Positions 1 through 64,000 of a DNA stretch of 64,000 nt are shown one piece after another. Below the pieces are notes generated by a model that did no database searches, had not been told where the DNA came from, and was given only the letters and a program-made list of their open reading frames with translations. The DNA comes from Rhizophlyctis rosea (lineage: Eukaryota; Chytridiomycota; Chytridiomycetes; Rhizophlyctidales; Rhizophlyctidaceae), in assembly GCA_027596075.1 (NCBI GenBank), contig JADGJC010000090.1, positions 68,248 through 132,247 of the forward strand, written 5' to 3'. The translations under genes were made by a program, and so were the position numbers. Positions within the stretch are counted from its first letter, which is position 1. Each line of letters begins with the position of its first letter.

Positions 1-94
1 CTTCTGACTCAGAATCGCTTCCAAAAATGCGACGCGTTGGTGGAGATTCAATTTCCGTTCCTGGTTGATTCCGCGCCGGGTTTGATGATGCCAT
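1..94 (-). CDS. N-terminus of an unidentified protein, cut by the window edge
   Basis: An ATG at 94 on the minus strand opens a reading frame that stays open for 31 codons to the window edge. The peptide begins MASSNPARNQPG and continues with a Ser/Glu-rich stretch near GSDSESE, as in the disordered start of many cytosolic or nuclear eukaryotic proteins. It lies about 60 bp downstream of the stop that ends the reading frame of the haloperoxidase remnant, on the same strand. No family can be named from so short a piece. It could also be chance coding in a 3' flank. Confidence 0.3.
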   Translation of the reverse strand, partial: MASSNPARNQPGTEIESPPTRRIFGSDSESE

Positions 95-371
95 TGTTGC
101 AATGAAGGGAAGATTGTGTCCTAAGATTGGTGAAAGAAAATGGTATCTCGAGTCAGTTATGGACAAGATCATGCTCTGAAATTACACAAGCTCTTACTAT
201 CCCTTTTTGGGTTTCCGGGGTAGATGAGCGATTGACAGAAGAATTGATGGATGGTTGCCCGGTTCGATTTGCATATTTGAAGCGAGGCGGTACTGGTGGA
301 CGCTGCCGCGGGCTGATCAATGTAGTTTTCAGTTTTGTTGCGTTTGTGACCAGCAACAACGTCCCCATCAT

Positions 372-1492
372 GATGACTGCGATTCCGGCGTCGAAGATTG
401 CGTTGTTGAGGAGAGCGAAGTTGAAGGCTAGGGTGTAGGTGGAGTAGGTGCGTTTTTGGGAGTGGAGGAGGGTTTTGGCGATGTTGTTCCAGCGAGTTGG
501 GGGGTTTTCGGCGTTCCTGAGGGTGGGTTGGGGAGGTGTGGGTTAGTTAGGTGGTTTGCAAGTGGATGTAACTGGATCAGATGTGACGTACCAGAAGTAA
601 GCGGATTCCGTCTCGTACTTGGTCCTCTTCTTGGAGTTCTTCTCGCCTAGCACGGCGACTTCGTCCAAGTACTTCTTGTATTTTGGGTCAGAAACCTCCG
701 GCGGGGGAGGGGGACGGAAGTGCTCGATGGGAGCTGACAGCGCGACCGGCTTGACGAAGCCCCATCGTTGGAGGATGGAGGGAAGGTGAAGTCCGGTGAG
801 GTGGGGCGCCAGACTCCCGGAGGTGGGTTCTTGGTGGATTCGTAAGGGACGTAGCGGTTGTAGCCGTCGTAAGCGTGTTCAGCGAGGATGTGGGAAGCGG
901 CTTGTTCGCCGATTTGTTTGGCGATGGTGTAGTCTTTGGTGGTTTTGCCTTTGTTGTCTTTGATGAAGTCGTCGAGGTAGACCTTCAGTGCGTGGTCGAT
1001 GCGATGGGACTGCGTGTTAAAAATGGTCATGAAAGGAAGCAGTGAGTGAATTTACTTGCTGGAGATGCAAACGTAGTAGGGCAGAAGGCGGCAAGACCAG
1101 ACTGACGAACCTGTTCCGGGAAGATCCCAGCAAGAGCGTCATGAGCCGCAAATGAGACGGCGATCTTCTCTTCAACATCGTTATTCTTCTTCTGTTTGGC
1201 GTCGATAGCAGCCGTCCAGACGGCACCTTGGACGATGGCGAAGGTGCGACTCTCCAGCGGAGCTTCTTGAGGAGGGAACTGTGTCTTGATAGCTTCGACC
1301 TGTGATGAAGAGCGATAAGGGAGAAAAATGGCTTGTGAGCAATCCGCTACCAGGAATGTGAGCTGGAAATTTGAGGGCATTTCCAAACTTCCATACCACT
1401 TGATCATTCCAGTATATGACCGGGTTAGGAAGCGCGGTGACGTGGGCTATGCCAGAAACGAGAGAGATGATGATGAAGTTGCGGAGACGCAT
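372..1492 (-). pseudogene. Vanadium-dependent haloperoxidase/PAP2-like gene, frameshifted and truncated
   Basis: Exons are 1397-1492, 1111-1299, 592-1009 and up to 516, with in-phase GT-AG introns at 1300-1396, 1010-1110 and 517-591. The product starts with a signal peptide, then shows family blocks: YWNDQV, SRTFAIVQGAVW, AAHDALAGIFPE, PPGVWRPTSP, RWGFVKPVAL, KRTKYETESAYFW and FALLNNAIFDAGIAV. In this family the catalytic part (Lys-x6-Arg-Pro, Ser-Gly-His, Arg and His that bind vanadate or phosphate) follows directly after the last block. Here homology ends just before it, and the frame runs into unrelated residues and a stop at 153. The third exon also needs a one-base frame change between about 768 and 815, between the WRPTSP and QRWGFV blocks. 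Both defects point to a pseudogene. An undetected intron leading to sequence beyond position 1 is a weaker alternative. Confidence 0.7.
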
Positions 1493-2390
1493 TGCTCAGA
1501 AAGTTGGGAGGCAGGGAATTTGAGATGATGAAGGGGGAAAAGACTTGGTCTACTTGCTGTACGGGGTTGTCCACCCTGGTTTTATAGACTTTTTTATGCG
1601 ATGGAAAAGCCCAACCTTCTTTCTGCATCTGCACTGTTGGTTCCGCACTGTTGGTCTCACGTTCAAGGGAGTGCACCCTCGAAGTATATCAAAGAATATT
1701 AATACATCCGTATGTTGTGAGAAGAGAACGATGTCGGAGTGGATGCAGAATGCTGTCATTGAGGCTGTGAAAGGTGGACAATTCTAACGTACATTCTCGG
1801 TTCCGGAGAGGTCGGAGCATCACCGCTCACAATCCCATACACGCGTTTTCCCAAGACTCCAACATGGCAGTTATGATGACGACTTTCACAGTGCGTTGCA
1901 TATTGTGGAGCATCGGAAGTCAAGCATAGGAAGTCAAGTGGGTGAAGTTTGGGGTTATTTTAATCTTCATGTTCATTCACTTCAGTTTCGTTCATATTTA
2001 CCCCACAAATTACAGTCACTTGCCACCACGGGCCAGCGGCGCAAGCCAAGCCACAACGTGTCTGTGCCTTCGACAGAACTGCTGCTGGGAGTTCTCCTCA
2101 CATCCATATGGGACCCTCAACATGAGTATTTTCATTCCAGTCCGCGTTCCCACAGCATTCCTCTCTGCGCGAAGGCACCTGGTGCTATGGGATCTCATCG
2201 CGGACTCCCTCCGTGAACAGCCAAAACTCCAAAATTGGGAGGCTTGCAGCATGGCATTTGCAATCATGATTCACAAGTTCCCGGGCACGCGCGTCACGCA
2301 ACTGTGCAGTGATGATCTGTGCGAAATCTAAAAAGCTATGTCTGGAGCTTGTGCAGATGATCCTCTGTCAAGTCCGTACTTAACATAAAG
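1493..2390. other. Intergenic stretch without a supportable gene
   Basis: This 0.9 kb lies between the start of the haloperoxidase remnant and the 3' end of the seven-helix membrane protein. A plus-strand reading frame at 1942-2331 (129 residues) begins with a hydrophobic stretch like a signal peptide but then loses any recognisable composition. It has no splice partner or family resemblance, so I do not call it a gene. Confidence 0.5.
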
Positions 2391-3630
2391 CTATGCGTCA
2401 GCAGTGCCAGTTCTCGCTACCGGGACACTTTTGCCATGCTGAGTGTATTGTCCGTCCGAGCTGCCAGTCGCCTTTCGAGACGCTGGTGCCCAACTTGGGA
2501 ACAACGCTTGGGTAATGACTAAGAAGTGGTCGTTTATGAACTCAATCAGCGGGATCATGGCGACAAAGAAGTACGCGTAAATCGTATATGTGCTGCGCTT
2601 GACCTGATGTTTTGCAAAACTTGCTTAAATGAGTATATATGGCAGTATGGTAAGTGAGGTATCGACGAAACGCTCACCGAAAGAATCATTAACACCATGT
2701 ACCCTATCCACATCAAGGTGGTGAAAACACCGCAAGTGTTGCTGATAATGGCGAGCTTTTGGAGACATTAGTTCCAGAATTAGCGGGGATTGTACAAGCG
2801 GGGCATTTGAATGAGAGTGATTCTTCACGTACCCTTCTTGCGCTCTGCGTCGAATCTGACGACATTCGTTCCATTTTTTTCACGTGTCGTAATAGAGTCA
2901 ACCCAAAAACGCCCACAGCAAACGTGAAGTGTACGATTGGTATGATGATTGTGCAGTATGTCAACCATTCGGGTCTACAAAACACAAACGGAATGGTGTC
3001 GGCACACGCGGCACAGGAACATTATCAATCGTTCAATAAAACTGCAATAAAAAAATTCTCTTTTCAGCGCACTCACATTTTGTTGTTCACAAAGTCCGCA
3101 AAGTGGTACGCCAGCCCCAACATAACGCCCACAAAAATTGACAGCCCCCCTATGGTTCCCCACAGCAACACATTCTTGCTCGCAACATTTATGATACTCA
3201 TAACAGAAAGCGTCCTCACAATGCAGCTGACATATAGAAAGCACGGAACCAAAATCGAGAAAAAGATGCTAGCTTTGTACCCGGGAACTTGTGGTAAAGC
3301 ACCGAAATTCGAAGCTGATGAAACGCATTCTAAAATTACGAGTAAGGAAGTACCGATGCACATGAATATAGTCCGTTCGTTTTGGACGCGGAGGATTGCG
3401 ATTAGCCAGAGGAGCCAGCCGATTATGCTGAGTGTGAGGATTATACCGAGTGTGAACAGGGCTCCGAAGCAGGTTTGGTAGGTTGATTCGAGGGCGGGTA
3501 TGAACGTGGAGGAGAAGGCTGTTGAGGCGGGTGTGGCGGATGTTGGAGGGATGTTGAAGGTTGAGATTAGGAATTGTTTGAGGGCGAGTTGGAGGTTTAG
3601 CTGTGTTCCGACGAATGGGCGGGTGGCCAT
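2391..3630 (-). CDS. Seven-transmembrane receptor-like protein
   Basis: Four exons (3077-3630, 2833-2974, 2678-2755, 2391-2603) join in phase across GT-AG introns and give 328 residues. The N-terminus of about 50 residues is polar and Ser/Thr-rich. Seven hydrophobic helices follow: ALFTLGIILTLSIIGWLLW, then near CIGTSLLVILECV, SIFFSILVPCFLYVSCIV, GTIGGLSIFVGVMLGLAYHF, TYCTIIIPIVHFTFAVGVF, TCGVFTTLMWIGYMVLMIL and IYAYFFVAMIPLIEFI. A basic, Ser-rich loop separates helices 5 and 6, and the C-terminal tail is Ser/Thr-rich. This topology (external N-terminus, long third inner loop) matches a GPCR-like protein of the plasma membrane. I cannot assign it to a named receptor family. It stands head-to-head with another membrane protein gene at 4411, 0.8 kb away. 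The last two exons were found only by asking for helices 6 and 7, and both fit phase exactly. Confidence 0.72.
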
Positions 3631-4410
3631 TTTGGTTGATTAGTGTATCCTCAAGATGGGGTCGATGATTCATGCGCTCTTGTCGCTTTCGAAATGAAGC
3701 CCAGCTTCAGATGCAAAACTTCTATAGGGTTGTTTGTGAACTCTTGCTTTGATAATATGAAAGAGTGGGAACAGTTCTGATGTTGACGAGGAGATGTTCA
3801 AAATGGGTATTTCAGATCTCCCCACCATGCGAGTCGTTCAGAACGATGCCCAAAGATCTGGGTGGTGAGCTCAGAGCATTTTTGAAATGTCTTACCTCAG
3901 ACTACCGTGTCGAGTGTAAGGTAGAGCGCTCCATGATGACGCAATAGCGGGCTCCGGTTATCCTCCGAATGGTCATAACTTATCGATGTCAAGGGTCCGA
4001 TCAAAGGCACAAAAGTGTAGGCATTTTTGATATCACGGAAGGGTTGCAACTAATTTCCGATTCAAAGAAGTATTTGGACTCCACATTCATTTTTCACGCG
4101 CAGGGTTTAAACCAAGTCAAAGCGTACCGGTCATCAAATGAGACCCAACCTGACCAGGTGGGAACTGCGGTGGTGCCAAAAGCTCCAGATGGATCGCAAA
4201 CCCTTCAATGACTATGGTATCCTGATCGGTTCGATCAAGCGTCGACTGTGGTTGTCTCATGTTATGGTTCTAATTCTCCGCTTCCTCCGAAAAGTGTTAC
4301 CATAAGCACTTTCAGAAGGGTTGATTCCCGCAATTTTCCATGTTTTTTCACACTCAAGCTGCAACAGACCAACCCAAAGTGCTAGGGCTGCAACGTCCGA
4401 AAGACAAATG
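3631..4410. other. Divergent intergenic region between two membrane protein genes
   Basis: The starts of the two divergent genes face each other across 780 bp. Short open frames at 3765-3947 and 3969-4211 have no recognisable features. No clear TATA element or repeat was seen. If the plus-strand gene has missing N-terminal exons (helices 1 and 2), they would have to lie here, but I could not find them. Confidence 0.4.
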
Positions 4411-5658
4411 TCAGATACTCCAGATACAATCTGGTATCAAGCTCCACTATGGCCACTCTCATATTTGGTCCCCACCTATGAGCCTCTTATGCGATACAAA
4501 TATGCGGGACATTTTATTGCTTCCTATATGTTTGCGGCACGCTTCGAACCCCAGAACGGCGAACGCGCTTCAACAAGTATCTCTGCGTCACATGAGCGTT
4601 CGTCGTATTGAGCGAAATCGCGTCATTGGCTGACGCTGTAGTGTCTACTGTGCACCCGCAGACCCGTGCAGGTTGTTCCTTTAATCCTTACGCCGAATTC
4701 TTTGACTAGTAAGTGGTAGGATGGGCCATGACTCAGTGCACTGGGTTGGGACCTCACCAATTTGGATTTATTGACAGCACCCTCTTCCTTCTCTCCACCG
4801 TTTGCATGACAGCAATGAACATCGAATGTTTCCGCAACTTTTCCGCCATGACGTACTTTCCAGACTGGCTGCATCAAACTCTCATCATCACAACAATGCT
4901 TCTTGCCGTTCCGTCGTTGCTGTTTGACAATTGGTTCTGTACTGTATACGCATGCAACGCCTCGTCGGTTCCCATTCCTCGAAAGCAACCGTTCTATGCA
5001 TTGGTTGCGTTGATTTACCCGCTTGTGTGGTGTTTGGTGTTGGATTGCGTTTTGGCGGCTGTGAGTTTGAGGATTGTGATTCGGTTGAAGAATACCATAA
5101 GTAAGGTTGTTACGAGGGTGTCGAGGGATAAGCTTGATGAGCAGGTACGGGGTTGCGAAGCGCGGCCCAGTATTTTCCGAAGTGTTTGGAGGTGGAGCAA
5201 GTCTAGTCCAATTTGTGACGCAGGTCAGTGAGAAATCTACCAGCACGTGTATAACCGTTTGCCTCAATATTCGCATACCATCCCACCCCGTTGCATTCAC
5301 AGAAGCAGACAACAATCCCAGCATGAGTCCTATCCAATCCGTAACGAATGTACCTCCATTGTTAGAGCCAGTAGGATCATTAGCAAACCCCTCCATCTTA
5401 TTCGTCGAAAAGACTTCTCTAGCATCTCATACATCCCCACAGCCACATACACCGTCCTCACACGCACACAAACCATCCCATACAATCATGATCCTCACAC
5501 TCTGCACGCTTCTGGCGACAGCAATCCTTGCTGCGCTGACGGCAATCTTGATAGCTATGAGGGATGTGGGCACGGCGAGTTTCGTCGGGAGGATATTCTT
5601 GACATGTCATTTTTGCATGGATTTGGTGTTTGTGTGTATGCTGTGCCGGCGTATGTGA
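4411..5658 (+). CDS. Multi-pass membrane protein, possibly an incomplete receptor-like paralogue
   Basis: A three-exon model fits phase: 4411-4576, 4720-5100 and about 5309-5658 (the acceptor could also be at 5302). The second exon encodes helices near IDSTLFLLSTVCMTAMNI, TLIITTMLLAVPSLLF and ALVALIYPLVWCLVLDCVL. The third encodes a Pro/Ser-rich inner loop, then MILTLCTLLATAILAALTA and a last helix near IFLTCHFCMDLVFVCML. This looks like helices 3-7 of a receptor-type fold, with a long third inner loop as in the divergent neighbour. The first exon (MSDTPDTIWYQAP...) has no convincing helix, so helices 1 and 2 are missing or lie in exons I could not recognise. The gene may be partial or decayed. 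The function is unknown. Confidence 0.45.
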
Positions 5659-6471
5659 GGAGTGGGAAGGGCTAATATATATGTTGAGTTTTGGCTGGGA
5701 GAGCAGTTGGTGGACGCGGATGTACTAGGAGTGGTTATATTTTGCTATGCAAGTAGGGGTGTGGAGGTTGGGTTTTGATCAGAGTCTCAGCAAGGCGTAC
5801 TCATGCCAGTGCGACAAAGCTCAACTTCAAAAGCCGGTTCTGTTGCATGGCGCCTATTGCCCTTGCCGTTGAAGGGTCAGATCTCATTGCGTTCCGAACG
5901 TATGCGGACATACCAGACTTACCAGCATGGGTATTGCTAACCGTGATGATTGTTCGGAGGACGGCGTTTCCAACCTCGGTGACCAGCTATCATATTCTTT
6001 TTCTTGTGATGCACTATTTCCGTGAGCTCTTCATCCCGGTGTCTTCTAAGTGTGACATCGCAGCGGCATAGCTCCTACCATTTCGACTGGCACAATATTC
6101 GTAACGGCACCTGCTAACAGCTGCTAAATGGAATACCGGGCACTGCGCATTTCGGAGGGAAGGACGCCGATATGTCGTACAGTCAGGTAGCCTCCCCCCT
6201 GTGGGGTGAGGCCAATGCGATATGCACAGGCAAGTCTTTGGCAGAAGGGGGCGGGTCCCGCCCGCGTTGCCCACTCACCTTCCATGGCTAATTTACGCGA
6301 CTTTTCCCTTGAGGCGAGTTCTACTGTGTTCGCTCAACCCGAGGATCGATGGAGCTTCAAGAATGCGGTCCTTCTCTGAGCACCATATAAATATCCGATG
6401 GACAATGGTCGAAAGTTCTGCAAGCAAGCGTAGAAGATAGCATAGAATATAGACTTTCTAAACCAAGAAAG
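5659..6471. other. Intergenic region upstream of the aspartic protease
   Basis: A plus-strand frame at 5775-6071 has one hydrophobic run (near LPAWVLLTVMIV) but no family match, and it may be a relic of the membrane protein upstream. The right end holds the protease promoter. Nothing else is supportable. Confidence 0.4.
6386..6393 (+). promoter_or_regulatory. TATA box of the aspartic protease gene
   Basis: TATAAATA lies 79 bp upstream of the protease ATG at 6472, a normal distance for a TATA element plus a short leader. The ATG is preceded by AAGAAAG, a purine-rich context usual for fungal starts. Confidence 0.5.
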
Positions 6472-8843
6472 ATGAAGTTCTCCAGCGCCGCATTTGCTCT
6501 TGGGGCGCTTTTTGTTGCGTCGGCTGTTGACGCGTCAAAGGACTACGCTCCTGCAGGAGACATATATAGTCCGAACCACTCCATCAAGCTGAAAGGTGGA
6601 AAGAATCCGCTGAAGCACCTCTCACCCAAAGCATACGCGAAGCAAGCCGAGAAGCACGTTCAAGCTAAATACAGCTACAGCACGGTTTGTTTACAATGTA
6701 CTTGCTCCCATATAATCAAATGAAGAAACTCAGGGTACATAATTTTTGCAGGTCTCTACGCCTCCTGCTTACGGCACCTCGAAGGGCAAATGTCACGGTC
6801 CAGGTGGACGTCCTACTCGTCCGTCGTACTCCTCGATGTCGTCGCCGGATATGAGCTCCTACACTGCTCAATCTGGTTCATCGTACACTATGCCGGCCCC
6901 GGCTATGTCCTCATCGAGTGGATCTTCGATGTCGGAAACTACTTCATACGTTAAGCCGGTCACGACTGATTCAAATGGAAGCTCTATGAGCAGCATGACG
7001 ACCAGCACTGGTGTGACTACTACTACCGCTGCGGGTGGATCGAGCTCCACCTCTTCGGAAAGTTCCTCTACCAGTGGCATGACCACCACTACTTCTACAT
7101 CTCCTACCGGCGTGACAACTACCGCAAATGGAATGTCGACTACCACGGATGCAACTTCATCCGTTCCGACAACTACGATGTCCGGAATGAGCACCACGGA
7201 TATGTCAACAACCACAACTGCGACAACAACCACTACGACCACCTCTTCCACCACTACCAAAACAACCACCACAACAGTTGCGTGAGTGTTTAACTGTTGC
7301 TTACATAGTTCATCGGGACCTGTTTTAATCCAACCTCAGCCCCGAGCCTACGATTGATGTCGTTCCTGTTGCTGACTACGCTGACGTCAACGTAAGTACC
7401 ATCTCATGTTATGTGTGAGGGTCGCATGGCTAACATCAACCGCCAATAGTACTATGGAGATGTTGTAGTTGGCGGGCAGACGTTCTCAGTTGTTTTTGAC
7501 AGTAAGAGCTTGTCATCCATTCTACTTCTGTGGGGATGATTTTTTGACAAAATTCTTATTCTTCAGCTGGTTCAGCCGACTTGTGGATTCCCGGCGTCGA
7601 CTGTGATTCCGCCTGCGGAATTGCAGACCGATGTAAGAAGTCAAATGAGTGTTGATTTCGGAACCGATGACCTCAAGCTTATACGTTTCCTTTCCATTCT
7701 TACAGTCAACTCCTCGCAAAGCAGCACATACCACGCCCTCAACACCCCTGTCAAATTCGTCTATGGCAAGGGCTCCGCCACCGGCACCGAATTCGCGGAC
7801 ACCGTTACACTTCAATCCACCACCGTGTCGACGCAAGTCCTCGCCTCCGTCAATAATGCCACCGGATTCCCGTCCACTTTTCAAACCGGTCAGGTGGACG
7901 GAATCATGGGCTTCTCGTTTTCGACACTTTCGAAGTATCAGAAGCCTAACTTCTTCGAGAATGCTGTAAAGGCTGGGAGCGTGAAGGCGCCTGTGTTTGG
8001 ATTCAAGTTGGGAAGGTATAAGACTGTCAAATGGGGCATTCCGAGTCAGTCTAGTTATTTGGATATCGGGGGTGTGGTGAAGACGAGGTACACGGGAGAT
8101 ATCAGGTAAGGGCTCATTGTTTCAACCGAAGCGTGCAGCACTACTATCTCCATGCCTGACAATGTCTCATGCCGCCTCTTGAAAAAGCTTCGTCCCCGTC
8201 ACCAAACCTGGCTACTGGCAAATCGCGCTCAAATCCGCGTCTATCAGCGGCGTGAACCTCAACACCGCCGTATCTTCCGCTATAGTCGACACCGGCACCT
8301 CCCTCATCGTTGCCCCGCCGGCCGATGCGGCGATGATTGCTGCCCACTTCAACGCATCTCCTGTTGATGGTATGCCCGGTTTCTGTAAGTGCCGCACATG
8401 TTTTCGCTCAATGATCAGGCGAAAGAGCTCTTCAAGCGCAATTCTTCTAAACGTTTGTACCAGATGAGGTTGATTGTCTCCTCAACCCCCTCGGAGGCGA
8501 CGGCCCCATCCTCGAATTCACCCTTGCTAATGGTGTGAAATTATCCCTCGAGCCGGCGGATTACCTCCTCCAAGGCGCTACGGGCAACTTGGGCACGTGT
8601 TTGATTGGTGTTCAGGGCAGTGATTTGGCTACCAAGTTGGGTTCTTGGATTTTGGGCGATCAGGTGTTGCATAAGTATTATTGTGAGTGCCTTAGGTTCG
8701 CTGCGCGTGTTCGGTTGTGGGATGTATCATGACATGTTCTGAATATTTCTTCGTCTCCAGCTGTGTACAACATAGGTGATGTCGAGAACGGCTATGAAGG
8801 TGCGAGTGTTGGCTTTGCCTTGGCGAGCACGGATGAGCCGTGA
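6472..8843 (+). CDS. Secreted pepsin-type aspartic endopeptidase (family A1) with Ser/Thr-rich insert
   Basis: Nine exons (6472-6684, 6752-7281, 7340-7391, 7450-7501, 7567-7632, 7706-8105, 8188-8384, 8464-8682, 8761-8843) join in phase and give 603 residues. A signal peptide (MKFSSAAFALGALFVASA) is followed by a basic propeptide. Residues about 75-245 form a mucin-like Ser/Thr region, likely O-glycosylated. The catalytic domain then begins with YYGDVVVGGQTF. The two active-site aspartates lie in VVFDTGSADLWIP (about Asp282) and AIVDTGTSLIV (about Asp472). The flap (VYGKGSATG), VDGIMGFSF and the C-terminal GSWILGDQVL are all present. A fungal extracellular protease of this kind digests protein in the surroundings or in vacuoles. 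The Ser/Thr region lies before the catalytic domain, whereas such regions are more usual at the C-terminus of fungal homologues. All motifs are intact and I see no frame damage. Confidence 0.93.
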
Positions 8844-9210
8844 GTCTGTTCTGGTAGCTGTAGGACCTATGGCAACAGAGAAAGCTGGACTTCTCGTTGC
8901 CAATTTGGTGTGGATTGTGCAAACTCCCGGTTGATCAATTTTGTATTTTTTTGCAATGTGCGTCTAATGTATCAAATGGAGATGTTTGTGTGGTGGTGGC
9001 AGAACCCACGTGTTGGATCGGCAAACGGGTCATATTTGGCGTGCGATGATCTCATGAAGATGGGAGAAAGGGCACAACATTATCGTGGAAGTATGTGCTG
9101 GCGGTGATACGTACATGATATATTCCATGACTAGTCTGGATGAGAATACATTAGAGCATACGGGGTTTGAAGCCAGCAGATCAGTCAGGGGTTGGAGCAT
9201 CATCCAAAAC
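8844..9210. other. Convergent 3' spacer between protease and transporter
   Basis: This 367 bp stretch separates the 3' ends of two convergent genes. It is AT-rich with short T runs near 8938-8955 and contains no reading frame of note. It probably holds both 3' untranslated regions. Confidence 0.5.
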
Positions 9211-11097
9211 TCAAGCCTGATTTTCAATTTCCATTTCAAACTCCTCGTCCAACAAAGCCGCATCCTCAGGATCAACAGGCGTTCTCTTCTTCCCCCCGGC
9301 TTGTCCCTCGTCATCCGCAATCATGCCCTCGCTTCGAACCCGGAAAGCCAGTCCCATAGCCGCCAGATACAGTCCTGCGGTGAATAATAGAAATGCCCCG
9401 GGGACAGTTGAAACAGTCGATGCCCATAAACTGGGGTATATGATACCCGATATGAGGGTTCCAACTTGTTCCACCAGTTGGCAGCTGGAGAGAAGACGGC
9501 CTTGGAGAGTGCCAGGTACGGTGCGAGACAGGAGGCCGCGCAGCGTTGGACGGGCCAAGGTGCCGAAGCCGTTGATGATCGTCACTGAAACAAAGTTGTG
9601 ACATTTGATTAAGCATCGACGATACTGGAATCACCATCACACCCAAACGTCCTCACCATCAAGCAAAGCGGACGAACAAAACAGACTTACCGATGTAAAC
9701 AAGCCACTCAGTATTAGCAACTGCGAGGACCAAATAGCCGCCGACCAACACTCCCAATCCAGCTCTCGTAACATAAACCTCCATCAGAGCCCGCTGCAGC
9801 TTTGCCTGTACATTGCTGTCACCGTTATCCGCTTCCCTTTCCTCGTCACTAACGGCAGCAAACCCCTCCTTTCCCCTCTCCCCGACCAACCGTCCCATCA
9901 ACCACGGAAAGAACCCCACCATCCAAGCCGTCTGCGTAACGCTCTGCACAAGCATCCATATACCCTCCTTATATGAATCCCATTGGAAGATCTTCATCGT
10001 ATAATAAAAGAAGATCATGTATGCGCCGAAGGCTGTGGAGAGGAGGAAGAGGATTGACAGGAGGAGGCGGGTGGTGTGGGAGGTTTGCGTGTGGGTTGTA
10101 AGGAGAGATATGCTGCTTACAAGGGAGGATTTGATATCCTCCAATAGTGCTGTTAAGGAGGAGCGATTGGTTGGGAAAGTAGGTGTGGTTTCGGTTGCAG
10201 AGGAGTAGTAGGATTCGGGGAGGAAGGCAAGCACGTATATGAATGATAGAATGTAGCCGAAAAGCGTGAAATAGAACACGCCGACAACGCCGCTGGGCAA
10301 AATTCTACTCAATACACCACCAAGAAACGGTCCAAGGGTCATAGCCACGAACATCGCCGCCTCGCTCATCACGAACGTCTTGGTTCTTTGATCTGGTGTT
10401 GTCGTATCGGCCAAATAGGCGAATACCGCCATTGAGAGAACCGCGAAGGAGCCCATGCATCCGGCTATGATGTTGGTGAGGACGAGGATCCATAATCCGG
10501 CGTTTAGGGTTGCGACGGACAGGTAGGAAAGGACGCCAAGGACGGCGGACAGCATTGAAGTTAGGAGGATGGGTTTGCGGCCTGTGCGGTCCAGGAGGAC
10601 GCCGTAGATTGGGATTGAGAGGAGGGAGGGGATGGTTGAGGCGAGGGAGAGGGTGAGTGTCCATTGCGCGGTTAGGACCTTCAAAATGAGCCAGGATATC
10701 AATAATTGTTTTAGGGTGCGGTTCACCATATTCCCAAATCATGCTGACTTACTTGCACGTCATCCAACATATTACATTGATCGAAGCTCGGCAATGTGAG
10801 TCCTCGTTTCGTGGTTCCGTCTGATACACTTTCCGGATGCAACTGCCCGCAGATGTATAGGAAGAAGAATTGTTGGGTTGGCGCGGAGGAAAGACTCATT
10901 GAGAACATGTGCAGGAAGACGGGAGGGATTATAAGGTAGGGTGAGGCGGTTTTGGCTGGGATGTATGAGGATTTCGTGTCTGGGAGTGATGAGGGAACCC
11001 GTGCTGGCTCCCTGGATGGATACTGAGGAGCATCCCTTTCTGTCATACCTGCGGCGGATGCGGGAAGAAGGTTGGCAGGAAGTGAAGTATTGTTCAA
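9211..11097 (-). CDS. Major facilitator superfamily transporter, SLC46/TetA-like
   Basis: Three exons (10753-11097, 9691-10678, 9211-9584) join in phase and give 568 residues. The N-terminal 50 residues are polar. The first helix follows near YLIIPPVFLHMFSM, then the MFS signature between helices 2 and 3 (YGVLLDRTGRKPILL), helix blocks NIIAGCMGSFAVL and GPFLGGVLSRILP, and a central loop of about 70 residues with Thr/Ser. The second half contains FGTLARPTLRGLLSRTVP and SSCQLVEQVGTLISG. The C-terminus is acidic. The organisation resembles proton-coupled solute carriers such as the SLC46 or tetracycline-exporter group, acting in the plasma or vacuolar membrane. The substrate cannot be read from the sequence. 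It is convergent with the protease, and nothing suggests a shared function. Confidence 0.88.
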
Positions 11098-13737
11098 GAT
11101 TGATAGAACAGCCTCATAAACCCTCGCAGACTAGATCAAAAAGAGGACCAAAAATTCCTTACTATTCCTTCTGCCAAACGCTGTACCTGAATATAAACTG
11201 CAGTGAACTCGACGGATAAAGGGGCGGGGCGTTGCTTTCATTTCAAATCGTGCTTTCTGACTTTGAGTAGGCACCATGTACAACGTCGACCAATGAAAAC
11301 ACCCGAAATTTGAGCTAAAGCTCCAAAGCTTGCTTGTGCAACCATGCTCATTCCGTCGAACTATTTTGAGCTTTCTCATCATAAAGGTGTATTCACAGCA
11401 GGATATACTACAAAGCGATATGATGATTATAAAAGAGTTTGATGGGCTCATTTTTTTACGATGGGCAATTGGTCTGAACTATATTTCTTGGCTCGAACGG
11501 ATGAAAGATAGCAATATTTGTGGACGCTAGTGCATTCACATATCAGCGACTGATCGGAATCCTGATATTTTGACCTGACTTGTGTGGATGATAAGTTTTT
11601 CAGGGCACCGTTGGACGTTCGGTAGAGTGTACTATTCGAACCTAGATATCTAGGTAAGCACCTCAAAAGATACAGGGCGCTATTGTGCTTTCGATTGTAA
11701 GCCAGCTAGATCACACACGAAATATTTGGGTGGTGGTGAGGAATCATCTTTCCTCACCCCCTTCGTCATATTGTATGCCAACGCCATCCCCTTTTTTTCG
11801 CGGCAGGGTTGATGTTGTGAGTGTGGGGAGAGGTTCGTTTCGAGTCCTTGGGTTTTCTCGGCGTTTGGGAACCCTGGGATGCTTGCAGGCTGACAATGCC
11901 AGCGAGTACCGACGGCTTCTGTTCTGTGTACTGAAATGGTCGTCATCTATAGAATGGTCGGGATGCTCCACCAGCCATATTGCCGTGGCATCGACGGTTT
12001 AGAATATTTGGTGGAACAGGCTTTTTCTTTGGCATCGAATGTCTATTGGGTAGTTTCCTGTCGATCTGGGTACCAGTTGTTGGACCAACAGTCAGGTATT
12101 GTGTTTATAAGGTCCACCGCCTTTGTAGTTCTGCGAGATGCGCTGATGAGAGGATACCTCGTCATTTCTTAGCAACAACCATAAGAGTCATTGAGAAGTA
12201 GAATTGCAGCCGTTGATGTGCATTGCTTTGACGGAGAGTCCATTGCACGATTAGCAATGCACGACTGAAGTGAAGGGCACTCACCCATGATGGAGTGACA
12301 TGATCCCCTACACCATTCACGAGAAAACGGGATTGTGTGGAGCTATCGTCTGTACCTCGAACCCATCTGTTTTTTTTTTGGTTTCATGCATCCATGCTCT
12401 CCAATGCGACTTGCAGCACCCGCCGTTGGGGTAGGGGGAATCAGAAAGCGTACAGGTTGTCTGTGATACCTGCCATGTTGCGGAGCACGGAAACAGCATC
12501 GTCCATTAAAGTGACGTAGCAGTTCGCTCGCCGATCAGTCTTGGCGTGGGTGATGTACATTAGTTCCTGAAATGAGACTCCTTTTTGAGAGATGTATGTG
12601 GGACGGTTGTGTCGTTTGGAGTTCGTGGTATGGACTCCAATCGCATGATTTTGGGAACGTGAATGGGACGGCATAGCTGTCCATTCCAATGGGGTTCAGC
12701 TCACACTCACATCTCATGAAACCTGCACGCGCATGCTGCTGGCGGAATGAGAGCGGACAGACAACATGCACCAAGTCAAATCCGCACCGTGGGTTTGTGA
12801 TGTACTTTTTGTCTTCCGCTGAATATTACTGTTGAAACCGCTTTGCGCTCAGCTGCTATGTGCGAGATCACCGGCAAGCACCGATTGCAAGATCCTGACC
12901 TGCAGCACAGGTGACAGGGGTCGTGCTCTCTGCCCGCAATTTTATAATACGAGCGAAAGAACACTTTTTTTGGCCCTATCGGAGGTCTTGGGCAAAGCGA
13001 ATTCTTGTATCTCTCAACTCATGTGTGGTTTCCACCTTCGTTTTATTGAAATAAGTGCGTTATGAGCTGATTTGATTATTCGTCGGGATACCACTGGCCA
13101 GTGCTGGTCCGCAGAAGATGGCTGGAAAGGACAAAAAAAGATATGACAAGCTCCTTGGCGTCGATATAGTGCTAGGTTGGTGATGTGCTTCGTCCACAAC
13201 CGCAGCAGGTGAACGTGATATGGCGAATGGAATTGAGGGAAATCAGACATGTGGAATAAAGCAGCGTGGATCCTCAAGGCGCTCATCGTGCTGTCTTGGT
13301 AATTCAATCTTTTGGAGACTTCAGAATATGAAACTTGCGTTATTGATGACCTAGTGGCGAATCACTGGCGATCATTGATGTAGTAGAAGACGGATCGACG
13401 CAGCTCTTTTTTGGCCGCAAGAGTGTATGTTGAGAAAAGCTGTGACGTCGATGTACAGAAACTGTTGGTGATGGCTGTTCGGGGTCGAGTGGGATGGTTT
13501 TTGAATTACGATATGTGCTTCAAGAACGAACATTTCCCACTTGGGGTTGAGTCAAAGTCTAAAATCTACATCTACCGACATAAAGCATCTAAAACCCGCA
13601 CCAGCTGAATCCGACCCATGCGATCTAGGCTACGTTTACCCTACCTAGAGCGGACACTATAGAAAATATCGAGCGAAGTCTTATTCTGATACTTTTACAC
13701 AAAGCTGCCAACGAGAAAACACAAACATTGTCCCCGG
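11098..13737. other. 2.6 kb without an assignable gene
   Basis: Open frames here are short and overlap on both strands. A minus-strand run at 12441-12774 has coding-like composition (near GFMRCECELNPIGMDSYAV, then TLMDDAVSVLRNMAGI in another frame). Two adjacent frames would need a splice or a frameshift to join, and no family is recognised. I record it as possible exons or a gene remnant only. Confidence 0.4.
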
Positions 13738-14914
13738 TCACGCGGCTTTGTCGTCCCTATTGAAGGTTAGAAAATCAGAGGGTGGTAAGATACGGAAGGA
13801 AAGAGCTGAACCAGCTCAACAGCCATAGATGGGAAATATGGAGACATTACGTACTCGTCGTCGCCATCATCATCCGATCCGTATGTTGCGATTAGTTGCG
13901 CTGGCGCGTCGACTGTTGTGTGAAGGTATTTTGCGTTAGGCTGAGAAGTTCAGAAGCGCCACTTGGTGCAAAAAATTCTGATTCCATACCAGTCTTAGCC
14001 TTCTTCGGCGCCGGTCCTGGACAGGGATGAGGAGCATCACAGTGAGTAAGAGTCTTCCCAACGCGTGCGGCATCATGGTTGGCTGTGATTCCAAACATAC
14101 CTTCAGCCGTCATCCGCGTCACCTTCCCGTCCCCGCTTGTTCCTTACGGCAGGACCCGCCGCATCCACACCAGACGATGACGCAGCAGAAGCTGCCGCTT
14201 GTGCGGGTGCTGGGGTACTGAGAGGTGCTGGTGCGGGTGGCTGGAGAGGGTTGGGAGGTGGGATGGGTGTGGGGTTGGGTTGTTGAGGCGGTGTCGGGGA
14301 TTGTTGAGGTGATGAAGCGGGTGTGTTTGTGGAGGAGGAGTCGGGGGTTGCGTATGCTGCGGGTTGGGGGTTTGTGGGTAGGGGTGGTGGTGGTGGAGGA
14401 GGAAGGGAGCATGGGTGGATGGTCTGATGCCCAAGGACGGGCGCCATCGTTTGGTCGTTTGGTGGGGCGGTGGAAGCTGTAAGTGCGAGAAAAGGCTACG
14501 TTTAGTCACGAGCCATGTATTGTTCTGCGGGAAGTGACCCAAGTGTCTGTGTAACAAGCACTACTCACGAGCGGAAGCGGGGGTTGTAGGCTGCGTAGGG
14601 GTGTCGGGAGTGCCGGAGGTGAGGAGACGGGGAACTGGTATGCCGGCAAAAGCGGTATTCAAGACAGCGTGTGGGGACCGCTTCCACCACTCTTCTCTTT
14701 TGATACGTCGTGCTAGAGCGACGGTTGGTGAATAGACTGAGACCCTGACTGGGTCTTTCGCAGATACTGTGACGAGGAAGTCGGTGGAGAGAGCACGGAC
14801 GGCGGGGGAGATTATGTCTTCCGTAAGAGTTTGCCCTGCGAACGGACGAATGACGTCCGTTAGCCCGTCGAAGACTACATACCCACACCCTACGTTTAGT
14901 ACTGAGGCATCCAT
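13738..14914 (-). CDS. P1: paralogue 1 of a disordered nuclear-type protein paired with an exonuclease
   Basis: Five exons (14569-14914, 14123-14476, 13990-14016, 13855-13912, 13738-13756) join in phase and give 267 residues. The first exon is 346 nt, exactly as in copy 2, and encodes the conserved N-terminal domain (VLNVGCGYVVF, IISPAVRALS, VYSPTVALARRI, EEWW). The second opens with the family box near TAPPNDQTMAP and continues as a Pro/Ala/Ser-rich disordered region ending in NKRGRE. The 27-nt third exon encodes PAPKKAKT, like a nuclear localisation signal. The tail is acidic (YGSDDDGDDEDDKAA). The donor of exon 2 is GTGACG. Read-through of it would instead end the protein at a TGA after GDADDG. 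The family is not one I recognise. Its divergent partner is the exonuclease-like gene at 16208, across 1.3 kb. Confidence 0.7.
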
Positions 14915-16207
14915 GATTTGAACCGTCAAAGGTGTTTCAAGGGGGACAATGGTTCAGCTGATGTTATATAGGATGCAGATCGCAGGGGAGGGGCTGCTAC
15001 AGACTTGGCTGGCTGAGCTTGCGGCGCCGATGTACTGGCACGTGAAGAACAACAGCACTGCTGTGCATTCGTTTTCCAGCGATAAGGTCCTCATGATGTG
15101 TGTGAGCAGGGTTCTCCGGTGTATTGGAACTTGTGCATGCCGGCTATTGGGAGATGGTGGCGGGTATTGAAGCCGATGCGTTGGATATTGGCATGCCGCG
15201 AGCAGAACGGGTACTTGGTAGGAAGGCGCGGACTATACGAGGATGACTTATATGACGCGAGGCGCATCAGGTTGAATAAGCATATGGACCCCGAACTTTT
15301 GTTGTGCAAAAGATGTGCCGACGCGTCTGTAATGGTTAAGTCGGAGATACGCACAAAGTTTTCCGTGAAAGAGAATAGGCAAAACAGATATGTTGATTAT
15401 GTATTTGCCAATGTGTATATACAATATGCAAAGAAGACGAAGGTCCCACACTACTGGATGCTTGCTGTTGTGTTGCGTATTTCTGAGCAGTAAAGAGAAG
15501 GGGAAGCATCGTATTAGTGGTCGGCACTACGAGAGAAGAGCCAAAAGACGAAGGAACTCGAATACTTGACCTTGATCAAGTATGACAGGAGGCGAGAAAC
15601 TTGGGAGGAACCCTCACACCAGCACCAGCATTCCTAGTGGCCCCGCGTCTGATCCATTTTCCCACGATAGAACCGCTCCTCAAAGGTAGGTACCCAAACC
15701 ACCAGTGAGGTTTACTGAACTAAAGCAGTGCATCGGTATCAGCGGAGGTTTCACAAGAAAGTGAATGCCTACAGACACTGTCAAGGCGCTTGGTGAGGTG
15801 GGTCTATGAGAGTTCCTCGGGTGGAAGCCTTGTGCCTGAGCGACCAGGAAAAGGGGAGTTGCACTGGTTACTGCTAGCATTGACGCGCATTACGGAGACT
15901 TCCATACTCAAAGGTTAGCAACTTGAAGAACTTATATATCATGTTGTGAGACTGCTGATATCAAGACTTGCGGGTTTCCGCGTCTAGGCTGCGTGTGGAT
16001 ATCCAACTGACATTCTGCATTCTACATATTCCCCAGTATCCCCGCTCGGTACGGCATAAGCACTCTTACCCTCCACCTACGCGACCGACCCAACCCCCAC
16101 CCATCCAGCATTCCTTCATACCCCGCACTCCATCCTCCACTCACAACCATTTTCACCATTCCCTCCTCCCTAATCCTCTACTGATCCCGCCGCCAACCGC
16201 GAGCCCT
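14915..16207. promoter_or_regulatory. Shared divergent intergenic region, copy 1
   Basis: This 1.3 kb region lies between P1 and Exo1 and is related to the same interval in copies 2, 3 and 4. A TATA-like TTATATA at 14964-14970 (TATATAA on the P strand) lies 50 bp upstream of the P1 start. The shared block begins with CTTGACCTTG at 15565-15574 and continues with a CACCAGCATTCC motif, a GGTTTCACAAGAAAGTGAA segment and AAGGCGCTTGG near 15785. The last 200 bp before Exo1 is C/T-rich, as in fungal leaders. No reading frame is conserved between copies, so I read it as regulatory or as a non-coding transcript. Confidence 0.55.
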
Positions 16208-17113
16208 ATGGCCACACCGCCGTTCCCCAGTTCCTGTAAGATATGGGAACACTGCGACCCTATCGTACGACAGCCCTTTCCACCCAACAATGCACCCCTC
16301 TACGGGCTCGCACCTCCGTTCCCTACCGCCGCATACATCACCCATATGCAAATCCCAGTACCCAACGGACGGGCCCGCTTTGGCTACGCCAACGACTACA
16401 TCGACGCCCTCGTGACATCCGACATCAATCACGCCAATAGACTTTTCCACGACCGATTCTATGATCAGAATGACCAGCCGCGATTTTTGAACAGTGGATT
16501 CGATGTGGAGAAGCGGAGCCCAGTGGAGTACGCCACTCCCGCCCTCATTCAAGCCTGCAACGAAGTCGGCGAAGCGGTCGGTTTCCATTGTGCCTCCCTC
16601 AGTGCTGACCAATATCCACACTGGATGTTACACTACATGGCGGATTCCGCCGTGGGCAAGTGGGGTTTCGGTATAGAGGGGGCCATACAAAAGTTGCGGA
16701 ATGTTGGAGTTACGGACCTGGACGGATTCTATCGAGCGGATGATGTGGTGATATACCACTACAGCAGCGTGAGTATCATTGAAACTGTTGATTGATCTGA
16801 TCTGAATCATTACATCTTACCATTTTCCTTGTGCTCCTCATCATAGGTACTGGGCCACACGCACAATCATATGGACATCTCCATGAAGAGGGCATCGAAG
16901 TTCTACCTCGGCCTAAACAAAGCCAAATCCGCCCACGAAATCGGCCAGTACGAGCGACCGCAACTCACTGACAAACAAATCAACTACGCTATGACGGATG
17001 CACAACGGAGTTTGGAGGTTCCAAGAGAGGTCTACAGGCGGATGACTCCTGCGCAGGCGGCGGAGGCGACGAAGTACGCGAAAATCAATAGTTTCTGGAT
17101 GACGAATATGTAA
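16208..17113 (+). CDS. Exo1: DEDDy-type 3'-5' exonuclease-like protein, motif II altered
   Basis: Two exons (16208-16768, 16847-17113) give 275 residues. DnaQ-like superfamily 3'-5' exonucleases of the RNase D/WRN group bind two metal ions with Asp-x-Glu, Asp and a Tyr-x3-Asp pair. Here motif I is SGFDVEKR followed by ALIQAC, and motif III is INYAMTDAQRS. Motif II, GD in the other copies, reads GIEGAIQKLRN, so the metal-binding Asp is Ala. The protein is therefore probably catalytically weak or dead, though the reading frame is intact. The N-terminal part (CKIWEH..., SDINHANRLFHDRFYD) is a family-specific extension. The 267-nt second exon has exactly the same length in copies 1, 2 and 3. The start is the ATG that aligns with copies 2 and 3. 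Confidence 0.75.
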
Positions 17114-18340
17114 GAGGGGAAAGCATCAGGGGAAAGACTTTGAGGAAGTCATTTGTGAATTTTGGGGTTGGATTCTGTACATGAATTTGTTTTTGGAGTT
17201 GATTATATAAATACAAGAGAAGGCACAAGTGCTCCTTCCTTCGGGAAGTTTGAGCTGGTGTCAAGGGTTAAAAAAGTCGTACACCTCGAGTTCCTGCTGT
17301 GCTAAGTCGTGAGTGCTCCCTGCCTTGGTCAATATGCTTCCGCGAGTCGGGTGAGCTTTCGCAACGGAATCACACCTTACTACAGATTTGGCAAACGACA
17401 TCCATGCCAAGAAAACCAGTCCCCTTTTTCACTATGAAAGTATAGAGGCTGGAATACTGCCATGCAGCAAAGTGGGGCAATGACTCGAATTGACATTTCC
17501 CTTTATCTCACCAATGCCAACACAAGCGCGCAGGGTTGGCGCGTGAGATGCAGGTTGGGAACAGCGCTCCGACGGATGTCAGGATTTCAGGTGGGCCTTG
17601 TCAATCAGGGAGAATTCATGGAGGTGACTGATGTCATTCCGAGTTTTGGTTTGAGAGCGTGGGCGGTCAAAAACAGTAATCCTCCCGCGGATCTACTGCG
17701 CGCCATGACGGAGAGCAGCGCTCCTTCACCTTTGTATGCAATAACAGAAAAGATAAAGATCTGGTAAACTTTCGCAGTTTGCTTTCCTCACAGAATGGCG
17801 AACAGGTGTGATACCAGGCGTTATCGCACACAATGCGCTTCTTGCCGTTAGCGCGGCGAACCCAGAAGAGCAGAAAATTGACAAGGGCAGCAGCGAGGAG
17901 AAAGAGATACATGGGGCTTCAATGAAGTTGTGACTTGAAATCAAGTCCAAAAAGTTACTCCACCGCTAATTTACTTTACAGTCAAGTCACAATACGACCC
18001 CCGTGGTATTGCACCCATGGCACGTCTATGGAATATCGACACTTGCCCAAACTTGCGAACGCCTGACAAATTTGCTGCCCTTCCTTTTCTATGTCGGACC
18101 GCTCGTCATTGAAGACCGCACGCCGGACGCCATAGCAATAGACAACGGCGCCGTACACTGCATCCGCATGACTGTCGAAGACGACCACAGATCTTTACTT
18201 TCGGAGGAGAGTCCTCATCCAAATCCTTCCGGAACGACCCTAGCGTCAATAACGGGTCCCAAATATCGCATCCCCCAGACAGTCTCCAACTTTCAGGAGA
18301 CTTGACCGCCTTCCTGGCAACCTCCATGTGAACGGCTATC
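17114..18340. other. Spacer downstream of Exo1
   Basis: A plus-strand frame at 17462-17767 contains GEFMEVTDVIPSFG, faintly like GRGFVDVTNVLPSVR of the P family, but the rest does not align. Minus-strand frames at 17982-18369 have some coding character and could be 3' exons of the gene ending at 18341, but I could not splice them in phase. Otherwise nothing is supportable. Confidence 0.35.
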
Positions 18341-19631
18341 TTAGCCCTCCAGTTCGCCGTCTGATGCATCCCGCAGAGCCTTCGTCGCGCGCGAAACTAC
18401 TGCGCTCCATCTACCGACACCTCCATAATCCGAAACGACCGCACACACAACCCCATCCGCAGCCCAGTCTGGTAAGGATTCCTTGCGGCCTTCCCGGTCA
18501 TCTGACTTTCCTTGACTCTCCATCTTGACAAGAAGACCGAGGATGCGGCCGTAAACATCGCTGTATAGATTGTTGACTTCCGCTTCGGTCTCCTTCTCGA
18601 AAGCTTGGAAAACTAGAATAATGAAATGTATTGGTATACTGATACATACGACCAAAAGCGCTCAATCAGCAGCAACCTCGCCTCCGCTTCCAACTTGCGT
18701 TCCTAACTTCCTATCTTAGTGTGCAGGCGTGGTGTACACATACCTCTTACAAGTCTGTGACATGCATCCAAGCGCGCACCCGATCGTGTGTTTCCCTACG
18801 TTCATCCTCTTCCATCGAGGCAACCGTATCCACGATAGCGCTGCAACCGGGCCCCACAATTTTCAAGAAATTCGAAATATTTCCTTCTTCGGATTCCTCC
18901 TCGGAATCTTCCTCAGAGTCTTCCGTCTCGTCCGCCGTATACGGGATGTACAACGAGATTGCGCGAAGGTGTGCAGAAAGTACAAGTACATCTGCAGCGG
19001 GGTCCGCAGAAGGTGTTGCGGGTACTGCGGTGAGGTTGGGTATTCGAAGCACTTCCGCCTCGAGTTTCTGCAGATCCGTTTCCGCCATATATCGACCGGG
19101 TTCGAACGATTTCCATGTTTTGTCGAAGGGTAGTTGAAATCTCATAGGTCTGAGGAGAACCCAGCTGGGAACATCCTCACCGCATGGCACAACAGAGCTC
19201 TCTTGCTGACAAACGTAATTAACTAACTTAGACAGAGATTCGTCGTCATAGCAACTATCCGTTCCCAGCCGTTGATGTACCGGGAAATGAAGTCTACGGA
19301 ACTCTGCACTTTGCTTTTCCAACCAAGCGATAGAGGTCAATCCTAACGACGGGGCAGCGGAATATGAGGGAATGGGCAGGACTGTCAGATCGTACAACTT
19401 TTTGATGGCAACAGTGTTACATAGCAGGACGACGGCAGTGTGGTAGTTGTTGTTCCGTTTGGCGGAAGAAGGAGCAGATGTGGAAACGATGGAACCCGGC
19501 CCAAGAAGCGGGTCTGGAAGACACACTCTGATGATTTGACCCTGCGTCGGCGGACTGGGATCGCCTTCTCGGTGGTTATGAGTAATGCGGTTGTGGTCAA
19601 CGAGCAGGCAGGTTTCGAGCGTATCTGCCAT
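18341..19631 (-). CDS. Hypothetical acidic protein
   Basis: Two exons (18751-19631, 18341-18638) join in phase at a GTAAGA donor and a CAG acceptor and give 392 residues. The N-terminal part contains LETCLLVDHNRITHNHR and VLLCNTVAIKKLYDL. The centre has VPCGEDVPSWVLLRPMRFQLPFD. A strongly acidic run of Asp/Glu and Ser (near ETEDSEEDSEEESEEGN) precedes a hydrophobic segment. The C-terminal exon is mixed and contains an alpha-helical EKETEAEVNNLYSDVYGRI. No family is recognised. It is alone between copies 1 and 2 of the P-Exo module and has no counterpart between the other copies, so it is probably not part of the duplicated unit. Confidence 0.55.
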
Positions 19632-20359
19632 CTGCACTCCTCTTTAGTAAAATCCTCTGAAAGCCATATCTAGCTTGGAAGAGTGTTACTGGGTTTGCTG
19701 TCTGTATGTTTGTGTGTGTGTCCTGCCTGGTGGCGCAGTGATCCACTGATTGATGACTTGATGGTTTGCTGAATTGACTTTGCGCTGGTTGCTGGTGAGC
19801 GGAGCGAACCATACGAATCACCACTGCAGCAGCTCTGCTGCGTAGGAGTGATTGGGAGGTGCCTTATTCCCAAACAATTTTGCTATCACTTTCAGAGTAC
19901 CATCCCGCCTTCACGCGGGCCACAGTTTTGTTGAGTCGGTTGTACAGGCTGCTATATGGGGCAAATCACGCCACGCTGGTACGCTGGTGTGACGGTTCTC
20001 GGTAACGTGAAGTGCCATTTCATTTGGGTTCGGTATCTGGTGGTCGACAATACGGCGTAATTGCTGTTTGTTGGAGATTCATGACTAATACGCCCAACGA
20101 ATCGTTGATGAAGGAAGATGAGAAGAGCCAAAACGTCTGAGACTCCTATCGAGATATCTAAGCAATTCGCCTCAAAACGCGGCGACGGAAAGAAAAAAAA
20201 AAAAAAAAAAAAGCAAAAACACATCCATCTAAAGTCAATCCCCGTCCTATGCGATAAACGAAAAGAAATGCCAGAACCGAACTATAACAGGTCTAAGCAA
20301 AAGAAACAGAATGTTATCTACTCTACAGCTTGATCTATGTTTGTCCCACCCTTCTCTAT
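19632..20359. other. Spacer with a poly-A tract
   Basis: This interval separates the start of the acidic protein gene from the end of P2. A run of 20 A at 20193-20212 is the only obvious feature. It could be a trace of a reverse-transcribed insertion or simple slippage. No reading frame is worth calling. Confidence 0.4.
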
Positions 20360-21743
20360 CTAAATACACATGCAAAATCCTAGGCGCCGTCCTCTTCGCC
20401 CGCTCCCTCCGTCGCGCTGAATTGGAATTGGAGAAGAGGTTAGCGTGTGTTGGTGGAGTTTCAGGGCGACTGATGCAGGGATGGGAATGGCAAATACATA
20501 TCTGTTGTCCGTTCCGAGGTCAGCAGATACGGTATCACCTTCATCTGTAGAGAAACACGCACTTGAGTTAAGCGCGTGGATTTGTGTGATGTGATATGTT
20601 GCAAGCGAGAGATGTTCCTTACCTATCTTCGGCTTCTTCGGCGCCGGATCATCCGCCCCGCTCGCTCCTATGATTGGACAAGCGTCGTTCATTAGTGCCG
20701 GAATCTATCAATGAGAAGAGTTGGAAATGCCGTACCTCCCGCATCATCCTCTCTTTCACTGCCCACTTTATCGCTCCCATCCCCACTCCCCTCCCCATCC
20801 CCGTCCCTCTTCCGCTTCTGCCCTACGCTCGGTTCCGCGCCAGCAGGAGCGTTGCTTGGTGCAACTGCCGGTTCAGCAGCTGGTGCTGCTTGCGCGGAGG
20901 CGACGGGCGTGGTTGTGGTGGAGGTTGGTGAGAGATGGTTAGGAGGTGCTGGTGCGGGAGCCGCATGGGAGGGTTGTGCGGCTGGTGTTGCTGTTGCCGA
21001 AGAAGGAGGACGGGGGTTTGCGGGGCCGGGCGCCTGCGCGGGGTTTGCGTTTGAGGAGGGCGTTGCCGTGAGGGTTTGGGAGGCGGGCACAGAGTTGTGG
21101 GTTTGGGGAGGGAGAAGGAAGGGAGGGTTTGGTGTTGGGGTGTTGTTTGGAGTGGTGGTGTTGGGGGTGGTGGTTGGGGGGGGGGGGGGGGGGGGGTGGG
21201 CCGCTGGTTGGGTTGTCGAGGTCATGGGAAGGGGAGGAGGAAGAGCGGAGGGGTGGATAGTGCGGAGGCCGTAGGTTGGTGCTAGGATTTCGTTGTTTGG
21301 TGGTGCTGTGAGAGCTGCGAAAGGAACGTTTGAAGTCAGTTCTACATGACAACTTGCCGTGAAAAGCTTCGCATATGGCAGCTGTAAGGTCACTTACGAG
21401 TTCTGGCGGTGGCGGTTGGAGGAGGAGGACGGTGCGGGGTTGTTGGGATGCGAAGAGTAAAGAGAGCGTGTTGAAAAGCTGCCTGTAACGTCGCATTGGT
21501 TCCGAATTGCCAATGCGCGCTGTTTCGGATTTGCTGAGCTACCGCGGCTGTTGGGGTGAAGATTGTAAGGTCGACGGGGTTGCCGGTTGCGTGGATGATG
21601 ACCTTGATGCGTGGAAAACCGTTGAGAAGGGCCGGAGAGATAAGGAATCTACGTACTTCTTCCTTATCTACAGTGCGGACTGACGGAAGGACGTTGGTCA
21701 CGTCGACAAACCCCCTTCCGAGAGTTAAGTACGAAGGGTTCAT
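20360..21743 (-). CDS. P2: paralogue 2 of the disordered nuclear-type protein family
   Basis: Exons are 21398-21743, 20736-21314, 20623-20667, 20498-20544 and from 20416 downwards. The N-terminal domain is intact (YLTLGRGFVDVTNVLPSVR, FLISPALLNGFP, FTPTAAVAQQI, HWQFG). Exon 2 has the PPNNEILAP box, a Pro run encoded by 21 consecutive G on the plus strand, and ends with GQKRKRDGDGEG. Exon 3 encodes DPAPKKPKI, like a nuclear localisation signal. With the visible splice sites, exon 4 is one base out of register with exon 5. The last 37 nt would then be read as a basic tail (RDGGSGRRGRRLG, stop at 20360) instead of the acidic tail ATEGAGEEDGA ending at 20380. A small indel or an unseen splice site explains this. 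The partner is Exo2 at 23213. Confidence 0.65.
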
Positions 21744-23212
21744 GGTTATGACGTGAAGTCTCAAGGGACATGGTGCACCTGACTCTTTTATAAAGTTGCA
21801 AATCGCACCCCGTTGGAGTGGATATTTTGTTTGACTGGGCCCCCTCGGCTGTGTCTGTATGGCAAATTTCCAGTTGTCTTACCAGTGGTAACGTCTTGAC
21901 TGCTCCTCGTTATGCGCCCGACCTGTCATGGCACAACTCAATTGTTGTTGGGAAATGGTGGCTCCTAGTGAAAGTGGAACATCGGCGAGCATATGACAGG
22001 AACTGGGTGGTGGGGGCGCGGACCGAGTGTGATGCATTATGTGACGCGTTACCATGCAGAACAAGGACCCTGAGTTTGCTTTGAACGTGAGAAGAGGTCG
22101 TGAGATGCTCACGACGGCACAAATAACAGCTACACGAGATTGATAATATGGGAGAAGCTTGACGACCAATTACCGGGTCGACACTCGTATATTCTACACG
22201 CTTTATATGTACAGAAGGCAATCCGCAGCCAAAGTTATGTACAAGATGCAAGAAGACACGTCACTAGGCTCGGTATGGATATTTAAAAGGCACTGGCAAT
22301 GTTCACAGCGAGGAAAGTTAGTATCTATCGCAAAACAATGCATATGACAGCAAAAGAGCACGACAACTTGACCTTGTCAGAGCAAAAAGAAGATATGGTG
22401 TGTCATCGAGGGACTCTGCACTCGTCACCAGCATCCCTTGGCAGCCCAAAGACAGAGTCCTCCCCACCCTTTGATTGGGCCCCCACGGACGGGTACCCAG
22501 TCCGCCGTAGAAAGCCCTCACAAAGCGCAACTCACAATCAGCATAGCCTTCACAAAAAGGGAGGCTACAGGCATAGACAAGGTGCTTGGATCGAAGTGTG
22601 TTGAGAAGAGTCCCGATCGAATCTTGGTTGTTGAAGTTGATGGCGGTGGTGGAATAGGGAAAGAATTAGGCCAAGACCGTTGGCGACTTCGCTTTCGAGA
22701 GTTCGCAGAGGGTTGATTGACGCGTGGCGCTACATGTGGCGCATGCAACGTTACCTAAGATTACCCAGCCACAAGCCACGGATTAGCAAGCGGGTCCTCA
22801 TCAGAAACGCGTCCCATCGAACTTCCAACTCTCCTCTCCAGCTACCTCCATTTTGACACATGTCAAAGTAAGAACCACTAGGTGAGCATCCCATAACAGA
22901 CACTTGACGGTCCACTGTTAGCAATTGCTTGGTCATTTGCGCTGAAACTGCAATGGACGTGTACTAAGCTTTTCACTTTACTTGCCAATCCATAGCAGGA
23001 CCACCATATCTCCAGCGGCCACAACAGAAGTATACACCAACTGAGCGGTTTCCTAGCAGACGCCGTGCTAAGGCAGAATCCCATCGTAGCAGCAATAGTT
23101 ATCACTATCACAGCTGGTGTAGACGGCTACCTCTGGACGTCCCTTCACCACCATCGCTCCAAAGACATACCCAACTCCCTTCTTACACCGTCATCGCAAC
23201 TCACTTCCAAAA
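21744..23212. promoter_or_regulatory. Shared divergent intergenic region, copy 2
   Basis: The interval between P2 and Exo2 repeats the layout of copy 1. A TATA element TTTTATA (TATAAAA on the P strand) at 21786-21792 lies 43 bp upstream of the P2 start. The shared block starts with CTTGACCTTG at 22367-22376, includes GGGTACCCAGTCCGC at 22491-22505 and a CTTCACAAAAAG motif, and ends near TCCCGATCG at 22619. The last 100 bp before Exo2 is C-rich. No reading frame is conserved with the other copies. Confidence 0.55.
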
Positions 23213-24139
23213 ATGGCCGCCCAAGCACCGGCTTTCCCAAGAGCCGCCATGCTCTGGGAGCATGTGAAGCATCCCTTCAGCCAAAAGCCCTTCCCTTCGC
23301 CCGACATCCCCGCAACAGGTCGCCCGCCCAACTTCACCGTACGGCCCTACCTCAAAGTCCGCCACGTCCCACTTCAAACATCCGTCCTCCAACACACCGG
23401 CAGGGCAACATACGGCTACCTCAACGACTACATTCATGCTACGGTGACTTCGGACAAGGAGCAGGCGAACAGACTCTTTCACGACACATTCTACGATGCG
23501 AATGACAATCCTCGGTTCGACCTTGCCGGCTTTGACGTCGAACAACGAGGTGGCGACGCATACCCCATGCCTGCGTTAATTCAGGCGTGCAATCCCCTTG
23601 GAGAGGCAGTGGCGTACCACTGCCCGACCGTCTCGGCCCGTCAATACCCGGAGTGGCTCCTTCACCTCGTCGCCGATGCTGCGATCGCCAAGGTAGGGTT
23701 TGGTATTCAGGGGGATGTGGTGAAGCTTCGCAACATCGGAATCTCGGACTTGTAGCGGTTCATTCGTACCGATGACATCGTGACGTATCACCAAAGCGCG
23801 GTAAGTTTTGGCAATTTGATTTAGTCTCTCATAAGTCCTTCCGGGTCAACTGATCGCATCTTCCTCCTCCAGGTCCTCGATCACACCTTAACCGATCTCG
23901 ATTTCGGAATGAACGACGCTGCCCAGATCTACCTCGGCGTACCGAAGGCTCCGAAAGCGAAGAGGACGGGAGGGTGGGAGAATCCGGATTTGACGGATAA
24001 GCAGATTGACTACGCGATTACGGATGCGCAGCAGTCGATGGAGGTCGTGAGGAGGGTGGAAACTCAGTTGACGCTCGCGGAGAGGGAGGAGGCGTATGAG
24101 TATGCGGCGATTAATGGGCATTGGATGTGTCATCATTAG
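23213..24139 (+). pseudogene. Exo2: DEDDy 3'-5' exonuclease-like gene with one in-frame TAG
   Basis: Two exons (23213-23800, 23873-24139) have the same lengths as intact copy 3 (588 and 267 nt). The frame is open except for a TAG at 23753-23755, between motif II and the exon end. Copies 1, 3 and 4 have Asp or Glu at this site, so GAG to TAG is the simplest change. All metal-binding motifs are otherwise kept: AGFDVEQR with ALIQAC, GIQGDVVKLRN, and IDYAITDAQQS. Without read-through the protein would stop after motif II and lose motif III. Everything downstream, including the splice sites, is well preserved, so the loss is recent, or the stop is sometimes read through, or the sequence has an error. 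Called a pseudogene on present evidence. Confidence 0.7.
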
Positions 24140-24764
24140 AAGCATAGGGCGGGAAGGAGTCATTTTGCATTTCGGAACATTGAATTTGGTGGCTTTTGGG
24201 GGCGTTTGACCTTGCCGTTGGTTTTTGTGTCGGAGAACTTTCTTGTATACATTTGATTTTGTTCTGAGTTTTGTTAATGTATTTGCTGCACATATCCTCC
24301 TCCCCTTCGGGGTCGTAGTTGAGGTGGTGTTAGCTTTCAGTTATGTATAAGTGGTTCCCTCTCTTGATATCCCTGGTTGCGGATGATGTGCATTGCCGTT
24401 CCTTGAGCAACATTCCCTCCGATACATTCCGAAAAACAACGAAAAACGCCATGTGTTTTTCACAGATTATTCGTCCTTTCCTGTTGTTTGACATACATAC
24501 ATTACATCCATTGAGCAACTAAGACTTCTCACTGACCGATGGGCAGTATGAAGCAGAGATCAACCCAGTGACTGCTTGGTCGCGTTGACTTGACAATGAT
24601 CTGCGCCCATTCGCGCCCCATTTAGTCCATTTCAAATCTGATCTAAATCATTGGATTCAGCTTCGCTTTGTGGATGAAACGAACGGATCATAACCTGGTG
24701 GGAGAATCACACATGTCACGATTCGATAAATGTATGCCGGACATCAGCTCTTAGCTTGCGCATG

Positions 24765-25040
24765 TTTATGAGCGAACAGCGGATGGTTTGCTTCGGCGGT
24801 GGTGTAGCTACTGTTTCCAGTCCTCGGCGCCGATGTGGACTCCAAAACCCCATTTCTTTTTTCTTTGCACCAGAACCAGTAATGTGAATCTCCGAACGCG
24901 AACATCGAATGGTTTGTCTTGACGCTGGTGCAGCTGACTGTTTCAGTTCAGTTCCCTTTGTGGCATCTCGATTCTGAAACCCCATTTCCTTTTTCAAGAA
25001 GAAGACCTGTAATGTGATGTTTTGCCCAGCCTGCTTTGTT
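24765..25040. repeat. Tandem repeat, about 125 bp unit, two to three decayed copies
   Basis: Two successive blocks share GCGAACA-CG-ATGGTTTG, GGTG-AGCT-ACTGTTTC and AAACCCCATTTC-TTTTT in the same order, about 123-126 bp apart. On the minus strand this shows as a peptide repeat (KKEMGF ... QTIRCS twice). A third partial copy ends near 25040 with GTAATGTGATGTTTTGC. A dispersed copy of the CCCCATTTC to TGTTTTGC segment lies at about 26125-26195. Confidence 0.6.
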
Positions 25041-26124
25041 CATTCGGTCAAATTTGCGAAATCATGATGGCGCTGCAGGAATGTTTGGAGCAGTTGGTGT
25101 CCCTTGTGTTTTGTACGTGCTGTGAACTTTCGTATCCTGGATGATGTGATCAGGAAGGACGCCGGATAGCCATGTTTGATATGGCCTTGGTGATATAAAA
25201 TACTTCTTTGAACAGCTTCTTTTTCTTTGCGTGAAAAACGTCTTTGAACCAGGGCTTTATGGAAGTGTGTCCATCGCTGCAGGACTTATGACAGTCTCAA
25301 AAGAATCACCCAGTGCGCGCAGGTGGATGTGTGGAATAACTCACAGCCCGCTGCCGCCTTGTCACGGCCCTTTATTTGTCTCGTAAAGGTGCTCCAAGCA
25401 GACTCTGGGGTTTGAGAATTGTGAAATGCTTGAGTATTAACTGGGCCAGCTGAGGCGACCCGAGGGCGGAAATTGAACTTGAGACAAAGAAAAAATCAAC
25501 ACCCCAATATGATGGGCTTTGACATATCGCCAATTGCTGCGAATCATTATTCACAACCATGCGTCTCCCTGCTGTGGAGGACCATCCTACATGTGCAGCT
25601 GAATGCCAGTCCCTATCACATACCCCGAGTCAATAGGCACAAAAAAACCGGTCACAATGTCAGGAACCTTGAGAACAACTATCTAGTAATGCCGAAAGGC
25701 TCCCATAACTCCCATGCATCACAGGGGTTTCCACATACAAATAGATTGTGACCTACTTTCATTGCCGTCCTTTACCGTTACTCGGCAGGCACCCAGTACA
25801 TCAGTGACCAATTTGCACCCGTCATGTGATCAAGTTTCCCGACCACGACTATCTACGGATAAGAGATCGAACAAGTTCAGTCAACCCAACGACCAACTGT
25901 GGACGCTGCGCTAGAAATGACCTGCGTTTCATTGGAATTCTTATGCAAATACTCGCTTGAGAATTGTTAGGTGAAACTGAAGTGGGGTCAGTTCACGGAT
26001 GGAATGAGGCATTAATTGCACTTCAAAGGGAAGAGACAGATATCTGGATATTCATCGTTATCCCGACCTAGTGATTGATCTTAATCGCGCTCGTGTGGAG
26101 ATGGTTTCTCAACCCCTTGGCGAT

Positions 26125-26195
26125 TTGAACGCCAAAACCCCATTTCGTTTTTCGTAGGCAGGATCGGTAGTGTGGTGTTTTGCGTGGCCTGCGGT
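26125..26195. repeat. Dispersed partial copy of the 24.8 kb repeat
   Basis: The order AAAACCCCATTTCGTTTTTC, then GGTAGTGTGGTGTTTTGC and a GCCTGC motif matches the right end of the tandem repeat at 24.9-25.04 kb, 1.1 kb away in the same orientation. Confidence 0.45.
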
Positions 26196-28087
26196 TCACG
26201 TCCTCACAGATTGCGATATTGTTATACACATGTGGAATGTCTCAGGATAGCTCGTGTCAAACTGTAATGCATGCTTCTGATCACATGCCCTTTATGGTGT
26301 CGATCAGCGATACACTTCACATGGCCCTTCTTGTTATGGCATTGGTGCTATAGAGAAGTCCTTTGAATGTTTTTTTTTCTTGTGTTGAGGTTTTGTCGGA
26401 GGGAAAGTATCTCGACATTAGTGTGCGGCGCTTGAGGATTTGTCATACAGGTATTGCGAAAACCACGACCTGACCATTCACCAGTGGCCATAACCGGTCA
26501 ACTCGGGACATCGAACTACCAATATCCCTATCATGCATTCGTCCTACCTGTTTTGTTTTGGCATAATTTCCGCATATGATTTTTTTGCAAGTAGTCCAGA
26601 AGGGAAAATGGTCAACCGTGATGGAATTGTAGAAAAATACGGATCTGTGTCACGCACTGAGTTTGTCATGATGTAGGTTGCTACCTATCGTTCCTCGCAA
26701 CCATGCGCGACCAACCTTTCGGATTCTGGAATGGATTTATTTACCTCGATGAATCCTCACGAATTCAGTAATCGCTGGAAGGCTCCGTCCTTCGACCGCC
26801 ACCTTGGTAAGGCATTTGCTGTATCAATCTGTCGGCAACATTTGAGATGATGTCATATCCCACTTCAATGCCCAGATTTCGTCCCGCATGGCAGTCCGCT
26901 TCGGCACCATCAACGATGTCCTGATAAAGTCCGTGCAGCAGGCCGTTCATATCTGCCCAGGGGTGTATGTCGTATGACTTTAATGTTTGAATCATCCACC
27001 TCCCCATGACACTGATCTGGATGTGACAAGGCGTATAGCCATGGCGTGGTTTGGGCATTGAGGAGATTAGGAAAGTAGCAGTTGACCATCCACCACGCGG
27101 GGTTGCGGTGCATTATCAGGCATGAGTGATAAGTCTGCTTGATGTATGGCCGCCTTTCCATTTTTCCTGCTATCCTTTGGTCCTGTCGCTCAATGAAGAT
27201 GATTTGGGAACAAGTGGAACAGCTTGCCCCCCCTCTGGAACTCCTTACATTTTCTAAATGGGAGTTCGTCGTTTGCATAGATCACTTGCATTGATTGTTG
27301 AAGTACGCGTGGTTGTGAAGTGTGAATCAATTTGCGCATCCATACTGGTATGTGCAACGAGTTTCATATGCGCCAAGTCGCAAATTGATTCCAGATCTAA
27401 TAGATGGACAATTAATTGGGGTGTGGATTTGAGCGCACATTCTCTAAAGTTGTAATGCTATCGCTTCCCTAACCCTAAGTTCCGATGTGGAATGCATGTG
27501 GATTTTTCTCTATTTTTTGTTCATCTGTTTCTTGTTTTTCAAAACTGATGATATTGACAGTGTTTGATGGATCCGTCTACCGAAATTAGTATTAAACGAA
27601 TGGCTTTACGGGCTTGTACTCAAGCCCCGTCAATGTCGTACAGACTGCCATGTTTGGCAAAAACAAGCCCCGCTGGTGTGAACTTTTGTGCTAACCCAAG
27701 AAGCCTGCGGTGGGGGGTGAATACGGTGGGGGGTGAAGTCTTGAGTATGTGCCCTTTGACGTCTATCTGTAAGAAAATGTACATATATGTTCATAGCAAG
27801 AATAAGAGGCCATATGCCTCTTCTGAATCCATTTATGGACCATTCTAAATCTAGTCGCATACATCGTTTATAGATAACTCCCTCCGATCATGGAAACGGC
27901 AAAGAAACGAAACAGGAAAGAAAGAAGAAATTGCAAAACCTATACACTAACCCTGCTCTACTCTACCGCGCATAATCGGCGATGCAGAAAGTGTTTCGTC
28001 CATCACATCAAGCTATGTCCCATCTTTCTAGAAAAGCTTTCTAGAAAAGCCGCCCATTCTATCTATACGGTTATCTGTACAGCAGTC

Positions 28088-29664
28088 TCAAACGGTACCC
28101 GCTTCGTTTTCGTCTTCGTCCGATCTGCGTTTGTGACACACAGTGAGTTATTTTGCAAAGATATTGCCAATATCGAACGTAAAGAAAATGACGCGCGAAA
28201 TGAATGAAGACACTTACTCGCCATAGTCCGCTAGGAGGGCGAAACCGTCGCCTGTGAGATTGCGAGTGCGTTAGTGTATGACTTGATGTGATGCGTGATC
28301 GTCAATGGTGCAAGATGATTCTTACCCAATTTGACTTTCTTCGGCGACGGCGACGCTGTCTATGGGTCATCAGAGATGAATTAGTCAGGATACACGTGAG
28401 CGAAAGAACGGCAAGAAAGGGTGGGGAGATGATACGTACCATCAGCTCCATCCTGCCCCTCTTCACCCTCATTCCCCACCTCACTCCCACCCGCATCCCT
28501 CTTCCTCTTCGTCTCCCGACTAGCAGCATCTCCTCCCTCTTCCCCATCAACTCCCCCATCAACCCGCTCCTTACTCTTCTTCTTCTTCACAACTCCACCC
28601 TTCTTCCCTTCATCCCCACCACCCTCCGCATCGCCCTCATCCTCACTCTCACTCTCAACCCTCTTCCGCTTCTCTCCACTGACAGGCCCAGCCTCAGCAG
28701 CTGGCGGCGAGACACTGCCATTGGCGGATGAGGAGTTGGGAGTGGAGGCAGCGGAGGGGGAGGATGCGGGCGGTGGAGCGGGGTTGGGAGGTGGTGGAGA
28801 GGGGGCCAGGAGTTTCGATGGCGGGGGCGGAGGAGCTGGAGTGTTCGACGCGTTCGGCGCCGAGGACGGAGGAGGTTGCGAGGGAGGTTGGGCGGGGGCG
28901 GAAAGAGAGAGAGAGGGAGGGGCGAGTGTGGGTTGTGGGAGGAGGTTTGGGGGCTGTTGTGGGGGTGCGGGTGTCGCGTTCGCTGTAGGGTTTGTTGCTG
29001 GGTTTTGCGAGGCGTTTGGGGAGGGCGGTTGAGGTTGGGGAGGGAGGGGAAGTGGTGGTGTTGGAATGGGCGTGTTGGAGGGAGTGGTGGAGGTCGAGGA
29101 CGCCGGTGTTGGGTATGGGTTTTGTGATAGGGTTGTAGGGAGAGGGAGGAGAGGGGGAAGGGTGGGGTGGTGGAGGGTGCGCCGACCTTGCGTCGGGATG
29201 AGCATCTCGTTGTTGGGGGGAATTGTCAAAGCTGTGACGAGAAAGAATAGTAAATGATATGCCATCGTTGGTCCCGTGAAAGATTTCTGAATTGAAAGGG
29301 GTGGAACCACTCACGTGTGGTTGGGTTTGCCGTGGGTATCGTAGGATGTTGGCGCGGTCGTGAAAACACCGGTCGAAAGGTGGTGGCCGGTGTGAAGAAA
29401 GGTTGGAGGGCAACGTCAGACGAGTGGGTTCCAATACTTTTCGGAAATGATTTGCTGGGCAATCACTTCCGTCGGCACGAAGATGCTGATATTGTGGGGG
29501 GGAAAGTTTCCTATCATAACATGGACATCGTCGGGATGGGCCGCGCGGATGGTAGGGGAGACGAGGTGCCGTAATACCCTCGGCACCCCGAAACGGTGAA
29601 CTGAACCATTAATATGGTCCACTTCAATGAAACCCGAGTTTGCGAATAGTTGTGCAGTGTTCAT
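28088..29664 (-). pseudogene. P3: paralogue 3 of the disordered protein family, frameshifted in exon 1
   Basis: Exons are 29315-29664, 28440-29231, 28326-28355, 28218-28251 and 28088-28124. Exons 2-5 keep phase: the PPNNEMLIP box, a very long Pro/Ser/Ala/Lys/Glu-rich middle with KRKR motifs, the PSPKKVKL nuclear-signal-like exon and an acidic tail (ESDEDENEAGTV). Exon 1 is 350 nt, one base over register. The conserved N-terminal domain reads well to EKYWN, then the frame meets TGA. The adjacent frame continues the family sequence (SSDVALQPFFTPATTF). A one-base insertion near 29415-29425 therefore breaks the gene. Translated as it stands, it would give only 82 residues of the N-terminal domain. 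The last exon is 37 nt, as in P2 and P4. The partner Exo3 is intact. Confidence 0.7.
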
Positions 29665-31064
29665 TTTGTGACGTGAATTGTTTCAAGGGGGGCATAGTGC
29701 ACCTGACTTTTTATAGCATTGCAAATTGCACCCCTCTTGGGTGGCTATTCGGACTGGGCCGCAGGAGAATTATTTGCATGCGGCCTGGAAGAGGCGCACT
29801 GCGTTCGTCCCAGTGGTATAGGAAAGGGCGCGGTATGACCCATTGTGCGGTTCGAAAAGAACTGGTGGCGAGAATGCGAGCCGATGTGTTGGTCAGTACT
29901 GTCAGTTCAGTTCAAGGTACAGCAACTGGGGAGAGAGGCGCGGAGTGGATGGCGGGTGACAGGACGCGTCTTTGGGTGTTTGAAGAGACTATGGACCCTG
30001 TGTTTTGCCTTGATAGTAGAGTGGAGAGGAAACGACATAGAGTGTTCACCAAAGAGAAGTGTTTTGATAATGAGATATGGTCTAGCACAGTCGAACAACC
30101 TCATACTTTATATATTACTAGCTATGTATATACAAAATGCAATAAAGGAAGCCGTCACCAGTATTGGGTTTTGAGAAAGAATGTCCTGTCCTTGGTCGCA
30201 AGAGAAAAAGTGAGGAACTAGAGTCGGTTACATTTCGAGAGCGACGAAAAGTTATGAATCGAGCACTTCACCTTGTTGTCAGATACTGCGTCGCCTTTGG
30301 TCAAAGGAATCTCACCTATCACCAGCATTCCTTTATGGCCATGACACACAGAAGGACTTTGAAAAGTGGTCAGCTTCCAACACCGACGGGTACGCAGTCC
30401 GCAGGGAGGGACTCTGCCACAGTTCACATCCGAACCGGCGTAGCTTTCACAAAAAGTAGATGCTACAGGCACGTAAGGCGCTTGGATCAGGGTGTGTTGG
30501 TAGATTCCCGATCGTGGAAGTGGTCGTTGTTGAGGTTGGTGTTGACGTTGCTGTTGGTGGTGGGGAGGGAAAAGGAGGGGAAGAGTGGGAAGTGCCAACT
30601 TCGCTTTGGGACTTCATCGGCTGTGGATCGCGAGGGTTGTGGCGCAATGTGGCTAACCGATTGTTGCAAGCCATTGCGCTTACCTAAGCAGCCGCCACGG
30701 GCAATCACCAACAGCGAGGAGCGTTGGTGAGGACGCGACTTCCTATTCCTCCTCTTTTCTGAATTCCTTGGCATTCCGACAACACCAAAAGTACACAACA
30801 ACAGGTGAGCTTCCACGTCTTTTCAACCCATTCCATTACACTGCTAGTCGATACATCACATACTTCCGGAATTCCCCAATTTGTGGATACTTACTAACTT
30901 TCCAATCGATCTTTGGTCAGGTGCACATATCTACCGTGGAGCATCACAGACATAAGAGCGACCACCTCCCAGCGACCCATAGCCCATCACCACAACCCTT
31001 TAATCACCACTCACCCCTCCCTCCACACCCATCTCTCACCCATCACATCTTCTCCCCACCATCA
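29665..31064. promoter_or_regulatory. Shared divergent intergenic region, copy 3
   Basis: The P-side TATA element (CTATAAAAA on the minus strand) lies at 29708-29715, 44 bp from the P3 start, after a leader resembling copies 2 and 4 (GTGACGTGAATTGTTTCAAG). The shared block runs from CTTCACCTTG at 30266-30275 through CACCAGCATTCC, GGGTACGCAGTCCGC at 30388-30402 and CTTTCACAAAAAGTAG to TCCCGATCG near 30514. The last 110 bp before Exo3 is C/A-rich. Confidence 0.55.
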
Positions 31065-32009
31065 ATGGCTCAAGCCCCAGCATTCCCTCCCCAATGCAAA
31101 TTGTGGGAGCGGGAACCGCCTTTCACCCGCAAACCATTCCCACCAGCCAACGCCGCCCCGGTCGGTAAAGGCCCGACCCACACAGTCGACGCCTACTGCG
31201 ACAACATCGACGTGCCGCTACAAACTTCCACTCTCCAACCGCCGCATACCGGACGGGCAACATATGGTTACAATCAGGATCATATCGAGGGGACAGTCAC
31301 CACTGACATCGCACAAGCAAATCGCCTATTCCACTCCAAATTCTACGACAACAACGGGGTCCCACGCTTCAGTCGTTGCGGCTTTGATATTGAGCCGCGC
31401 GGCAGTCCGGGTTACCTCATGCCAGCACTAATACAGGCAGTCAACGAGGTTGGGGAGGGCGTTGTCTTCCATTGCCCCACCCTCTCCGCAAGACAGTACC
31501 CCGACTGGCTTCTCTTCTTGATCGCCGACCCCAACATCCACAAATGGGGCTTTGGCCCGCAAAACGATGTCGTCATGCTGAGGAATGTTGGTGTGACGGA
31601 GATTGAAGGGTTCATGAGGTGCGATGATATCGTGCTTTCCCATCAGAAAGCTGTACGTATTCGTTTTTTCTTCTTCTTTTCCTGCTGGCAAACTCTTCTT
31701 CGTATCTTCTCCTAACTCCCTTCCTATCTTCCTTACATTCAGGTGCTGGGTAACCTCCCCAACCATACGGGGGCAAACATCAAAATGCACGACGCGGCCC
31801 AAATCAACCTGGGGGTGCCAAAGGGAAAAGGGGCGAAGAAATGGGAGAGGGCTCATTTGACTGACCCGATGGTGGAATATGCGTTAACAGACGCACAGCA
31901 GTCCGTGCAGATTCCGAAGCAGGTTGAGGCGCTGATGAGCCCGGTGCAGATTGCGGAAGCATACAAGTTCGCCAGAATGAATTCCCACTGGCTTTGGAGT
32001 CAGCGCTGA
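31065..32009 (+). CDS. Exo3: intact DEDDy 3'-5' exonuclease-like protein
   Basis: Two exons (31065-31652, 31743-32009) give 284 residues. Motif I is CGFDIEPR followed by ALIQAV. Motif II is GPQNDVVMLRN, within the KWGFG...L pattern typical of RNase D/WRN-type nucleases. Motif III is VEYALTDAQQS with the Tyr and Asp of DEDDy enzymes. All four acidic ligands and the Tyr are present, so it may remove nucleotides from 3' ends of RNA or DNA; which one cannot be told. The N-terminal 95 residues (CKLWERE, TGRATYGY, ANRLFHSKFYD) are specific to this family. No signal peptide or helicase domain is present. Of the five copies this is the best candidate for an active enzyme with its own upstream region, although its P partner is frameshifted. 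Confidence 0.8.
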
Positions 32010-33535
32010 GGAGGGCAAGAGGGGTGGGAAGGATGTTTTCGATGACATTGTAGATTGTGGTTTTGGGTTTAGGCAAGTTGGGGTGGTCATAGGGTGAGGG
32101 GTCGTTCAATTTTTGGATGTGAACGTTATTTTGGATTTGTGGATTTCATTTTTGTATCTTAAGTTGGTTATGTAAAAGTTTTGTACAAAAATACACGGCA
32201 CCACGCATGTCCTCCTCCATAGGTGAGTTGAGGTGGCGTTTGGTATGGAGCGATGTACACATGGTGCACTGTGGTCTTCTTCTGGTCTCGCATTCCGGTC
32301 TCGTCCAGCAATGACTCATCATCACCAAGCAACACCTCAACACAGGCGAGGTGAGTACGGTCAGCTGCGGATCCGTGGATTCGAAAACCCCAAAGAGAAA
32401 CTGGATTTGTGCAGCCGATGTGGGGGCATCCACCGAGGTGCCACTAATCCTATCCGGAGTGGATGATGGAATCTGCGGACTCAATACAATTTGTTGGAGA
32501 TAACAACGATGCAAAAATGACCGACTAGGTGCCGGGAGCTTATGCACAGGTGCTTCTCGCATTCAGACTGGTTGTACGAACGGGCGCCGTTTTGTAGAAA
32601 GTATCATGGAACCCTTTTTACTTCATAAAGGCAGTCGCCTATAGGTGGTTGAAAGGTCTATTTGAATCATTTCGCACAGTCAACCGTTCATGTGATGCGT
32701 CGCTATAGAGAAAAATTCTATCAAGCATGAGATCCTTCAAGTGGCATGCATTCAGCTTCCAGGTGATGCATGTCTTGTGTTGGCATTGCCCGCCTTCATA
32801 CATTTCCGTTTTCCACCAAGACAATAAGTACAATAGTGCACTGTGACCCGCATTGGAAGAATCACTCTCCCTTGATGTCGCGTCTGTATCTGGCCGCAAT
32901 CGGCGGTAGCAAACTTAGCAGTTTCCGCAACAATTCGCGTTAGCCTCAGCCATTTTGAAGATTTGCAAACACTTGACTGTGTAACATAGTGGAAGGCATC
33001 ATGTAGAACCTTGAACCTACTGGATCAAAATAATAAGCAGCTGAGAATGAAACACTTGAGTCAGTCTTGGGGCGTGGTTGTTTTCGGTGGGTTGATATAT
33101 CTGGGCACCAGTACCGACTCCTGGTGAGGACTCAGGAGAGGCAGGGTTTTGTTTGTGGTCTGATGGTAGGACCCTAGGGCCCAATGACTCACAATCACTC
33201 CTTTCGACGATTAGTTGGCGTTCAGCATTGTGGTTCGCAAAAAGCACCCACACTACCCACCGGAGCACTTATCTATTAGTACAAGGAAAGGGAAGAAGGG
33301 AAAAAGGGTTCCCATCTACATTCTAAGCTAATGGCGACTTAAGACTATGCAAGGAAAAAATGAAACAAGAAAGGGAAAAAGCGAAAAATATCAAAAAATG
33401 AGAAAATGAAGAAGTTCATCTAATCTATCGAGATCGGATGACACCTCATCTACAGCTATGCTAATGTGCCCATCTGACTCAACAATTTACATAAGCTACA
33501 CTGCCCCAACATCACCAAACCCCCAACAATGTTCC
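32010..33535. other. Spacer between Exo3 and P4
   Basis: The first 250 bp resembles the downstream flank of Exo2 (TCCTCCTCC, then GTTGAGGTGG near 32210-32235), so the duplicated unit extends past the Exo stop. The rest has no supportable gene. An A/G-rich stretch lies at 33275-33415. Confidence 0.45.
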
Positions 33536-35065
33536 TCATACGGCCGTCTCGGCGTCGTCTGTGCGAACGTCTCTACATTCAGGACGGAGGTTTAGCCATG
33601 GAGAAGGACATGGCGCATCAAACGCGAAAACAAACAAAACGTCACAGGGAGTAAATGATGAAAACACGTACCCTTCCGCCGACCCAGATGCAGTGGCACA
33701 ATCAAGTCCATTGTCTGTGGAATGCAATGCAGATTCGTCAGTGTATTTTTGGGACATGATCTGCAAGGTGGGCATCACTGAACCTTACCTAGCTTAGTCC
33801 TCTTTGCCGTCGGTCCTGTTGACGAGTAGAATCCCGGTGGATGAGTTTTCGGAAATCGTGCGTGGACAAAAAGACCAAGTTGGGGGCCCATTACTTACCA
33901 CCAGCAGTCTCATCTTCTCCCTCCACTCCATCCGCAAGAGTCCCATCCGCAGCCCCGTCCTCCTCAACCTTCTTTCGTTTGACGCCACTAACAGAGCTAG
34001 CGGCCGCGGGGGTCGGAGAACCGTTGGATGAATCGGGGGATAGGGCGGGGGCGTCTGCGAAGGCGGGTGTAGCGGGAGCGGACGGAGGTGACGTGTTCGG
34101 GGGGGTATATTTGGGGAGAGGGGTTGGAGGAGCCGAGGAGGAGGCCGGGACGGGTGGTGCTGGTAAAGGAGGGTTGGGATGCTGTTGTTGTGGTGCGGAA
34201 GGAGCACTTGTTGAGGCCGTCGTTGCCGGAATTTGCGAGGGGCTGATGGCCGGTGGTTGGGGATGAGGAGGGTGAGGGAGAAGAGATAGAGGGGCTGAGG
34301 AGGGGGCAGAGGCGGGTGGTGCCGGATGGATGGGGGTAGGGGTTTGTTGGGCAGGCGCGGGTAGAGCGTTTGTTGTTGGGTTTTGTGAAGAGCTTGATGC
34401 GGGTGCTTGGGGGTTGGGAAGGGCGGGGAGGGGTGGTGTTGGGTTCGAGGTAATGTTAGGGGTAGCGGCGGTTGAGGATGCGGGGGTGGGGTACGCTGAT
34501 TGTACCGTCGCATGGACAGGGATGGCGGGAGGGGTGGAGAGGGAGGAGGGGTGTAGCATCCGGCGGCCGTGTGATGGTGCTACCCATTCGTTATTCGGCG
34601 GCACGGTGAGAGCTGTTGTTATGAAGAAGATTGTTAATCGTTTGTTGCCAAGTGTTTGGAGAAGTACAAGAGAGTGGTGGAAGTTGAAAACTTACGAGTA
34701 TTGGCAGTCGCGGTCGGCTCACCTGGGCGCTGAGGACGTCGCGGGGTGTCGATATTACAAGTAGCATGCGAGAAGAGAGGACGAAGAACGAGGTTCGGGG
34801 AGCACGGACGATGTGGTTGGGTGGGGTCATACCGCCAGTATTCATCAGCAATTATTTGTTGAGCGACGGCGGAAGAGGGGGTTGCTATGCTAATATTGTA
34901 GGGTGGTTTTTTGCCCACCCTACAAGAAATTTGAGGGTGAGAGTTGCGAAGAGCCGGAGCGACGAGGTGGGCTAACACATTCTCTTCCGAATGATTACGC
35001 ACTGGTGCTTGCGCACCATTCACGACAATGAACGTCTTCCCTAAGTATAGATAGGGAGTTGACAT
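33536..35065 (-). CDS. P4: intact paralogue of the disordered nuclear-type protein family
   Basis: Five exons (34696-35065, 33899-34612, 33789-33815, 33672-33714, 33536-33572) join in phase and give 396 residues. The N-terminal domain reads YLYLGKTFIVVNG, LVAPALRNSHP, YNISIATPSSAVAQQII and DEYWR. Exon 2 opens with PPNNEWVAP and continues as a Pro/Ala/Ser/Thr-rich disordered region ending in GVKRKKVEED. The 27-nt exon 3 encodes PTAKRTKL, like a nuclear localisation signal. The end is acidic (DVRTDDAETAV). The alternation of a folded N-terminus, a disordered middle, a basic box and an acidic tail is the same in all full copies. This suggests a nuclear protein that binds nucleic acid or basic partners; that is inference. 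Its divergent Exo partner is destroyed. Confidence 0.72.
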
Positions 35066-36058
35066 TGTGACGCGAATTGCTTCAAGGGGGACATGAATCA
35101 CCTGGCATTATATAGGAATGGGAGTTGCACCCCTTTGCAGTGGCTATGTGAATTGACTGGGCCGATCCGGGTATGTCGTGCAGGGGGCATAGCAGGATCG
35201 CATCGTGGATATTGCATCCGTCTCAGTGTCAGAGCGAAGGGCGCAGTGAGGAGACTCGTCATGGGGCGTGAAAGCAACTGCTGGCAGGATATTCTGGTTG
35301 TAGAAGGCTGAGTTTTTGGTAAGGGGGCGTAGAGTACGTGCGCTGGCGTTATGTGACGCGTCTTTGTGAGTGGTCAGTACAACACGGACCCTCGCGTTTA
35401 ATATCAGGAAACCAGACATAGCAGGATTTGAGCGAACGAATGAGGCAGAGCGGTGCTAGCCAACCTCGGCATTGATATATTCACAACTTATATAGTACAT
35501 GATGCGAAAACAGAATCGTCCCTGACGCTTGCTGAAGATATTCAAATTGTCCTGCCCATGGTCACAAGGAAAGGAGTTAATATCTATGGCGACCCGTATG
35601 TGGCAAAGTGGCAAGACTTGACTACTTGACCTTGTTCTGAAAGTGCTTCGTATTTGAGTCAAGAGCATCTCACCATCACCAGCATTCCTTGCGGCCATCT
35701 CAGCTATGAAGAAGGGGGAACGACTAGCGGTCAGAGTCTCCCACCGACGGGTACCCAGTCCGCAGTGAAAAGACTCCTCCGAAAGTCACGTCCCAACCGG
35801 CGGGGCTTCACAAAAAGTGAATACCACAGGCAAACGCAAGACGCTTGGATCACGGTGTGTTGAGAGATTCTCGATCGTACTGTTGGTGTCGAGGTCGAAG
35901 GTGAGGAGTGTGGGAAGAAGAAGCAGGAAAGGCCCTCTTCGCTTTCGGGTTGGAGGTAAGTCCGCTGATGCATCAGATCGGCGCCGATCTGTGGCGTAGC
36001 GTGGCAAATTGATTGCTCGACGCCACAAATTACCTAATCGCGCTGGACGTGAATGGAC
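35066..36058. promoter_or_regulatory. Intergenic region of copy 4, joined directly to the middle of Exo4
   Basis: The P-side is normal: TTATATA (TATATAA on the P strand) at 35108-35114, 43 bp from the P4 start. The shared block runs from CTTGACCTTG at 35625-35634 through GGGTACCCAGTCCGC at 35749-35763 and GCTTCACAAAAAGTGAA to TCTCGATCG near 35877. About 150 bp later, after a TTACCTAA motif also seen in copies 2 and 3, the sequence passes straight into the middle of the exonuclease coding region. The Exo-side promoter, leader and start are deleted. Confidence 0.55.
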
Positions 36059-36646
36059 TCAATGAAGGAGGTCGGTGAAGCCGTAGGCTTCCACTGTGCA
36101 TCTCTCTCCGCCCAACAATACCCAGAGTGGTTATTCCACTTTATCGCGGACCCGGCCATCGACAAGTGCGGATTCGGGATCGACGGGGATGTCGTTAAAC
36201 TCCGCAACATCGGCGTCACTGATTTGGAGGGATTCATCAGAGCGGATGATATTTGCATTTATCATCAGAAGGAGGTAAGATTCATCAATCAGAGCATTGC
36301 TTGTCAAACTACCGTTCGATTTTCAGTACACATAAGCTGGGTTTTTCCTTTCCTCACAACAGGTGCTCGGAAACACGATCGTGGACTCCGACTTCGGCTG
36401 GGAAAGGCCGCACCCATCTACCTCGGCTGTCCTAAGGCTACATCCGTCCACCCGAAGACGAAGTATGAAAGAAGGATGTTGACCGACGCGCAGATTGATT
36501 ACTTGATCACAGACGCTCAACAGTCTTTGCAGTGCGTGAAGCAATATGAAGCACAGATGACGGCAGCGGAGGTGGCAGAGGCACACAAATACGCGGCGGA
36601 AACCTCTATTTGGATGTCGCACTGTTCGGGGGCGTGGGGAGTTTAG
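36059..36646 (+). pseudogene. Exo4: 5'-truncated, frameshifted exonuclease-like gene
   Basis: Homology starts inside exon 1 at KEVGEAVGFHCASLS, so motif I (FDxE) and everything before it are gone. Motif II is kept (GIDGDVVKLRN). The intron is 36275-36362 with good splice sites. Exon 2 begins VLGNTIVDSDFGW in the expected frame. One base is then missing near 36405, and the family sequence continues in another frame (APIYLGCPK, then IDYLITDAQQS with motif III). The unspliced sequence is open from exon 1 through the intron to the end by chance. With no motif I and a frameshift this cannot be an active nuclease. Its stop (36644-36646) overlaps the stop of P5 on the other strand. Confidence 0.75.
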
Positions 36647-36969
36647 GAGGTTTGGCTTGAGAGGATGAGGGTGTGCAGGTTTGCAACTGCGTGGGTGAAC
36701 AACGGGCGGAGAGTCTGGTTGGTGGAATGTAGATTCCAATAGTCTTCATTGACTATTCGTTGTGCGATTGCGAATGAAGCTGTGTGTGTAATAATGTTGT
36801 GGGGCGCCTCTGTGCCCAACATAATGGCCAGCTCTCGCGGACATTGGTTTCTAAGGGTGGGAGACACCACGTGCGCCAATACCCGCTGATTCCCATAAGT
36901 ATGGACAGACGGGTCGGCCCCTCTAATGAGAACTATCCCTCTACCTATGTGTAGATACGCGGGGTTCAT
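36643..36969 (-). pseudogene. P5: N-terminal domain only of the P family
   Basis: A single open frame of 108 residues matches only exon 1 of the other P genes (YLHIGRGIVLIRG, VVSPTLRNQCP, SFAIAQRIVNEDYW). It ends at a TAA where homology to exon 1 runs out. The disordered middle, nuclear-signal exon and acidic tail are absent, and no donor site leads to them. Its stop overlaps the Exo4 stop, and its ATG (36967-36969) overlaps the Exo5 ATG within one CATG. It could still encode a stand-alone N-terminal domain, but it has no promoter space of its own, so it is called a remnant. Confidence 0.6.
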
Positions 36970-37905
36970 GATTGTATCCAAGCTATGGGAGAACGACTGT
37001 CCCGCCTCCCGCAACGCTCTTCCGCCGCTCACCGCTCGCCCAGTAGGAAGAGGGCCGGATCATACCGTCGAGACATACTGCACAACACATCAAGTCCCAC
37101 TCCAACCCTCAAACCTCCCAATCCCACACACCGGCCGGACCACGTATGGATACACCAACGTCTACATAGACACCACCGCAACATCTGATGTTGGTCAAGC
37201 GGATCGCAAGTGCTACTCCCTCTTCTATGATGCTAACGACCAGCCCCGCTTCAATATGGCCGGGTTCGACTGTGAACCCCGTGGAGACTCGTCGTACCGG
37301 ATGCCGGCAACGATTCAGTGTTGCAATCTCCTCGGGGAAGGAATTGTATTTCATTGCCCTACACTGTCTGCACGTCAATACCCGCCTTGGCTGTTGACAC
37401 TCATTGCGGACCCGAGGATTGGGAAAAGGGGGTTTGGAGTGCAAAGGGACATCACCATGCTACGAAATGTCGGCGTAACGGATATTCAAGGGTTCTTCCG
37501 AGCAGACGATTTGGTCATATACCATCTTACTCAGGTACAGTTTCTTTCGTTGTTTTTGCTGTTCGGGATCGAGTACAGCGACTGACATGCTTTTTCCTCC
37601 CCAACCCTCACAAATTCCAGGTCCTTGGCATTCCACACCCACACCCGAACATCAAAATGGAACTTGCGGCACCGCGATACCTGGGCGTCAACAAGGGCAG
37701 CTACAAGAAGGGAAAGTGGGAACGCAAGAAACTGAACAACGCCATGATTGACTACGCTATTACCGATGCGCAACAGAGTGTCGAGATTCCCCGCCAAGTG
37801 GCTGCTCAAATGACGCCTGCTCAAGCGGATGAAGCCTTTAAGTACGCCGCGCTCAACTCAATTTGGTTGACACATCAGTATGGAGCCGGCGAACCAGGGT
37901 CTTAG
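36968..37905 (+). CDS. Exo5: DEDDy 3'-5' exonuclease-like protein lacking its own upstream region
   Basis: Two exons (36968-37534, 37621-37905) give 283 residues. All motifs are kept: AGFDCEPR followed by ATIQCC, GVQRDITMLRN, and IDYAITDAQQS. The family extension is present from SKLWEND through GRTTYGY. The normal first ten residues are missing. The frame begins at an ATG that overlaps the start of the P5 remnant, so the 1.3 kb intergenic region seen in copies 1-3 has been deleted. An in-frame ATG at 36926 would add 14 residues but lies inside P5. The C-terminus is 6 residues longer (QYGAGEPGS) than in Exo3. Expression would need a promoter inside P5 or Exo4. Confidence 0.7.
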
Positions 37906-38439
37906 GTAGAGTTTTTGGAAGGGATTGTGTAGGGAGTCTTTTGGAGGAGTGGTTTTTTCGTCAGGACCTTTCTTTTTTGTGTTTTTGGAGTTGCAGGCAT
38001 TTTTTCTTTTCTTTTTGGTTCCCGTCATTTCTTGTATCACAGTTTTTGTTCGGTCGAAGTGTTGTATTATAATCAGTTTTGAGAAAAAAAAAATAAAAAA
38101 AATAAAATACCAGTTGCTCCCCCTAATGAGAGGGGTCGAGACGGTATGAGAGACGTTGTCCTTTTGGTTGCTTGACTTGTGCACCACATCCCAAGTGATA
38201 TATCCGAAGTTACCCATCTCAACACTCTCACAACACCTCAAATAACAATGAGTAAAACACATACATATTACACAGAAGAATCTTAACATTTTTCGAGAAT
38301 GGAACCCCCAAGCAGGAAACATATACCACCACCCTACCCATCCCCATACAAGAAACGGACCTCACGCATAACAAAAGGTAATAACTCGGCACAAAGATTT
38401 TCCCTCCCCTTCACATATGAGAAGCACAATGAGACTCGC
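37906..38439. other. Convergent spacer between Exo5 and fimbrin
   Basis: A T-rich stretch follows the Exo5 stop, and an A-rich run (AAAAAAAAATAAAAAAAATA) lies near 38083-38103. It probably holds the 3' ends of both transcripts. No gene is visible. Confidence 0.45.
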
Positions 38440-41400
38440 TCAGTGCGCAAGGTGCTTGTCGACAGCCATGAGCGTTCCCACGAAAGTGAGGATCTGGAGT
38501 GAGGGTGAGAGGAGGGAGAATGATGAGTTTGATGTGCGGGTGGTGTATTATGATGTAGAGAACCCTCAAGTCCCCAACCCTACGTACTGAACAACCACAG
38601 TTCGTCTTCATCCAACAAAAACGACACCCTCCCGTTCACGACAACACAACAACATCGTCGGATATCCATCAGGCTCACAAAGACCAATTCCCCCAACCCC
38701 CAATCCCCACACACCCATTCCCCACCACTCCCACCCCGCACGAAAAACTCACCATCTTAGGCTTAACCTCCACAATATCCTCCGGCAACACAAAGATCGT
38801 CGCTCCCAACTTCCTCGCAATCGAAATCGCGTACTTGGCATTCAACTTCGCCGAGTCGTCTATCATCGCCAAAGAAAAAAATCATCAGTCACCACACCAC
38901 ACCAAACAATCCACAACCACCCACCCCCACCCCCAAAGAAATAAACAACCACCACCAACGTACCATCCGTCCCCGAAGTAACCAACCCATAATCAACAGT
39001 CCCACTTTTAATCCCATTCAAAAGATCCAAAAAGAATACACCAGTACTCAACCCGGAATCCTTGAAATTACTCATCGAACTGCTCTTCCCTCCTCTCTTG
39101 ACAGTCTCATTGGCCCACTTGATCATGTCCGCGTCCGTGATGTCGTGGCCCGCCGAAGAAAGCGAACGGAGCGTTTGGATGACGTGTTCGCGCATGAGTT
39201 GCCAGACGAGGCCTGTGTGTCGTCGGGGGAGGGGGGTTTGGTCAACAGAGGTGGAGACGGGCATTGAGAGAAGGACGGGGGATCAAGAATTGAAAGCGGA
39301 GATAAAAACCAAACCGGGGAAAGGGAAAATACCAGAAAAAAAAAAAAAACTCACCAAGCGTCAAAGTCTTATTCCCATCCGTAATATCACTCCCCTGAAT
39401 CCCCACAAGCGAAAACTTCAAACTCTTCCCCAACACAACTACATAATTCGTGTTCTCCACTTTCTTGAATTTCGAACTCACGGGGGCTTTGTTTACCTGT
39501 TCCAACACCACCATCATCGTCAATTATGACCACGCCAGCAGTGCGCGCATTACACAGCGAGAAAGAGAAAGGAGGGAAATGACACCCTTACCTTCTTCCA
39601 TTCTACTAATCCGGGTTTGACGCGATCGATGGCTTGGAGGAGGACTAACCCGTCTTGTAGGTCGTCAAAGAGGTTGTTCACGAAGGGTTCCACACCAAGC
39701 GAATTCAACCAAAGCGCAAACGCCCTGGCCTCCCGGTCCCCTTCACTACTGAACAACCATTCATCCAACTGCGCAAGTTCAGCCTCCGTCAATTTCTCCA
39801 ACCCCGGATGCGTGTTGAATAAGTTTGCAACGAACGCGAAGTTGAGTTTCGGGTTACCGCCCACAAGGGTTTTAGGCGTAAGGTATTTTCGACACCCGAG
39901 ACGGTCGGCGTTTTGGAGCACTTGTTCCGCCCGTTCGTGTAAGTCCCCAATTTGGAGGGGCGAGCGGGAACAGAGGTTGGGGGCGAGTTGGTTTAGGAGG
40001 ACGGTGTAGTTATCTCCTTCGCGGACGTCAGAGGAGAAATTGGATACTTTCTTGTTCCACCCGGCCTTTTTGAGGTGGTAGTTGAACCACCTCAACAAAA
40101 TCTGCTCCGGCGGCAACTTCAAGAAATCCTCCATCGTCTCCCCTTGCTCCAACAACCTAAACAACTCCGGGTGGACCTTGATATCGATCTTGGCTTGTAG
40201 ACCGATTTTGATGATTTGCCAGATTAGACCGAGGATAAGGTGTTCGCGTCCTTCGATGATGTCTTGGGAGCCGATGTTGACGACGCTGCAGCCAATGGCT
40301 TTGGCGCTGTTGACGACGAGGTTGTTGTTTTCGGTCATTTGGAAGGCGTTGAGTTTTTTGCTGGTGTTGAGGACGCGGTCGTCGATTGTGTTGGGGACCG
40401 CGTCGTTGATTAGTTTGGCGAGGATTAGGCCGTCTGTGTTCGAGGGGATGTGGGGAAGGAGGGAGTTGGTTAGGTAGGGGTGGCAAAGTGTGTGAGAAAC
40501 CCTGCAAATCCCATTTGCTGGATACGACAACTTCGGGTCGGCCAATGCCTCTTGTATAACCAACCCAATCACCCGACCAAACCGCCATCAACCAACCACA
40601 TATGATCAACCAGTGTAACCCAACCAATTAAACAATTCATCAACCCCCTGCCGAACCCACCCTCCCTCATCCCAACTCTAACTCTCACACAACCGCACTA
40701 CAAAAAGAAAAAAACCAGCAGTCAAAACTCACCCTTACACTCCGCAAAAACCTGCATACTCTTCTCATCAATCGGCAACCTATGCCCCACATCCTTATCC
40801 CCACTCAACACCCAATTAATATGCCCCGTAAAACTCTCCTTCTCATCCTCATTAATCGTATGCGTCGTATTCTCCAAATGTCCATGCAAAACAATCTTTT
40901 TCGGTCCCCCGGTGTCGGACTGACCCTTGGGTTTCGGCACGCCCTTTTCTTCCCGGACTTTCGAGACGGCTTTGAGGAATGCTTCGAACGTGACGGAGGC
41001 GGTGCTGTCGAGGAGGGAGAGGGCGTTGAGTTTATCGGTTACTTCCGAGGCGCTGCACCCGGCTTTTGTGGAGAGGGAGGAGAGATCGGATTGGTGGATT
41101 GCGTCTGGGGTGGGGGGAATGGAACGCCGGGTTAGTTTGTGCATTGCATGTATTTTGATGTTTTCGAATGAAGCTGATGGCGTGCTAATGCACGCATACC
41201 GATCTGCTTCGCAGATTGAGAGACGCTTCGCGCCGTACTGTGCGGCCTAGCAACCCTCCTGAATTGAGCTCTAAGTCAGCTCCGCTGGCGATCCGTTCGC
41301 TTTCGCTCGCAAAGACGCTCCGCACATCCCGAAGACCCTTCAAGCCACAAACCCACTCGCCACTCACACGCACCACCGACGAAAAACTCCCCCACCGAAA

Positions 41401-42905
41401 CACAAAAACTCACCATTCCCATCCTTATCCGCACTCGCAAACTGCTGATGGAACGCCTGGATCTCGCTCGCAGTGAAGTAGGGGTACTTGACACTTAGGG
41501 CTTGCGTGTTGATTCCCATATTGTTCGTGTTTCCGAAGAGAGATGGTTGGGAGTTGTATTCGGCGGCGGGGGCAGGGGTGTGAGTGGGTGTTGGGTAGGT
41601 TGCTGTGATGCGATCTACGTAGGCGGGGATTGTTGTGGGTAGGGGGTTTGTGGGTTGTGCGGGACGGGTGGGGAGGGAGGGTGTGCTGTTGGGGGTGGGA
41701 AGGTGTGTTATTTTTTGTGAGTTTTCGAGTTGGTTAAGCACATTTTCCTCGTTCTGTCCTTCTCCATTTCTCCTTCTCGATATCTCGTATTGTGTTGCTG
41801 GAGCTCACAAGGGCGCTTCGCGCCATATTATGCGCTGCGCGCACTAAGCCAGCATTCACTGGCGATATTTTCGCTACGTGCCATCACTAGCCAGCTTCGC
41901 TGGCTCACGGCCAAAAACGTTTCGCGCCTTACTATGCCAGCTTCGCTGGCGATCCGTTCGCTTCGCTCACATAGACCTTTTGCGCCATCTCTAGCCAGCT
42001 CCGCTGGCCCTCGCATCCCAGGCATTCCCTACTACCCACCCCAAACTCAAACCCAAACCTAGTCCGCCCACTCAAAAAAGAAAAACTTACTCGTGACGAA
42101 CCGGCTTCGGAGGCGGCGGCGCAGCAAAAGGATTATGCGCAGCAGCCTGAGCGGGAGCAGCAGGAGCGGGTCTCGCCGGCGTAGGAGGTTGGGGTTTTGG
42201 GAAGGGACGGTTAGCGGTGTCGCCTAGCTGTTGGGCGCGTTGAGCTACGGAGGGGCGGGGTGGTTGGGGTGGTTGCGCGGGTTCGGCAACGGGGGGTTGG
42301 TAAGTTTGGGGTTGTTGTTGGTATTGTTGGGGTGTGAAGTATGCTGGGCGGTCTGTTTGTGGGTGGTGGGTGAGTTTTGTGTGATCGTGTGTTTGGTATT
42401 TGATGGAATGTCAATGGCGTGCTATAGCACGCATACTAATCTGCTTCGCAGATTGAAGGCGCTTCGCGCCAAACTGTGCGCTCCGCGCACAACATAGATG
42501 TTCGATGGATGATGATAGCGTGCTAACGCACGCATACTAATCTGCTTCGCAGATCGCAGGCGCTTCGCGCCATACTGTGCGCTTTTGCTGACTTCCACCC
42601 ACCGAGATCCGTTCGCTTCGCTCACACACATCCAAATAGCCAGCTTCGCTGACATGCGCAAACTCACCAGGGACAGCCTTATTCTCGTTCCTCTTCTTCA
42701 ACAACCAATCGTCACCAGAATCCTTCTGTTCCCTCCAATTATTATGGGCAGAGGGCAGATTACTTTGCAGTGTATTTGAATTATCAGTATCTTGCTGATA
42801 ATCGTCGTCGTTCCTCCAATCGTCGTCGTCAGTCGCCGAGTTTAGAGTATTTGTGCTCTGGTTGAACGAGGAAGTGGGGGTTGCGAAGTTCCTGAATCCT
42901 GACAT
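38440..42905 (-). CDS. SAC6: Fimbrin/plastin, actin-bundling protein with a long N-terminal extension
   Basis: Nine exons (42668-42905, 42091-42352, 41414-41685, 40733-41104, 39592-40433, 39355-39496, 38964-39212, 38753-38859, 38440-38493) join in phase and give 845 residues. Residues 1-230 are a low-complexity extension: an Asp/Asn-rich start, then Pro/Gln/Ala-rich. An EF-hand-like loop (DKDGNGDAIHQSD) is split by an intron. Four calponin-homology domains follow, with typical blocks [71 protein letters not shown] and [15 protein letters not shown]. The C-terminus ends [16 protein letters not shown]. Fimbrin cross-links actin filaments in patches and cables. Yeast Sac6 is about 640 residues, so the extra 200 N-terminal residues are unusual, and the second EF-hand is degenerate. 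Three introns carry hairpin clusters. The gene looks functional. Confidence 0.92.
41170..41330. repeat. Hairpin palindrome cluster in a fimbrin intron (41105-41412)
   Basis: Successive short palindromes are visible: GCGTGCTAATGCACGC, ATCTGCTTCGCAGAT, a decayed GACGCTTCGCGCC, and GTCAGCTCCGCTGGC followed by GATCCGTTCGCTTTCGCTC. Each has a stem of about 6 bp and a 3-4 base loop, usually TTC or TCC. All lie inside one intron and none in the flanking exons. Confidence 0.7.
41810..42015. repeat. Hairpin palindrome cluster in a fimbrin intron (41686-42090)
   Basis: At least six hairpins occur in about 200 bp: GGCGCTTCGCGCC, TGCGCTGCGCGCA, GCCAGCATTCACTGGC, GCCAGCTTCGCTGGC twice, and GCCAGCTCCGCTGGC, plus GATCCGTTCGCTTCGCTCAC. 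They are separated by 5-20 bp of AT-richer sequence. Confidence 0.75.
42415..42660. repeat. Tandemly duplicated hairpin cassette in fimbrin intron 1 (42353-42667)
   Basis: A fixed series occurs twice in tandem: GCGTGC-loop-GCACGC, CATACTAAT, CTGCTTCGCAG, GGCGCTTCGCGCC, then AACTGTGCGC. The first copy ends with a perfect GTGCGCTCCGCGCAC. The second decays into GATCCGTTCGCTTCGCTCAC and GCCAGCTTCGCTGAC. The cassette is about 80-110 bp long. It fills most of the 315-nt intron. Confidence 0.75.
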
Positions 42906-45900
42906 GGTTCGTTTTTCAGTTTCGAGAGTAGGTGGGTGGGAGAGTGGCGTTTGTTTGGGTGATTGTGTAAGCTGATGGGAGGGGATTTCTCTCGGAGGAT
43001 TTTTCTGTGTGTTGCTATGGGTGCGATGGGTGGATTATGGGATTTGTTTATTCGTAGGTGGCTTATCTGTGATTGGGATGGGATGATGGATGAGTGAGGA
43101 AGCATGAGAAGAGGGAAGGAAGAGTGGGGCCTTTTTGTTTGTTTATCGAGCGATAGCAGGCCTCGACCTTTTGTGGCCAATACGTATGCGGTCTTTCACC
43201 ACAGACCAACAACAACACCATAACCATCCCACTTCTTACCCTATCGAATCAATGGACTGTCAACGTTGGATGGAAACAAGACGCCGTCTGTTGTCTGTTT
43301 TGGTGTTTGATGGAGTATGTGAGAAAGCGATCTCGTGTCGTTGGTGGGAAAACCACGAATCGCGACTCACCTATTGCGTACAGCCGGCCGACGCTATTGG
43401 GTGTGCTTCAAAAACAGGTGTGTGTATAGACGAAGAGGCCACCGCAGGCTTATATGAGCGAAGTGTGTAACCTGTCAAAAGGTGTAGTTGTGTGGGGGGG
43501 TGGGCAAGGAATAAGAGTGTGGGAAAGAGATGGTAGAGATTGGTATTCTTGGCTGTCCATGCTTGGCTGCCTTGGCTCCTTGTGTCTGTGTGTGTCCTTG
43601 CCGGTCAGAGACCCCCCGTTGACCCCGTCGTCATCCACTGTCGTACCAACACTGGCACCATGCACATCCACCCCCCTCCCTCTGTTCCTCTGTTTCCTGG
43701 CCTCCGTAGTAGCACCGCCTGACAATCAGGGCTGCATGACTCATTATCATGGCATGGGCGGCAAGGCAGACGTGGCGCAGTAATGCACTGTACCACCATG
43801 ATGTAATGACCACAATCCCCGACCATGGAGACCTATGGCGCGTGGAAGGGTCCTATCGCTGTATGGTGTAGGAAGATGTGGAAGACGAGACCGTGGTAAC
43901 CTCACCAACGTGCTATTCCGACCCTCCTTCGAAACACACAAAAAGAAAAAAAGACAAATGCCCAAGTAGTACTGACTATGAACGGGAACGGCTCTCTTAC
44001 AATAACAGTCACCATTCAGCAGAGAAATCCCAGCTAAAGTAATAATCCTGAAAATTCAATTCTTATTATTGCTTTCATTCCTGGCAGTCATAGGTCCGCC
44101 CAAGCCTATGATAAATCCTTCCTGGACAACTGCCCGCTGTGTTCCATCTACTACATCAAAACAAGGTCTCTCGTTAATAGTCACTGGAGCCCGCTAAACT
44201 TACTCTTCAGCAGCATTTTGAAACGTTCTTCCCGATCGTCTTCCTTTTCCTTCTTTTTGGTTTCGTCGACCTTCAGGATCTACAAAATAAATTCCGCTGG
44301 TACCTACCCTTGCTTGGAGACAGAAAAGTAAACACAAGGAAGCAGAATCACATGCGTTTGACTGACATTGTAAGGTCATATCTCAAAAAGGGACGATATG
44401 ATCAATGTTTGATCATCTTAGTGTATATTGCATAGCGACATCGTGGACTTCGGATTCCAATATGTTAAGTTACTTGCGGAACACTTGGACAAGTCTGACT
44501 GGTAGCGTGTAATATTCCCGCCCCGTTAGAGTACGATATTACATTTGTGCTGACAGTCAATCTTTTAGGAGCTGTATATCGGGTCAAAAAGGATAGACGG
44601 AAAAACAAGCGAAACATTGGTGGGATCCTAATGACGAGTACCCGGATCTACAACCTTTTGCAGGTATCGTTTCATACGTTGGGATTTTTGTCCTGCGATG
44701 CCACTTGCAGGGAGTCTGTGTCGCCTCCTGGGAACGTAACTGATGGTTTTGACGAGTGTGGCGGGAAATTGAATGGGGTTAAAAAGGTATTTTTGGGTTG
44801 CGATGAAAGGGTGATAGGGATGTCCTTCTACGGTCCCAAGTGTACAGATATTTTTTTTTTCTTCCGTTTTTCTGCGCGAAAGGTTGTTAGGCATCTGATC
44901 TCAGTGTACAGAGGAAGGAGTTGCTCGACGCCTGGACACTTTTACATAAATGCAGTTGGCTGGATCATCATAAGTTTCAAGTTCCACCAGTAGTAGGTCC
45001 ACCGGTTTGATGTTGAAGACCTCTGGGTTTCGTCCTGTATGTGAATTGATTGCCTTTCCGTCCGACGTTCTGTTGGGGCAACTTGTCGAGCATTGGTCCG
45101 AAAAAATGGAAACTTGGAATTTTTGTGTACGGCTCTGAATTCTACTCAGCGATTACATTGGAGGTGGAACCCACGTGCTACACCGCCTGTTGCAAACCCA
45201 CGTCGAACTCGGAATTCTTCGAGCTCACCAAAGCGCAAACAAGAACTCTGGAAAAATTTGAGGCTGATCTTGCTTTCTGGATCTGAAAGGCCAAAAAGTA
45301 AGACACAATTGACGAACAGATTGGATGGTGGGGCATACCTGAGCTCACCAGGTTCCGCCTGTGTGGGACGCCGATAACTGGGCCTCTTGCAGGATATGTT
45401 TATTTCGAGTTGGGTGATTCAGAATTGGGTGTGCTGGATGAATGTCACCTATCGCGCGGCAGGATGTAGATGAGTGGATTACGAACACTCAGTGGGAGAG
45501 TGTTTGGATAGCCGGTTTCGTTCTGGTTAGCAGATCTTGGACGGATGACAGTAAGATTCGAGAGTGCGCGCAATCAACCTTGCCTGAGCTGCTTTGAGGG
45601 TGATTGAATGGAAATTGCTTTTTTGCGCCTCGTGCCAGATGGATCATGTGAGATGTGTTTTCAATATGTATGGAGGCTTGTGAGTCTGTCACTAGGATGA
45701 TGTTTGATGGTACGGATGGATGGAATGTCGATGAGGGTTTTTTTGATGTATGTTTATGGTACCATAGGAGGGCGGGACGGTTTTTAGTGTACTTTTGAAG
45801 GGGGTCTCACCTCATGGCGGGGATGTGTGTCATTTACGAGAACTAGGGGGGACGTCTTCTGCATGTAATGATGCGCCTGGCAAGTAATGGTTCTGTCATG

Positions 45901-46856
45901 TTACGTGGAATCGCGTCGGTATTGATAGGATTGATTCCGCACAACTGGGGTAGCACTGACCCCTGCGGCTTGAGTTGCTTCTAAGCGGCTTTCATGCTTC
46001 CTTTTTCCCTTGGAAGGGTTGATGTGACTTGTAGTACATGGGGGCTTGAGCTTTGCATAGGGCGATGTGAAGAGCGTACAAAGTAGTACTAAAGTCCCGC
46101 TACACTTAGTGTCAGATCAACGTTCGTCACGATGGAGCGCACCCTGTCAATATGGTTTTGTCATTGTCATTTGTCATCCGATAAACTCATAATGCAAAGG
46201 TCCATACCACCTGAACAGTCTTCGAAAGCATTGCTTGCGCGCTTTTGATGTGAGAAATGAAGATGTCCTGACACCGTGCGTTTACAGTGTTGGAAGACAT
46301 GAAATGTGGTGGTTTGTGCATCACCTGATGCATTGAGCCCTGCCATCATATTCTGAAACACAGGCGTGCGCTGAGGGTTTCATTCTATTGTTTGATTTTG
46401 AGAGTGTCCATGTTTGTGGTGCTACTACTTTTCTTTGAAAGATGTGCCTGAACGAATACAAACCGGTTAAGTGAATCATTGCTTCCATCATGCAAAGTCT
46501 ACGCTCAAAAATTGCGTGGGTCTGGTTCCTTTTTTTCTGGTGAGCGTGCAGGAAGGGAATGTGGGGACGATGTGGGAGGAGAAATGGTATTATCAGTTCG
46601 TAAGAGTTCAATGGCAACTTACTGAATTGTAAGTGATGCGTTACCTTGTTGGGGCCGGGTATCTCTGGATTCTGGGTACATTTGCCGGCTTTCATGTAAA
46701 ATCTGGCGCTTCTATTGAAGTGGAAAAAGTGGTCAATGACGAAGGCAGCAATGGACGGGATGTACATCAGGTTCTTCGTCTACCTATGGGCATCCGGGAC
46801 CGAAATGTGGTGAATGAGATGTCAGGGGTGGGGATCTTTAGATTAGACCGTGGAAT

Positions 46857-47402
46857 CTATGGATTCGGATGTGCAATGTCTTGCGGAGTTTCAGGATGTA
46901 GCATAGTATGCGTGTAAGAGTTGGCAGTCGTGTCGAGGAGAATCGATGACCAAAAAAAGCGGTGACAGGCGGGGTTAGTACTGGAATGAGGCTGGGATAT
47001 AAGATAGTTTCTGAATATATTAAAATCTCCGATGTGTTCAGGCAGATGTTCCACTGGCACCTTTGTGAGCTTTGAATCGTGATGAGCATGCAGGGAAGGA
47101 GAATCAAAATATGACACTTTGTGCACTGCCCAGTGTAAATGCTCATAGATTGGCAATTCCTCTAGTGGCTTCGTGCAATCGACGTCCTGCATGAATTCCT
47201 TTGCCGCGAACGCTGCTCTTTTCCTTTTGGTTATTGGATCGTCTGATGAGTTCCTCGATGTATGTTGGGATGAGTCGTTCGCTCTGACCCCACCCCCCAA
47301 CCCCCCCGGACGCCGCTTTAGGCGGTGCGGATGTAAGGACAATGCTCCTTCGCAGGTTCGGATTGCAGTCGCTTGAACGTAAGGCATAGTGGTCCAGGGC
47401 AC
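46857..47402 (-). CDS. Possible exon of an unidentified gene
   Basis: An open frame of 181 residues starts at an ATG at 47402. The middle (about residues 60-130) is charged and coding-like: ITKRKRAAFAAKEFMQDVD, then IYEHLHWAVHKVSYFDSPS and VPVEHLPEHIGDFNIF. The first 40 residues and the last 40 are less convincing. A poly-T/G tract lies 355 bp upstream. No family is recognised, and no second exon could be joined with certainty. Confidence 0.3.
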   Translation of the reverse strand: MPWTTMPYVQATAIRTCEGALSLHPHRLKRRPGGLGGGVRANDSSQHTSRNSSDDPITKRKRAAFAAKEFMQDVDCTKPLEELPIYEHLHWAVHKVSYFDSPSLHAHHDSKLTKVPVEHLPEHIGDFNIFRNYLISQPHSSTNPACHRFFWSSILLDTTANSYTHTMLHPETPQDIAHPNP

Positions 47403-47756
47403 CTCCGGTTACTGGTCAGGTGAGGTCCATTGAACAGGGAACTTGATCTTCTTCACCGTTCATGGAAACTCTCTTTTCTGATGCCTCTCATCGTTTCTTC
47501 AAGTTGATCTCCGTGCAAGGTTATACACTTCCTGATGGCCCAAATTGGCGCGATCCGGTCGGGTCTTCATGTGGATTCTTATCGGGATGGGGTAAGACAG
47601 ATGTGCGACGCTAACGGCGTCCAAGTGTAATGTAGACTTGGCGATGGTTAGTACAGAGCAAGTGGCACGATGGTCGAGTTCCGATTGCATTGCCACCATT
47701 GTAGGTTCTTACATTCGGTAGCAATCTCGCAATGAACTTTAGGTGCTGCGTGTTTG

Positions 47757-47785
47757 TTTTTTTTTTTTTTTTTGGGGGGGGGGGG
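47757..47785. repeat. Homopolymer junction T17-G12
   Basis: A run of 17 T at 47757-47773 is followed without a break by 12 G at 47774-47785. Such junctions arise from slippage or from reverse-transcribed insertions. No target duplication or element body was recognised around it. Confidence 0.8.
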
Positions 47786-49042
47786 CAAGTGAGATAGTGC
47801 GTCCCGCCGAAGATGAAGTCTGCGTCGAGCTTCGCGCGGGGAACGGGTAAGGTAGTTGTTGCCACTGCCCCTTCAACACCATGGTGTCCGACAACTTTTT
47901 TGAGGACATCTTGGGAAAAATTTGGTGGAGTGCATACCTGGTGAGATTGAGCAAAAAGAGGATGTCCTTTACAGAAGTTTATATATCGGCGCTAGAAGCA
48001 CGTTTGGTGGTGTCATAGCTGAGATCAATCTCTCTTGCGCTCAGACCTCCTTAACTTGCATCGCTGTTCTAAGAGTTCTCAAATATCGCTTTTGGAGGAC
48101 ACTGCAGTGCCCCTGATGCACATCGGATTGATGATTGGCATGCGATGCAATAAGTCCAGTACGGCTCGATAGATATGTGCAGACCTGACCATGTCTAGGA
48201 AGCATCTGCTTTTGATCGGGGAGGTGATTCATCTGACTCATGAGTGGTGTTCGGCAGCATTTTTTGGGATGTAAAGCAAGGCAGTTCGGTATTTATATGA
48301 TGGTGGACCAAATCCCTTCGCCGGCGCGATCGCTGGTTGGCAGCTGTACGGGACTTTTGTGAATAGATTCCGGTTGATGGAAAGAATTTGCAAGCGTAGT
48401 AGTGCCGAAGTGTTGCGGAAGAGGGGAATGGGGGGGAAAAAACGACTCGAAACCGTCACGTCACATTTATCGATCATAACTGGAATGGGTGGTCGAGCTG
48501 AAGTCGGTCAAGGTGGACAATCACCGAGAAACCATCAAAAGGTCTAAAAGCACGAACCCAATCTTTGTTGAAAGCAGTTGCAACATCAATGGGTAGGCTT
48601 GACATTGTGAGGGGAAAAAGGAATGCGATAAGCCATGCCCTGGCGAAGTACAGATTGTGAATATGGATCATCCAATCCGCTGCAGTTGCACTTTTGGTCT
48701 TGACAACTGATGGTGAGCAGATTGCATGGTATTTCCAAGTCATCACGCATCATGGAGGGTTCCGGCAACAATAAGGTTGCAGTTGTTTCTCTGCTGCCTC
48801 ACTGCGCAGCATTCATGCCGGCTGATTGTGAACTTTGCGAGCTCAAACCCAGATGCAATAAAGTTGCTGTTGGTCCCATCCCTCCACAAACCCTCCCTAA
48901 CCAGGCAAGACCCCGGAACGCGCACAGACGAAAAAGTGAAGCACATCATCGTTACATGAAGACTAATCCGATGGATATGTTCAACATTGTCAGTGTTCCG
49001 TACCCAGGCACTGTATATGCTCCGTGAACCAGAGCAGAAGCA

Positions 49043-49816
49043 CTATTTCTTGACAAAAGTCGCAGTTGCTCCGAATGTGAAGGCGGATCTGCGTACAGAC
49101 GTCTCCAAAGTGTGGACGCTTGCAGGGAAAAAAAGGACATTGCCATGGTTGTTTGGTTCGGAAGACCTCATGGGTTGGGATCTATTACCGCCAAGTGGGT
49201 TGCTGTGTTCGACGGATGTGGTCAGTGGGTTTGAGGGTGACGGGATCGTGCGTCCTGGAATGGGAGTGGTAGATGAGAGAGCTGATGAGGTGATGATCTC
49301 GAAAATCTCACAAGAGTCCAATTCATGTTGGATTAGAATCGTTCTTTGTGATGAGAATGATACAACTTGTCCCGAGCTATGACACCCCACTGTCAGTCCG
49401 TTTTTGTGGCGTGCCAGAACTTTGTGATCCTCCATACGACCATACTCTTGTTCTTTTCTCGCAAAGAAGTCGGAACAGCCCCTTTGGAAGTGGGTTTCTT
49501 TCTTTGATATGCATCTGATGTGCTGGAATTCCCGGTGGGTGGATTGGGAGCAAATTTGGACGACGCAACAAAGTGGGCAACCTCCCTGAGCAGCATCTGC
49601 GATTCGATCAAGCGAAAAGAAAGTATGAATCGGCACCAAGGCTAATGATGCGGAGAGGGCAGTTTTTGTCTTCTGTATGATCGATAGGTTTTCTGAGAAT
49701 TCATAAGGCCGATAACGCACTCCGTGTACCTGTTGCCGGCCGCTGACGGATCCGTTTTCAATGCTCACTGCGACTGGTGCAACTTGCACCCAGAATGCGG
49801 TCGGCGAAGCTGACAA
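49043..49816 (-). CDS. Possible gene or exon, 257-residue open frame
   Basis: The frame opens at an ATG at 49816 and stays open for 257 codons. That is long for this AT-balanced region. It contains a Cys-rich stretch (GGCPLCCVVQICSQS) and a charged stretch (FFARKEQEYGRMEDHKVLARH), then a Ser/Pro-rich end. Possible donors (GTACACGG after SGRQQ) and acceptors suggest that it may be two exons joined through an open intron. No family is recognised, and its strand matches the other coding-like stretches of this region. Confidence 0.3.
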   Translation of the reverse strand: MSASPTAFWVQVAPVAVSIENGSVSGRQQVHGVRYRPYEFSENLSIIQKTKTALSASLALVPIHTFFSLDRIADAAQGGCPLCCVVQICSQSTHREFQHIRCISKKETHFQRGCSDFFARKEQEYGRMEDHKVLARHKNGLTVGCHSSGQVVSFSSQRTILIQHELDSCEIFEIITSSALSSTTPIPGRTIPSPSNPLTTSVEHSNPLGGNRSQPMRSSEPNNHGNVLFFPASVHTLETSVRRSAFTFGATATFVKK

Positions 49817-51017
49817 TACCAGTTACAATCAGGTCCTGACGGCAGCAGCATGTGGCATTTGTGGCGATCCTGTCAAGTGATATATCACTGCGCCCCCGTA
49901 TAAATCAAGTCTCGATTGAGCCATCATGCCGTGAAAGGCATAAAAAAATCCTGGAATATGAGTCGTTGGTGTAACTGATTCCAAACTTCAGTACCGACAA
50001 TTTTCAACAAAAGGTTGTATAATGAATAGTGCTCGGGAAGTTGGAGGAGTGGGTTAGCCGTCAACCCACCAAGCTGAAGTCATCGCCACTGCACATCCCT
50101 CTCCCACTCCTCCACCCGAGATGAAATCACATGAGGAAACCCTGTTCGGTTGGAAAGCTGGGATACTAGTCATAGTTGAAAAAAGAGACGCGGGAATTGC
50201 CAAAAATTGGGTTGGGTAGCCCACTTGTTGGGAATGTTACTGTTGCCCTTCATTCCTTTCCATTTCCACGGATCGGCCGCAACATAGTCACATGTAAAGG
50301 TGGTGGTGTTGAGCGGTCATGTAGTGAGGGGTCATTCATGATTGTCATTCGTTCTCCGAAAAGCTCTATGATGGAATCACGCCAGGAGTGCAAAACAAAA
50401 CGACGGAACCTAAATGGCGTGAGAAACATCTCGATGATTGTGCACATCATGTGGGTATATTCATTGAAATGTTGTCACTGGGACCCGGACATAGTCTTCT
50501 TGGTTTACCCACAAGGGTCCGTCATGAACATGCGATGCCTGAGGGAAACTTTAGGGTAAGCTCTTCGACAAGAGAAGGAATATGCGTTACTTGGGTGTTC
50601 GATCTCACATGTGATTGACCTTCCAATTCCAGCGGGTGATAGGCGAGCCTTCCTTGCCAAGGCGTGCGCCTAAAAACAAAATTAATGCCCCGCACAAAGA
50701 GGATAAGTACCAACACCCGGAACATGATGCCTAGGATGTTGACGGTCGATGGGATAGTATTACGAATGCTCCGCGTCCCAGCGCGAGGGCATCATAGGTT
50801 ATATTTCAAAGAAACTTGGTTGAATGCCCTGGTTTGGGAGTATGGTCTACATACATATAGATGTCTACAAAGGTCTGCTTTCTAAAGAGAACGAAAGAAC
50901 GCTGCCGCTCGTGGGTCTGAAGGCGTCATGGGTTGGAATCAGTCATCACCATGTGGGTTTCTGTTATTGTGGGGAATGTGTGGTCAGTGATGTTGGGGGG
51001 GTGCGATGGACAAGGTT

Positions 51018-53606
51018 CTAGTGTCTTACCGGCTTTTGAGTGGTCTTTGTCGTCTTGGTTGTCTTAGTGGTCTTCTTGGTGGTGGTGGTCTTCTTAGTAG
51101 TGGTCGTAGTCTTCTTGGTCGTTGTGGTGGTCTTTTTGGTTGTGGTGGTGGGTTTGGGGGGTTTGGTGTAGGCGGGGGTGGTTGTCGTTGTCGTTGTTGT
51201 TGTTGTGGTGGTGGTGGTGGTGGAGGAGGTGATGGGAATGACGGTGGTGGTTGTAGTGGTAGTGGTGGGGATAACTGTGGTTGTAGTGGTGGTGGTGGTG
51301 CGGGAAGTAGCAGTGACGGGAGTGCAAACGGATGTGTAGGGTGTGGTGGGTGGCGGGTCGGCAGGCAAGCTGTCAGAAAATGCAGGAAACCCCATTAGTC
51401 CGACCCTCTCCGGAAAATGCCACCATCACAATCGACCCTCCCCAACCGCCCTACCCCCTTCCCAAACACAAAAACCATCCACTCACCCAAGGAAACCACC
51501 AGGCACCTGCTCCGACGGCGGCACCACATTACAAACCGACACACCATACTGCTTATGATCCACACAGTTCGTCACATCAATCCTCGGGTAATACATCATA
51601 ACATTGAAACACATCTCATTCGTCGTCGCTTCGCCATAAACAGTAGTCTCGTTCCTAGACGACGTGTCATATGTACAGGTCGTAATCAACTCATCTCCTG
51701 GCAAGAGCACCCGCGTGCCGTTCCGTTCCGTCTGGATAGGTTCCAACGACTGGAAGTTGAAATCGTAGTAGTTCCGCCACCCGAGTGGGGGCAGTTCGGT
51801 TCCATTGCGAATATGACGAGTGGAAATCGTACGTCCTGTGCGGTGCATGTGGAACCCGTTACGGAACAGCGTGATGGGGTGCGGGAAGTAGGATGTGCAA
51901 CCAGAGGGGCATGAACCGCCTCCGAGAGCTGCAGACGGTGTGGCGGGTGGGAGGCCGAAGTTTACGACGCCGGAGAAGAGGACGCCCATGTCGTATTGAC
52001 GGAGTTGGGGAGTGTAGAAGAATTGGAAGCCGGAGGAGTCGATTGTGGTGGGGGAGTGGGTTTGGGAGTTGTCGTAGTGGATTTGGAGGGAGAAGTAGGT
52101 GAAGGAACCGGTGCCGGCGCCGATGGCGAAACCGGCGGCTTCGGGCATGTTGATGGTGCCGACGCCGGGAGCCCAGGCGAGGACGACTTTGGTGCAGGCG
52201 TTGTCCATGCTGACGCAGTCGTAGTTTGTGCCGAGGGGGGCGGAGGGGGGGCTGTCGCAGGCGTCTGCGTTGGTCGGGAAGGAGGGTGGGTCCGTGCATT
52301 GGTTAGTTTGGTTCTAAGCAGGTGGGATGGGTTACATTATCTACTTACACAAAAGCATGTGGTGAACGAGTTTGCTGGTGATTATGGGCTTGTAGCGGAC
52401 GAGATGGTATTTGGTGCTGTTGCTGGGAAGCTGCAGTTGCCCAGCCAAACAGGTGTAGGTGGTATCGGCGGTGGGGACGGTGTAGTTGCTGAACGTGATC
52501 TGCGGGTGGCAAGAGCATCAGTATGGTTTCGCCCATTGTTCCAGCACAGCTCTGTTGGGCCATGCTTTGAGGCCCCGTCCCGATCACTTGGTCCCCGCCC
52601 TCACGCTCCCGTTCCGTCCCCTGCTTCTCAACCCCATCCCCACCATCGCATCTGTCAACACATACCTCATAGCTGCTCAACTCATTATCAGGCGGACCCT
52701 CAAAGATCTGGTCGACAGGCCAGAACAAGACCCTGGTGGTACCCCTGGTGTCGGGGTGTTTGCCAAAGGTGTCCGAAGCACCGATGGCCCAGATGACGGA
52801 GTGAGCACGGTTCTCTTTGATACCGTAGGATTGCGGGTTGCAAGGGTCGATGGCACGTTTGAAGACTGCGGTTGTGGTGCCGTTGCCGCGGGTTGCGGAA
52901 ATGAGAGTGGCGTCTTGAGCGGAGGAGAGGGAGGGGCGGCCGGGTTCTGTGTTTGGATGTAGGACAGTATTTAGTCTTTTCCATGACGCAAGTTGGGTAT
53001 GGTACTTGATGTGATGCTAATGGTGTGCTGACGCACATTGGCCGCTTCGCTGAGCGCCAGGCCTGATTGTTCGCTGACGCTCAAACAGGCTCCAGGCGAC
53101 TAGTCATTTGCCCTCCGCGCACTGACTACCAGCTTCGCTGTCACATGCCCGCTCCGTGCTCTAACCAGCCAGCTTCGCTGACCATCCACTGGGCTTTTGC
53201 TATCTCTTACGCGCACTGACTAACCAGCTTCCGTGGCCACTTCCCATTCCCATCCGCCGGCGCCTTGATGCATCCACACCACTCACGACTACTCACGGTT
53301 AGACCAATACTTCTGCAGACCCAAAGTGCCATCCGTAGCATTGGCAGTCAACAAAAAGATCTCAGCACCCCTCATTCCACCGAGCTCAGAGAGCCCGAAC
53401 CCAACCCACTTGTTGTCAGTATCAGCTTGGACTGCGAATGTGATTTCCCCATCTTTGACTCCCCAGGAGAGAGCATAGGTGGGGTCAAGGAGCTGGCAGT
53501 TGGGGAGGTTGGCGGGTGGGGAGGTACATGATGCGGCGCGGGTGAGGGAGGGGAGGAGGGAGAGGCAGAGGGTTGCCAGGGAGGTGATGCGTGTTGGGAG
53601 ACGCAT
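51018..53606 (-). CDS. Secreted DOMON/copper type II monooxygenase (DBH/MOXD1-like) with Thr/Lys tail
   Basis: Five exons (53297-53606, 52666-52946, 52349-52499, 51487-52264, 51018-51369) join in phase and give 623 residues. A signal peptide is followed by a DOMON domain (ITFAVQADTDNKWVGFGLSE ... DNELSSYE). The two-lobed copper domain keeps the ligands known from this family: SKLVHHMLLYAC and SLQIHYDN for the CuH site, GFHMHRTG and TNEMCFNVMMYYP for the CuM site. Such enzymes hydroxylate a C-H bond with O2 and a one-electron donor such as ascorbate. DBH, tyramine hydroxylase and MOXD1 have this DOMON-monooxygenase order. The substrate here is unknown. The last 110 residues are Thr runs with KK pairs, probably O-glycosylated and cell-wall associated. 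A GTAAGA donor near the end could lead to another exon. A hydrophobic stretch (VNILGIMFRVLVLILFV) near 50.7 kb is a candidate anchor. Intron 1 carries a hairpin cluster. Confidence 0.87.
51030..51310. repeat. Low-complexity GGT/ACC-type repeat coding for the Thr/Lys tail
   Basis: Imperfect trinucleotide repeats (GGT, GTT and GTC on the plus strand) encode alternating Thr runs and Lys pairs (TTTTKKTTTTTKKTTTTTKK pattern). The repeat is in frame with the monooxygenase and is probably variable in length between strains. Confidence 0.7.
53020..53250. repeat. Decayed hairpin palindrome cluster in the monooxygenase intron 1
   Basis: The 350-nt intron (52947-53296) contains GTGTGCTGACGCACA, CCAGCTTCGCTGTCACATG, AGCCAGCTTCGCTGAC and ACCAGCTTCCGTGGCC, plus GCGCACTGACTA motifs. 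These are the same hairpin types as in the fimbrin introns 10 kb away, but with more mismatches in the stems. Confidence 0.65.
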
Positions 53607-55679
53607 CTTGGTGGTGGTTGGATGTGTTTGAAAGGGATGGAGGGGGTTGAGAGGAGGTGTTTGATTGTATTTATGGGTTGTGATGCTGCGCAGGCAGGGC
53701 GCTTGGTGGGCAACAATAAAATGAAGACACGTTCCACGGTCTGTTGTTTACTGACTTGCCTCGCCTGTTCAACTGTTCAACCCTTGATCCGCTCATACCC
53801 TCCGCTTCTTCGTGGGATCGTGGATATTTTTTCCTGTGAATTATCCTCTCTTGCCCAGCAGAATGTGCTCTAAGAACCGGCCCTTCCATCTCCTCCACCA
53901 ACTCGGTAAGTGTACGCCATAATCAACCGCATTCCCTTGTGTAAAGGACCCATGGAGCAAGGGCTTATTACCATTCAACCGTTCATGTTATGCAGGAGAG
54001 TTTGTGACCGGCACACCCACCAACGCGATTGCGAATCATCCAACTTTGACCTGTCTCTTGCCTCAGGACGAGCATTCGGATTCCTTCAATACGTTTCGGT
54101 ATTGGTGTCGGGTTTCCGGACCTCCGAGTTCCGCCATCTGGTATTGCCTTTTTAAGACACTTTTGTCGCACGTGTCATACACTCCGACGCGCCCGACTGA
54201 TGGACCGGAACACAAATGTCAACTCTCTCGGAGACCGGAGGTGTGGAACCGAGTGGAGAGGGTGGAGAAGGATTATTGGTAGCAGAGGGACAGTCACTGG
54301 AGCACGCCACACTGACCCAGTCAGTTTTGCCAAGGAGTGCCCCAGGATTGCCCAATGAGGAGCCAGTTGAACGGGAGGGATTCTTCAACCTTGTTTTCCA
54401 TCCACCCTATGCAATGAATGAACAGAGCGTCGCGCATGGAACTTTGTTGAATAGTCCCAAGGCAGCCGAGTTCCAAATGAAGTCATTCAATGACCATCAA
54501 GTCAAAGAATTGCCCAGTATCTCTCACTTAGATGTTGCGCTTCTGATACCACTGCCACTCAATTCGAGCATGCCCAGTGTCTCATCTGATGCACGCTGCA
54601 GGCCAACCCAGCTTGGCGTTTCTGCAAATCACGTCTGCTCCTCGCCTTTTTGCTACCTCCTTCAAGCTCTTCAATGACCTCTATCAAACTTCGTGGACCC
54701 CAGTATCCTGTAAACGCCCAGCCCTCCGAATACCCCGCATCAAGTCTGACCACCTCCGCGCTCCGTTTGCACGCGCTTTTCGTTCAACGGAAATCCATAT
54801 CTTCCGGTGACGCGTACAGATCTTTACCGTCATATTTGCATGTTGGTCCATGGTCCGATGTGCATCCGAATTTTGTCCGTGCGAATATTCGGTTCGTACG
54901 GCAGCTGTACTTCAAGGTTGTCAATCTTTTCATGTGTGTAGTGGGTCGACATCTGGAGTGCCATCTCATAAGTTGGCTCAGGAGAAAGCGTCACAGTGTC
55001 AGCTTGCATAAGAATGATTGTACCCTTCATCTGTCGGTATGTTGTCCTTTCTCAATACTGAACATCGGCGTTTGACTTATTTCCGTTGTATGCAATGAAA
55101 ATGGTGACTTCGATGGAAAAGACTTGCACAAAGTCCGTCGCGCTCAACTTCAGAACTTCTTTACATAGGTATATCGCTCAGCGAAGGATTTAGCTCAAAG
55201 TATGATTCATCTTCAGGCCTCTTTTGAGACGATTGTATGATGTGATGTCAAGCGAACATGCAAACTTAATTTGTGCGTATGCCTATCCTAGCGCTTGTTC
55301 GCATAACGAGAATCAGCCTTGCGTTGTCATAGTCAGAAAAGCTGGGTCCGGCTCGTCCGCAGCTCACGGAGCACATGGCGTTTCCTTATGTGTTCAAAAG
55401 TTTTCACACGGTTCCATCTAGAATCACGGACCCCAGCAAATGAGGACTGTGCACATCATTTGTTGTTGGGGTATTCATTACAAGGGCATCACCTCTACAT
55501 GTAAAGCGGACATGAACATATCGATCGGTACGAAGTACATACTTTGCAAATCCACCAACGGCAATAAGACCCAACCTTCCCACTTCCGTCCAGCGGAAGC
55601 CCATCATAAACGCACTACGCCAACCTTCTCCCCAATCCGGCTCTCCGGCGCTATGCCAATTACGCCGTATCGCCTGAAT
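53607..55679. other. 2.1 kb spacer with possible minus-strand exons
   Basis: Minus-strand coding-like pieces occur in order: an ATG at 55607 (GFRWTEVGRLGLIAVGG) that splices in phase via GTATGT to KWNRVKTFEHIRKRHVL near 55.4 kb and perhaps HESYFELNPSLSDIP near 55.2 kb. Further on come YTHEKIDNLEVQLPYEPN (about 54.9 kb), YDGKDLYASPEDMDF (54.8 kb) and GYSEGWAFTGYWGPRSLIEV (54.7 kb). I could not join all of them, and no family is recognised. The piece next to 53.6 kb is the promoter side of the monooxygenase. Confidence 0.4.
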
Positions 55680-57332
55680 TTACAAGCACTGACTATAATA
55701 CTGGTTCTGAACCTTACAACTACCCGAAGCACAGCACGTAGGCCCGGTGTACCCCTGCCCACCACATTGCCCATACAGCTGCGCACAATTAGCAACGCCC
55801 GAGGAGGAGGTAGTCGTGGTCCGGGTCGTGGTCGTGGTTGGAACAGAGCTTCCGGCCGTGACAGTAACAGTGACGGGGTTGCCACTGACGGTAACAGTCC
55901 GAGTGGAGGCAACAGTAGTAGTGACAGGGGCGCACGTCGAAGCTGATGATCCGGAGGACGTGGTGGTGGTGGTAACCCTTGTAGTGGTTGTACTGGAGCC
56001 TCCGCTAGTAGATCCCCCACTCAAAGCGTTCATGGCTGCAGCATGATTGACGACGAGAGTTTGGAAGTCGCTGTCGGTGTTGTAAATCGTGAAGCCGTCA
56101 TTCGCGGTCTTGCCGGAGGAGATGGAGAGACCGAATTGCCAGTACTGATCGTTCAACCCGCTGCTGACAATCGCGGACTGCCATTGCGGGAGGTATGTGT
56201 CACGGTTGGTGGTCGTGCCGTACTCTTCCATAACACATGGCTTGTTCTTGGCCTTGCATGCTGTGGCGTGGTCGTTGACCCACGTTGTGCCGGTGGATTG
56301 GGCGACGGACCAGGAGTCTGGGTAGAAGTGGAAGGTTCCGTAATCGATTGTGGAGATTGCGAGGTTGGCTTCGAAGTCCATTCCGTCGGAGCCGCTGTAG
56401 ATGTAGGATGAACCTGGGTGGTTGAAGAAGCCTTCGTCGCCCATGGCGACTAGGTGGTTGGAGTCGATGGATTTGATGTAGGAGGAGATTTGGGAGGCCC
56501 AGCTTGTGACGGTGGAGGCGGGGCAGCCGCTGCAGCGGGGTTCTGGATAGGTAGAGGATATGTCAGTACGTCTTGCCTTGCGATGAGGATTGCGATATCA
56601 TACGCACCGTTCGCCAATTGCCAAGCCATAACAGACGAAGCAGTAGTGTACCGGCTAACAAATTGCTTGATGTAGTTCTTGTAGGCATTGATGATGCTGG
56701 TCTGGGTGTAGAAGGAAGAGTGTCCACTCCCGCCTAATTGCTTGACGTAAACGTCCATGCCGCCGTAATCGCCCCAGTTGTTGGTGAGCGGAATGACGAG
56801 CTTGAGGTTGTTGGCGGCGGCTTGGGCGACGTTTGTGTCTGCGTACAATGAGCGTGATCAGGGTCAGGCTGTCGCACGATTGCAAACCCCGCCCGGTCGG
56901 TGTAAGTAACAGCTCGGTCACTACATACCCATGATACCAAGACCGGTGGCACCAGTGTTAACAGTAGCAGTGTTGCCTTGCCAAAGCTGGTAATAGACAC
57001 CGTTCGCGCTCGTGACATCGTTGAAACCCCAGATACGTACGACTTTCAGGCCGGATGCTGCGATGGCCTTGTAGGTTGCGGCGATGTCTGTGATGATTCA
57101 GGGAGTGGTTTAGTATCACCCTTGAGCATTCGGCAATGCGTACACAAAGGGCTTATCAGCAAAGCATACCGTTACTGTTGGTGAGGAACGAGCACCAGTA
57201 GCAGTTGGTACCCGCGAAGCGGAAGACTGAGCCGTTGAGAGTGAATTGGTTTCCGGATGTCTGCACGTATTGTGCGTTGACGGCTGGAGCAGTGAGAGCC
57301 AAAGCGGAGAGGACGGCGGTTGCGATCTTCAT
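55680..57332 (-). CDS. Endo-beta-1,4-mannanase (GH5 subfamily 7) with C-terminal CBM1
   Basis: Four exons (57170-57332, 56929-57087, 56608-56838, 55680-56542) join in phase and give 471 residues. A signal peptide ends near AVNAQ. The barrel shows [41 protein letters not shown] and [16 protein letters not shown], with the acid/base Glu (about 185) right after the third intron. [25 protein letters not shown] and CVMEEYG (nucleophile about Glu291) follow. A Ser/Thr/Val linker (about 350-435) leads to a CBM1 of about 35 residues ([17 protein letters not shown] ... YYSQCL) that binds crystalline cellulose. The enzyme cuts mannan and glucomannan in plant cell walls outside the cell. The four conserved Cys of CBM1 are present and the frame is clean. 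Confidence 0.93.
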
Positions 57333-60300
57333 TATTTATGGGAGGCGCTGGAGAACTTGGCGGGAAGGGTGAAGAGAACAATCTCACATTCGATGACTCG
57401 TTCTTTAGAGAACAAGCTGGGGGATGCAAGGCCGGAGTTCCTTTTTATTTTTGGAGGAAGAGTCTCACTGAACATCGAATGGACTATGGTTACCCATTTC
57501 TTTCTCCGCTCCATTCCATATTGTGGTTCAGCCACCTCTGCGCACGTTGCATGTCCTGACAAAACTCACGTCAACTCGGTACGACACCATCGAATATTTC
57601 CAATCTGACTGTCTTGGCGCCCGATCCGTCTACACCCTTACCCATTCTCGTCCATATGAGGGAAAAGCCCTGCCTTCAAGATGTACCACAAGCCTGTCAT
57701 GCTTCCTCACTCCATTTTCAAAAGAAGGTGTGGCCCCACAGACTGATGCACAGTAACGCACTCTTCCTGTTTATCGCTTGCGACGGCGCTTGGCCTGCTC
57801 GTATTCACAAACCCCTGCCGCACGCGCGGTCACACCAACTTGACGCACCAGCAAGTGGGAGTCGTACCAAGTTGACGCATCACCATGATGACACATCAGG
57901 CGACATGGTGACAAGAACGGGATTTTTCCTTCCGCACATGGACAGAAGGCGGAAGGGGATCATAGAACGCAAGTGGTGTGTCGAGGAACTACCACGCTTC
58001 CGCAGATTGCTCTCCACTTTCTCCCCCGCCAATCGAGAACTATTGAGGAACATTCAACTCAGGATTCAGCGGAGTCCAGCCAGGCGAACAAGGCGCACAT
58101 CAACCCTTTCGAGTCCAAAAAACAGTGAGACAGCCGTCACCGAAGGGCATCGATTGAACCTTTCTTCGCATTTCGACTTGATTGATTGGATTGTTTGCTT
58201 TTGATGCAAATTGACTTGTACTCTCGATTGGGGACTTCACACAACCTCCGAGAGGTTGATGCTTCACGTCTTCTCCTTCGGAATTTGTGGTGACCATGTG
58301 CAGAACGGATTTGAACGGATTTGAATTGAGCTTAATTTCCAGCATACTCAAACCGGGCGGACCTGACTGACCTGCGGGCCGCAGCTCATGTAACGGTCTG
58401 GTAACAATTCCAGAGTGCTCGGAGATATTGTTCCATGCATTCTTGAAACGGCGACCTCACCATCACCGATATCAACGCTAACTTGATTCAAAAAGACCAC
58501 ATCGGTCTGCATAAGTCTATGATAAAGTAGTGTTGGCGACTACGATCCCGGAACAAACAAAGTACCTACATCGCGCCCAAGGAGCACAACAACCTTCAGC
58601 AACACATGTTTAACTCCAACGGCCATGGCCAAAAAAATGAAGCAGTCAGTTTCGAGACGTGGATTGCATTTCCAGCGACGAATCAGTCATCACCGCCGGA
58701 AAGGACCGGAATATACAGTTTCTTTCTGTAGAACTCCAGTCCGGTAAGCATCTCACACTCCATCTTTATATGTATGAACAAAAACGAACTCAAAGGAAGC
58801 ATAGGCAGAGGGCATATCTGCAGGCGCAAAGACCGGCAGATTGCTTGTAATTCCGATAATGTTAGACCCCTAAAACAGCAGAAATGGACCCCACGTCGTG
58901 TACAAGCCGCTTTTTTTATGCTTGTTTGCGCGGATACGCAAAAAAAAGGACTTCGTCGCGAATTTGGTGATCTGGGTCCTACGCTGTCGGTGACATCCTG
59001 ATCCCTGCCGTTGGACATTTCCTGTCTGACGCTTTGAGGAGCACGTATCAAGGGTGATGGACTGACCGCGCAACCTGCCTACATAACGTCAAGTTTGTGA
59101 GCGATGGTTTAAGACTTTTTGACTAACAAAGACCTCAGAGTGACATGGGGCCCATTGAATCAAGAATTGAGCTCTACACTCTGCGTCTCCTGACGGAAAC
59201 TCCCAGGTACCATCGCATGTCCTGCACGCCAGAAAACCACAAAAAAACAATGCAGGGCACCCGACAATCACATTCCGACACCCATGATTGTTCAATATTC
59301 AGGAGGGCCGAGTACCGATATACTAATGAGCTACAGAATATCAATATCAAGGCTATGCAAAGAAGCGGGCACGTGGAACAAGGCGTGGCCGCAACTCTCG
59401 TGGACTTCGTCGACTACAGGGTTGCCTTCCTTTGATATCATACAAGAAGGCACGCGCAATGAGGCTGCTGAAGGGAAAACAAAACATCAAGACAAATCTG
59501 ACAGAGTGTTTGAAGTGGTTGTGCTACAGATTCTCATAGGGCACTGGGATACTATCGTGAAGTCACTCGCATTTCGCAGTTGGGGATGCTGAAGTTGTAC
59601 CGGCCCGACCACAACCAATTCGACGCCAAGCGTGAGATTTGATGGGCAGATACCGGTATAGATTGTGAAAACATGGACCGACATGGAACGTGCCTTTCAA
59701 GGTCTGTCCGGTTTGACCGATAGAGATGGAATTCGGTTGGAGGAACAGCACGTGCAAAAAAGGAATGCATAGCCGTTTACCTATGCGGTCTGTGTCAGTC
59801 AGCTCCGACGTGAGTCCGCCATGGTGGAAAGTCGTCGACAACGCAGTCCAAGACTTTTAAGTCCGTTTTAGAACCGCTAAATGTCATGTCCATGCCCGGA
59901 ATAGCCCCGGACTCCAACGTCCTGCCTGGTTCATCAGAATGGTTTCAAGCTTACTAGGTCTCTGGCACTCGTGTGCACGATTCAGAGGATGAACATGACA
60001 AAAAAGAATCCGATTGAATTCCAAAAACCTGACTAAGTCCGCACGTTCAGGTGCGCCATCCGAGTATTCATCATAGACGATCTTCAAGCGAGACATTATC
60101 CGTTCATCGGTCTGTACATCGGATCATCATATTGCAGCATGACATCTGAAGGTGTTAAACGAAAGAGACTAGGCATGAAGACAGAAGTGCCTTCACCAGT
60201 CATGAGCTTTTGACAGTTGGTCATGTAATTGCCAGGCAATTGCTTGTGAGCTGACAGTGACCGCTATGCAGTCGGATTAATTTCCGGCAAGTCGTCGCTA

Positions 60301-61888
60301 ACGTTTGGAAATCTTTCTGCTTTCCCTCAATGATTAGGACCGCAATCCTCTCAAACTCTCCATACAATGCGCCGGAGGTGTGGCGGTGTAAAGCCGTAAG
60401 CTCAAAACATAGGCGGAAACTTGAAATTGAATGTGCCAACAGGGGCAGGTTACCCGTCATTACTTGGCAAGAGGTTTGGGGGAAGTTTCGAACTGTTATG
60501 AAGTAATTATTATACAGTGAGCTCGTGCGATTTGAGAATTGCGTCCGATCCAGTGTACCCTGTTGCCTGAGTGGGGAGTGGGATGTGCATGGAGCATCGC
60601 AACCGTCACCGACCTGTCGCTTTGGAGTTGTGATACCAACAAAATACCATTCGTCAAGAAAGAAAAATTTCAAGATATGAAGGTGATGAATAAAAAGGTT
60701 GCTGCTTGAATCCTGTTCACTGCATTGCCTCATTAGTTATACTTTTCAACTTTTTTTCATTAATGCAACGATGGGTCCGGGACAAAATTGTCAAATAGGA
60801 CCCTTCGCAATAGGACCCTTACACGCGCATGCATGATGACGCAAGGTTGGTCACAGGCCAGTTGGTAGAGTTGGGGATTGAGTGTTGCTGGGCCGCGGTG
60901 TGGCTTGGTTGAGGGCGATGGAGGATCTGGCAACCTACACTGTACATGCTTTTGACTCTCTTTCCAGGGGACTTGGTCTCTGTGTGTTGCTGCTTGGACT
61001 TGCACCTTTTTGTTTGTTTGTATTAGACTGTTTGTGTGTATGCGTGGGAAAGTGTGTTGCATAGTCGCATAAATATCATAAAACAGCCACTCACTCAACT
61101 CACTGCAACCACTCTCACTCAGTAATAGCGCAGTAGCAGATTGCAATACTCACTCACTTCCATTTGCCCATCACCGACTTCCGTCATTCTATGTACTGCC
61201 TGTAGTAGATAACCCATACATACATACGTGGTCGCTGGTGTGGTTGTGCAAGTCGTCGTGGAGTAGGATATAGGTAAGCAGGCGGAGACCTTCACACTTC
61301 CCTGCAATTGCAATTGAGGGCAGGTTGGTCACCAAGGCAGTCTTCGTGTTGTACTTTTTTGGCATAATCCATCTCTCGCTCAACCTGTTGATGCCTTTTC
61401 CCAGAAATCTAGTCGTCTGACTCGACCATATTGTCCAACGCTGCAACTAGCACTTACACGTATCACTTGCTCGGTTCTGATCGGCGATCACCACACAGCG
61501 TATAAACACAACCTGGTAGTCCACTCTCTAAAACGTCTAATTCCCACGCACGACTGTACGAAGCGCGCTTTCAACTTCCTTTTTGTTTCCGACCAGTCGC
61601 TCTCGAGTTGTTATAGTACGTAATTCGCAAAAACAGAAAATACTTTTGTGGCATTGGCGGAGAGGTTTGGTGTGGGAAGGGCGAAGAATTTGCAGCTTCA
61701 AAGTCCATCGATGTGTTGTGGACCATCATCACCTTGAGAACATCAGATATTTTATCACTGCGACGGGGTCCTCCTGGAAGTGTGGACATTGTTCATGATC
61801 ATGATGAAAACACATGTTGAAAAAGCATCAATTGACGTCATTCTTACATCCATTCAGGTCATCAAATCACTCTCATATATCCATCGAC
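57333..61888. other. 4.6 kb gene-poor region between mannanase and kinase
   Basis: No complete gene model could be built. A plus-strand frame at 57614-58204 (196 residues) overlaps the mannanase promoter side and shows no family features. On the minus strand, coding-like pieces occur at 60221-60733 (FRLCFELTALHRHTSGALYG, EFERIAVLIIEGKQKDFQTL), 59884-60096 (KIVYDEYSDGAPERADLVRF) and 59563-59841. They may be exons of one unidentified gene. The stretch at 60.8-61.8 kb seems empty apart from the kinase promoter. Confidence 0.4.
59884..60733 (-). CDS. Possible exons of an unidentified multi-exon gene
   Basis: Two open stretches follow one another on the minus strand: 170 codons from an ATG at 60733 and 70 codons from an ATG at 60096. 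The first has a hydrophobic start (LHILKFFFLDEWYFVG) and a helical, charged end. The second is charged and regular (RADLVRFLEFNRILF). Several GT and AG sites would allow splicing, but no combination is clearly better than another. No homologue comes to mind. Confidence 0.28.

Positions 61889-64000
<2,112 letters not shown>

Follow-up and report, generated by a model that had tools for sequence, protein, structure and literature searches.

Does the cluster of divergent gene pairs in the soil chytrid Rhizophlyctis rosea form a system, and if so, what might hold its parts together? An earlier note on the window, the 64,000-nucleotide stretch of genomic DNA analysed here, had described five units, each with a gene for a disordered nuclear-type protein (P) on the minus strand and a gene for a DEDDy exonuclease (Exo) on the plus strand. 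We recovered all five, in the same arrangement and close to the coordinates first noted, together with the shared exon lengths on which the note had relied: Exo exon 2 measures 267 nt in copies 1-3, P exon 1 is 346 nt long in both copy 1 and copy 2, and copies 2-4 share a final P exon of 37 nt. The units are not a chance arrangement, as Exo1, Exo2 and Exo5 are 49-58% identical to Exo3 and the P domains 28-41% identical to that of P4. The array also exceeds the window, with two further P/Exo pairs to its left on the same contig (C625), and a related locus on contig C218 carries one Exo and two P-like genes. The gene models are as follows.

P1, 13990-14914, minus strand: exons 14569-14914, 14101-14476 and 13990-14016; in-frame TGA near the end of exon 14101-14476, ahead of the last exons
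Exo1, 16208-17113, plus strand: exons 16208-16768 and 16847-17113; motif II Asp replaced by Ala
P2, 20380-21743, minus strand: exons 21398-21743, 20736-21314, 20623-20667, 20498-20544 (donor uncertain) and 20380-20416
Exo2, 23213-24139, plus strand: exons 23213-23800 and 23873-24139; in-frame TAG
P3, 28088-29664, minus strand: exons 29315-29664 (exon 1, out of frame), 28440-29231, 28326-28355, 28218-28251 and 28088-28124
Exo3, 31065-32009, plus strand: exons 31065-31652 and 31743-32009; intact, full DEDDy residue set
P4, 33536-35065, minus strand: exons 34696-35065, 33899-34612, 33789-33815, 33672-33714 and 33536-33572; intact
Exo4, 36053-36646, plus strand: remnant, about the first 125 residues missing; exon 2 goes out of frame under the splicing pattern seen in the other copies
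P5, 36649-36970, minus strand: exon 1 only
Exo5, 36968-37905, plus strand: exons 36968-37534 and 37621-37905; open frame intact
Extra P/Exo pair, C625:44890-47511: left of the window
Extra P/Exo pair, C625:55493-57846: left of the window, inverted

A picture of five working units was not borne out. Most in-window copies of P and Exo carry lesions, the units are unequal, and none has both genes clearly intact. Public annotation agrees with several of the models: Exo3 is identical in sequence to HDV00_012486, the P4 model (396 aa) matches HDV00_012487, Exo5 corresponds to HDV00_012489, for which the public annotation starts earlier, and the public protein for Exo2 (P0003) omits the residues around the in-frame TAG.

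Judged by its sequence, Exo belongs with the DEDDy 3'-5' exonucleases of the WRN/EXD2 type, in line with the RNase D/WRN grouping suggested earlier from its motifs, and profile comparison matches it to EXD2 and the WRN exonuclease. Exo3 scores 24.0 bits against PF01612, for which the curated cut-off is 23.6, and Exo2 exceeded that cut-off in a family search of the genome; when Exo1 and Exo3 were tested individually, Exo1 gave no match, and NCBIfam gave none to Exo3. D108, E110, Y242 and D246 are invariant in all four aligned copies, and the motif II Asp is kept in three of them, Exo1 being the exception. Identity to Exo3 is 49% for Exo1, 55% for Exo2 and 58% for Exo5. Third codon positions are saturated (31-39% identical) and positions 1 and 2 nevertheless remain 60-69% identical, which argues that Exo has long been under selection.

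P evolves fast among the copies, the other four P domains retaining the 28-41% identity to P4 given above. Its sequence has a long Pro/Ala/Ser-rich tail that is acidic at its end, as well as basic stretches resembling NLSs, and its domain is predicted to fold as beta-alpha-beta-beta-alpha-beta, an RRM-like order whose best PDB structure matches are mostly RRMs. The earlier view of P as a nuclear nucleic-acid-binding type of protein fits this model, and we regard P as a probable RNA-binding protein. We call it RRM-like and keep it out of the RRM family because Pfam RRM models did not match the domains of P1, P2 and P4 up to E 1; inspection found no clear RNP1 aromatics, the P profile reached only E 1.1 at best against PDB sequences, the P model found nothing at E 0.001 or better among viral structures, and NCBIfam did not match P1 or P2. 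P also carries a TATA-like sequence of its own near its ATG, seen on inspection.

In units 1-4 the gap between the two genes contains a conserved non-coding element, E, that the earlier note had overlooked; unit 5 has neither gap nor E, and the start codons of P5 and Exo5 overlap.

E1, 15552-15850, minus strand: gap of unit 1; model core 15617-15800; nhmmer 1.7e-16
E2, 22350-22649, minus strand: gap of unit 2; core 22419-22598
E3, 30249-30548, minus strand: gap of unit 3; core 30313-30494
E4, 35608-35906, minus strand: gap of unit 4; core 35671-35857

The element is about 300 nt long with a well-folded core of about 185 nt, and its RNA is probably encoded on the minus strand. The consensus forms a long closing stem with inner hairpins, and a Pol III-like run of T may mark its 3' end; the consensus fold has z = -6.0 for the whole fold and -7.1 for the core against shuffled columns. 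Changes on both sides occur in 28 of 54 pairs of a model-fitted alignment versus 10.9 in shuffles, and the folding energies of single sequences are weak. E1, which lay outside the training set, scored 56.8 bits against the covariance model (E 4e-12). Conserved and compensated base pairing above shuffled controls thus identifies E as a putative structured RNA with a predicted transcript. A coding interpretation was rejected, no frame being open across all eight copies. These eight are firm and a ninth, on C218, is weak; five lie between P and Exo. Identity is 49-72% among units 1-4 and 81% to the nearest solo copies, higher than at third codon positions of Exo, and E is generally more conserved than P. 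Even were P and Exo bystanders, E would stand as a candidate new RNA family with eight firm copies, and as the P/Exo pair encloses an unnamed folded RNA, the RNA and the two proteins may together constitute a new system of three parts.

How constant is this association across the genome? The suggestion that P and Exo are obligate divergent neighbours held in part. The two stay together, since all seven P matches on C625 and both P-like genes on C218 lie near a clade Exo (a count that leaves out a weak P-like match on C51, E 0.54) and all eight clade Exo copies lie near P, but they are not always divergent, as the P-like genes and Exo on C218 share a strand. With the C51 match aside, P and clade Exo were found on C625 and C218 only. 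PF01612 matches 24 stretches in the genome, mostly elsewhere, and P and E were not found in the roughly 3-kb loci around the best 8 of these 24 and around five remote Exo3 matches, two sets that partly coincide. An E-like stretch with a weak covariance-model score lies between the much diverged C218 genes, so the association of E with P and Exo may be old. Solo copies of E occur at C45, C442 and C534, where P and Exo were not found, and DNA searches with the E of unit 2, unit A and C218 returned no additional solo copy. Protein searches found no relatives of P or Exo beyond R. rosea, and a literature search found nothing on this locus. Weak covariance-model matches of E in the viral contigs L085-L087, the best of which (E 0.0034) covered 36 nt around the 18-mer by which the contig had been fetched, were judged chance, as was a match in L031 (E 0.06) inside an open frame read on inspection as sorting-nexin-like; none of 31 Exo pattern stretches in viral contigs was confirmed.

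We tentatively favour, at somewhat less than even confidence, a ribonucleoprotein locus particular to the R. rosea lineage, in which each unit would encode the structured RNA E flanked by P on one side and Exo on the other. P would bind E RNA in the nucleus, Exo would trim, mature or destroy E, or else RNA or DNA that E brings to it, and solo E genes elsewhere could provide RNA in trans. It is possible, if doubtful, that the locus represents an undescribed eukaryotic RNA-protein system, with an RNA family, an RRM-like partner and a DEDDy exonuclease duplicating as a module and solo RNAs acting in trans. Subtypes of E (E3 and C45 share 81%, E4 and C534 81%, E3 and E4 72%) may pair with particular P/Exo units, a specificity that would be needed for self-recognition, silencing or conflict.

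Several other explanations bear on the same evidence. The solo copies, the greater conservation of E relative to P and the lesions in most P/Exo copies would also be expected if E were an independent structured RNA gene family around which a co-duplicated, decaying gene pair sits by historical accident; we consider this unlikely though a serious contender, given the weak-scoring E-like stretch beside the diverged C218 genes and the long selection on Exo. Less probable still is that E acts mainly in DNA or pre-mRNA, as a bidirectional promoter or as a leader-transcript intron of P or Exo. Its position between divergent genes, the adjoining TATA-like stretches, the GTAA donor-like sites ahead of E in units 2-4 and the branch-point-like and CAG signals 21-60 nt past it in four of nine copies are all consistent with such a role, but the compensatory changes and conserved fold, the solo copies and the separate TATA-like sequence of P argue against it.

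Tandem amplification, decay and a fast-evolving P also recall selfish or conflict systems of the killer/antidote or mobile-element kind, with the exonuclease as the harmful component and P and/or E holding it in check, and some retroelements carry DEDDy exonucleases (PMC5408684). We think this improbable, since inverted repeats of at least 30 nt are absent within 13000-38500, which speaks against a transposon reading, and no listed open frame resembles a reverse transcriptase or transposase on inspection; apart from the weak C51 match the P/Exo clade was found on two contigs only, yet solo copies of E are scattered over three other sites. Least probable is that E is a copy of RNase P RNA or some other classical RNA, diverged too far for Rfam models to detect. 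RNase P RNA was not found in the genome by a search that scored only 15 of 2965 candidates, but E3 matched none of 4227 Rfam families up to E 10, the three solo loci gave no match on E up to E 5 (two sub-threshold matches fall outside it), L040/L041 gave none up to E 1, nothing over window positions 13000-39000 reached a gathering score, RNase MRP RNA is located elsewhere (C607), and E has eight firm copies.

If E is made, bound by P and acted on by Exo, the ribonucleoprotein locus proposed here would give an early-diverging fungus a nuclear RNA-protein machine of a new kind, and the dedication of a WRN/EXD2-type nuclease to one RNA would become testable; were the locus a conflict system, its history would be recorded in the decaying copies.

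Compared with WRN exonuclease and EXD2 (PF01612), Exo shares aligned FDxE, GxG...D and YAxTDA motifs but is about 280 aa long with an N-terminal part of about 100 aa outside these matches, is duplicated along with P, and in one copy, Exo1, lacks both the motif II Asp and a PF01612 match. Bdelloid retroelements have captured DEDDy ORFs inside LTR or Penelope-like elements (PMC5408684), and Exo likewise lies outside the usual host-gene context, but its neighbours are an RRM-like gene and a structured RNA, and the search for inverted repeats was negative. The predicted domain of P resembles RRM proteins with disordered tails of the ALYREF/THOC4, PABP and hnRNP type, from which P differs in having no Pfam RRM match or clear RNP1 aromatics and no sequence relative found beyond R. 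rosea. RNase P, RNase MRP and SRP RNAs are some 200-300 nt long with a long closing stem and inner hairpins, as is E, but E has no Rfam match, is multi-copy and in five copies lies between P and Exo.

Exo3 and P4, encoded by a DEDDy exonuclease gene (Exo) and an RRM-like protein gene (P), are identical to public protein records of the chytrid Rhizophlyctis rosea (44 Mb genome, 634 contigs; the window is C625:68248-132247). Gene models bore out the five P(-)/Exo(+) units of the earlier note, together with the exon lengths that it found common to copies. Identity to Exo3 was 49% (Exo1), 55% (Exo2) and 58% (Exo5), and the other P domains were 28-41% identical to that of P4. Exo3 and P4 are intact, as is Exo5 as an open frame. 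In Exo1 the motif II Asp is replaced by Ala; Exo2 has an in-frame TAG, around which residues are absent from the public protein; Exo4 lacks ~125 N-terminal residues, and its exon 2 is out of frame if splice sites are as in other copies. P1 reaches a stop ahead of its last exons, exon 1 of P3 is out of frame and P5 is exon 1 only, its start codon overlapping that of Exo5, so that unit 5 has no gap. Intactness of P2 is uncertain, as its last exon differs in frame from that of P4 with exon 4 as modelled. Assembly errors could explain the single-base indels in units. Between units 1 and 2, 18747-19643 (-) holds a 298-aa open frame with an acidic stretch (Pfam IER match 19.2 bits, below the 22.6 cut-off), and between units 2 and 3, 24831-26192 carries short direct repeats (families D5 and D7) around 'AAACCCCATTTC'.

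Searching the genome with Exo3 gave 24 matching stretches, among which the Exo clade comprised the five window copies, one on C218 and two more on C625:

C625:46708-47511, Exo
C625:55493-56369, inverted, Exo with TAA stops

All seven matches of the P4 domain were on C625, with an Exo near every one; a profile that left out the weakest, in the further pair B (E-value 0.53), still recovered it at 4e-10. On C218, two P-like genes and the Exo lie on one strand. A C218 P-like query matched both C218 copies, one C625 copy and, weakly, C51 (E-value 0.54); C625 P-domain profiles scored the C218 gene at E-values of only 0.013 and 0.0005, making it a remote relative. The remaining genes of the DEDDy family (PF01612) form a separate set from the Exo clade, and neither P nor the element E described below was found at the loci of the best 8 of 24 genome stretches matching PF01612 or of five remote Exo3 matches. 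Further PF01612 matches cluster on C36 (3 stretches), C47 (4) and C442 (2), where the family may have expanded separately. Among 5.8 billion proteins searched with Exo (single and profile) and P, matches came from R. rosea only, in a search that needs shared 5-residue words and may thus miss remoter relatives.

Alignment of the P-Exo gaps revealed a conserved block, E, whose 18-base core is also present on C45, C442 and C534. These solo copies span ~297 bases, bounded by DNA search and pairwise comparison, and genome searches found no P or Exo beside them; near that of C442 lies an ~80-bp repeat, 85% identical (L065 ~294-503). A sequence profile of E matched units 1-4 and the further unit A, and not B. 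A covariance model from six copies recovered held-out unit 1 (E-value 4e-12; 56.8 bits vs 39.1 for a sequence-only model) and unit A (1e-6; 34.5 vs 27.9 bits, the E-value being lower with the sequence-only model). It also matched C218 weakly (11.2 bits, E-value 0.4), a site not among the sequence-only matches; an alignment with GCGC-UUUUU-GCG in place of the E hairpin CAC-UUUUU-GUG backs this match. A partial second E-like copy directly precedes the C218 Exo (L040:5085-5196, 112 nt, 91% identical to L040:2069-2180 within the C218 match).

Six E copies have a common minus-strand fold (RNAalifold -55.2 kcal/mol), an energy reached by none of 150 column-shuffled alignments (-29.9 +/- 4.2). Both sides changed in 13 of 71 pairs, a count that 500 shuffles (5.8 +/- 1.7) never reached; on a 9-row model alignment, itself biased towards structure, they changed in 28 of 54 pairs, compared with 10.9 after shuffling. 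Single-sequence folding was only mildly better than shuffles, favouring the minus strand in 6/8 copies. The minus strand also gave the lower consensus-fold z (-6.0, core -7.1, vs -4.1 and -4.8), with 52 G.U and 7 A.C cells against 22 and 13 in the plus-optimised fold. E may be a Pol III gene, with a Pol III-like run of at least four T within -17 to +9 of its 3' border in 8/9 copies; against this stand branch-point-like and CAG signals after E in 4/9 copies, and E may instead lie within an intron. A TATA-bearing stretch left of E (window ~30110-30150 and equivalents), common to units and partly at solo sites, also counts against Pol III, being past the 3' end, and does not fit minus-strand transcription. 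Elsewhere, G000:C607:127868-128147 matches RNase MRP RNA (103.8 bits).

E identity was 49-72% among units 1-4 (6 pairs), 46-53% for unit A and 49-53% for unit 1 against every other copy, and 81% for both E3 vs C45 and E4 vs C534. Exo codon positions 1+2 were 60-69% identical and position 3 31-39% (10 pairs), with introns at 42-51% (6 pairs); P positions 1+2 were 33-56% identical (15 pairs), and where the two could be compared (10 unit pairs) E was higher in 8, equal in 1 and lower in 1. These identities indicate that Exo was long under selection, as clearly was E in units 2-4 and solo copies, and P less so.

Joint coding of a nuclease that trims RNA or DNA with an RNA and a nuclear protein of RRM-like type suggests an RNP, in which P would hold E and Exo would process or destroy E or its targets; this action of Exo, like any role in defence or conflict, is an inference.
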